Assembly (NCBI GenBank): GCA_944322855.1
Contig: CALUQG010000021.1
Span: 1 to 33,631 of the forward strand
Direction: 5' to 3'
Length of the DNA: 33,631 nucleotides
DNA from: Candidatus Gastranaerophilales bacterium
Lineage (GTDB): Bacteria > Cyanobacteriota > Vampirovibrionia > Gastranaerophilales > Gastranaerophilaceae
Part shown: piece after piece, positions 1-33,631 of the stretch
Position numbering within the stretch: position 1 is the stretch's first letter
Layout: each line of letters opens with the position of its first letter
Position numbers and translations under genes: made by a program
Notes under the pieces: generated by a model
Told to the model about the DNA's origin: nothing
Database searches by the model: none
What the model saw: only the letters and a program-made list of their open reading frames with translations

Positions 1-44
1 AATAACAATCTTGCTTGTGATGCTGCTAAACCCATTATCGGCTC

Positions 45-80
45 CTTACGTACTTACTTTTTTTACTTACTACTTACGTA
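45..80. repeat. CTTACGTA direct repeat with internal CTTAC copies
   Basis: CTTACGTA occurs at 45-52 and again at 73-80, and CTTAC recurs at 53-57 and 66-70 between them. The reading frame from base 1 is open to a TAA at 85-87, so this could be the 3' end of a gene that starts outside the window, but the predicted tail resembles nothing I know. The rest of 88-186 is plain AT-rich DNA. Whether the repeat has a role is unknown. Confidence 0.4.
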
Positions 81-186
81 TATATAAAAACAAAATAAAA
101 TAGCTATATTCAATATATATTATTTTTGTTACATTTCTTTACATATACTTTAAATACCTTATATGGCTTTTATTTAGAGAAATTAG

Positions 187-215
187 TGGTACAATATTTT
201 TAATATACTAAGGAG
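187..215 (+). promoter_or_regulatory. lysA extended -10 promoter and Shine-Dalgarno
   Basis: TGG-TACAAT at 187-195 fits an extended -10 element (TGn plus -10). No good -35 lies 17 bases upstream. Transcription would start near 202. AAGGAG at 210-215 is a strong ribosome binding site about 12 bases before the lysA ATG. Inferred from sequence only. Confidence 0.5.
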
Positions 216-227
216 ATTTTTATATAA

Positions 228-1556
228 ATGAATACAGCTAACCAATCTTTAAAACCAGTTACAGCAAAAATAAATGAAAATAGCCATATAGAAATCGGAG
301 GCTGTGATACAGTTGAGCTTGCGGAAAAATACGGCACACCGCTGTATGTATTTGATGAAACAACAATAAGAACTATTGCTCGCCAGTATAAAGATGCTTT
401 CAGCAAATATCCTAAAGTCAGTATGCTGTATGCGTCAAAGGCTTTTATGACAAAAGCTGTAGTCCGCATACTTTCGCAAGAAGGTTTTGGCTTTGATATG
501 GTTTCAGGCGGTGAAATCTATACAGCAAAAACAGGCGGCGCTGATATGTCAAAGTGCCTTTTCAACGGTAACAACAAATCAATTGAAGAACTTGAAATGG
601 CAATTGAACTCGGTGTTGGTTTAATATCTGTTGACAATTTTCTTGAGCTTGCTTTACTGGATAATGCTGCAAAGTCAGCAGGGAAAAAAGTTGATATCCT
701 TTTAAGAGTTACTCCTGGTATTGAGTGCCATACACATGAGTACATACAAACAGGACACCTTGATTCAAAATTCGGTTTCGATTTAACACAGGTTGACGAA
801 GCAATTGAACTTATTATCGACGAATATAAAAACCTTAATCTGACAGGTCTTCACGCTCATATCGGTTCTCAAATATTTGAGACATCTATTTATTATGATG
901 AAGTTAAAGTACTTTTGAAAGAGATGGGAAGAATAAAAGCAAAGTACAAATTGAATTTGACGCATATAAATCTTGGCGGCGGACTCGGAATAAAATATAC
1001 AGAAAACGACTGCCCTCCTTCGATTGATGAAATTGCACAAAAAATCATTTCATCCATATATGACAATGCAAAAAAATACAATGTAGATGAGCCGGAAATT
1101 CATATAGAGCCGGGTAGAAGTATCATCGGTACATCAGGGGTCACTTTATATACTGTCGGAAGTTCAAAACAGGTTCCTAAAGGAAGAAAATATGTAGCTG
1201 TTGATGGTGGTATGGCTGATAACCCGAGGCCGAGTCTTTATCAAGCTGTTTATACAGCGGAACTCGCAAACAGACCAAATGATATTCCGTCAGAAACTGT
1301 TACTATTGCAGGCAGATTTTGTGAATCCGGTGATATTTTAATCAAAGAAACAAAATTACCTGAACTGAAAGAAGGCGATATTCTCTGTTTCTATGACACA
1401 GGTGCTTACGGATATTCTATGTCCAGCAATTACAACAGAGTTCTAAGACCGGCTGCGGTACTTGTAAATAATGGACAATCTGATATTATTATAAATAGAG
1501 AAACATATGAACATCTAACAGCAATGGATGTAATTCCCGAAAGACTTAGCAAATAA
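228..1556 (+). CDS. lysA: diaminopimelate decarboxylase
   Basis: Decarboxylates meso-diaminopimelate to L-lysine, the last step of lysine biosynthesis; a cytoplasmic PLP enzyme of the fold-III (alanine racemase-like) group. At 442 residues it has full family length. Visible motifs are YASKA with the PLP lysine at K71, HIGSQI, the GGGLG phosphate-binding loop, EPGRS, the substrate-binding C-E-S-G-D cysteine motif and the DTGAYG motif near the C-terminus. ATG at 228 follows a strong AAGGAG. It is the first gene of a tight operon with cdaA (11-base gap) and eda. Arginine or ornithine decarboxylase relatives share the fold, but the CESGD and EPGRS context fits LysA best. Confidence 0.96.
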   Translation: MNTANQSLKPVTAKINENSHIEIGGCDTVELAEKYGTPLYVFDETTIRTIARQYKDAFSKYPKVSMLYASKAFMTKAVVRILSQEGFGFDMVSGGEIYTAKTGGADMSKCLFNGNNKSIEELEMAIELGVGLISVDNFLELALLDNAAKSAGKKVDILLRVTPGIECHTHEYIQTGHLDSKFGFDLTQVDEAIELIIDEYKNLNLTGLHAHIGSQIFETSIYYDEVKVLLKEMGRIKAKYKLNLTHINLGGGLGIKYTENDCPPSIDEIAQKIISSIYDNAKKYNVDEPEIHIEPGRSIIGTSGVTLYTVGSSKQVPKGRKYVAVDGGMADNPRPSLYQAVYTAELANRPNDIPSETVTIAGRFCESGDILIKETKLPELKEGDILCFYDTGAYGYSMSSNYNRVLRPAAVLVNNGQSDIIINRETYEHLTAMDVIPERLSK

Positions 1557-1567
1557 GGCATTTAACA

Positions 1568-2500
1568 GTGATTGGAGCAATAAAAGAGAGTTTGATAGCA
1601 CAACTGGCTGCACTTAATTTAACTTTTACATGGGTTAATCTTCTTGAACTGCTCATAATCGCTGCTTTTGTCTTTTTTATTTATCAAAAATTTATTAAAG
1701 GTACTCAGTCTGAAAAACTTGTGAAAGGTATTTTTATTTTACTGATTGCTTGGTTGTTTTCAGAAATTTTGATTAAATTTAATCTGTTGATACTCGGTGT
1801 ATTCCTGCGCACGATGGTAAGTATCATAATGTTCGGTGCTGTTATCATCTTCCAGCCGGAAATAAGAAAGTTTCTGGGATATTTAGGACAGTCAAATTTT
1901 TTGAATACACATTTTAATTTGAGAAGAAAAAATCTTAAAGACACGCAAAAAGTTAATGTTTTAAAAGAATTAATAGAATCTGTCAAATATCTTTCAAAAA
2001 CGAGAACCGGTGCATTAATGGTTCTTGAACGTATTGATGATGTAAACAGCTATTCGGATGTCGGAACACAGCTTGACGCTATTTTGTCCACAGAATTATT
2101 ATTGACAATATTTCACCCGAATACCCCATTGCACGACGGAGCTGTTGTTATTTCAGGTGATGTAATCAAGTCAGCCGGAGTATTGCTGCCTTTGACCGAA
2201 GATCCCAAGCTCAGCTGGAAATACGGCACACGCCACAGAGCTGCAATCGGAATGAGCGAAGTGTCTGATTCAGCCTGTCTTGTTGTTTCTGAAGAAACTG
2301 GTGACGTTTCAATCGCTCTTGACGGTACTTTGAAAAAATATGAAGACATAACACAACTAAAAAAAGATTTGGAAATACTGCTTGGCTACGAAGATGAAGA
2401 TGTTATCGAAGAAAACAAAACTGTTTTCAATTTTATTAAGATAAAGACTAAGAAACAGGCCGCCCAGTCAGATAAAAAAAATGATAAGATGTCTAAATAA
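1568..2500 (+). CDS. cdaA: diadenylate cyclase, membrane-anchored (CdaA/DacA type)
   Basis: Makes cyclic di-AMP from two ATP. The N-terminus has about three membrane helices (residues 25-40, 52-70 and 74-96), followed by a linker and a DisA_N (DAC) domain. The catalytic signatures are D-G-A at 190-192 and the T-R-H-R motif at 221-224. The start is GTG at 1568; the only ribosome-binding sequence is an AAGG overlapping the lysA stop codon, so translation is probably coupled. The length of 310 exceeds the usual 270 or so because of a charged C-terminal tail (about residues 270-310). In Firmicutes cdaA is usually followed by cdaR (YbbR) and glmM; here it lies between lysA and eda and no CdaR-like gene is in the window. 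Confidence 0.93.
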   Translation: MIGAIKESLIAQLAALNLTFTWVNLLELLIIAAFVFFIYQKFIKGTQSEKLVKGIFILLIAWLFSEILIKFNLLILGVFLRTMVSIIMFGAVIIFQPEIRKFLGYLGQSNFLNTHFNLRRKNLKDTQKVNVLKELIESVKYLSKTRTGALMVLERIDDVNSYSDVGTQLDAILSTELLLTIFHPNTPLHDGAVVISGDVIKSAGVLLPLTEDPKLSWKYGTRHRAAIGMSEVSDSACLVVSEETGDVSIALDGTLKKYEDITQLKKDLEILLGYEDEDVIEENKTVFNFIKIKTKKQAAQSDKKNDKMSK

Positions 2501-3129
2501 TGAATATACAAAACCCGATAGATGCCATTTATAAACACAAAATAGTGGCTGTAATTAGAGCCGAAGAACCTGATGAAGCCGTTGAAAAAGCACGTGCAAT
2601 GATATCTGGCGGATTGAAAATTTTTGAAATAACTGTTGAAAAAGGTTCTATGCTGCCGGCAATTGAAGAACTAAACAAAAACAACGACATAGTTGTTATG
2701 GCCGGCGGAGTTGTCACAGCAATGAGAGCCCAGGAAGCAATTAACCTCGGTGCAAAGTGCATAATTTCACCGGTTTTGCAAAATAGTTTATTAAAATTCT
2801 GCCTTGGTAAAAAAATACCTCATATTGCAACTGTTTCAACACCAAATGAAGCATACAATGCCTGGAAACATAGAATTCCTATTATAAAAATCTTTCCTGC
2901 TAAATCAATGGGGCACGTTGAGTACATAGAAGATGTACTTCGGCCGATGCCTTTTTTAAACTTGATGCCGTCAGGCGGTGTCACTCTTGAGGATTTTACG
3001 CTGTATCTTAAAGCCGGTTCTGTTGCCGTCGGGATGGGCAGATGTCTTTACAAAAATGCTTCACTAAAAGAAATTACTGAACGAGCAAAATTTGCTGTAA
3101 CAAAATTGTCTGAATTTACTAATTTATAA
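2500..3129 (+). CDS. eda: KDPG/KHG aldolase (class I)
   Basis: Cleaves 2-keto-3-deoxy-6-phosphogluconate to pyruvate and glyceraldehyde-3-phosphate (Entner-Doudoroff pathway), or acts on a related 2-keto-4-hydroxy acid. It is a 209-residue TIM barrel of normal length. Visible are A-V-I-R at the N-terminus, F-E-I-T with the catalytic glutamate E43, the Schiff-base lysine K130 in K-I-F-P-A-K, and M-P-S-G-G-V for phosphate binding. The usual GAGTV sequence is replaced by M-A-G-G-V-V. Its ATG overlaps the cdaA stop by one base (TAATG), indicating translational coupling. No edd or kinase gene is in view, so the true substrate is uncertain. Confidence 0.9.
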   Translation: MNIQNPIDAIYKHKIVAVIRAEEPDEAVEKARAMISGGLKIFEITVEKGSMLPAIEELNKNNDIVVMAGGVVTAMRAQEAINLGAKCIISPVLQNSLLKFCLGKKIPHIATVSTPNEAYNAWKHRIPIIKIFPAKSMGHVEYIEDVLRPMPFLNLMPSGGVTLEDFTLYLKAGSVAVGMGRCLYKNASLKEITERAKFAVTKLSEFTNL

Positions 3130-4240
3130 TTTTTATTATTTCTTGAGCCCTATCAGACCATTTATGTTTTTGCTTTACAATTTTTGATGCTTTTAGGGCT
3201 GCTTCTTGCCGTTCAGCTTCATGTTTTAAGTAGTAATCAGCTTTCTGAGCTATATCTTCATATGTAACAGGGTTGCAAAAATCAAATGTATCAGGAAATT
3301 CTACAGAAAGTGTCGGATTTTCTGCTGCTAACATAAATGTTTCAACAGCTGCCGCGCTAAATACTCTGTCATGGATACCGCCTGACAAATGGAATGGCTG
3401 TGAGTGAAGTGTTATTTTGGATTTATTCATCAAATGTACTGTCTCTCTGATGTCGCCGCCTTTAACCAGTTTTATGTTCCCTGATATGTATTTTTCCCAT
3501 GGGCCTTCACCGAATATTGTCAGATTAAAATCTTTCAATGCCTGTATCATCTTCACCCTCTGTTTGTAAGTGATGATATAAGAAATACTCTTTGCCATAA
3601 GAACATACTGCGAAGCATCAAACTCTATTCCGACTTGTTTTTTGAAAAATTGGTAAATATCCCACAAAGACAATGCCGGATGTTCAAGAGCAACTTCGCA
3701 AAACTCCATCATTAGATTAAAAACAAGATTAGGCATGATTTCTTTGAGTTTTTGGATTTGTGCTTCATAATCCCCAATTGAGCCGAAAAATGTAATATCA
3801 AATTCTTTTTCAGTATCCTCTTTTTTCCAAAAGTCTATATCAATCCCACCGGGTATATATCCATGCACAAGCTGTGGAATAAAATGCTTAATAGCTTCTG
3901 TATCATTTGCACAGGAATTAAACATTACAAAGTTTTTGTATGTTGCAAATTGCGTTGCAATATCATAATTTTGATAAAAAACAGAATCCAAACACCACAT
4001 TATATTTGTGATATTTTGGTTTAAAAAATTTTGCCACAATGGTAATCCGCTTGCATTAAAAGCAATTGCAAGCTGGGGCGTAATTTGGTTTTCATAACAT
4101 TCTTTAGTGGAATAGCATTTTACACCTATTTCATTAAATCCTTTTATCAATCCGTTTATAAAACTGGCAATTGCATTGTATCTTCCGCCGGTACTTTCTT
4201 TATCTCCGTGTACTGCAATTATCAAATCTTCTTTATTCAT
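3119..4240 (-). CDS. glycosyltransferase, CgeB/YkvP-like
   Basis: A 373-residue cytoplasmic protein resembling the CgeB/YkvP group of GT-B glycosyltransferases. The C-terminal half has the family pattern: a beta strand leading to F-G-E-G-P-W (about residue 235), a segment around V-H-L-M-N-K-S-K-I-T-L, then S-G-G-I-H-D-R-V-F and a stretch of small residues before the E-x-F turn near the nucleotide-sugar site. Donor and acceptor cannot be read from the sequence; surface glycan or protein glycosylation is likely. ATG at 4240 follows AGAGGAATAG. Its 3' end overlaps the convergent eda gene by 11 bases and no terminator separates them. Confidence 0.72.
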   Translation of the reverse strand: MNKEDLIIAVHGDKESTGGRYNAIASFINGLIKGFNEIGVKCYSTKECYENQITPQLAIAFNASGLPLWQNFLNQNITNIMWCLDSVFYQNYDIATQFATYKNFVMFNSCANDTEAIKHFIPQLVHGYIPGGIDIDFWKKEDTEKEFDITFFGSIGDYEAQIQKLKEIMPNLVFNLMMEFCEVALEHPALSLWDIYQFFKKQVGIEFDASQYVLMAKSISYIITYKQRVKMIQALKDFNLTIFGEGPWEKYISGNIKLVKGGDIRETVHLMNKSKITLHSQPFHLSGGIHDRVFSAAAVETFMLAAENPTLSVEFPDTFDFCNPVTYEDIAQKADYYLKHEAERQEAALKASKIVKQKHKWSDRAQEIIKIIN

Positions 4241-4330
4241 CTATTCCTCTAATCCGCTCTTAATTTATTATAATTATAATCTTATATTTTTCTCTTTATG
4301 TCTAATAAGAAACTTTTTTTAATATTTATA

Positions 4331-4364
4331 AAAAAAGCTTTAGATAAAAATCTAAAGCTTTTTT
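4331..4364 (-). terminator. Rho-independent terminator of ftsZ (bidirectional)
   Basis: A perfect 15-bp stem (4331-4345 with 4350-4364, core GCTTTAGAT/ATCTAAAGC) closes a four-base AAAA loop. The stem ends are A-runs and T-runs, so it gives a U-tract on either strand. It lies 17 bases beyond the ftsZ stop on the minus strand and also insulates the glycosyltransferase gene downstream. Confidence 0.92.
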
Positions 4365-4381
4365 ATTATTTATTTAATCAC

Positions 4382-5593
4382 TTATTTTTGTAAGAACGGA
4401 GGAATATCAATAATACTCATCAAATCATTTTGTGATTTTTGTGCCGGAGTAATAGCCGGTTTTGGCTGCGGAGTATTTGACAACGCAGGAGTTGATTGAG
4501 TATTTGATTGACTTCCTGTATTGAATGAACCTGAGAAGAAATCAGCAGCACTCAATGTACGAACCGCATCTTTTTTCGCTTCAGGCTGGGATGTTTTCAT
4601 TTCAAATCCGGTAGCAATAACAGTGATTTGAATTTCTCCCTGAATTCTGTCATCAATAACAGAGCCGAATGTAACAATTGCATCTTCTGCAACTGCGTCA
4701 TGGATAACCTGAGCAGCTTCTGTAACTTCATGCAATGTCATATCAGAGCCGCCTGTAACATTCATAATAATACCTGAAGCACCATTTATTGAAGTTTCAA
4801 GCAATGGTGAATTAATAGCAAGTTTAGCTGCTTCCATAGCTCTGCCTTCACCTGTACCTCTGCCGATACCCATCAAAGCAGAGCCGCTTGACTGCATAAC
4901 AGCTTTGACATCAGCAAAGTCAACATTAATAAGTCCAGGAACAGTGATAATATCTGATATACCTTGAACACCTCTTAACAGTACTTCATCAACAACCTGA
5001 AAGGCTTCTTTCATTGTTGTTCTTCTTTCAACGACTTCAAGAAGTTTGTCGTTTGGTATAACAATAAGAGCATCAACAGTTTCTTTGAGTTTTTCAAGAC
5101 CCTGCTGAGCTTGATTCATTCTTCTTTTACCTTCAAAGCTGAAAGGTTTTGTAACAACACCGATAGTCAAAGCGCCGAGTTCTTTTGCTATTTTAGCAAT
5201 AACAGGTGCAGCACCGGTACCGGTACCGCCGCCCATGCCTGCAGTAACAAATACCATGTCAGCGCCGTCAAGTGCTTGTACAATCTGGTCTCTGGTTTCT
5301 TCAGCAGCCTTTTCACCAACTGAAGGATCGCCGCCTGCACCAAGACCTTCTGTTAATTTGCCGCCAAGCTGAATTTTGTTTTCAGCAAGTGACATTTTTA
5401 AAACCTGGGCATCAGTGTTCATTGCCCAAAAATCAACACCTGTTAATCCGGCTTTAATCATTCTGTTTACAGCGTTGCCTCCGCCACCGCCCGCACCAAT
5501 AACTTTGATATCAGCTACATTGGCAACTTCTGATGTGTCTATATCTTGTTCTTTGTCTCTTCTTCCGAAGATATCCGGTCCGAAATTTTCCAC
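4382..5593 (-). CDS. ftsZ: cell division GTPase FtsZ
   Basis: Tubulin homologue that forms the cytokinetic Z ring. The 403-residue protein has an acidic N-terminal extension (residues 1-27), the glycine-rich G-A-G-G-G-G-G-N (33-40), the tubulin signature G-G-G-T-G-T-G at 121-127, the T7 synergy loop around N-V-D-F-A-D-V-K, a variable Gln/Pro/Thr-rich linker (about 340-390) and a C-terminal anchor peptide of I-D-I-P-P-F-L-Q-K type. The start is GTG at 5593 with an AAAGAGGT ribosome binding site. It stands alone, without ftsA or ftsQ beside it, and ends at a strong terminator. A possible -10 box (TATAAT, minus strand, 5657-5662) lies upstream with no clear -35. Confidence 0.98.
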
Positions 5594-5901
5594 TTATTTG
5601 ACCTCTTTCAATCTAATACTTTTTACTCGAAAGGTTATTTTTAATATAACTCACTAATTATACTATTTTAAAAAAATTAAATAGTAAAGAAATTTAAGCA
5701 TTTTTAACAATTATTTTAATATAAGTTAAAAATTTTTTAACAAAATTTTTTTATCCGATGTAAAATTAAACATGTCATCTATTCAGCATGCTCAAGACGG
5801 CATGTTTAGATTTACAATTCGTTACATACAAGTGGAATATGCGCAAATTTAATTTTTTTTATTCGTTTTAATATATAGGAAGTGTGTTTAAGGTGGTAAA
5901 A
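5594..5901. other. Divergent intergenic region between ftsZ and an unknown gene
   Basis: About 300 bases without a gene. The part nearest ftsZ is very AT-rich and holds the possible minus-strand TATAAT at 5657-5662. A less AT-rich patch at 5757-5850 contains an inverted repeat, AAACATG at 5768-5774 and CATGTTT at 5801-5807, around a central GCATGC (5786-5791); this could be a regulator site or a small structured leader for the plus-strand gene. AAGGTGG at 5890-5896 is that gene's ribosome binding site. No coding potential seen. Confidence 0.5.
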
Positions 5902-7362
5902 ATGCCAGGTATAAGCAACATTAACAGAACAAATTTTGCGAAGGCTTTTAATAGAGGTTACGTATACGGTAGAGCCAGTGCATCAAATGTTTCATCAGCC
6001 GATGCAAAATGGTATGAAGCAGCATTAATAAAATTTAAAGAATGTCAGGGCGAAACATTTAATAACTTAGTAACAGCAGTCGGTACTGCCGGTGTCGCTC
6101 CTATATTTATTATTCATAACCCACTGGCAAAAGAGGATAAACAGACAAAAGAATATACTGCAGCCAGACAGCCTATTTCAGCAATAATTACTCTTGGTGC
6201 ACAGGTTCCGATTATGGATGCATACAATAAGGCTCTTGAATATGCAGCTACAAGATATCATTTTGATAAATGCGATTTATCTGCTGCTCCGCCGCAGTCA
6301 TATTTGAAAAACGGAATAAAACATTTATATAAAGATTATATTTATCAGTGCGCAATAAATGGTATTGAGCCTGAAAAGAAAAAAGCAAAAATGAAAGAGT
6401 TCTATTATCAACTCAAAGATGAAGCTTTTTATAGAGAGTTAAAAAATCTAAGAGAGTCTGCAAGAAATGGTAATGTTCCAGAATATCTTGCAAAATCAAT
6501 GACTGCAGACGGTCATATAAAAATCGAAGACATGATTTCTCCCAAAGACTTAAAAGATGCAGAAAGACAGCTTTTAGAACATTACTTTAAAGAGGTGTTT
6601 GGTCTGGATGTTGCTGATTTGGGCTTAGGAGAAAAGAAAAAAGTTGATTCGCTCGATGCACTCAAGAAAAAAGCTGTTAAACAGGCATTTAAAGAAAAAA
6701 ATATTGATATAGATAAAAACTTAATTAAAACTATTAAAACTTTTGTTAATGAAAATGTCGATGAAGTAGCAAGAATGAATGTTGAAGAACACTTAAGAAG
6801 ACAGGCAAAAGTCAAAGTTTATTCTTCAAATTTATACAGAAAAGCAAAAGAAGAACTCGCTGAATATCAAAGAAAACTAATCGTTGAAAAAGTTCCGAAT
6901 AATGAATTTCAGCGTTTGATGAAAATAAAAAATGATGAACTTTTCGAAGGTTTGAGAAAACATGCGGAACAGCTTCGAGAAACAGCACCGAAGAGCGTCC
7001 CCGAAGGTTCACTTATCCTAGATGCAGCTGAAGCAGATACTTTGTACAACAAAATTAATACAAAACTAACAATGGGCTCTGCGGATGACAAACTCATAAG
7101 ACATTTGAGAACATCGGAAGGCTCAACTTTTGATGAGTTATTGAAAAGTGTTCAAATCAAAAAATGGTTAACAACAAGAATTAATAAATCTGAAAAATAT
7201 CTTTCCGATTTCAAACAAAAAAGCGGTCTGGTTGTCGGTCTTGCAATATTGCCATTTACCTGCGGATTGTTAAACTGGGCTTATCCAAGAATTATGGAAG
7301 AATGGTTCCCAAATCTGGCTCACGCAAAATCAGCCTCAAGTGAAAAAAAGGAGGCTAAATAA
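5902..7362 (+). CDS. Unknown membrane-associated protein, charged and helical
   Basis: I do not recognise this 486-residue protein. Near residues 45-65 and 83-102 are two hydrophobic stretches separated by a charged loop of K-E-D-K-Q-T-K-E type. The middle (about 120-420) is Lys/Glu-rich and probably helical or coiled-coil. A final hydrophobic segment around V-V-G-L-A-I-L-P-F lies about 35 residues from the C-terminus. No signal peptide is seen. I prefer ATG 5902, with AAGGTGG five bases upstream, over the in-frame GTG at 5884. Its stop overlaps the start of the next gene (TAATG), so the two proteins are probably made together. The two-helix-plus-charged-loop layout recurs in the genes at 7362 and 30138. 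Confidence 0.8.
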   Translation: MPGISNINRTNFAKAFNRGYVYGRASASNVSSADAKWYEAALIKFKECQGETFNNLVTAVGTAGVAPIFIIHNPLAKEDKQTKEYTAARQPISAIITLGAQVPIMDAYNKALEYAATRYHFDKCDLSAAPPQSYLKNGIKHLYKDYIYQCAINGIEPEKKKAKMKEFYYQLKDEAFYRELKNLRESARNGNVPEYLAKSMTADGHIKIEDMISPKDLKDAERQLLEHYFKEVFGLDVADLGLGEKKKVDSLDALKKKAVKQAFKEKNIDIDKNLIKTIKTFVNENVDEVARMNVEEHLRRQAKVKVYSSNLYRKAKEELAEYQRKLIVEKVPNNEFQRLMKIKNDELFEGLRKHAEQLRETAPKSVPEGSLILDAAEADTLYNKINTKLTMGSADDKLIRHLRTSEGSTFDELLKSVQIKKWLTTRINKSEKYLSDFKQKSGLVVGLAILPFTCGLLNWAYPRIMEEWFPNLAHAKSASSEKKEAK

Positions 7363-8036
7363 TGAACGTAACTAAAATTGGTAATCGTTTTCTAAATTCA
7401 AGATTTATGAACGCTGTATGTTCAGAAAGAGCCGGTGATGCAGCAGCTACTATAGCATTGTTGTCAACAACAACAAAGGACCTTGTAAACTGTGCATACT
7501 ACACAACTCAAAGTTTGCACAATAAAAAAATCCCTGAAGAAAAAAGAAAATTTGTTGCCGGTATTGACCTTTCAAACGGTATATTGAATGTACTTTCACA
7601 GTTAACAATCGGTATGTACATCAAAAACAAAACTCCTGTAGCATTTGATTATTTATTCAGAAATTCCAAAATGTCTAAAAATGCTTATAATGCAGCAAAA
7701 GGCGGTTTTTCTCTGATAGTTACACTGGTTGTTGCACAGGTACTTTTAAAACGTATTTTGACACCGTTTATTTCTACTCCTATGGCACATTATTTCAAAG
7801 AGTATGCTGACAAAAAAGATGCAGCAACGAAAAAAACAAATAATGAACAGGATAAAAATACAAAAACGGCAAAAGACGATAAAACAGAAAAAACAAAAGA
7901 AACTGAAAAGACAAAACAGACTATTGCAACAGAAAAAACAGAAACACAACAAAATTCAAAAGTTTCTATAAATAGTATGAATACAAACCTTTCTTCACCG
8001 TTTAAAAGTTTTGAAGGTTTGTTAAAAGTCAAATAA
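7362..8036 (+). CDS. Unknown small membrane protein with Lys/Thr/Glu-rich tail
   Basis: Not recognised. The 224-residue protein has hydrophobic stretches near residues 25-45, 65-85 and 105-140, with a charged loop (K-I-P-E-E-K-R-K-F) between the first two. The tail from about 150 is low-complexity Lys/Thr/Glu/Asp (many KTE and TEK units) and ends in a Ser/Phe/Lys-rich stretch containing S-P-F-K-S-F. It starts by a one-base stop-start overlap with the preceding gene, so the pair is translationally coupled. The loop followed by L-S-N/Q-L-T-I-G resembles part of the 912-residue protein at 30138. Its tail codes for an adenine-rich repetitive sequence that may be length-variable. Confidence 0.8.
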   Translation: MNVTKIGNRFLNSRFMNAVCSERAGDAAATIALLSTTTKDLVNCAYYTTQSLHNKKIPEEKRKFVAGIDLSNGILNVLSQLTIGMYIKNKTPVAFDYLFRNSKMSKNAYNAAKGGFSLIVTLVVAQVLLKRILTPFISTPMAHYFKEYADKKDAATKKTNNEQDKNTKTAKDDKTEKTKETEKTKQTIATEKTETQQNSKVSINSMNTNLSSPFKSFEGLLKVK

Positions 8037-8074
8037 CCCCATTTCTATTACAATTAATAAAAAAGGAAAATAAG

Positions 8075-8605
8075 ATGAGAATTCAAGCATTTAATTGTAG
8101 CTATTTTTCTACACCATTTACCCATAAAAAAGAAATCAAACAAAATCCTTCATTTTCAAAACTATTGTATGAAGATTCTTTTGAAAAAGACCTTGATAAA
8201 TCAAAAGATTTTACAGATGACGAAAAGTCTCTGGCAAAACAGTTAGTTGATTTGACTAAAGATGATTTAAACAAATCTGATTATAACGATTTTGTCAGCA
8301 GATATATTTTAATGAGGGCGAACAAAAGAGATGATGATCCGAGAGCCCATAAAGACAGAATTGTTTTTTCAATCGAGAATGACAGAGGGCTTGTTGAGGC
8401 AATGTTCATTGACCCTTGTATAAGATATGAAGATGGAACAAAGCTTGATAAAGCAAGCCTGCTTGGCCTTGCTAAAGATTTGACAGAATGGCACAATAAC
8501 CATTGCAATGCAGTAAAAGTTGCAAAATTTATGGACAAAGGTGCACCTGAACCTTATGATGACGGAGACCCGATGAACGGATGGGTCGATCCTTTCCCTA
8601 TGTAG
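8075..8605 (+). CDS. Unknown acidic protein, 176 residues
   Basis: Not recognised. No signal peptide or membrane segment. The first 30 residues are polar with several Phe, and N-P-S-F-S-K near residues 25-30 is a loose match to the S-F-K-G type motif seen in neighbouring unknown proteins. The rest is an acidic, probably globular domain with D-D-D-P-R, R-I-V-F-S-I-E-N-D-R-G and a C-terminal run rich in Asp, Gly and Pro. ATG 8075 follows AAAAGGA. It lies 38 bases beyond the preceding gene on the same strand and is probably in one operon with the two upstream unknowns. Its 3' end overlaps the convergent permease gene by 8 bases. Confidence 0.78.
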   Translation: MRIQAFNCSYFSTPFTHKKEIKQNPSFSKLLYEDSFEKDLDKSKDFTDDEKSLAKQLVDLTKDDLNKSDYNDFVSRYILMRANKRDDDPRAHKDRIVFSIENDRGLVEAMFIDPCIRYEDGTKLDKASLLGLAKDLTEWHNNHCNAVKVAKFMDKGAPEPYDDGDPMNGWVDPFPM

Positions 8606-9950
8606 ATCTTTTCCAAATATGAAAAACAGGTATGCCGGCGATTGTTATAAGCAATCCCGGTATTGTGTATAGAGGCTTGTATATTGATAAACAAATCACT
8701 ATATACACGGCCAGAATTAAAAATGTTACAGGGAAAAAATTGTTGATTTTAAATTTTTTATTCTTATTAGGAAATTTCTTCCTGTAAACAAATATGCCTG
8801 CTGTCACAATTATATAGAAAATAAGAGATGCATATATTACAAAATCAAGCAGCTCTGAATAATTTCCCCATAGTATCAATATGCAAATCCATATACACTG
8901 AGCCCAGAGGGAATTAACCGGGACTTTGGTTCGTCTGTTTATCAATGCCAGCGGACGAAAAAATGCTCTGTCCTTTGCCATTTTGTAGTATACTCTGGAA
9001 CCTGTTAAAATCATTCCGTTTGCACAGCCAAAAGCAGAAATCATAATTATAATTGCTATTATGTTTTTGCCGGTATTTCCGAATATTTCGCTTATAGTCC
9101 TTGCTGCAACAATGTCTTGAGGTGCAGTTTTAATAGCGTCCAATGGGAGTACACCCAGATAAATCGTGTTCATCAAAATATATAAAGATACAACAAGAAT
9201 TACACCGTACAATAAAGCCTGAGGTATATTTTTTTGAGGATTTTTTACTTCTCCGGCAATAAAGGTTATATTATTCCAGGTTATAGAAGCGAATAAAGCT
9301 CCGACAATCGCAACAGCCATTATATTGATTGTTTCAAAAGTAAAGTGTACAGGTATGTGGAAATTCGCCTGCAGTATATCTGAATGAAATCCAAAAAACA
9401 GACCTGTCACAACCAGTCCGGCAAGTGATAATACTTTGGTTACAGTGAAAATATTTTGTGTCACAACACCGTATTTTATTCCTCTTGAATTTATAAAACT
9501 AAGAAAAACAACCGTTAATATTGCAAAAAACTGCTGCGTTGATAAATGCAAATGCCCTAATTCTAAAAGGATTTTTTCTGTACTTATAACAGGAAAAAGA
9601 ATACCGAAGAATTTTGCAAAAGCTACGCAAACAGCAGCTATAGTTCCGGTCTGAATTACAAGAAAAAGTGTCCAACCGTACAAAAAAGCAATTTTTTCAT
9701 TAAAAATTTTCTTTAGATATACATACTGGCCGCCTTCTTCAGTAATATTTGCAGCCAATTCACAAAGTGATAAACCTCCGCACAGGGTGATAAAACCTGA
9801 CAATACCCATATTAAAATTAACAGCAAACCCGAATTGACCTGTCTGGCAATGTCAGCAGAAACGATAAATATTCCGCAGCCAATCATAGAACCTGCAACT
9901 ATAGAAATTGCATCAGCAAGTGTTAATGTCCTTTTCAAATTTGTTGTCAT
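8598..9950 (-). CDS. APC-family amino-acid permease
   Basis: A 450-residue inner-membrane transporter of the amino acid-polyamine-organocation superfamily, with about 12 hydrophobic helices. The first helix carries the family signature G-S-M-I-G-C-G-I-F (about residues 21-29), whose unwound glycines bind the substrate backbone. The second helix region holds G-G-L-S-L-C-E-L-A and E-E-G-G-Q-Y-V-Y-L, as in SteT/LAT-like exchangers. An exchanger or proton symporter for neutral amino acids is likely, but specificity cannot be read. ATG at 9950 has no clear ribosome binding site; a TGATAATAT promoter at 9971-9979 would give a leader of only about 14 bases. The gene stands alone. Confidence 0.9.
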   Translation of the reverse strand: MTTNLKRTLTLADAISIVAGSMIGCGIFIVSADIARQVNSGLLLILIWVLSGFITLCGGLSLCELAANITEEGGQYVYLKKIFNEKIAFLYGWTLFLVIQTGTIAAVCVAFAKFFGILFPVISTEKILLELGHLHLSTQQFFAILTVVFLSFINSRGIKYGVVTQNIFTVTKVLSLAGLVVTGLFFGFHSDILQANFHIPVHFTFETINIMAVAIVGALFASITWNNITFIAGEVKNPQKNIPQALLYGVILVVSLYILMNTIYLGVLPLDAIKTAPQDIVAARTISEIFGNTGKNIIAIIIMISAFGCANGMILTGSRVYYKMAKDRAFFRPLALINRRTKVPVNSLWAQCIWICILILWGNYSELLDFVIYASLIFYIIVTAGIFVYRKKFPNKNKKFKINNFFPVTFLILAVYIVICLSIYKPLYTIPGLLITIAGIPVFHIWKRST

Positions 9951-9970
9951 AATTCATATAATATTATAAA

Positions 9971-9979
9971 ATATTATCA
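9971..9979 (-). promoter_or_regulatory. Possible extended -10 promoter of the permease
   Basis: On the minus strand TGA-TAATAT matches an extended -10 element about 21 bases before the start codon. No -35 consensus is present. The adjacent sequence (9958-9977) is an 8-bp AT-only inverted repeat, so a second TATAAT in the same stretch (9963-9968) is an alternative. Confidence 0.35.
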
Positions 9980-10065
9980 AATGTAAAATTTTGTATGCAT
10001 CTAGCAAATTTAAAAATTTTGGTCTTTTATAAATCTGTGAGTGTTTATTGATAGAGAGGTAAACT

Positions 10066-10494
10066 ATGTTACAAAAAATTCAATTAAATTCTTTTAATTA
10101 TGCTAACACCTATGCCAATAGAGCTAAAGCTTCAACACCGGTTCAGGCACCGGCACAAAAAGTATCTTTTAAAGCTGGTAATGAGTTGTATGAAGAAACT
10201 GTAAGTCTTATAAATCTTGCAAGAGAAAAAGCATTCAGCGCAGGCGTTGAAGAACTTAAAGGAAGACATGATGACGGCTCCTTTGTTACATTCCGTCCGA
10301 CCAAAAAAGGTATGGAATTTCGTGTAGAAAGTGATGATCCGAAATTTAGAAAAGCTCATGGATACGCTTGTTCTATTGATACAAAAAATTCATGGGTTGT
10401 CTGGGCAAGCGACTATCCTGCATTTATGCTCCGTGAAGTAGAAGACGGAGAGTTTGATGCAATAATAGAAAAATATCTTCCGACAGTTTTATAA
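10066..10494 (+). CDS. Unknown small protein with N-terminal VSFKAG motif
   Basis: Not recognised. A 142-residue soluble protein. Residues 1-32 are low-complexity, rich in Asn, Tyr, Ala and Gln, and lead into K-V-S-F-K-A-G at 32-38. The remaining 100 residues look like a compact alpha/beta domain (helix around 45-65, then strands including F-V-T-F-R-P and M-E-F-R-V). There is no signal peptide or membrane segment. The start is well supported by AGAGAGGT eight bases or so upstream. The motif at the join between a disordered leader and a folded domain is shared with the proteins at 14551 and 30138. It converges on the next gene with a one-base gap. Confidence 0.78.
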   Translation: MLQKIQLNSFNYANTYANRAKASTPVQAPAQKVSFKAGNELYEETVSLINLAREKAFSAGVEELKGRHDDGSFVTFRPTKKGMEFRVESDDPKFRKAHGYACSIDTKNSWVVWASDYPAFMLREVEDGEFDAIIEKYLPTVL

Positions 10495-10495
10495 T

Positions 10496-11281
10496 CTAGA
10501 AGCCAATTCTGGCTCTAAGACCAATTTCTTTATAGCGAGTCGAACCGAAAAATCCCATTGTGAGGTTCGACTTGTCGTTTATAAATTGTTTTTTGTAATT
10601 CACTTCAAATGCAGCATCGTCCTTGTAAATACCAGCATTTATACCAAGAAATGTTCTCTTGTTAATTCTATTGTAATATCCTGCATTAACCCCTGGATTA
10701 TCTTTATTTAGGTCTACATTTCCATATATATTTTTTTGCGGAGTAGAATAATTAACATTAAGGCAGCAAGAGTTATCAAAAGGTCTGTATTCAACTTGTC
10801 CTTTTAATCTTATGTCTCCGTTGCCGTATTGTTTTTCAAGTGATGTACCTATAGATTTATCAAATATATCAATACTGCTTCCGAGTGTAAGATTATTGTT
10901 TAATTTCTTTTTGGCTTCAACTTCATCAAGACTAACATCGTATTTTACATCTTTAAAAAATTCTGATTTTTTCTCTACTTTTGGAAGTTCCGGCCGCATT
11001 ACAGCATTAACGGCACTTGGCTTTTTATCTTTTATATTGCTTTCAATCTGCTGATCAATGAAAGTTGGGGTTGAATGAGTCGGATTTGTCACTCTGGTGT
11101 CAAAACTTTTTCTGCTGGTAATTTTTTCCCAGGCGTCTTTTGCAAAATCTTCAGCACCTTTGGTTATAGTTTTTATTTCTTTACTGTATTCTTTTTCCGC
11201 TGACTCCAAAATAACTTTGTCTGAGTCAGAGTTATTAATGATATCCAGAAATACATCAAATCTCTCGTGGTCGTTTGGCAT
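10496..11281 (-). CDS. Unknown protein with beta-barrel-like C-terminus
   Basis: Not recognised. The 261-residue protein splits in two: a charged, helical N-terminal half (1-115) and a C-terminal half (about 120-261) of alternating polar and hydrophobic strands with tight Gly/Asn/Asp turns, ending in A-R-I-G-F. A terminal Phe after amphipathic strands is typical of outer-membrane beta barrels recognised by BamA. However, no Sec signal is seen: the ATG at 11281 has AAGAGA upstream, and the same frame meets a stop shortly before it. Either it is exported differently, or it is a soluble or membrane-curling beta protein. A possible TATACT -10 lies at 11306-11311 (minus). Confidence 0.75.
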   Translation of the reverse strand: MPNDHERFDVFLDIINNSDSDKVILESAEKEYSKEIKTITKGAEDFAKDAWEKITSRKSFDTRVTNPTHSTPTFIDQQIESNIKDKKPSAVNAVMRPELPKVEKKSEFFKDVKYDVSLDEVEAKKKLNNNLTLGSSIDIFDKSIGTSLEKQYGNGDIRLKGQVEYRPFDNSCCLNVNYSTPQKNIYGNVDLNKDNPGVNAGYYNRINKRTFLGINAGIYKDDAAFEVNYKKQFINDKSNLTMGFFGSTRYKEIGLRARIGF

Positions 11282-11352
11282 AGTTTTTCTCTCTTGTATA
11301 TATAAAGTATATCTTATGAGAAAAATTGACTAAATTTTGAAGATTATTAATT

Positions 11353-12183
11353 TTATTTAAGTATTTTTATTAATGTAATAATATCAAATAATTTGTATTT
11401 GATTTTATTACCTGAAGCCTCAATTGTGATAAAAGGTATAAAACCAAAGAGTTTGATTGAAGACCTGGAACTATTTAGCTTTGAAAAATACGGGTATTTA
11501 GACCATAAATAATTCTTTATTCTGCATTCCTTTTCAAGCATTTTTTCTTTTTGCAAATGAGAAGTATTTCCCTCATGGCTTCTATATATAACAAGGGGTT
11601 CTTCAATATTATAAAACATTGTTTTATCAATTAATCTCGCCCACATCATATAATCTTCACAAGGTGAAAAAGCTTCTTCCCATCTTATATTATTTTGCAC
11701 AAGAACACTTTTTCTAATCATTGCGCCGGTATGAAGCATTACACAGCCTTTTATTACCAGTCCTTTTTTTATCTCAATATTATTTATAGGATTTGTTATT
11801 TTTGATTTTTTGTTTATTTTGTAGGCAAAGCTGCTGACAACACCGGTATCAGAATTGTTGTCAAGAAATCCTGACTCTTTTTCAAGTCTTTGTGGCAAAG
11901 AAATGTCATCATGGTCAAAAATTGCAATATATTCTCCTTTTGACATATCTAACAGTCTGTTTCTGCTGTATGATATACCCATATTTTTTTCATTTTCTAT
12001 ATAAATAACTCTTTTGTCATTATAGCTTTCTATTGTTTCTTTAATGTAGCCGCATTCCGGCGAATCGTTAAGCAAAAGAAACTCAAAGTCTCTGAATGAT
12101 TGTGACAAAATAGATTCAAGCATTTCTTTTAAATGTTCAGGGTTTGTTTTATATAAAGGAGTTAAAACAGAAATTTTGGGCAT
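11353..12183 (-). CDS. Family 2 glycosyltransferase
   Basis: A 276-residue GT-A fold transferase that adds a sugar from a nucleotide-sugar donor to a surface glycan. The N-terminus has the GT2 start (I-S-V-L-T-P-L-Y), followed by N-M-G-I-S-Y-S-R-N, the metal-binding D-H-D-D at 90-93 and the acceptor-side E-D-Y at 176-178 that supplies the usual catalytic acid position. The last 40 residues are basic and hydrophobic and may hold it at the membrane. It is the last gene of a four-gene minus-strand operon, 15 bases behind the acyltransferase, with AGAGGA as ribosome binding site. Donor and acceptor are unknown. Confidence 0.9.
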   Translation of the reverse strand: MPKISVLTPLYKTNPEHLKEMLESILSQSFRDFEFLLLNDSPECGYIKETIESYNDKRVIYIENEKNMGISYSRNRLLDMSKGEYIAIFDHDDISLPQRLEKESGFLDNNSDTGVVSSFAYKINKKSKITNPINNIEIKKGLVIKGCVMLHTGAMIRKSVLVQNNIRWEEAFSPCEDYMMWARLIDKTMFYNIEEPLVIYRSHEGNTSHLQKEKMLEKECRIKNYLWSKYPYFSKLNSSRSSIKLFGFIPFITIEASGNKIKYKLFDIITLIKILK

Positions 12184-12198
12184 TTAATCAATTCCTCT

Positions 12199-12810
12199 TT
12201 ATTTTTTTATTAATTGGTACTCGTTTGGTCTTTGCCTTAGCCAATTTATATCTTTTTTGACAATCTTTGCCGGTATTCCTGCAATAATTGAATTTTTTTC
12301 ATGAAATCTACCTGTAACAATGCTGCCCTGTGCAATGACGGAATTGGGTGGGACACAGGTGTTTTTCATTATTTTCACATCTTTACATACCCAAACATGA
12401 GAACCTATGGTTATGCTTTTCCCTTTATTTAATAAATTCCCTTGTAAATCAGTTATAGAGTGAGTATCGCTACAGGCTATTTCTATATTAAAAGAAAACA
12501 TACAATCATCTCCTATTGTGATTGTACTGCCATCTTCTCCAAGCTGAAAATCTGCGGAGTTGAATGAGGTATTTTCCCCGATTTCAATTGTTGTATTGTT
12601 TATTTTTGAATCAGGAAATCCGACTCTTATATGTACATTGTGAAGATAGGCATTTTTTTTGATTATTATTTTATTGTTATTGCCATGTATTTTGATACGG
12701 ACTTTTCTTAAGTGTACATTATCAGATATTTCAATAGAGTTGTTGTATCCGTTATTTTTTATATTTACTAAATTAATATATTTTTGAATTAATTTTTTTA
12801 TAAACTTCAT
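12199..12810 (-). CDS. Left-handed beta-helix (hexapeptide) acyltransferase
   Basis: A 203-residue protein of the LbetaH acyltransferase family (maltose/galactoside O-acetyltransferase-like), likely acetylating a sugar of a surface glycan with acetyl-CoA. Hexapeptide-type strands with repeated I/V at every sixth position run from about 25 to 185. The probable catalytic histidine lies in S-D-T-H-S-I near residue 117, followed by G-S-H-V-W-V and the G-I-P-A-K-I-V signature near the C-terminus. Its ATG follows the preceding glycosyltransferase stop with no gap, and its ribosome binding site (GGAGA) lies in that gene, so the two are coupled. Confidence 0.9.
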   Translation of the reverse strand: MKFIKKLIQKYINLVNIKNNGYNNSIEISDNVHLRKVRIKIHGNNNKIIIKKNAYLHNVHIRVGFPDSKINNTTIEIGENTSFNSADFQLGEDGSTITIGDDCMFSFNIEIACSDTHSITDLQGNLLNKGKSITIGSHVWVCKDVKIMKNTCVPPNSVIAQGSIVTGRFHEKNSIIAGIPAKIVKKDINWLRQRPNEYQLIKK

Positions 12811-13779
12811 TTATTCTCCATATATATGTTCATAAAAATTTAGAGGTTTATTCATAACTGCACCGTCAATTTTTCCTTTAGTTTTAAATAAGAGCCCTAA
12901 CATATTGAAAAATACAGCTAAACCCAATAATATAGACGGAATTAGCCCGAGTATTATACAGGTCATAATCATAAAAGTTTTTAGAAGATAAGTTAAACTC
13001 TTCTTTTTATTGTTTTTAAATTTGCAATATGAACTGCTGTAGCCGTTATAGTAGCATTTATTAAGTATGTAATTTATATTTGCTCTGGCTTTTGGAATAA
13101 CTTCATATATTACGGCATCGTTGTTCCATGCAATCGTAAAACCTTTATCAGATGCTTTTTTGAAAAAATCTCCGTCTTCGCCTCCCATATAAACATATTC
13201 ATCTGAAAAACGAAGACCAAAGTCTCTTACTAAGCTGACAGGAAAAAACACATTTCCTGATGCGCAGGTATTTCTGATTAAACCTGTTTTTTTAGTTGTT
13301 TTTTGTTTAAAAACGAAATGTTTTTTTATATATGAAGGATAGCTGTTGTCAAACTTGCAAGGTGTCGGACCTGAGCTTATAATTACATTTTCATTGTTGC
13401 TGTAGAATTCAACATGATTTATTAAAGTTTTCTCTGTTAAAAGTTCATCATCATCGAACATTAAAATATGGCTTGCACCAAGTTTAATTGCTTCGGTCAG
13501 TTGTTTATTGCGAGCATTTGAAATCCCTCTGTTTGGCTCTATTACATAATGCAATTTAAGCTTCAAACTGTTTTGCAATTCTTTTATCACAGGCTCTGCT
13601 GATTTGTTTTTATCATTGTCTACAACGAGCACCTCAGCCCTTATCCCATCCGGAATTTCGAGACTATTTACTGATAACAGACATTCTTTTAGCATCAGAG
13701 GCCTTTTGCAGGTGCAAAGCGTAATCAGAACAAATGTTACAGGTGTTTTTTTTATTTGATTGTAATTTTCTGTTTCCAT
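12811..13779 (-). CDS. Family 2 glycosyltransferase with C-terminal membrane anchor
   Basis: A 322-residue GT2 enzyme. Visible are T-L-C-T-C-K-R-P-L near the N-terminus, V-V-D-N-D (52-56), N-R-G-I-S-N-A-R-N, the metal-binding D-D-D-E at 109-112 and G-G-E-D-G-D-F-F (about 204-211), which matches the acceptor/catalytic ED motif. Two hydrophobic helices at about 263-300 anchor it in the inner membrane with the catalytic domain in the cytoplasm, usual for lipid-linked glycan acceptors. It precedes the acyltransferase and second GT2 and lies 24 bases behind a small HTH gene. The ribosome binding site is AAAGGTAG. Specificity is unknown. Confidence 0.9.
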   Translation of the reverse strand: METENYNQIKKTPVTFVLITLCTCKRPLMLKECLLSVNSLEIPDGIRAEVLVVDNDKNKSAEPVIKELQNSLKLKLHYVIEPNRGISNARNKQLTEAIKLGASHILMFDDDELLTEKTLINHVEFYSNNENVIISSGPTPCKFDNSYPSYIKKHFVFKQKTTKKTGLIRNTCASGNVFFPVSLVRDFGLRFSDEYVYMGGEDGDFFKKASDKGFTIAWNNDAVIYEVIPKARANINYILNKCYYNGYSSSYCKFKNNKKKSLTYLLKTFMIMTCIILGLIPSILLGLAVFFNMLGLLFKTKGKIDGAVMNKPLNFYEHIYGE

Positions 13780-13803
13780 ACTCTACCTTTGTAAATTGCA
13801 GAT

Positions 13804-13998
13804 TTATTTGAACAAATATTCCAAACTCGAAATTTTTAATGATAGAAAATTTTTTATTATAAGTGCTTCATTCAAGCGGAAAGATTTTTTTCCGGTGATT
13901 TTCATTTCCAATTCTTTTTCAGTGATATTAAGTTTTTCAGCAAGCTCTGAATTGGAAATATTAAATTTCTTCATTTCTTTAGACAGATTTTCGTGCAC
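13804..13998 (-). CDS. Small helix-turn-helix DNA-binding protein (XRE-like)
   Basis: A short HTH protein. After a first helix, S-E-L-A-E-K-L-N-I-T-E-K-E-L forms the helix-turn-helix typical of XRE/Cro-like repressors, followed by a K-I-T-G-K-K-S-F turn and two closing helices. I prefer the GTG at 13998 because AGGA lies six bases before it, giving 64 residues; an in-frame TTG at 14055 would give 83 residues but has no ribosome binding site. It is the first gene of the glycan operon (24 bases before the GT2 gene) and faces the divergent XRE regulator at 14169, suggesting it controls that operon or itself. Confidence 0.72.
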   Translation of the reverse strand: MHENLSKEMKKFNISNSELAEKLNITEKELEMKITGKKSFRLNEALIIKNFLSLKISSLEYLFK

Positions 13999-14111
13999 TT
14001 TATTTCCTAATTTAGATAACTCGATAATTATATATCTATATAAAGAAATAAACAAGACATAAATATCAAAATAGGGATATTTTTAAACAATAAACTTTAA
14101 CATAATGATTA

Positions 14112-14126
14112 TTTTCTAGTAGAAAA
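14112..14126. promoter_or_regulatory. Operator-like palindrome between two HTH genes
   Basis: TTTTCT-AGT-AGAAAA is a perfect 6-bp inverted repeat with a 3-base centre, 43 bases before the XRE start codon and 114 bases before the small HTH gene. It would overlap the -35 region of a promoter using GATAAT at 14140-14145. Symmetric AT-rich sites of this size are typical XRE dimer operators. Binding is inferred. Confidence 0.5.
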
Positions 14127-14168
14127 CAATACGTTGTTGGATAATAATTTTTGTAACGTGGAGATTTA

Positions 14169-14537
14169 ATGCAAAAACTAAGTAAAGACAGACTAAATGA
14201 GCTAAAACGCAGTAGAAATCTTACTGCAAAATCCATTGCACAAAAAACAGGTATTCCCAAAAGCACTGTTGAAAAAATCTTTGGAGGTTTTAACAAAAAT
14301 CCTACTATAGAAAATCTTCAAAAAATTGCTAATGTGCTTGATTGCAGTATAGATGACTTCCTTGAATACGAAACAGACGAACTCTCACCGTTTTTTATGG
14401 ATAAAGTCGTCGTAAAATATGCTCAGTATCTTTATGAAAAACCTCAGGTCAGAAAACTTATCGATGAAGTTAAAAGATTGGATGATGCTGATATAGAGCT
14501 TTTGATATCTATAGCAGCAAGGCTTAATGAAAAATAA
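14169..14537 (+). CDS. XRE-family transcriptional regulator
   Basis: A 122-residue regulator. Residues 5-65 form a classical XRE HTH domain: L-N-E-L-K-R-S-R-N-L-T, S-I-A-Q-K-T-G-I-P-K-S-T-V-E-K-I (recognition helix) and T-I-E-N-L-Q-K-I-A-N-V-L-D-C-S-I-D-D-F-L. The acidic C-terminal half (70-122) is helical and likely a dimerisation region. The start follows GGAG by six bases. It is divergent from the small HTH gene and the glycan operon and shares their control region with a palindrome at 14112-14126. A role in controlling that operon and itself is inferred from position. Its end lies 13 bases from the convergent radical SAM gene. Confidence 0.9.
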   Translation: MQKLSKDRLNELKRSRNLTAKSIAQKTGIPKSTVEKIFGGFNKNPTIENLQKIANVLDCSIDDFLEYETDELSPFFMDKVVVKYAQYLYEKPQVRKLIDEVKRLDDADIELLISIAARLNEK

Positions 14538-14550
14538 ATAAGTTCTTTTT

Positions 14551-15972
14551 TCATTTAAGCATTTCTTTTGTAATTATTTCACTTCTTAATGATGGTGAAA
14601 TAGGTGCTGTTATTTTTCCTTTGTTTTTATAATTAAGTTCAATGTCAGTAGGATAAGTTTCGTACCAGTTTGTGAGATAAAATTTTCCGTTAATATCAAT
14701 TAGTCCTTCTTTGAAACTATGAGCTGCTTTGAGAGGGTTGTTAAATTCATTTTCTTTTGCTAATTTTGTAATTTTTGATTTTTTATTTTCTTGAACCAGT
14801 TTTTTTAATCTTCCGCTATAACCAAGATTTGTATTGATTTCTTCAATTCCTTTTTTTATGTATTTTAAATTGTTTTCAATATCATCTTTTTTCTTAATGA
14901 TTTTAGGATTTGAACTATTAAAATCATTAATGTACAAAACTTCAAGTTTTTCTAAAATATCTTTATAGATTTCTATTAAATCTTTTTCTCTGTATCCATC
15001 TGCATTTTTAGTGTTGTTATCCAGAGCTCTTGCTATAAATTCAAGTTTGTTATCTTTTATTAACGGCGACATCGTAAATAATACATTAGCCATTCTTGTT
15101 GTGTATATTTCTTTAAAAAAATTTTCTTTTTCAAAATTATGAGCTTTTTGATATTTTACAGCTTTATTATATAAAGCGTGAAAGGGATTTATAGATATGC
15201 AAAAACGAAGAAAATCGTAATCTTTGGAATTTATTGCTTTACTTACAAGTTTTTCAATTCTATCTTGTGTTTCTTTATCTTGAATATTCCATCCGGCTGT
15301 ATCAAATAATATTTCTTTTCCTGAAATATCGTATAGCATTTTTGCAAGATCAAGATAATCATATGTTTTTCCATTTTTATCTTTCAGATATATAAATGCT
15401 GAATCAGAATCATGGAATAATGTATTATATTTGTTATTTGAACTACTTAATATATTAAACCCGAGTCTTTTATTTAATTCTTTAAATCCATTGCAAAGGT
15501 TATTGAAATCATCAAAATCAATTTTGTTAATTTTGTTATCTTCCCATTTGTATGACGGAGGCATAGCTTCGGCATAGCAGTGACAGCACATATTATGACA
15601 TCCTCTTTGTAGTGCTATCTCTGTCATATTATTTGCAAGAAGCTTTATTTGCTTCATTGAGAGGTTTTCAAATATCTCTATATCTTTTTGAATTCCTTCA
15701 AGTTTATTAAGATCATACAGGTTTATGTTTTTATAAGAAACAGAATTTTGTGCAAATTTTTTCTTTTGTTTTTTCAAATAAATTTCAATCTTATCTCTGT
15801 CATTGCTGCCAAAAGATATTTGATACATGTATTGGGGTAACAAGTTAAGATTATTTTCATTATAATTGTTTAACTGAGGTATATCATTTTTATAATAGTT
15901 TTTGAAAGGTATTTTTTTAGACTCTATTCCAGGATTATTATAAAATATATGATTTTGTACGCTTTTAATCAT
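14551..15972 (-). CDS. Divergent radical SAM protein with N-terminal ISFGS motif
   Basis: A 473-residue protein with a C-x3-C-x2-C cluster-binding motif (C125, C129, C132) in R-G-C-H-N-M-C-C-H-C-Y, the hallmark of radical SAM enzymes binding a 4Fe-4S cluster and S-adenosylmethionine. Residues 1-50 are Asn/Tyr-rich and lead to I-S-F-G-S at 52-56, a version of the motif seen in neighbouring unknown proteins. After the barrel region come charged helices (about 330-420) and a C-terminal G-K-F-Y-L-T-N-W-Y segment that may lie close to the substrate, but it lacks the Cys clusters of SPASM domains. Substrate unknown. No ribosome binding site precedes its ATG. It stands alone, convergent with the XRE gene. 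Confidence 0.8.
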   Translation of the reverse strand: MIKSVQNHIFYNNPGIESKKIPFKNYYKNDIPQLNNYNENNLNLLPQYMYQISFGSNDRDKIEIYLKKQKKKFAQNSVSYKNINLYDLNKLEGIQKDIEIFENLSMKQIKLLANNMTEIALQRGCHNMCCHCYAEAMPPSYKWEDNKINKIDFDDFNNLCNGFKELNKRLGFNILSSSNNKYNTLFHDSDSAFIYLKDKNGKTYDYLDLAKMLYDISGKEILFDTAGWNIQDKETQDRIEKLVSKAINSKDYDFLRFCISINPFHALYNKAVKYQKAHNFEKENFFKEIYTTRMANVLFTMSPLIKDNKLEFIARALDNNTKNADGYREKDLIEIYKDILEKLEVLYINDFNSSNPKIIKKKDDIENNLKYIKKGIEEINTNLGYSGRLKKLVQENKKSKITKLAKENEFNNPLKAAHSFKEGLIDINGKFYLTNWYETYPTDIELNYKNKGKITAPISPSLRSEIITKEMLK

Positions 15973-16075
15973 ATTTACAGAAAAATAGAAAATAATTTTT
16001 TTTGCTAATTTAACAAATCGATTTATTTTAGGAAAAATTTTACTAAAAAAAATATTTGCGCTAAAGTTTTCATGA

Positions 16076-16084
16076 TGATAATAT
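16076..16084 (+). promoter_or_regulatory. Possible extended -10 promoter of topA
   Basis: TGA-TAATAT fits an extended -10 element 52 bases before the topA ATG. No strong -35. TATACA at 16104-16109 is an alternative -10. Inference only. Confidence 0.35.
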
Positions 16085-16136
16085 ATCGAAACGGTTCATT
16101 AATATACAGGAATATGGATTAGGTTTAAATATACTT

Positions 16137-18461
16137 ATGGCAAAAAAAGTATCAGACACAGCAGAGACAAAAAAAATAACAAAATCAGCTAAAGAAGAAA
16201 AACCAAAAGCACCTAAAGCAAAAAAGGAAAAAGCTCTTGTTATAGTTGAGTCTCCTGCAAAATCTAAAACTATAAAAAAAATTCTCGGTGATTCATATCA
16301 GATTGAAGCCAGCTACGGGCATATAAGAGATTTTCCGCCCAAGGTGCTCGGGTTTGATGTGACAAATAACTTTGAACCATCTTTTATAGTTATTCCTGAA
16401 AAAAAAGCTGTAGTAAAAAAACTGAATGAACTTGCACAAAAATCTGACAAAGTCTATCTGGCATCCGATCCCGACCGTGAAGGAGAAGCTATTGCATGGC
16501 ACGTCAGACAGGTGCTGGATGTTCCTGACAAGAAAATTTATCGTATTGAATTTAACGAAATCACTCCGAAAGCAATAAAAAATGCTGTTGAACACTCAAG
16601 ACCTATAGATATGGACAGAGTAAAAGCTCAGCAGACAAGACAAATTCTTGATAGACTTGTCGGATACAAAATCAGTCCTGTACTATGGGAAAAAATGAGA
16701 AATTACAGACTTTCAGCCGGAAGAGTGCAAAGTGTCGCTCTTCGTATGATTTGCGAAAGAGAAGACGAAATAGATGCTTTTGTACCTGTTGAATACTGGT
16801 CTGTAACTGCTGACCTCTTAAAAGGAAAACTCCCTTTCAGTGCTGAACTGACAAAGTATAAAGATAAAAAAATAGAAATAAAAAATAAAGAAGAAGCTGA
16901 CAAAATAGTTGCAGAGCTAACCAAAAAAGGTTTGAAATATGAGGTTTCAAAAGTTACATACAGAGATACACAAAGAAAACCTTCAGCACCATTTATCACT
17001 TCAACACTACAGCGTGAAGCCAGCTCAAAACTCGGCTACGGTGTTTCAAAAACAATGCAGATTGCACAAAAGCTTTATGAAGGTATTGATATAGGCACAG
17101 ACGGCCCTGTCGGTTTGATTACCTATATGAGAACAGATTCTGTCAGAATTTCAGATGATGCACAGGCTGCTGCAAAGGAATTTGTGACACAAAATTACGG
17201 TGAAAATTATTATCCAAAGACTCCAAACATTTACGCAAAAGGCGGAAAAAATGTTCAAGATGCACACGAAGCTATCAGACCGTCTTATATAGACAGAACC
17301 CCTGACAGTATAAAACAATACCTCACATCAGAACAATACAGACTATATAAGCTTATATGGTCACGGTTTATTGCGTCACAAATGGAAAATGCAAAAGTCA
17401 AAAATACATCAGTTGATATTGAAGCAGGTGATTATCTGTTTAAAACAGGAACAAGCAAGATTGTATTCGACGGATTTTTAAAAGTTTACAATGACTCGGA
17501 TGATGAACAGGATCAAAGCAAAATTCCCGATTTACAGCAGGGTGATGAGGTTAAACTCCAAAAAATAGATCCTAAACAGCATTTTACCCAGCCTCCTCCA
17601 AGATATACAGAAGCCTCACTTGTAAAAGCGCTGGAAGAACATGGAATAGGAAGACCATCTACATATGCTCCTATTATTTCTAAAATCCAGCAAAAAGGTT
17701 ATGTAGAAAAACTGGACAAAGCTCTTGCACCGACAATTCTTGGCAGAACTCTAAGCAGAGAACTTGTAAAGTATTTTACTGATATTATGAATTACGAGTT
17801 TACTGCGCAAATGGAGACAAAACTCGATGATATTGCAGAAGAAAAAGCTGTTTGGACAGACGTTTTGAAAGATTTTTATACTCCGTTTAATGAAACTGTT
17901 GATGCAGCCAAGAAAAATATGCCGAGAGTTCTCATAGAATCTGATGTTATTTGTCCGAACTGCGGCAAAAAAATGATTGTAAGAACAAGTCGTTTCGGTA
18001 CGCAGTTCCTCGGGTGTTCGGGATATCCTGAATGTAAAACAATGATGCCGCTTAACAAAGACGGCTCAGCTGCGGCTGTTGACGAAAAATCAGATGAAAA
18101 ATGCGAAAAATGCGGCTCTGATATGATAATCAAAGTCGGGCCGTATGGCAAATATCTCCAGTGCACAAACGAGGAATGCAAACACAGAAAACGTGTCGTT
18201 GTAACAACAGGTGTAAAATGTCCTAAGTGTGGTGAAGGCGAAGTTATTCAACGTAAATCAAAATACGGCAAGATATTCTACGGCTGCAATAAATACCCAG
18301 ATTGCGATTTTGTGTCCTGGAATGAACCTGTCAAAGAAAAATGCCCTGAATGCGGTGCTTATATGGTTAAGAAAATAACTAAAAAAGAATCTAAAATCGT
18401 TTGTTCAAACAATAATTGCGGTTTTTCAAAAACACTTGAAGAAGGTGAAAACAATGATTAA
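16137..18461 (+). CDS. topA: DNA topoisomerase I (type IA)
   Basis: Relaxes negative supercoils by a transient 5'-phosphotyrosine link. The 774-residue protein has a Lys/Ala-rich N-terminal extension (1-31), a TOPRIM domain beginning V-I-V-E-S-P-A-K, with D-P-D-R-E-G-E at 111-117 for Mg2+, and the active-site tyrosine Y330 in T-Y-M-R-T-D-S. The C-terminus carries four topoisomerase zinc-ribbon modules; the first three have four cysteines each, and the last is C-P-E-C...C-x5-C. The ribosome binding site is weak (TAGG about 13 bases upstream). The gene overlaps aroE by eight bases. Confidence 0.97.
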   Translation: MAKKVSDTAETKKITKSAKEEKPKAPKAKKEKALVIVESPAKSKTIKKILGDSYQIEASYGHIRDFPPKVLGFDVTNNFEPSFIVIPEKKAVVKKLNELAQKSDKVYLASDPDREGEAIAWHVRQVLDVPDKKIYRIEFNEITPKAIKNAVEHSRPIDMDRVKAQQTRQILDRLVGYKISPVLWEKMRNYRLSAGRVQSVALRMICEREDEIDAFVPVEYWSVTADLLKGKLPFSAELTKYKDKKIEIKNKEEADKIVAELTKKGLKYEVSKVTYRDTQRKPSAPFITSTLQREASSKLGYGVSKTMQIAQKLYEGIDIGTDGPVGLITYMRTDSVRISDDAQAAAKEFVTQNYGENYYPKTPNIYAKGGKNVQDAHEAIRPSYIDRTPDSIKQYLTSEQYRLYKLIWSRFIASQMENAKVKNTSVDIEAGDYLFKTGTSKIVFDGFLKVYNDSDDEQDQSKIPDLQQGDEVKLQKIDPKQHFTQPPPRYTEASLVKALEEHGIGRPSTYAPIISKIQQKGYVEKLDKALAPTILGRTLSRELVKYFTDIMNYEFTAQMETKLDDIAEEKAVWTDVLKDFYTPFNETVDAAKKNMPRVLIESDVICPNCGKKMIVRTSRFGTQFLGCSGYPECKTMMPLNKDGSAAAVDEKSDEKCEKCGSDMIIKVGPYGKYLQCTNEECKHRKRVVVTTGVKCPKCGEGEVIQRKSKYGKIFYGCNKYPDCDFVSWNEPVKEKCPECGAYMVKKITKKESKIVCSNNNCGFSKTLEEGENND

Positions 18462-19305
18462 GTTTGCTGTAATAGGTCATCCTCTGAGCCAATCTCTTTC
18501 TGCAGTTATGCATAATGCAATGTTTAAAGAGCTCGGATTGGACGGAACTTATGAAACGTTAGATACTGATAGCGAAGATTTAATATCAAGAGTAAAACAG
18601 CTAAAATCGCAGGATTATAGCGGTTTTAATGTAACTATTCCTCACAAAGTTCCGATAACTCTTTTTCTTGATGAATTTGACAGATCTGCTGATATTGCAG
18701 GATGTGCAAACACTGTAAAAATCATGCCTGACAAGTCTCTTGTTGGCTACAACACTGATATTTACGGATTTAAAACTGCTATACCTGCTTCTACGCAGCA
18801 AAAATTAAAAGGCAATACCGTATCAATTCTGGGTACAGGAGGTGCTGCCCGTGCTGCGGCTATAGCTTTCTGCCAGCTTGATGTAAAGGAAATCAATTTT
18901 TATGCAAGAAACGTAATCAACGCAAGCAATATGGTCAATTTTCTGAGAGACAAATTTCCCAATGTAAAAATTAACTTGAAACAAATGCAAAGTTTATCAG
19001 ATTTATCAGATACATATATGCTTGTGAATTCAACTCCGATTGGGATGAGAGGAAAAGCAATGGGAATGAGTCCTGTTGAAGAAGATGTTATTAAAACTTT
19101 GCCTCAGGGTGCATCGGTTTATGATATAGTTTATAATCCTTTAAAAACAGAGCTTTTACAAATAGCAAAGAAAAATAATTATGAAATAATAACCGGTGTC
19201 GACATGTTTGTTCATCAAGGTGCAAAAGCTTTTGAAATTTGGACTGGTCAAAAAGCTAAGCCTGAAATAATGAAAATTGCCGTACTCGAGGCTCTCGCTC
19301 AATAA
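18454..19305 (+). CDS. aroE: shikimate dehydrogenase
   Basis: Reduces 3-dehydroshikimate to shikimate with NADPH in aromatic amino-acid synthesis. The 283-residue protein has the shikimate-binding P-L-S-Q-S-L-S near the N-terminus, N-V-T-I-P-H-K with the catalytic lysine, N-T-D-I-Y-G with the partner aspartate, the NADP-binding G-T-G-G-A-A-R-A, N-S-T-P-I-G-M and the C-terminal H-Q-G-A-K-A-F. I chose ATG 18454, six bases after AAGGTG; a TTG at 18436 in the same frame would lie deep in topA and has no support. The start overlaps the topA end (ATGATTAA), so translation is coupled. Confidence 0.95.
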   Translation: MIKFAVIGHPLSQSLSAVMHNAMFKELGLDGTYETLDTDSEDLISRVKQLKSQDYSGFNVTIPHKVPITLFLDEFDRSADIAGCANTVKIMPDKSLVGYNTDIYGFKTAIPASTQQKLKGNTVSILGTGGAARAAAIAFCQLDVKEINFYARNVINASNMVNFLRDKFPNVKINLKQMQSLSDLSDTYMLVNSTPIGMRGKAMGMSPVEEDVIKTLPQGASVYDIVYNPLKTELLQIAKKNNYEIITGVDMFVHQGAKAFEIWTGQKAKPEIMKIAVLEALAQ

Positions 19306-19314
19306 TAACGTTAA

Positions 19315-19725
19315 CTACACATGTGATTTGTAAGACGATGTTATAAATTCGGGAAGCCGTCTATACATTTTATTTTTTGACGTATCAACGGCAACACAGG
19401 TTACAGTTGCAGCAATATTAACGATACCGGTATCTTTATTCTTTAAAATCTGGCTAAACACTATTGCGCTCGGACGAAGTTCTTGAATTTCAGTTTCCAA
19501 GATAAGATTATCATCAAGTTTCGCCGACATTTTGTATTTTATATTTAATTCAACAACAGGTAGAACACAGCCGTTTTCTTGCATTTTTTTCAAATCAAGT
19601 CCGAGAACTTTGTCAGTGTACTCAATTCTGCCAGCTTCAAGCCACCGCAAATATGCACCGTGCCAAACAACACCGTAAGCATCTGTATCTGCATAATATA
19701 CTCTTATTTCATCTGTATGTTTCAT
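19315..19725 (-). CDS. Acyl-CoA thioesterase, YbgC/4HBT hotdog family
   Basis: A 136-residue single hotdog-fold thioesterase that hydrolyses an acyl-CoA or acyl-ACP. The N-terminus shows the family active site: Y-A-D-T-D-A-Y-G-V-V-W-H with the catalytic aspartate (D16) in the Y-x-x-T-D-x-x-G-V-V pattern, followed by the long helix Y-L-R-W-L-E-A-G-R. Substrate unknown; YbgC relatives act near the cell envelope with Tol-Pal in proteobacteria, while DHNA-CoA thioesterases of Cyanobacteria are close in sequence. It lies 16 bases behind the TPR gene with GAGGTG as ribosome binding site, and converges on aroE with a nine-base gap. Confidence 0.88.
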   Translation of the reverse strand: MKHTDEIRVYYADTDAYGVVWHGAYLRWLEAGRIEYTDKVLGLDLKKMQENGCVLPVVELNIKYKMSAKLDDNLILETEIQELRPSAIVFSQILKNKDTGIVNIAATVTCVAVDTSKNKMYRRLPEFITSSYKSHV

Positions 19726-19741
19726 AACACCTCATACAAAA

Positions 19742-21340
19742 TTATGAATCAAATAGCCCCTGAATTTTATCCGTAATCTCCTGTGGGTCAAGTTCATTAG
19801 TCACATTATTCAAATCCATAGCTATTTGATAAAGTTTTGCTGCTTCGACTTTGTCTCCTTTTATTGCTACTGATCTTCCGAGATTATAATGAGCTAGTGC
19901 ATAATTTGGATTGTAATGTATAGCTTTTTGGAACAGCTCAATAGCCTGCTGAACACGACCCAAATCATCAAGATAAATTACCCCGAGATTGTTATATGCA
20001 ATATCATAGGTAGAATCGTATTTTATTGACAGTTCGTATTCTTTTATTGCTTCGTCAATATCACCTTTGCCCCAGTGCAAGAAACCAAGATTACAATGAA
20101 TTTTGGCATTTGTCGGATCCAATTCGAGTGCTCTTCTGTATACAGTCAAAGCGTTATTGTATTCTTGTTTGTCATAAAATGCACTTCCAAGATTTATGAA
20201 TATATCTATATCTGTTGGGGTCAGAAGATAAGCGGATTGATATGCACTTATTGCCGCATCTGTATTTTTTTCAGCTTCTTGAAAAACATAACCAAGGGTT
20301 TGAGCAATGACACTTGTCCATTCAGGTTTTGGATTAAGAGTTATCGCATTTTGATAATATGAAATTGCATCCTTTGTGTCGCCTTTAAGATAAAGAATAT
20401 TTGCCAGATTACTGTAATATTCAGCCGCATTAGGCTGTATTTCAATAAGTTTAAGGTATGTTTCAACTGCGCTGTCTAAATCGCCAAGTTCTTCATAAAC
20501 TGAGCACAAGGAACGATAAGCAGTAATATTTAAGCTATCAAGTATTATTGCCATTTTATATTCTAAAATAGCATCTTCATATCTTCCCATTGCTCTGTAA
20601 ATATCACCAAGAAGACAATATAAAAGAAGAAATCCGGGTGCTTTATCAAGCGCTTCACGATAAAGATCAACTGCTTGATCTATACCGTTTCTTGCAACCA
20701 TTATCCAGCCTTTGATAAGCATTGGCATAAACTGCAGATATGAAATTACCTGAAAGACATCTTTTATTGCTTCTTTATCAAAAGGAAGCGTTAATAAAGA
20801 CAAAATAAGCTCTTTTTGTCTTTGCAATGTAATTTTAAAGGATTTTACAGACATTACTCTGTAAAGGTTATACCTGAGAAAATGCGAACGTGAAGAAGCA
20901 AATGGTCTTAACGAAGCAGATTTTTGAGCAAATTCCATAGCATCAGGGAAATGAGCTTTTTTTGTATGACAACAAGCAAGCATGTAATAGGCTTCTGCAT
21001 ATTTTGGATTTTTTTCCACAGACAAATTAAAATAGTTTATAGCTCTATCTATTTCATTTTTGTAGTAAAAAGCCATACCTATTTTGTAATATATTTCATA
21101 AGAATCTATAAAAGACTCCAGGGCTCTTTGATATTCCGTAATGGCTTCGTCAATATATTGTCTGGCCTGATGAATATCCAGATGCCATTCTATGTATAAA
21201 TCTCCAAGTCTTACATGCAGCTGTGCATTCGTCGGATCTTTTGCAAGTTCTATTTGACATTTTTCAATTGCACGCTGCAAGCTGCCGTTTGTCTTAAACT
21301 TCTTATTCTGTTGTTTTTTATGTCTCAATATTTTAAACAT
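19742..21340 (-). CDS. TPR-repeat protein
   Basis: A 532-residue soluble protein made almost wholly of tetratricopeptide repeats: I count about eleven 34-residue units from residue 40 to 515, with typical W/L-G-Y-A-F/Y-P spacing (for example A-I-x-x-Y-x-x-A-I-x-L-x-P). Two non-TPR stretches, about 160-205 and the basic first 20 residues, interrupt this. No signal peptide or membrane helix, so probably cytoplasmic. TPR arrays hold partner proteins; the partner is unknown. It lies between a PilZ gene and a thioesterase gene on the same strand. A possible TATAAT -10 (minus, 21358-21363) gives it a promoter of its own, with a short leader. Confidence 0.9.
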   Translation of the reverse strand: MFKILRHKKQQNKKFKTNGSLQRAIEKCQIELAKDPTNAQLHVRLGDLYIEWHLDIHQARQYIDEAITEYQRALESFIDSYEIYYKIGMAFYYKNEIDRAINYFNLSVEKNPKYAEAYYMLACCHTKKAHFPDAMEFAQKSASLRPFASSRSHFLRYNLYRVMSVKSFKITLQRQKELILSLLTLPFDKEAIKDVFQVISYLQFMPMLIKGWIMVARNGIDQAVDLYREALDKAPGFLLLYCLLGDIYRAMGRYEDAILEYKMAIILDSLNITAYRSLCSVYEELGDLDSAVETYLKLIEIQPNAAEYYSNLANILYLKGDTKDAISYYQNAITLNPKPEWTSVIAQTLGYVFQEAEKNTDAAISAYQSAYLLTPTDIDIFINLGSAFYDKQEYNNALTVYRRALELDPTNAKIHCNLGFLHWGKGDIDEAIKEYELSIKYDSTYDIAYNNLGVIYLDDLGRVQQAIELFQKAIHYNPNYALAHYNLGRSVAIKGDKVEAAKLYQIAMDLNNVTNELDPQEITDKIQGLFDS

Positions 21341-21411
21341 GTCTATCCGGATAATTCATTATATCTTTATATTAGAATACTTAAAGTTTTTTTGCAAAAA
21401 TTTTAACTTTA

Positions 21412-22035
21412 TTAGTTCATTTTATTTTGGATATTTTGTAGTTTTATACATTTTTGTATTATTTTATCCCTGTCTTTTTCTTGCAATTTAGTAAATTCAA
21501 AGAGATATTCGTTTGGTTTGTAAAAATTCTTTTTAAATACAGTTCCTTCAATTTTTATCATTGGCTCAAACTGTTCTATTCTCAATTGTGCACAGTAATC
21601 TTGTGCATCTTTGAATACTTTTTCACTGGCAAATCTGACACCACCGCCGCCAATATCTATTGTATTCACTCTGATGTTTCCGTCTTCAAGAATAAAATAC
21701 AAATCCGTTATATAAGGCATTCTAAGATATTTTCTTCTTTGAATAATCTGATTTTCCTCATTGAATTCAATTACCATTTTTCCGTCAAACGGAGCATCAA
21801 AAACAATAGAATCAATTATAATTATTCCACCGAATGTATAAATAAAAGCCTTAATTTCCGTTCCTTCGGTAAGATACGGGATTAATTCTGACTTTGACTC
21901 AGGAAAAGAAATTGTCAGCCTGTCAAAATCAGGCTCCAGCACATAGCACTCTATGATATTTCTGGAACCCATAGAACTGCCTGTATTAACTTCTATTTGA
22001 ACTTTTAAGCCTCTTTTTATCGGATTTACGGCCAT
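21412..22035 (-). CDS. PilZ-domain protein, possible c-di-GMP receptor
   Basis: A 207-residue protein with a YcgR-N-like beta domain (about 5-95) followed by a PilZ domain. The PilZ signature is present as R-R-K-Y-L-R at 100-105 and D-I-G-G-G-G-V-R-F at 127-135. In the usual D/N-x-S-x-x-G motif the serine is Gly here (G129), so binding strength is uncertain although both arginines are kept. YcgR-like proteins adjust motility, secretion or exopolysaccharide to c-di-GMP. It lies nine bases behind the second M16 gene, so it is co-transcribed with the peptidase pair, and 71 bases before the TPR gene. Confidence 0.86.
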   Translation of the reverse strand: MAVNPIKRGLKVQIEVNTGSSMGSRNIIECYVLEPDFDRLTISFPESKSELIPYLTEGTEIKAFIYTFGGIIIIDSIVFDAPFDGKMVIEFNEENQIIQRRKYLRMPYITDLYFILEDGNIRVNTIDIGGGGVRFASEKVFKDAQDYCAQLRIEQFEPMIKIEGTVFKKNFYKPNEYLFEFTKLQEKDRDKIIQKCIKLQNIQNKMN

Positions 22036-22044
22036 AACTTCTCC

Positions 22045-23271
22045 TTAAAAGTCTAAATACTCTTTTGGCGCAAGCACAGTAAGTACAGATGGCTCTTTTA
22101 TACACAAATTAGCAACTCTGGTTATATCATCTGTTGTTACCGATTTTATTTTTTCTATAAGTTTGCTTTCAAAGTCTGCTCCGAGTCCTTTATCTTCATA
22201 AAAAGCCATTAAACTTGATTGTTGAAGGTTTGTTTCTGTAAAAAATTGTCTTCTGCCCAGCAGATTATTTTTAGCATTTTCCAATTCCTGCTGTGTAACC
22301 GGTATGTTTTTAATTTTATCAAGTTCAATTTTAAAACCTTCTAGAGATGTTTTTATATTTTTAGGCTCAGTCGCAATATATACATTAAACAAGGCCGCAT
22401 GATTATAAATTTCATAACTGCTTCTGACAACATAAGCAAGTCCTTTTTTATCTCTTAATTCAAGAAATAATCGGGATGAAAGACCGCAAGAACCAAGCAT
22501 TGTGTTCATAACCATTATTGCGGCATAATCTTTGTCATATATAGTAGGAACCTGCCAGCCTTGAATTATCTGAGCCTGTGAAGCATCATCTTTTTCGATT
22601 TTTACTATATCAGATTTTTCAAGTACAGGTTTTTCTATTTCATTTTTGATATCTTTTATATTTTTCAAGTCAGAAAAATATTTTTTCAAAACTTCTACTG
22701 CATATTCCTCATCAAAATCACCGACAAGGCTTATTGCTTTTGATGAATTTTCTAATAAATTATGATAGGCTTCCAAAACCTCCTGTTTTGTAATGTCATC
22801 GATATCGTTCAAAATCATTGTAGAAGTGTGTCCGTACGGATGATTTTTAAATATAGCTCTGTAAAATCCATCCATTGCTCTGGATCTCGGGTCATCCATT
22901 TCTGCCGGAATTTCTCCTTTTAATTTTAAAACCTCTTTATTAAAATCATCAAAAGTAGAATTATGAATTATGTCAGATAGTATTTCAACAGCTTTTTCAA
23001 AATCCTCATTCAGATATTGAAGTTTGAAACGAATAAAATCCTGTTTCATTTCACTATAGCAGTCTATTGCGTTTTCATCCAATTCATCAGCAAGCTGCTG
23101 TGCAGAACGATTTTTTGTTCCTTGCAAAAACAATCTGTTCAAAACAGAATAAAGTCCGGCTTTTTTTTCCGGTGTTGTGATTTTAAAATAAAAACACAAC
23201 GCTTGTCTTGGTGTGTTTTTATTCTGTTTTAATGCCAGTGGTATATTATTATCTAATAGTATTTCTTTCAT
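22045..23271 (-). CDS. M16 peptidase-like protein, non-catalytic subunit
   Basis: A 408-residue M16 (pitrilysin/MPP) fold protein without the zinc-binding H-x-x-E-H: the matching position reads L-N-R-L-F-L-Q-G-T. The C-terminal half keeps the R...Y pattern (S-R-L-F-L-E-L-R-D-K-K-G-L-A-Y) that in M16B heterodimers binds the substrate for the catalytic partner. Gene order supports this: the catalytic homologue is directly upstream on the same strand (21-base gap). No signal peptide, so the pair is probably cytoplasmic, unlike many secreted or periplasmic relatives. A role in clearing peptides is likely; the substrate is unknown. Confidence 0.9.
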   Translation of the reverse strand: MKEILLDNNIPLALKQNKNTPRQALCFYFKITTPEKKAGLYSVLNRLFLQGTKNRSAQQLADELDENAIDCYSEMKQDFIRFKLQYLNEDFEKAVEILSDIIHNSTFDDFNKEVLKLKGEIPAEMDDPRSRAMDGFYRAIFKNHPYGHTSTMILNDIDDITKQEVLEAYHNLLENSSKAISLVGDFDEEYAVEVLKKYFSDLKNIKDIKNEIEKPVLEKSDIVKIEKDDASQAQIIQGWQVPTIYDKDYAAIMVMNTMLGSCGLSSRLFLELRDKKGLAYVVRSSYEIYNHAALFNVYIATEPKNIKTSLEGFKIELDKIKNIPVTQQELENAKNNLLGRRQFFTETNLQQSSLMAFYEDKGLGADFESKLIEKIKSVTTDDITRVANLCIKEPSVLTVLAPKEYLDF

Positions 23272-23292
23272 TTTATGTCCTTTATGATTATC

Positions 23293-24630
23293 TTATTCCG
23301 GAAGCAAGACTGTTGTAACAGAATTTTGAAAATTCAAGTATTTTTTTGCAACGTCATTAGCATCCTCAATTGTATATTCATTCAAATCTTCAAGATATTT
23401 TTCAACAAGATCAAGATTGTTGCACACAGTCATGTAATATCCTATATTTTCAGCTATGTCGGATACTGTTTCTGCATTTTCCGCAAATCTTGCTTTTAGT
23501 TTTTTCTTCGCTTTTGCGAATTCTCTTTCTGTCAATCCATCATTCAAAATTTTTGAAAATTCATTTTTTATCAATGTAAGAGCTTCGTCTTTTCTATCAG
23601 GTTTAAAATTAGACTGAACAAAGAAATTTCCGCCATCTTTGAAATTATAAAAATCAGTAGTCACTATATTAAAAGCAGGATTTTCAGCTTTTTCTATCAG
23701 GTTTTGATACAATCTTGAACTTTGCCCCTCTCCCAGAACAACATTGATAATTTCAAGACCAATATTATCTTTTATATCAGTTGCAACAGGGCCCAGCCAT
23801 CCGGTGATAGAAAAACCTGTATTAATTTTTCCTGTCAGTTCAAAATATTTTTCCTCAGAAACAGGTGTATCCAATGGATACTTGGTATTTTCATAATTTT
23901 TTCTTCCATTAAAATCAAACTCTTTAACAACTTTTTCAAGAACCTTTTGATGATCAAAATCACCTGCAATTATTGTTGTAATATTGTTTGGTGTGTAATG
24001 GGTTTTATAATAATTCATTATAGTTTCTCTCGGTATAGAAGCTATTGTTTCAGGAAAACCTATTACATCTCTTTTATAAGGATGGCTTGTGTACATATTA
24101 AAATTTGTATTGTTATAAATTTTTGTCCATGGTTGATCCTGGCGCATTCTTATTTCTTCAATAACAACATGTCTTTCCCTTTTTTGTGAAACTGTGTCAT
24201 CGCCCAGAACAAAAGCCGGTCCTATTTCATCTTCAGGTATCACAGGATCAAGCATCATATCAGCATGAAGTTCAATAGCTTCTTTAAAGTAGGAACCATT
24301 AGGCCCTTGTGGTAATGTCACATAATAAAATGTATAATCCTTCCAGGTTGCAGCATTAACAATAGCGCCTTTTGCTTCTAGAGTTTTATCAAAATACCCT
24401 GCTTTATGCTTGTGTGTACCTTTAAACATAAGATGTTCAAGAAAATGTGATACACCGTTATTTTCATCATTTTCATTTATTGAACCTGTTTTAACCCAGC
24501 TTGATATATTAACAAGACCGCCTTCTTTATGAGCAAGAACAATTTTGTGTCCGTTTTCTCTTTCATAAATTTCAACAGGTTTTGTCAAATAAGGATATTT
24601 TATTTCTTTTTTTATTATATTTTCTTCCAC
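23293..24630 (-). CDS. M16 family zinc metallopeptidase, catalytic subunit
   Basis: A 445-residue M16B peptidase. The inverted zinc motif H-F-L-E-H is at 62-66 (zinc ligands H62 and H66, catalytic E65), with the third ligand in the V-I-E-E-I helix about 75 residues later. It forms the usual two-domain half clamshell and would pair with the non-catalytic homologue encoded next. The start is GTG at 24630 with AGAGGT eight bases upstream. It leads an operon with the second M16 gene and the PilZ gene, driven by a TGATACAAT promoter. No signal peptide is seen. The protein substrate is unknown; relatives process short unfolded peptides. Confidence 0.93.
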   Translation of the reverse strand: MEENIIKKEIKYPYLTKPVEIYERENGHKIVLAHKEGGLVNISSWVKTGSINENDENNGVSHFLEHLMFKGTHKHKAGYFDKTLEAKGAIVNAATWKDYTFYYVTLPQGPNGSYFKEAIELHADMMLDPVIPEDEIGPAFVLGDDTVSQKRERHVVIEEIRMRQDQPWTKIYNNTNFNMYTSHPYKRDVIGFPETIASIPRETIMNYYKTHYTPNNITTIIAGDFDHQKVLEKVVKEFDFNGRKNYENTKYPLDTPVSEEKYFELTGKINTGFSITGWLGPVATDIKDNIGLEIINVVLGEGQSSRLYQNLIEKAENPAFNIVTTDFYNFKDGGNFFVQSNFKPDRKDEALTLIKNEFSKILNDGLTEREFAKAKKKLKARFAENAETVSDIAENIGYYMTVCNNLDLVEKYLEDLNEYTIEDANDVAKKYLNFQNSVTTVLLPE

Positions 24631-24662
24631 CGTAATACCTCTATGTCATAATTTACTAATAA

Positions 24663-24671
24663 ATTGTATCA
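24663..24671 (-). promoter_or_regulatory. Extended -10 promoter of the M16-PilZ operon
   Basis: On the minus strand TGA-TACAAT fits an extended -10 element 32 bases before the GTG start, with only a weak -35 candidate (TGCAAA) at a 16-base spacing. Same form as the lysA promoter (TGG-TACAAT). Confidence 0.5.
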
Positions 24672-24746
24672 AATAATATGTTGTTTTGCACATATATTAG
24701 GTGGATATTAATATTTTATTTAATAGGTACAATCTTTGTAATAACT

Positions 24747-24774
24747 AAAAGCCGGATAAATCTATCCGGCTTTT
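24747..24774 (-). terminator. Rho-independent terminator of the TM2 gene
   Basis: A perfect 12-bp stem, AAAAGCCGGATA (24747-24758) with TATCCGGCTTTT (24763-24774), around a four-base loop. It is GC-rich in the middle and flanked by A/T runs, so it can act on both strands. It lies 30 bases beyond the TM2 stop. Confidence 0.92.
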
Positions 24775-24804
24775 GGGTTTATTTGTAATATAAAATAATC
24801 ACAA

Positions 24805-25059
24805 CTATTTGAGTTCTGAACCGTCTGCTGGAACAAGTTTTTTGGTCAAAATTAAAATAAGATCAACGATTAACCAGATGCCGACAGCAAGAAGGAATAC
24901 AAAACCTATTGCAAGAGCTGCTGTAAGCCAGCCGATAATAACCAGTATGAGCATAACAGCCGCACTCTTATTGTGTCCAAGATAAAATCTATGTGCACCT
25001 AGTGATCCTAAGAAAAACCATAAAACAAGTGTTAATACCAAACTTTTAGAATTTTCCAT
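24805..25059 (-). CDS. TM2-domain membrane protein
   Basis: An 84-residue inner-membrane protein of the TM2 family. Residues 9-22 form the first helix, then the conserved F-L-G-S-L-G-A-H-R-F-Y-L-G-H turn, and a second long hydrophobic stretch (35-70) ending in D-L-I-L-I. These short proteins are common in bacteria and their function is not established. ATG 25059 has a strong AAGGAG. It is a single-gene unit with its own terminator and a TGATATAAT promoter, and is divergent from the small secreted pair. Confidence 0.9.
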   Translation of the reverse strand: MENSKSLVLTLVLWFFLGSLGAHRFYLGHNKSAAVMLILVIIGWLTAALAIGFVFLLAVGIWLIVDLILILTKKLVPADGSELK

Positions 25060-25101
25060 ATAAAACTCCTTACTTGATGATTAAGATATTTAAACCAGAT
25101 A

Positions 25102-25110
25102 ATTATATCA
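25102..25110 (-). promoter_or_regulatory. Extended -10 promoter of the TM2 gene
   Basis: TGA-TATAAT on the minus strand, a perfect -10 with TGn extension, 43 bases before the start codon. The -35 region is weak. The predicted start of transcription is near 25095. Confidence 0.55.
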
Positions 25111-25144
25111 ATACTTAATACAATTAAACTCGTTCATATAGAGT

Positions 25145-25159
25145 ATCTGTGTTACAGAT
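25145..25159. promoter_or_regulatory. Palindrome upstream of the secreted pair
   Basis: ATCTGT-GTT-ACAGAT is a perfect 6-3-6 inverted repeat 57 bases before the Cys-rich gene. It has the form of a repressor or activator half-site pair, and nothing close to it is coding. Function inferred. Confidence 0.35.
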
Positions 25160-25215
25160 GTGTAATGCAAATTCATTTTAAAACAATACAATTATTTGTA
25201 TCGCAGGTTGTCTTT

Positions 25216-25401
25216 ATGAAAAAGATAATTGCAGTTTTAATAATAATATTGATGTCGTGTAGCGCAGGATTTGCTTTTATGAATGATATAAAAGCAAGAA
25301 GAGGATGTTGTTCACATCATGGCGGTGTGTGCGGATGTTCTAACAGTGGACGGGCTGTTTGCTGCGATGGCTCACTCAGCCCGTCATGTGGATGCAATTA
25401 A
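25216..25401 (+). CDS. Small secreted Cys-rich protein (GCCSxHGGVCGC type)
   Basis: A 61-residue precursor. Residues 1-20 are a Sec signal peptide ending S-A-G-F-A, and the mature part of about 40 residues has eight cysteines in the pattern G-C-C-S-H-H-G-G-V-C-G-C...C-C-D-G-S-L-S-P-S-C-G-C. I recall similar short exported Cys/His motifs in several bacteria but know no function; disulfides or metal binding are likely in the periplasm. I chose ATG 25216 because it gives a clean signal peptide; an in-frame ATG at 25165 adds 17 residues. Its stop overlaps the next start (TAATG), so both exported proteins are made together. Confidence 0.78.
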   Translation: MKKIIAVLIIILMSCSAGFAFMNDIKARRGCCSHHGGVCGCSNSGRAVCCDGSLSPSCGCN

Positions 25402-25808
25402 TGAAAACAATTGCTATTATAATGTGCTTGTTGTTCAGCTTATTTAATCCTGTATATGCATCGCATAAATACCTGGAAAAGGATTATCAAAAATATTGGT
25501 GCAACCAGAATAACGGAAAAACCGAAGTTAAACTTCCTGACTATACGAGAATTGACTGTCTGACAAAAAATTATGCAATCGAATTTGATTTTGCAAACAA
25601 GTGGGCTGAAGCAATAGGGCAATCACTCTATTATTCTCTTTCAACCAACAAAAAACCCGGTATAGTTTTAATACTTGAAGACAGTAACAAAGATTTAAAA
25701 TATTTAAACAGATTGATAAATGTTGCAAATAAATATTGTATACGTGTGTGGACTATTACCCCGTTAGACATTGAAAACAGTAGATTTTGTACAAATTGTT
25801 CCAATTAA
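25401..25808 (+). CDS. Secreted protein, possible PD-(D/E)xK nuclease-like fold
   Basis: A 135-residue precursor with a clear signal peptide (1-20, cleavage after N-P-V-Y-A). The mature part contains R-I-D-C-L (D52), A-I-E-F-D-F-A-N-K-W (E61, D63, K67), then Q-S-L-Y-Y (Q74, Y78) and a hydrophobic strand G-I-V-L-I-L-E. The order D, E-x-acid, QxxxY resembles PD-(D/E)xK nucleases, but the lysine of E-x-K is Asp here, so catalysis is uncertain. C34, C53, C113, C130 and C133 could form disulfides. I chose ATG 25401 for the signal peptide and the TAATG overlap with the Cys-rich gene. Fold assignment is inference. Confidence 0.75.
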   Translation: MKTIAIIMCLLFSLFNPVYASHKYLEKDYQKYWCNQNNGKTEVKLPDYTRIDCLTKNYAIEFDFANKWAEAIGQSLYYSLSTNKKPGIVLILEDSNKDLKYLNRLINVANKYCIRVWTITPLDIENSRFCTNCSN

Positions 25809-25822
25809 ATAATTCACAAATG

Positions 25823-25852
25823 TTACGAAATCTTAACAATTATTATTATAAT
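25823..25852 (+). promoter_or_regulatory. Possible promoter of the Met/Gln-rich protein gene
   Basis: TTACGA (25823-25828) and a perfect TATAAT (25847-25852) are 18 bases apart. Transcription would start near 25859, giving a leader of about 70 bases, with AGAGG before the ATG. Confidence 0.45.
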
Positions 25853-25928
25853 AAGGCAATTTTGCAATCTAAAATGTTTTTATTTTAATACGAGGAATTA
25901 ATTACTAAACACGAGAGGAAAACCAACA

Positions 25929-26453
25929 ATGGGTTACGCAATTTTCACAGCAAGAAAATTGATGTTGACAAACCGCATTAATCAAATTAACTTTAGGATG
26001 ATGCAGTTGTCACAACAACAACAGACCCTGGCAGATCAGGCCAGTCGTTGGGAACGTGCTATTGCAAATACACGGTCTCTCTTCAATAATATTGGTAATA
26101 TGTTCCAGATGGGAATTAATATGGCACTGCAAGGGCAAATGCAGCAGCTATATTCAAGCAATGTTTCAGGAGGAGGAAATTTTGATCCGTCGTCGATGAA
26201 TGCGATTGGAAGTATGCTAAACGGAGGAAACAACTTCTTTGCAACACCTCTTGGATCTTATATGATGATGATGCAGTCTTCAATAGAAATGTCAAACCAA
26301 AATCAATTAAGACAGGTAAAAGATATGGAAAACCAGATAGAACTCCAAATGAAGTCTCTGGAAACACAACTAAAAGCAGCACAGGCGGAAATGGAAAATG
26401 TCGAAAAAGCCGAAGACAACGAAATCAAGAAATCGGCACCGCAGTTCGCTTAG
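25929..26453 (+). CDS. Unknown Met/Gln-rich coiled-coil protein
   Basis: Not recognised. The 174-residue protein has no signal peptide and no true membrane helix. An N-terminal helix (about 5-55) is rich in Gln, Met, Asn and Arg, the middle (about 55-115) is rich in Met, Asn, Gly and Ser with G-G-G and M-M-M-M runs, and the C-terminus (120-165) is a Gln/Glu/Met-rich coiled coil. The layout of helix, flexible Gly/Asn centre and coiled coil suggests a self-assembling or needle/filament-like protein, but there is no homologue I can name. It has AGAGG as ribosome binding site, its own promoter and a strong terminator, as expected of an abundant single-gene product. Confidence 0.8.
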   Translation: MGYAIFTARKLMLTNRINQINFRMMQLSQQQQTLADQASRWERAIANTRSLFNNIGNMFQMGINMALQGQMQQLYSSNVSGGGNFDPSSMNAIGSMLNGGNNFFATPLGSYMMMMQSSIEMSNQNQLRQVKDMENQIELQMKSLETQLKAAQAEMENVEKAEDNEIKKSAPQFA

Positions 26454-26485
26454 AGTCAAACAAAGTTACGAATACGCAATCAATA

Positions 26486-26519
26486 AAAAAGCTGTATCGA
26501 ATAAACGATACAGCTTTTT
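26486..26519. terminator. Bidirectional Rho-independent terminator
   Basis: A perfect 14-bp stem, AAAAAGCTGTATCG (26486-26499) with CGATACAGCTTTTT (26506-26519), closes a six-base loop. It lies between the convergent coiled-coil gene and rarA and has A/T runs on both sides, so it can serve both. Confidence 0.94.
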
Positions 26520-26520
26520 G

Positions 26521-27753
26521 TTAGTTTTTAAAATATTTTTTGCCAACAAGTTCATCAGGCAAAAACTGTTGGTTATAATCAGGGTTGTCATGTGTATAGA
26601 CATAACCTATTCCAAAACCGTACTTTTCTGCATCTTTGTAGTGAGCATCTCTAAGGTGCATAGGTGGAGGGTAGTCAAGTCCTGATTTTATATCAGACAA
26701 TGCTTCATCTATGGCACAAATAGCAGCATTGGATTTTGGTGCATCTGCAACATAAGCAACAGCAAGCGCTAAAGGTATTCTGCCTTCAGGCAATCCGAGC
26801 AATTCAACAGCTTTATGCGCATTTACTGCAATGTTAAATGCATTCGGGTCTGCTAATCCGACATCTTCTGCGGCGCATACCATAAGGCGTCTGGCTATAA
26901 ATCTTGGGTCTTCACCTGCAGCTATCATTTTCCCAAGCCAGTATATTGCCGCATTTTTGTCACTGCCTCTGAGACTTTTTTGAAATGCAGAAGCAATGTC
27001 ATAGTGCTCCTGTCTTGAATATTTTATACTTTTTTCCTGGGCTAGGCTTTCTAAAATTTCTAATGACAAATATCTCTTATTATCTTTGAAATCAGCGGCA
27101 AAATAAGAATTTTCAACTAGATTTAGAGCCAGTCTTGCATCTCCTGCCGCATACTTTATAATGAAATCAAGTACTTCCTGTTTTAGTACGATACTCCCAT
27201 GTCTGTCAGAAAGGAATTTAAAGCCTTTTTGTACGATTTCGGAAATGTTATCATCATCAATAGGTTTAAGCATCAATACCTGTACTCGTGAAAGCAGTGC
27301 AGGTACTACTTGAAAAGATGGATTTTCTGTTGTTGAACCAATCAGATAAAACGTACCGTTTTCAAGATAAGGAAGCAGTGCATCCTGCTGAGTTTTACTG
27401 TATCTGTGTATTTCATCAATAAAGAGAATTGTTTTTTTGTTGTATCGTAAATTTTCTCTTGCACGTTCAACACAGTCTTTTATATCTTTTATACCGGAGC
27501 TTACCGCACTGAGTTCTATAAAATCGCTGCTGGTTCTTGTTGCAATTAATCTGGCCAGAGTTGTTTTTCCGCAGCCGGGTGGTCCCCAGAAAATACAGGA
27601 AAATAGTCTTCCCGATTGAAGAAGATTTAAAAATGCAGAATTTTTCCCTACGACCTGATTTTGCCCCATATACTCTTCAAGAGTTTTGGGCCTCAATATT
27701 TCTGCAAGAGGCACCTGCTTATTTTGATTTTCAAGTGAGTCAAAAAGGTTCAT
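26521..27753 (-). CDS. rarA: Replication-associated recombination AAA+ ATPase
   Basis: A 410-residue clamp-loader-like AAA+ ATPase (RarA/MgsA) that acts at stalled replication forks. Visible are an N-terminal P-L-A-E-I-L-R-P (family start), Walker A G-P-P-G-C-G-K-T (about 57-64), Walker B I-D-E-I-H-R (about 112-117), sensor-1 I-G-S-T-T-E-N-P-S-F, and the C-terminal tetramerisation region with A-A-E-D-V-G-L-A-D-P. I take ATG 27753 (GGAG five bases upstream); the GTG at 27759 lies in that ribosome binding site. TTGACA-17-TATCAT gives it a strong promoter. The terminator at 26486-26519 ends it. Confidence 0.95.
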   Translation of the reverse strand: MNLFDSLENQNKQVPLAEILRPKTLEEYMGQNQVVGKNSAFLNLLQSGRLFSCIFWGPPGCGKTTLARLIATRTSSDFIELSAVSSGIKDIKDCVERARENLRYNKKTILFIDEIHRYSKTQQDALLPYLENGTFYLIGSTTENPSFQVVPALLSRVQVLMLKPIDDDNISEIVQKGFKFLSDRHGSIVLKQEVLDFIIKYAAGDARLALNLVENSYFAADFKDNKRYLSLEILESLAQEKSIKYSRQEHYDIASAFQKSLRGSDKNAAIYWLGKMIAAGEDPRFIARRLMVCAAEDVGLADPNAFNIAVNAHKAVELLGLPEGRIPLALAVAYVADAPKSNAAICAIDEALSDIKSGLDYPPPMHLRDAHYKDAEKYGFGIGYVYTHDNPDYNQQFLPDELVGKKYFKN

Positions 27754-27776
27754 AGCCACTCCATTGTATAATAAAT

Positions 27777-27805
27777 ATGATAAAACCAGGGAAAACTAAT
27801 GTCAA
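27777..27805 (-). promoter_or_regulatory. rarA sigma-70 promoter
   Basis: On the minus strand a perfect TTGACA (27800-27805) and TATCAT (27777-27782) are exactly 17 bases apart, giving a start of transcription near 27770 and a 16-base leader holding GGAG. It is the best-scoring -35 box in this window by eye. Confidence 0.72.
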
Positions 27806-27807
27806 AA

Positions 27808-27835
27808 ATGACATGCTAAAAAATTCAGTTATAAT
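27808..27835 (+). promoter_or_regulatory. Back-to-back promoter of the 27843 gene
   Basis: ATGACA (27808-27813) and a perfect TATAAT (27830-27835) are 16 bases apart. The predicted start of transcription falls at about 27842-27843, on the start codon of the gene. The -35 box forms a TGTCA-AAAA-TGACA palindrome (27800-27813) with the -35 of rarA. Confidence 0.55.
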
Positions 27836-27842
27836 AAAGAAT

Positions 27843-28451
27843 ATGAAGAATTTATTTTCTAAAATCACTTTGCTGATATTTGCTTCACTACTTTGTACAG
27901 GCGGAGGTTACAAAGGCTCTTTGCCTGACATAAATATGCAGTTTGAATATAAAAGAACAACACCTCAAGTTACTAAAGGTATATACAATACTTTTGATGA
28001 AACTGAAAAGCAGCCGCAATATAAGAAAGTTCCAAGAGAAAACAAAACATATATTGATATAATCCTGAAAAAAGACAGAACTTCGCCTTATACAAAAGAT
28101 TTGAATGATGTCATTGTCATTTTGGAAAAGATGAAAAAGTGTATAGATACAAATGGTAATATACAAAAATTTAATGCAATAGCCAGTTCAATAATTGATC
28201 ACGCAGACTTCATGGCAGAAAAATATGCTAACAGCCCTGAACGCTACTATATTTCTTTTGCAAAATTGCAAAATATTGCTGCACGGGCAAGAGATATAGC
28301 CACACTCAGGTGTGAATCACAGGTTTATATAAAATATCTTACCTATCAGGGTGAAGGACAAATTTACAGTAAAGATAGCATAAATATGCAAATTAAGCTG
28401 TTTGAAGAAGAATTGGATAACACGATTAGTATTATGAAAGACTCAATATAG
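27843..28451 (+). CDS. Unknown exported protein, 202 residues
   Basis: Not recognised. A signal peptide (K-N-L-F-S-K then a hydrophobic stretch to L-L-C-T-G-G-G) starts the protein. Its L-L-C could be a poor lipobox, but it lacks the usual small residue at -1. The mature part is basic and Lys/Asp/Glu-rich: about 25-70 extended, then helices (about 85-200) with D-H-A-D-F-M-A-E-K, F-A-K-L-Q-N and F-E-E-E-L. I chose ATG 27843 because the hydrophobic stretch then begins at the N-terminus; an earlier in-frame ATG at 27777 lies within the rarA -10 region. No ribosome binding site precedes either, so a leaderless mRNA is plausible. It is followed after 83 bases by another exported protein. Confidence 0.75.
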   Translation: MKNLFSKITLLIFASLLCTGGGYKGSLPDINMQFEYKRTTPQVTKGIYNTFDETEKQPQYKKVPRENKTYIDIILKKDRTSPYTKDLNDVIVILEKMKKCIDTNGNIQKFNAIASSIIDHADFMAEKYANSPERYYISFAKLQNIAARARDIATLRCESQVYIKYLTYQGEGQIYSKDSINMQIKLFEEELDNTISIMKDSI

Positions 28452-28534
28452 TCCTATAACATATTCTGATGGTCAATGTTATCTTTGTTTATTTGCCATA
28501 CACATATTATGTACAGCAAAACAGACGGGGATAT

Positions 28535-29359
28535 ATGTATAAAAAATTATTATTAGTTTGCCTAATCCTAAGTGCAGCTTGCCCTGCGCATGCTTATAAA
28601 GTAAAGACATTTAAGCCTCTTGTTCCTCAAATTCAGAACATGAACACGCTGCAGGATCCATATCAAAATACAATTGCATCAAACGAAAGCTATCCTAAAA
28701 TTACGCAATTGGAAGAAAGTATATTCAAAAAAAATTATGAAAAACAAAATATTTATACTAGACTAAACCGCCTCGAAAAAAAAGTTTTTAACAGGACTTT
28801 TTCAGGTTTGCCGCTTTCCAGTCGAGTTGATAATCTACTGTCTAACATTGACACAGGCATGTTGTATGGAATTACTTCAAAAGATCTTGCAAAGCTTGAG
28901 ACAAAGGTGCTTGGACGTACATACATGAATGATGATACAGAATCTCGAATTACGAGGATGGAAAAAGAAATGCTTGGCGCTATGCAAGGAGGCAATTTAA
29001 AAGATAGATTTGATACAATAAAAACTGCATCAAAACATTACAATTCATATCCTGAACTTATTCAAAGCCAGCAGATTTATCCGCAAAGTACATTCGGTTA
29101 CAATCCATACGGATACTCAACATCGTATGGGCCTGCATATGGAACGTATAGCAGTTATAGAAAGCCAGGTATTTTAAATAGGCTATTTGGCGGCTATTCA
29201 CCGGGCATGCTAACAGGATTTACACCACCTATATATGACCCTTACTCAATGTATACAAGACCCGGCATGGGGCATAGCAGATACGTAAGAGGGATGCGTG
29301 GATGGCATCTCAGAAACAGAAGCACGGGCAGCGGTACACGTGTAAGAATTTTAGACTAA
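28535..29359 (+). CDS. Exported repeat protein with Tyr/Gly/Pro-rich tail
   Basis: Not assigned a function. Signal peptide 1-20 (Y-K-K-L-L-L then cleavage after C-P-A-H-A). Residues about 55-160 hold at least four imperfect repeats of about 21 residues with consensus hydrophobic-x-x-L-E-x-x-hydrophobic-F/L-x-x-x-Y/F...R: I-T-Q-L-E, L-N-R-L-E, L-A-K-L-E and I-T-R-M-E. I recall similar R-L-x-R-L-E repeats in Cyanobacteria/Melainabacteria exported proteins. The tail (about 175-274) is low-complexity Tyr, Gly, Pro, Ser and Arg, likely disordered and surface-exposed. ATG 28535 with GGGG five bases before it is preferred over the ATG at 28469. Confidence 0.78.
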   Translation: MYKKLLLVCLILSAACPAHAYKVKTFKPLVPQIQNMNTLQDPYQNTIASNESYPKITQLEESIFKKNYEKQNIYTRLNRLEKKVFNRTFSGLPLSSRVDNLLSNIDTGMLYGITSKDLAKLETKVLGRTYMNDDTESRITRMEKEMLGAMQGGNLKDRFDTIKTASKHYNSYPELIQSQQIYPQSTFGYNPYGYSTSYGPAYGTYSSYRKPGILNRLFGGYSPGMLTGFTPPIYDPYSMYTRPGMGHSRYVRGMRGWHLRNRSTGSGTRVRILD

Positions 29360-29388
29360 ATTTATATTTATGCAAATATAATAAATTC

Positions 29389-29397
29389 TGCTATAAT
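29389..29397 (+). promoter_or_regulatory. Extended -10 promoter of yajQ
   Basis: TGC-TATAAT, a perfect -10 with TGn extension, 36 bases before the yajQ ATG. Its -35 region (TATGCA, 17 bases upstream) is weak. Confidence 0.55.
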
Positions 29398-29432
29398 TAT
29401 ATTTTGATGTATCTTTATTCAGGAGTATAAAT

Positions 29433-29933
29433 ATGGCAAAAGATTGTAGTTTTGATGTAGTTTCGGAATTCGATAAACAAGAATTGGTTAATGCAGTTGA
29501 TCAGGCAAAAAGAGAAATTAATTCCCGATTTGATTTAAAAAACTCTAATTCCGACATAAATCTGGAAGCTGACAAATGTATTACCATAACAACAAATGAT
29601 GACATGAAACTCAGAAATATTCTTGATATTTTACAAACAAAACTTGTTAAAAGAAATATTAATATTAAAGTTTTAGATGCCCAGCCGATTGAAAATGCTC
29701 TTGGCGGAAATGTCAGACAGGTTTTTAATTTGAAAAAAGGTCTTTCAACAGAATTAGCAAAAAAAATTGTTGCTGACATAAAAAACTCGAAATTAAAAGT
29801 TCAAGCGTCAATACAAGGCGAGCAGGTCAGAGTTTCAGGAAAAAGTAAGGATGATCTTCAGGAGGTAATTAAACTCTTAAAATCCAAAGAAGACGATTAT
29901 GATATACCTCTTCAATTCCAAAATTACAGATAA
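29433..29933 (+). CDS. yajQ: YajQ-family nucleotide-binding protein
   Basis: A 166-residue cytoplasmic protein of the YajQ (DUF520) family, with two ferredoxin-like halves. The N-terminal S-F-D-V-V-S-E-F-D and E-I-N-S-R-F-D-L-K, the central I-E-N-A-L-G-G-N-V-R-Q and the C-terminal Q-V-R-V-S-G-K-S-K-D-D-L-Q are family signatures, and length is normal. In Xanthomonas and Pseudomonas relatives bind c-di-GMP and affect transcription; whether this one does is unknown. The ribosome binding site is GGAG, eight bases before ATG. It is a single-gene unit, and with the PilZ gene makes two potential c-di-GMP receptors in this window. Confidence 0.95.
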   Translation: MAKDCSFDVVSEFDKQELVNAVDQAKREINSRFDLKNSNSDINLEADKCITITTNDDMKLRNILDILQTKLVKRNINIKVLDAQPIENALGGNVRQVFNLKKGLSTELAKKIVADIKNSKLKVQASIQGEQVRVSGKSKDDLQEVIKLLKSKEDDYDIPLQFQNYR

Positions 29934-30137
29934 TACTTTATATGCTTATGCTACATAAAACTTTGTAAAAATATGTTTCAATTAATATTTTCTGATAGCA
30001 AAAATGAAAATTTTTAGACCTTATTCCTCAAGAAAATAGATTGTTTTTGATGCAAAATTTAATTTTTGTAAATAAACATTAAAAATAATCTTGTCAAAAA
30101 CCTAATCTTATGAGAAGGTACATAAGGGCATAAAAAA

Positions 30138-32876
30138 ATGAAAGTAAGTCAGAACCAGAATATTTTATACAAAGACCGAATAAGTCACAAGCAAAAGTCA
30201 GTTGTGACAAATGAAAAGTTTTCACAGGATAATTATTTTAGAGAAACGCCTTTAAAGAGAGATGTAAATGATATTTCCTTTAAAGGCGTTTTCTCTTTGT
30301 ATAATGTAAAAAGATATAACCTGAAACAAAATCTTGATTTTTTATCAAAGTATATTGGTAAAGCACCGGTTGAACTTGAACAAAATTTTCAAAAGTCTCA
30401 CTGGAATGATATAAGAGATCATATTAAAGATTTGCCGAATGGTAAGGTTGAAGTCCGCACCAAAAACTGGACAAGACTTCTTATGGAAGGTGTTGTTTAC
30501 CCTGTTACGGAGCTTCCTATATATATAGCCAATTCATTGAAAAAGACTTTTACAGGTACAGGATTTAATACTCAAAAAGCTACTCTTGAGGAAATGAATA
30601 AAAGGAGCTTTTTGCAGAAAAAATTTGATATATTAAATAACAGTGATATCGTCAACTCCTTCAGTGGTTATATGGAAACAGCTGAAAAATTAAAATACGA
30701 TACACCGGATGTTCAATCATCAGGCTTATTCACCAGAGCAATGAAAATGTTTGATCCGAAATCAGGAAATTACAATGGTGTTCATGAAAGAGCTTTAACA
30801 AGAATAGTGACTGGTTTTATTCCGGCATTTTTCCTCGCAAATGATGCTTATAACCTTTCTAGACTCTGCGATGATGATCCAAAAGCTGCAGAAAAAGAAA
30901 AGAAAGCACGTTTTAATCAAGAAACAAAACGTGTACTTTCTAATGCATATTTGCAATTAATTACACTCGGTGCGCTTTCTAAATATATCAACTCTAAAAA
31001 ATGGGTATTTATGTTAGTTACTGCATTGACAGTTATTGCAACCGAGTCATTCTCAAGATTGTCAAACGGTAAAAAAATAAAATTCATTAATAAAGAAGAA
31101 GCAATAAAGTTAAATAAAGAACTTGCAGAAAGAGAAGATAAAAAAGAAGGCAAAGCTGTAAATGAAACAGTTGAAAGACCGGTCAAAGAAGAAAAAATTC
31201 AACCGAGTTTCAAAGGCTCAAAAGTCTTTCAGGCATTCGGACTTGCTTCTGATATGCCCATTACAGCAATGGATATGTCAGGAAAAACTGTAGTTTTTGA
31301 TAAAAGAAGAGAAATAAAAGAGTCAAAACCTTTGTTGACTTTATCAAGTATTACAAAATGGTTTGTGGGTGTCGTAATAGCAGGATTTGCTCTAAAATCA
31401 GCTAAGAAAAATGTTAAAATCAATGGTGCACAATTAGGCAAGTATTTCAATGTTGTATCTAAAAAATACGACAGGTTATATGAGAAGTTAACAACAGAAA
31501 ATTACAAACTATCAAGAGACAAATTTAATCAAATTATCAATAAGCTTAAATCATACGATGAGGTTCTAGGCAAAAAATTTGAAGATGTAACACTTCAATA
31601 TCAAAAGACATCAAAATTGAATAAAGAAGCAGCAAATATTGCAGAAACACTAGAGCAAGAAGGCTTGACAGAATTTGCTGAAATGTTTAGACACCTTTCA
31701 AATAAAGGAAAAACAAGCTCTTTTGCAGATATAAATGTTCAATCAGCGGCTGACAGTTTCTTTAAAAACAGAAATAACAAAATTATTGAAGCTAATGTCA
31801 ATAAATTTCTCGCTGTATTGAAAAGCAATTCTATGGCAAAAGAGGCTGAAGACATTGAAAACATTCTTTATGAAAATAACAAATTCAATGTAAATAACTT
31901 TACTAAAGCCAAGAAATTCCTTGAAAACCATAATGAACTTAAACCGTTTATAACAACTTTTGAAAACAGGTTTAAAGTTAATAATGATGCGGAAAATCTT
32001 AAAATGTTTAACAGCGCAATGACCGCATTAAAAGAAAAAAATGAAGCAAAAGCTAATGAATTAACAAGTTTAATAGAAAATGCTGTTAACGCTGAGGAAT
32101 ATACATTCGGAAGACGAAATATCAAAGGTGTACGTCAGATAGCTGACTTTGTTACACAGCCATTCAAGTTTATGTGGGGTACTATTACACTTCCATATAA
32201 ACACATAGCAAAACCAATGTATAATGCCATAAAACAGGAATATAAACTCCCTGAGTGGGATAAGGAGCTTGATGCAGTATACAATGGTATCAATAAATTG
32301 ACATACAAATCTAAATTTAAGCCGAATTCTAAGGCAAAAATAGATTTGACAGATGAACAGTTTGCTTCATATATGAATAAACGTATAAATAAAGCATTCA
32401 ACACATCTACTATGTCGAGCATATCAAATTCTGACTTGTCGGCGCTTGCAAAAAACACATCAACAGCTGCGACAGCGTGGTTCTTGATGGCTGATAACCA
32501 TAATATGGTTATGCAAAAATCTAACGGTCAGGATAAAGAGGGCGCTATCTTAAAAGCAAAAGAAAGAGCAATACAGGAAACTTCAAGAACATTCTATAAC
32601 GTGTTGTTCATTAACCTGTTCAATGATACATTCAGAAATACATACAATTCAAGCCTTCTTGGTGCTCAGGCCGTAAACTTTGCATCTACATTGATTGGTG
32701 AATATACAAACAGAAAATTGATAGGAATGCCGGTTAAGGCTTTATCAAGAGATGAAATATTGAATAAAGAATACGAAAATATTACAAGCAAAGGTGCAAA
32801 AGGCGGTTTCTTTAGATTTATGTCGAGACTTACCGGCAAAAAAGTTCTTTCACAAAGAGAAAATTCGAAAAAATAA
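30138..32876 (+). CDS. Large membrane protein with N-terminal ISFKG motif
   Basis: Not recognised; 912 residues. Residues 1-45 are polar and lead to D-I-S-F-K-G at 45-50; the motif occurs again as P-S-F-K-G at 356-360. Hydrophobic stretches lie at about 222-240, 265-310 and 415-430, and the loop after the first is charged (D-D-D-P-K-A-A-E-K-E-K-K). Residues 435-700 are Lys/Glu/Asn-rich helices, probably coiled coils, and the final part (800-880) has further amphipathic or hydrophobic helices before a basic tail. No signal peptide. The pair at 5902 and 7362 shares the hydrophobic-charged loop-hydrophobic layout. The ribosome binding site is AAGGG. It ends at a good terminator. Confidence 0.85.
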   Translation: MKVSQNQNILYKDRISHKQKSVVTNEKFSQDNYFRETPLKRDVNDISFKGVFSLYNVKRYNLKQNLDFLSKYIGKAPVELEQNFQKSHWNDIRDHIKDLPNGKVEVRTKNWTRLLMEGVVYPVTELPIYIANSLKKTFTGTGFNTQKATLEEMNKRSFLQKKFDILNNSDIVNSFSGYMETAEKLKYDTPDVQSSGLFTRAMKMFDPKSGNYNGVHERALTRIVTGFIPAFFLANDAYNLSRLCDDDPKAAEKEKKARFNQETKRVLSNAYLQLITLGALSKYINSKKWVFMLVTALTVIATESFSRLSNGKKIKFINKEEAIKLNKELAEREDKKEGKAVNETVERPVKEEKIQPSFKGSKVFQAFGLASDMPITAMDMSGKTVVFDKRREIKESKPLLTLSSITKWFVGVVIAGFALKSAKKNVKINGAQLGKYFNVVSKKYDRLYEKLTTENYKLSRDKFNQIINKLKSYDEVLGKKFEDVTLQYQKTSKLNKEAANIAETLEQEGLTEFAEMFRHLSNKGKTSSFADINVQSAADSFFKNRNNKIIEANVNKFLAVLKSNSMAKEAEDIENILYENNKFNVNNFTKAKKFLENHNELKPFITTFENRFKVNNDAENLKMFNSAMTALKEKNEAKANELTSLIENAVNAEEYTFGRRNIKGVRQIADFVTQPFKFMWGTITLPYKHIAKPMYNAIKQEYKLPEWDKELDAVYNGINKLTYKSKFKPNSKAKIDLTDEQFASYMNKRINKAFNTSTMSSISNSDLSALAKNTSTAATAWFLMADNHNMVMQKSNGQDKEGAILKAKERAIQETSRTFYNVLFINLFNDTFRNTYNSSLLGAQAVNFASTLIGEYTNRKLIGMPVKALSRDEILNKEYENITSKGAKGGFFRFMSRLTGKKVLSQRENSKK

Positions 32877-32893
32877 GAACCTGAACTAAAAAC

Positions 32894-32921
32894 AAAAAGC
32901 ATGGTGTAAACCATGCTTTTT
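32894..32921. terminator. Bidirectional Rho-independent terminator
   Basis: AAAAAGCATGGT (32894-32905) pairs with ACCATGCTTTTT (32910-32921) in a perfect 12-bp stem with a four-base loop, flanked by A/T runs. It lies between the convergent 912-residue gene and trxA and can serve both. Confidence 0.93.
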
Positions 32922-32943
32922 TATTATTAAACCTGAATATAAA

Positions 32944-33267
32944 TTATAAATGTTTCTCAATATTAGAAACAATAGATGATTTAGGCATGAGACCAACAAG
33001 TCTTTCAACAGCCTTTCCGTCTTTAAAAATTAACAATGTCGGTAAACCGCTTACAGAATATTCTTTTGCAGTTTTAAGATTTTCGTCTGTGTTTAATTTT
33101 ACAACCTTAACTTTACCTTCAAAATCTTGAGATACTTCATCCAATACAGGGCCGAGCTTTCTGCAAGGGCCGCACCACGGAGCCCAAAAATCAACAATAG
33201 TAACACCTTGAGAGTTTGTTACTTCGGTTTCGAAAGTATTATCATTGATATCTAACGCATTTGACAT
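32944..33267 (-). CDS. trxA: Thioredoxin
   Basis: Cytoplasmic disulfide reductase of 107 residues. The active site W-C-G-P-C at 31-35 is in the canonical D-F-W-A-P-W-C-G-P-C context, and the cis-proline follows in G-L-P-T-L (P76 region). It keeps the buried aspartate (V-D-F-W) and has normal length. ATG 33267 follows a strong AGGAGG. The promoter is probably TGATAAAAT (minus, 33310-33318). It is a single-gene unit ending at a bidirectional terminator; no thioredoxin reductase is beside it. Confidence 0.97.
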   Translation of the reverse strand: MSNALDINDNTFETEVTNSQGVTIVDFWAPWCGPCRKLGPVLDEVSQDFEGKVKVVKLNTDENLKTAKEYSVSGLPTLLIFKDGKAVERLVGLMPKSSIVSNIEKHL

Positions 33268-33309
33268 AAATGCCTCCTCCTTAAATACATATTTTTAATT
33301 AATATACTA

Positions 33310-33318
33310 ATTTTATCA
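33310..33318 (-). promoter_or_regulatory. Possible extended -10 promoter of trxA
   Basis: TGA-TAAAAT on the minus strand, 43 bases before the trxA ATG, resembles the other TGn promoters in this window. The -35 region has no consensus match. Confidence 0.45.
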
Positions 33319-33358
33319 AAAAGTAAATTAATAAGCTAGATATAAATAAAAAATGTTA

Positions 33359-33386
33359 TTGACTCAGAATTTTGTTTTGATATTAT
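33359..33386 (+). promoter_or_regulatory. tRNA-Phe promoter
   Basis: TTGACT (33359-33364) and TATTAT (33381-33386), 16 bases apart, with TGA directly before the -10 (33378-33380). Transcription would start near 33393, twenty bases before the tRNA. Confidence 0.65.
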
Positions 33387-33412
33387 AAGATAGTTAGCTT
33401 AATTGAATATAT

Positions 33413-33488
33413 GCCACGTTAGCTCAGTTGGTAGAGCAAGGGACTGAAAATCCCTGTGTCCTTGGTTCGATTCCGAGACGTGGCACCA
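33413..33488 (+). tRNA. tRNA-Phe (anticodon GAA), CCA encoded
   Basis: A complete cloverleaf. The acceptor stem pairs GCCACGT (33413-33419) with ACGTGGC (33478-33484), followed by discriminator A and an encoded CCA (33486-33488). The D stem is GCTC/GAGC; the anticodon stem is AGGGA (33439-33443) with TCCCT (33451-33455); the loop has GAA at 33446-33448; and the T loop is GGTTCGATTCC. No intron or odd base. Expression is from its own promoter and it ends at a short terminator. Confidence 0.97.
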
Positions 33489-33493
33489 CTACT

Positions 33494-33518
33494 AAAGACT
33501 CCGTGGGGAGTCTTTTTT
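33494..33518 (+). terminator. Rho-independent terminator of tRNA-Phe
   Basis: AAAGACTCC (33494-33502) pairs with GGAGTCTTT (33507-33515) around a GTGG loop, followed by three more T's. It begins five bases after the tRNA CCA end. Confidence 0.9.
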
Positions 33519-33544
33519 ACTGAAAATCCGTTTGTGTCCTTGGG
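33519..33544 (+). repeat. Degenerate copy of the tRNA-Phe anticodon arm and variable region
   Basis: ACTGAAAATCC and TGTGTCCTTGG recur in the same order as in the tRNA (33443-33466), separated here by an extra GTT in place of C. The copy starts right after the terminator T-run and stops where the tRNA T arm begins. It cannot form a tRNA. It may be an attachment-site remnant or a broken tRNA duplication. Confidence 0.7.
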
Positions 33545-33593
33545 AAACGTCGGTTGGACATACCTGCCCAACATCACAAACCAAAGGCACAAA
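33531..33593. repeat. Imperfect inverted repeat with nested hairpin
   Basis: TTTGTGTCCTTGG (33531-33543) is nearly complementary (11 of 13) to CCAAAGGCACAAA (33581-33593). Between them GTTGG (33553-33557) pairs with CCAAC (33568-33572). The nested stems suggest a structured RNA or a mobile repeat unit rather than coding sequence. Confidence 0.5.
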
Positions 33594-33602
33594 ATCATTA
33601 AG

Positions 33603-33631
33603 TCAGGCTAAACAATCGGATTAAAGCCTGA
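33603..33631. repeat. Inverted repeat at right edge
   Basis: TCAGGCT (33603-33609) and AGCCTGA (33625-33631) form a perfect 7-bp stem with a 15-base loop. There is no T-run inside the window, which ends here, so it may be a terminator or the side of a larger repeat. Confidence 0.45.

What the first reader, a model, noticed from the sequence alone, without database searches (positions are those of the whole stretch)
10066..31217. Shared S-F-K/G-G motif at the N-terminal side of unrelated unknown proteins
V-S-F-K-A-G (10066 gene, residues 33-38), I-S-F-G-S (radical SAM, 52-56) and I-S-F-K-G (30138 gene, 46-50, again P-S-F-K-G at 356-360) each follow an Asn/Gln/Tyr-rich leader and precede the folded part. 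The 8075 gene has a weaker N-P-S-F-S-K. The proteins are not otherwise alike, so the motif may be a sorting, docking or processing tag specific to this lineage. I recall similar motifs in Gastranaerophilales proteins but have not verified it.
Basis: partly seen in the sequence, partly recalled or inferred. Interest (0 to 1): 0.72.

Follow-up and report, generated by a model that had tools for sequence, protein, structure and literature searches.

The report
Shared N-terminal tag in gut bacteria
Otherwise unrelated proteins of a gut-dwelling order of cyanobacterial relatives start with the same kind of short, floppy leader ending in a small "SFKG"-like motif, which looks like an address label whose reader is not yet known.

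Summary
The motif is real and more than chance. The window is from Candidatus Gastranaerophilales. It is not found in residues 6-70 of 488 proteins from other orders of the class. The tag is bipartite: M-x-[IV], an Asn/Gln-rich, acid-poor leader of variable length, then [PIVL]-[SNT]-F-[KG]-[GA]. None of 45 carriers starts with a Sec-like helix; at least 29 of 37 have no Pfam match. In the window's 912-residue protein, 35 of 35 usable orthologs keep the tag. A lineage-specific N-terminal tag is well supported; its reader is not shown. Best guess: export through a type III apparatus whose gate gene is in 117 of 117 sampled genomes of the order, 74 without flagellin. Against: other orders have the gate but not, in small samples, the tag; the flagellar docking motif is missing. 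A cytoplasmic docking tag is a close rival.

The parts
10066..10494 (+). 142-aa orphan protein with tag
   Evidence: no Pfam; relative in G101 keeps leader style and VSFK at 38% identity; residues 1-41 below pLDDT 50 in a poor single-sequence model, first helix from residue 40
10162..10176 (+). tag VSFKA, residues 33-37 of the 10066 gene
14551..15972 (-). 473-aa protein with CX3CX2C (possible radical SAM, unconfirmed) and tag
   Evidence: no Pfam; only PDB sequence hit E 0.69
15805..15819 (-). tag ISFGS, residues 52-56
30138..32876 (+). 912-aa tagged protein; family seen only in this order
   Evidence: match in 104 of 117 genomes of the order, in 0 of 58 sampled genomes of the class outside the order; no Pfam
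30273..30287 (+). tag ISFKG, residues 46-50; kept in 35 of 35 usable orthologs
   Evidence: residues 1-54 below pLDDT 50, first strand at 55
31203..31217 (+). internal PSFKG, residues 356-360
   Evidence: in a low-confidence stretch of the model (206-431); meaning not tested
8075..8605 (+). 176-aa orphan with weaker tag NPSFSK
   Evidence: in the leader+motif set
8147..8161 (+). weak tag PSFSK, residues 25-29
5902..7362 (+). 486-aa protein whose G101 relative (L118:3045-4523) carries PSFKA at residue 25; here only TNFAK at residue 10

Best explanation
A bipartite, Sec-independent N-terminal targeting tag used in Candidatus Gastranaerophilales. Part one is M-[KIN..]-[IV] at the extreme N-terminus; then a probably disordered, Asn/Gln/Ser-rich, acid-poor linker; then [PIVL]-[SNT]-F-[KG]-[GA] just before the folded part. 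That such a tag exists is supported by statistics and by conservation (I hold this at about 0.93). Inferred: the tag is an export signal for the order's flagellin-independent type III secretion apparatus (FlhA/FlhB-type gate, FliF/FliE base, rod), so the tagged, mostly orphan proteins would be its effector-like cargo. The unfolded leader would enter the gate first and the F-[KG]-[GA] element would be held by a gate or adaptor protein. The confidence given is for this full mechanism.
For: Tag. Bipartite: ^M[KINRMQL][IV] in 18 of 36 tagged vs 89 of 1133 untagged proteins without a Sec-like start (pattern chosen after looking). Proteins picked by leader alone carry the loose motif [PIVLT][SNTA]F[KGSRTNQE] in 18 of 45 vs 79 of 590 (G000 without window) and 15 of 43 vs 88 of 658 (relatives); six control motifs are not enriched in either. 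Leader N 15% vs 7%, D+E 5.7% vs 12.6%. No Sec-like N-terminus: 0 of 45 vs 191 of 1321, without leader filter. Orphan make-up: 37 leader+motif proteins hit only 8 Pfam families at 1e-4 (the FliH and HTH hits look like chance tags), vs 126 families for 60 random proteins; relative in another genus 7 of 36 vs 562 of 1330, p 0.006. Available machine: FHIPEP 117 of 117, FlhB 115 of 117, Flg_bb_rod 115 of 117, flagellin 43 of 117 genomes; FliE, FliF, FliH and FHIPEP lie together in flagellin-less G018; VirB4 of type IV systems 0 of 117.
Against: The flagellar docking motif F-x-x-x-hydrophobic is not met: 12 of 36 vs 43% background. In 10 of 36 the F lies before residue 24, too close for the 19-residue minimum reported for FlgD (PMC8983047, passages). 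The 4 flagellins in the leader set lack the motif. No run test shows tagged genes clustered at type III loci. Some carriers look like ordinary enzymes: FtsH-like, amylase-like, GH77, and a FolE2, by inference the G101 protein whose 88%-identical G000 relative has no tag. Weak membrane segments in carriers (p 0.003) did not hold up under a fairer control (p 0.16). Lack of outgroup relatives is only a trend (3 of 36 vs 277 of 1330, p 0.09).
Confidence: 0.35

Rival explanations
1. A docking motif for a cytoplasmic or membrane-bound scaffold or compartment: an order-specific receptor binds the F-[KG]-[GA] element and gathers tagged proteins at one place, without export.
For: Tag seen only in the order while the export gate is found more widely in the class; an amylase-like carrier (L025:16597) and a GH77 hit in the leader+motif set, FtsH-like and FolE2 carriers suggest cytosolic work; two tags in 10 of 35 orthologs of the 912-aa family fit a multivalent binding motif.
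Against: At least 29 of 37 carriers have no Pfam match and few have relatives in other genera, unlike a housekeeping compartment; no receptor found or searched for.
Confidence: 0.33
2. A processing or turnover signal: a protease cuts at or near the motif, or the disordered leader sets protein lifetime.
For: Motif lies right before the modelled fold (first structured element at 40 and 55 in two low-quality models; the second model also has a four-residue helix at 25-28); Gly/Ala after F-K/G is a plausible cut site (inference).
Against: No single residue prevails after the motif in 36 proteins; no peptidase identified; tandem copies are odd for a single cut.
Confidence: 0.12
3. A homologous 5' cassette spread by duplication onto many genes, without a function of its own.
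For: Gain or loss between relatives (L038:8359 vs L099:5524; G101 FolE2-like vs its G000 relative).
Against: Leaders are not alike by eye, and in 35 orthologs of the 912-aa protein F and G are 100% and S 94% conserved amid a diverged leader.
Confidence: 0.08
4. Chance or composition artefact.
For: Low numbers per genome; two of five replication genomes contribute no N-terminal hit; unsupervised search did not find the motif; part of the refined patterns was chosen after looking.
Against: Pre-set reader regex replicates in other genomes and beats shuffles, reversed and substituted motifs.
Confidence: 0.04

Closest known systems
Export signals of early flagellar (rod/hook) subunits: hydrophobic N-terminal signal plus gate recognition motif (PMC8983047, passages read)
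   Same: Two elements on the N-terminus, small non-polar residues near residue 3, a Phe-centred element further in, no Sec peptide.
   Different: F-[KG]-[GA] is not F-x-x-x-hydrophobic; spacing often too short; carriers are not rod/hook proteins.
N-terminal leaders of type III secreted effectors (recalled as a class)
   Same: Disordered, Asn/Ser/Gln-rich, Sec-free leaders on diverse, lineage-specific proteins.
   Different: A short consensus motif shared by unrelated cargo is unusual; export not shown.
Flagellum basal bodies of Buchnera (PMC8109811, listing and start of abstract only; that they lack flagellin is recalled)
   Same: Flagellar-type export and basal-body genes kept in a symbiont.
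   Different: Here kept across an order; no cargo tag is mentioned in what I saw of that paper.
Lineage-specific sorting tags such as PEP-CTERM (recalled)
   Same: Short motif on many unrelated proteins of one lineage.
   Different: N-terminal, no transmembrane stretch or basic tail; no NCBIfam model of that type among the families shown.

Membership tests
Sec signal peptide | Hydrophobic helix in the first ~45 residues | tested here: not met
   0 of 45 regex-positive proteins vs 191 of 1321 others, no leader filter
[quoted passage not shown]
   ^M[KINRMQL][IV] 18 of 36 vs 89 of 1133 (pattern chosen after looking)
Early flagellar subunit export signal | Gate recognition motif F-x-x-x-hydrophobic | tested here: not met
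   12 of 36 vs 2246 of 5203 background F; the general form of the motif is recalled, the passages show one example
Early flagellar subunit export signal | At least 19 residues between the two signals | tested here: not met
   F before residue 24 in 10 of 36; rule from PMC8983047
Type III secretion substrate | Secretion depends on the export gate | not testable with these tools
   needs an experiment
Type III secretion substrate | Export apparatus encoded in the genome | tested here: met
   FHIPEP 117/117, FlhB 115/117 genomes of the order
Type III secretion substrate | Tag follows the apparatus across lineages | tested here: not met
Curated sorting-signal models (NCBIfam) | Match to a sorting-domain model | tested here: inconclusive
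   30 tagged proteins scanned; none seen, but only the first 25 of 36 families are shown
Radical SAM superfamily (14551 gene) | Match to a radical SAM model plus CX3CX2C | tested here: inconclusive
   CX3CX2C present, no Pfam match

The most novel reading that the evidence does not exclude
Gastranaerophilales, including the majority without flagellin, keep a flagellin-free type III apparatus as a dedicated protein exporter, and the M-x-[IV]...[SN]-F-[KG]-[GA] leader marks a secretome of some dozens of lineage-specific proteins per genome that act on host or neighbouring cells in the gut.
Probability: 0.3. Interest if true: 0.9.

Novelty: new variant of a known kind. Interest (0 to 1): 0.62.

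Why it matters
These gut bacteria are common, mostly uncultured (recalled) and functionally opaque. A tag that can be read from sequence would pick out a whole class of proteins with a shared destination, and the order-wide export genes would change how their 'incomplete flagella' are seen: passages of PMC4040986 and PMC3787301 treat the partial gene sets as not encoding a functional flagellum or as ongoing genome reduction. Both points can be tested directly, for instance in a heterologous type III reporter assay.

Tried and rejected
Unsupervised EM on all N-termini drifted to hydrophobic and Rossmann-like patterns. Plain k-mer ranking did not put the motif on top. A DNA pattern for the motif is hardly better than its reversed control genome-wide, 33 vs 26 matches. 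'Carriers have weak membrane segments' (p 0.003) was dropped after a fairer control (p 0.16). Docking through the flagellar gate recognition motif was rejected. Type IV secretion as reader: no VirB4-family match in 117 genomes. Clustering at type III loci: tagged genes at L020:9242 and 10030 and L154:2696 lie within about 7 kb of type III genes, which I judge within what their frequency would give (estimate, no test run). Structure: 10066 alone gave mean pLDDT 43; the 912-aa protein 52.5 with 15 sequences, and no PDB fold match below E 1.7. Relatives of the 10066 protein: none found in named genomes; in the order 3 of 117 genomes match, G000 itself included. Rows dropped before counts: from 42 regex hits I removed 6 as evident housekeeping matches (three thymidylate kinases, a DnaN-like, an activase-like protein and FlgC; labels by eye) to get the 36-protein set. 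Proteins under 100 aa and, where stated, the window were left out. The DSP-type phosphatase L044:5992 with VSFKG is not in the 36. In the outgroup set one control motif (I in place of F) was enriched behind leaders (7 of 16 vs 78 of 472, p 0.011).
Full report
What was checked. The quoted motifs are all in the window at the stated places. The window is contig 21 of a 2.01-Mb genome, G000. Its 912-residue protein has 18 close relatives in named genome records, 16 titled Candidatus Gastranaerophilales and 2 uncultured bacterium.

Is it more than chance? The same regex in stretches of five other genomes of the order (one of another family; four of the own family, one of these of the own genus) gives 5 versus 2 in another 621 proteins (OR 10.8, p 0.0035). 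Three of the five genomes supply these 5 hits (G013 2, G018 1, G101 2); G078 and G035 supply none. A broader form [IVPTL][STN]F[KGREN][GA], already used, gives 14 versus 11 in the relatives (OR 5.5, p 4e-5). The reversed motif gives 2 versus 15, and L, I, V, M or W in place of F show no enrichment; Y shows some in the relatives (7 versus 8, p 0.013) but not in G000. Shuffling the first 80 residues of 1336 proteins never reached the observed counts in 500 rounds. The variant DTVSF occurs 6 times in residues 9-100 and never later in 1366 proteins. On the other side, [ST]F[KG][GAS] alone is not enriched, and unsupervised searches did not single the motif out.

Shape of the tag. In 36 tagged proteins (42 regex hits less 6 housekeeping matches removed by eye) the leader has 15% Asn against 7%, and 5.7% acidic residues against 12.6% in residues 2-35 of untagged proteins; 18 begin with M-[KINRMQL]-[IV] against 89 of 1133. 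A leader rule that does not use the motif, set after looking at these genomes, picks 45 of 635 G000 proteins, of which 18 carry a loose form of the motif, against 79 of 590 others; in the relatives 15 of 43 against 88 of 658; in outgroups 1 of 16 against 58 of 472. Without any leader filter, 0 of 45 regex-positive proteins start with a Sec-like helix, against 191 of 1321. The motif starts between residues 8 and 89. Fifteen of the 36 come from 635 sampled G000 proteins outside the window, about 2.4%.

Conservation. The 912-residue protein has a match in 104 of 117 genomes of the order and in 0 of 58 sampled genomes of the class outside the order. Of its orthologs in hand, 35 distinct ones have a usable N-terminus and all 35 carry the tag, as LSFKG, ISFKG, SSFKG, VSFKG, LSFGV, LAFKG or ISFRG; two needed residues upstream of the first ATG to show it, and 7 were cut at a locus edge and left out. 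In the leader the commonest residue of most columns is found in 20-60% of sequences (exceptions include S16, N31 and the P-L at 38-39); at the tag it is S 94%, F 100%, K 89%, G 100%. Ten of 35 have two tags. Many of the 35 are of the own genus or close to it. Elsewhere the tag comes and goes between relatives.

Which proteins carry it. Pfam matches at 1e-4 are scarce: 8 families for 37 leader+motif proteins, so at least 29 have none, against 58 families for 55 leader-only proteins and 126 for 60 random ones. Recognisable carriers include an FtsH-like AAA/M41 protein, an amylase-like protein, a DSP-type phosphatase, a GH77 hit, weak GNAT and HNH hits, a FliK, and a FolE2. A relative in another genus of the sample is found for 7 of 36 tagged against 562 of 1330 others (p 0.006); in the outgroup sample 3 of 36 against 277 of 1330 (p 0.09). 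This is the profile of fast-evolving, lineage-specific proteins.

Where it is found. The tag therefore looks confined to the order, though samples are small.

A possible reader. Of 117 sampled genomes of the order, 117 have an FHIPEP (FlhA/SctV) match, 115 a FlhB-type match, 115 a rod-domain match, but only 43 have flagellin. Counted from the tables, 40 genomes have an FHIPEP match better than 1e-250 and all 40 have flagellin; the 74 without flagellin show only the other type (one of them, G045, only a partial match). In flagellin-less G018, FliE, FliF, FliH and FHIPEP sit in one cluster. Literature passages speak of partial or incomplete flagella gene sets (PMC4040986; PMC3787301; PMC5877343). 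My searches of the held library for type III secretion or secretion systems with Melainabacteria, Gastranaerophilales or Vampirovibrionia, and for Gastranaerophilales with flagellar, listed no paper whose title or shown abstract describes such a system; preprints and most subscription papers are not held. VirB4 of type IV systems was not found. So an order-wide, not motility-bound export apparatus and a class of Sec-free, leader-bearing orphans coexist. That link is inference.

What speaks against the link. The gate is wider than the tag: 41 of 58 sampled genomes of the class outside the order have a match. The tag lacks the flagellar gate recognition motif and is often too near the N-terminus (with PMC8983047, passages). 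The four flagellins in the leader set lack it. FliK of G013 (LSFKA) and FliD of G000 (starts MSISFSG) have tag-like stretches, but these are two cases picked by eye. I therefore give full export through this apparatus 0.35 and a docking tag 0.33.

Verdict.

Noticed in passing
order-wide; G018 L152:11159-17137: Flagellin-free type III export genes kept across sampled Gastranaerophilales: FHIPEP 117/117, flagellin 43/117. Literature passages treat the set as an incomplete flagellum.
   Followed up: partly
G000:C24:22334-23365 and equivalents: A separate 484-513-residue frame matching only the C-terminal half of FHIPEP (about 304-655) in 19 of 19 order genomes of that sample; looks like a stand-alone FlhA-C paralog. 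Letters not fetched.
   Followed up: no
window 25929-26453; L047:17494-18579; L047:18826-19803; L034:2330-3001; L152:2561-3820: Family with conserved N- and C-terminal ends and variable middle, one member beside a type III cluster; may be axial subunits replacing flagellin. The window protein is a weak relative.
   Followed up: partly
window 5902-7362 and 7362-8036; L118:3045-4523 and 2332-3045: Adjacent pair of orphan membrane-like proteins conserved as a pair in G101; L020:5713 and 6247 look like a similar pair by eye.
   Followed up: no
window 10496-11281: 261-residue protein with a weak Eukaryotic porin hit below the cut-off (E 0.004); possibly a beta-rich surface protein.
   Followed up: no
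L152:13294-14316, L154:10492-12025, L156:7768-8769, L157:12852-13898: Unknown WSFHKS-containing family, in G018 and G013 between FliF-like and FliH-like genes; no Pfam match for the G018 copy.
   Followed up: no

Follow-up and report, generated by a model that had tools for sequence, protein, structure and literature searches.

Pairing of an exported nuclease-like protein of predicted PD-(D/E)XK type with a small cysteine-rich protein resembling one lobe of Dis2 in Gastranaerophilales and in phages

Introduction

Mobile elements of Vibrio cholerae and Campylobacter jejuni encode DNases that block transformation, according to the relevant passages of PMC11472951, and the prophage dns genes of Campylobacter accompany extracellular DNase activity and non-transformability in the passages of PMC10893306 that treat these genes. 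The locus described here is likened to these systems by role, not by protein family. The Campylobacter dns products and a DNase of a V. cholerae ICE are exported or extracellular and encoded on integrated elements, and the same passages describe no small cysteine-containing partner for them (PMC10893306, PMC11472951). Both mobile-element carriage and export are seen in relatives of our nuclease-like protein, which temperate phages carry close to repressor or integrase genes and which have signal peptides; the copy analysed here is itself chromosomal.

NucS acts in DNA repair in the cytoplasm and contains an additional domain. The endonuclease domain of EndoMS/NucS (PDB 5gke, 2vld) has the PD-(D/E)XK-type fold predicted for our protein (95 residues at 2.8 Å and 89 residues at 2.1 Å), whereas our protein is a single exported domain with 10–12% identity and no lysine after the second catalytic acid. 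The small partner resembles Dis2 (Lpg0823) of the Legionella Dot/Icm outer-membrane cap, which has two similar lobes and five disulfides and is located near the outer membrane; no structural relatives of it were found and no function was inferred (PMC8486379, the paper of 7MUC/7MUD). Each lobe of Dis2 matches the cysteine motif of the partner, but Dis2 places two lobes in a secretion machine, whereas a single lobe is encoded here beside a nuclease-like gene. Another comparable arrangement involves YHYH_alt (NF033223), a small His-rich module that is likewise exported and joined to a nuclease of the same family, although its motifs differ from those of the cysteine-rich protein.

The stretch of DNA analysed here (the window; 33,631 nucleotides) is contig C21 of the 2.01-Mb genome of a Candidatus Gastranaerophilales bacterium. 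The Gastranaerophilales are non-photosynthetic and related to Cyanobacteria. A first-pass annotation of the window had proposed that two overlapping genes encode a secreted nuclease and a metal-binding or disulfide-rich partner acting as inhibitor, activator or anchor, preceded by a palindrome. Export, the PD-(D/E)XK-type fold and the conservation of the pair were upheld by our analysis; the inhibitor role and the relevance of the palindrome were not, and the partner looks disulfide-rich more than metal-binding.

Results

Organization and conservation of the gene pair

The features of the locus are listed in Table 1. The reading frames and the TAATG overlap were as first annotated: the TAA stop codon of the cysteine-rich protein gene (Cys gene) occupies positions 25399–25401 and the ATG of the nuclease gene positions 25401–25403. 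Both proteins begin with the clear signal sequences previously noted, and a crude script found export signals to be family-wide. The cysteine cluster was also found, with C31, C32, C39, C41, C49, C50, C58 and C60 lying within 30 residues and a ninth cysteine in the signal peptide. The median dN/dS values in the genus, calculated from unsaturated pairs only, are approximately 0.17 for the Cys gene, 0.13 for the nuclease gene and 0.09 for the core of the cysteine-rich protein. Therefore, both genes are real and constrained, and purifying selection acts on each of them within the genus.

Table 1. Features of the gene pair and of the regulatory elements (window positions unless a contig is given)
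Feature	Position	Strand	Observation or basis
Palindrome ATCTGTGTTACAGAT	25145–25159		Exact; only exact copy in the genome; overlaps the conserved element
Operator-like element TTACA-N4-TGTAAT	25152–25166	+	Before the Cys gene in 19 of 19 genus members inspected
Putative -10 box TACAAT	25187–25192	+	20 bp past the operator; relatives have TATAAT at the matching place
Exported (signal peptide) 61-aa protein, predicted to be disulfide-rich; single Dis2-lobe-like domain	25216–25401	+	Alignments A2/A3, PDB profile match, predicted fold, purifying selection
Exported (signal peptide) 135-aa nuclease-like protein, predicted PD-(D/E)XK type	25401–25808	+	93-sequence alignment, structure model, VIA-align
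174-aa Gln/Met-rich ORF	25929–26453	+	After the gene pair in nearly all genus genomes
Small XRE-type HTH gene (HTH_3), locus L293	G000:C4:116032–116280	-	Near groEL; operator and -10 spacing of the nuclease operon

The Cys gene is present in 18 of the 22 other genomes of the genus and directly precedes the nuclease gene in all 18. The synteny is constant, comprising a TM2-type gene upstream (where detected), the Cys gene, the nuclease gene, the 174-aa ORF and RarA; the 174-aa ORF had no Pfam match above the cut-off and only a weak GrpE-like match. Two genus genomes (G003 and G008) retain the nuclease gene and the operator and lack the Cys gene. Outside the genus, one genome (G043) has the two genes adjacent and divergent; in six others they are unlinked or one occurs without the other. 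Pairs on viral contigs or prophages are co-directional at L148, L153 and L163 and convergent at L158 and L167. The nuclease gene was found at 6 of the 44 viral Cys loci (two of the six being near-identical contigs), as compared with 199 nuclease matches among the 2.9 million viral contigs of IMG/VR. On the nuclease tree, in which many forks are unresolved, the paired state needs eight changes, at least three of which are forced by well-supported branches. Linkage of the two genes is supported: the proposed pairing is conserved in the genus (18 of 18) and appears again, with other gene orders, in prophages.

The nuclease gene is absent near many viral Cys loci, and most members of the nuclease family have no cysteine-rich partner. 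In 24 genomes from outside the order that carry the nuclease, a set without a positive control, no match to the cysteine-rich protein (E ≤ 0.01) was obtained. The lack of a partner in most family members and in these genomes indicates that the partner is not essential.

The cysteine-rich protein also accompanies other nucleases. Its gene directly follows an exported SNase gene at L160, lies approximately 1.4 kb from another SNase gene at L323 and overlaps an exported endonuclease I gene (E = 6e-27) at L332. Genes of other types were also seen beside Dis2-lobe genes. Exported rhodanese-like genes directly precede them in prophages (L141, 2609–3004; L149 and L150, 2396–2833), an apparent rhodanese-domain gene adjoins one at L104, and signal-peptidase-like genes directly precede them on two viral contigs, L331 (2003–2413; S26/S24 by Pfam) and L339 (1998–2417; similar by eye).

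Predicted fold and conserved residues of the nuclease-like protein

The structure of the nuclease-like protein was predicted with a pLDDT of 94.8 and a pTM of 0.87. Its helices (a) and strands (b) follow the order a-b-b-b-a-b-a-b-a and contain the core a-b-b-b-a-b fold of the PD-(D/E)XK phosphodiesterase superfamily. In the VIA-align comparison, EndoMS (Z = 9.5) and NucS (Z = 9.4) ranked highest, followed by AF1548 (8.5), and lower ranks included the restriction enzyme PaqCI (8.0), CdiA-CT nuclease toxins (7.4 and 6.6) and XisH. Foldseek alone retrieved nothing from the PDB below an E-value of 0.001, and neither sequence nor profile searches of that database gave a match. In the viral structure library BFVD, giant-virus and algal-virus proteins, several of which are named KilA-N, were retrieved at 19–33% identity, along with one unnamed viral protein at 36%. 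Among these giant-virus and algal-virus proteins, Q6XM53, A0A2L2DKL7 and A0A6G6ADR0 contain a domain with the nuclease fold at 25–33% identity.

Across 93 aligned sequences, E26, A59, E61, K67, W68, E70 and Q74 (precursor numbering) are invariant, and E42, D47, R50, D52, C53, D63, A69, I72, G73, L76, Y78 and L90 are nearly so. The motif D...E-x-D...QxxxY, on which the first-pass annotation had based its nuclease assignment, is present and conserved among these relatives (D52 in 91, E61 in 93, Q74 in 93 and Y78 in 92 of the 93 sequences). The canonical D...(D/E)-x-K signature is absent, because position 63, where lysine would be expected, is D in 87 sequences and E in 5. Variants without the canonical signature are known in the PD-(D/E)XK superfamily, and BamHI achieves catalysis with E-x-E. 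Since D or E replaces the canonical lysine, catalysis by this family would have to rely on E-x-D/E or on another lysine, such as the invariant K67 located six residues past E61. We therefore use the label 'PD-(D/E)XK-type fold' and do not class the protein as a proven active member. The model supports the fold that had been proposed; nuclease activity is putative. Both C34 and C53 are present in 83 of the 93 sequences, neither in 9 and only one in 1; this covariation fits a disulfide formed in an oxidising compartment, as would suit a protein that is exported.

Relationship of the cysteine-rich protein to Dis2

The core of the cysteine-rich protein is nearly fixed in our alignments as RGCCSHHGGVCGC-S-GRA-CCDG-SPSCGC. 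A profile of this core, searched against the whole PDB, matched a single molecule, 7muc chain AN and its equivalents in seven further entries (E = 1e-11). The profile matches this chain twice along its length, once in each lobe (E = 5e-9 and 1e-11). We read the chain as Dis2 because its two repeats, its ten cysteines, its modelled length of 76–78 residues and the PDB entries it comes from agree with the published description. Foldseek with the predicted structure of the cysteine-rich protein likewise ranked 7muc_AN and 7mud_AN highest (1.5 Å over 33 columns, 48% identity), but with a weak E-value of 0.5, and no Z reached 2 in VIA-align for this domain of only approximately 33 residues. Judged by sequence, the cysteine-rich protein is thus equivalent to one Dis2 lobe, and the predicted fold points more weakly in the same direction.

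C39 and C50 are absent together in L101, L105, L141, L164 and L166, and their equivalents are missing from lobe 1 of Dis2; in lobe 2, those of C41 and C60 are missing as well. L103 and L148 are the single exceptions to the co-occurrence of C41 and C60. These patterns suggest the disulfide pairs C39–C50 and C41–C60; C31/C32 are predicted to pair with C49/C58. The two matched stretches of Dis2 contain ten cysteines, the number required for its five reported disulfides. Given the likeness to Dis2 and the joint loss of C39 and C50, we favour disulfides over metal binding by the eight cysteines, the other possibility first raised for the partner.

The cysteine-rich protein also gave a weak match (E = 4e-4) to PHROG 6000, which has no assigned function. 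At L168 (2887–3060) and L169, the halves of the cysteine motif are swapped (CCDG...CTC, then GCCSRHGGVCGC). These proteins are weakly DUF3761-like (PF12587, E = 0.003, below the cut-off).

Distribution and phage context of the nuclease family

Relatives of the nuclease-like protein were found in Gastranaerophilales, Desulfobacterota, Nitrospirota, Nitrospinota, Verrucomicrobiota (Opitutales), Campylobacterota and Pseudomonadota. Eight phage records carry relatives, including those of Salicola phage SCTP-2, Rhizobium phage RR1-A, Dulem virus 31 and Nitratiruptor phages NrS-2 to NrS-5; no plasmid record had a match. No usable name for either protein was obtained from Pfam, NCBIfam, PADLOC or PHROGs. 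Tox-REase-9 matched the nuclease family weakly, and weak matches to PRK10040 and T4 Spackle were discarded because they appear to reflect common signal peptides. Export signals were detected by a crude script in nearly all members, and lipoprotein anchoring was dismissed, as a convincing lipobox was seen in single members only. Four relatives (L047, L051, L054 and L061) carry YHYH_alt fused N-terminally to the nuclease, with scores above the cut-off. A second Gastranaerophilales subfamily (L006, L007, L009, L011, L012, L014, L015, L025 and L029) has a hydrophobic C-terminal tail that could be a membrane anchor.

At viral nuclease loci, a repressor-like HTH gene was present within 1.5 kb in 27 of 80 and a tyrosine integrase gene in 11 of 80; nearly all of the HTH and integrase genes detected in the 3 kb searched lay less than 1.5 kb away. 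The nuclease gene follows CI in Dulem virus 31, abuts a LexA-like repressor gene in Nitratiruptor phage NrS-4 and abuts a recombinase gene in Rhizobium phage RR1-A. Such a position in the lysogeny region is often where genes expressed in the lysogen are located.

A shared operator for the operon and an XRE-type gene

Across the genus, the operator takes the form TTACA-N4/5-GTAAT and lies 20–21 bp before TATAAT or TACAAT, as determined by a pattern search for the operator, with the spacing measured by script in 17 genus members and the element recognised by eye in the other two. If transcription starts seven bases past the -10 box, the operator is centred at about -41. The palindrome reported in the first-pass annotation exists, but relatives do not keep it and instead retain the overlapping TTACA-N4-TGTAAT. 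It was thus rejected as the conserved signal.

The composite of operator and TATAAT occurs 30 times in 23 genus genomes, always before this operon or one XRE-type gene, whereas a reversed-pattern control occurs twice. Because the -10 box in the window is TACAAT, the operator of this genome required a separate search. The XRE-type gene is present in 22 of the 23 genus genomes. In the simplest reading, its product acts on its own gene and on the nuclease operon, and we infer both the identity of the regulator and the sign of its action; a third regulator may act on both.

Discussion

The best explanation of these findings, to which we assign a probability of about 0.5, is an envelope DNase directed against incoming DNA, with a Dis2-lobe accessory and XRE control. 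The exported PD-(D/E)XK-type enzyme would be held in the cell envelope and would cut DNA arriving from outside, whether transforming, phage or plasmid DNA. The Dis2-lobe protein would be a non-catalytic accessory that most likely stabilises the DNase or docks it close to the outer membrane. In prophages, the module lies among lysogeny genes and would there serve the resident element; in the gut genus, it occupies a fixed chromosomal locus and is probably activated by the small XRE regulator, which would also act on its own gene, from the site at about -41. Such a function fits an exported nuclease-type enzyme that has a disulfide-rich accessory, that temperate phages carry and that is fixed in a single chromosomal lineage. 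DNA is the presumed substrate, and contact between the two proteins and docking are likewise presumed; the substrate may instead be RNA or not a nucleic acid at all.

The occurrence of the accessory beside three nuclease folds makes docking or stabilisation likelier than inhibition of an active site. The inhibitor role initially suggested for the partner is unlikely, because most nuclease relatives lack the partner, which for its part also occurs with SNase and endonuclease I. The same facts bear on a toxin-immunity system in which the nuclease would be an antibacterial effector and the cysteine-rich protein its exported inhibitor. The small gene comes first and overlaps the larger one, CdiA-CT nuclease toxins are among the structural matches and Tox-REase-9 matches weakly, all of which would suit such a system. 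However, a partner does not occur wherever the putative toxin does, the Cys gene is missing from two genus genomes that have the nuclease and its operator, and pairing with two other nuclease folds is difficult to reconcile with a single active-site inhibitor. Since most family members have no partner, we regard this reading as quite improbable. A protein that retains the fold, is catalytically dead and only binds DNA or another envelope ligand would account for the missing canonical lysine, but the strict invariance of E26, E61, K67, E70 and Q74 in very divergent members resembles that of an active site, and this reading, too, seems improbable.

Other roles can be envisaged for an active enzyme. 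A nutrient DNase that obtains phosphate and nucleotides from extracellular or gut DNA, stabilised by the cysteine-rich protein, is unlikely, yet it would be in keeping with an exported enzyme that is chromosomal, vertically kept in a gut genus and governed by a single dedicated operator; host nutrition leaves the setting of many relatives in phage lysogeny regions unexplained. Processing of incoming double-stranded DNA for uptake, not for destruction, appears very improbable. Transformation normally includes an uptake nuclease, as stated in the relevant passage of PMC11472951, and a nuclease-like protein that is exported and controlled by a small XRE regulator could fill that place, but the operator precedes no uptake gene within the spacing tested and phages would gain little by carrying such an enzyme.

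Returning to the envelope DNase, the position of the cysteine-rich protein in prophages, next to several exported DNases of unrelated type, suggests that mobile-element DNases acting against incoming DNA have an accessory that has been overlooked. It is conceivable, though rather doubtful, that Dis2-lobe proteins form a general outer-membrane docking module that mobile elements join to exported DNases of unrelated structure (PD-(D/E)XK-type, SNase and endonuclease I), and that Dot/Icm recruited Dis2 from among them.

Conclusion

In this study, we describe a widespread nuclease-like family that has no Pfam, NCBIfam or PHROG name and for which a predicted fold and conserved residues are now given, together with a small partner common to three nuclease folds. 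The gene pair comes with a two-promoter regulon comprising the nuclease operon and the XRE-type gene. The partner also provides the first sequence family for Dis2, a protein of a much-studied secretion machine. Exported DNases of mobile elements shape the exchange of DNA between cells, and the pair described here may belong among them.
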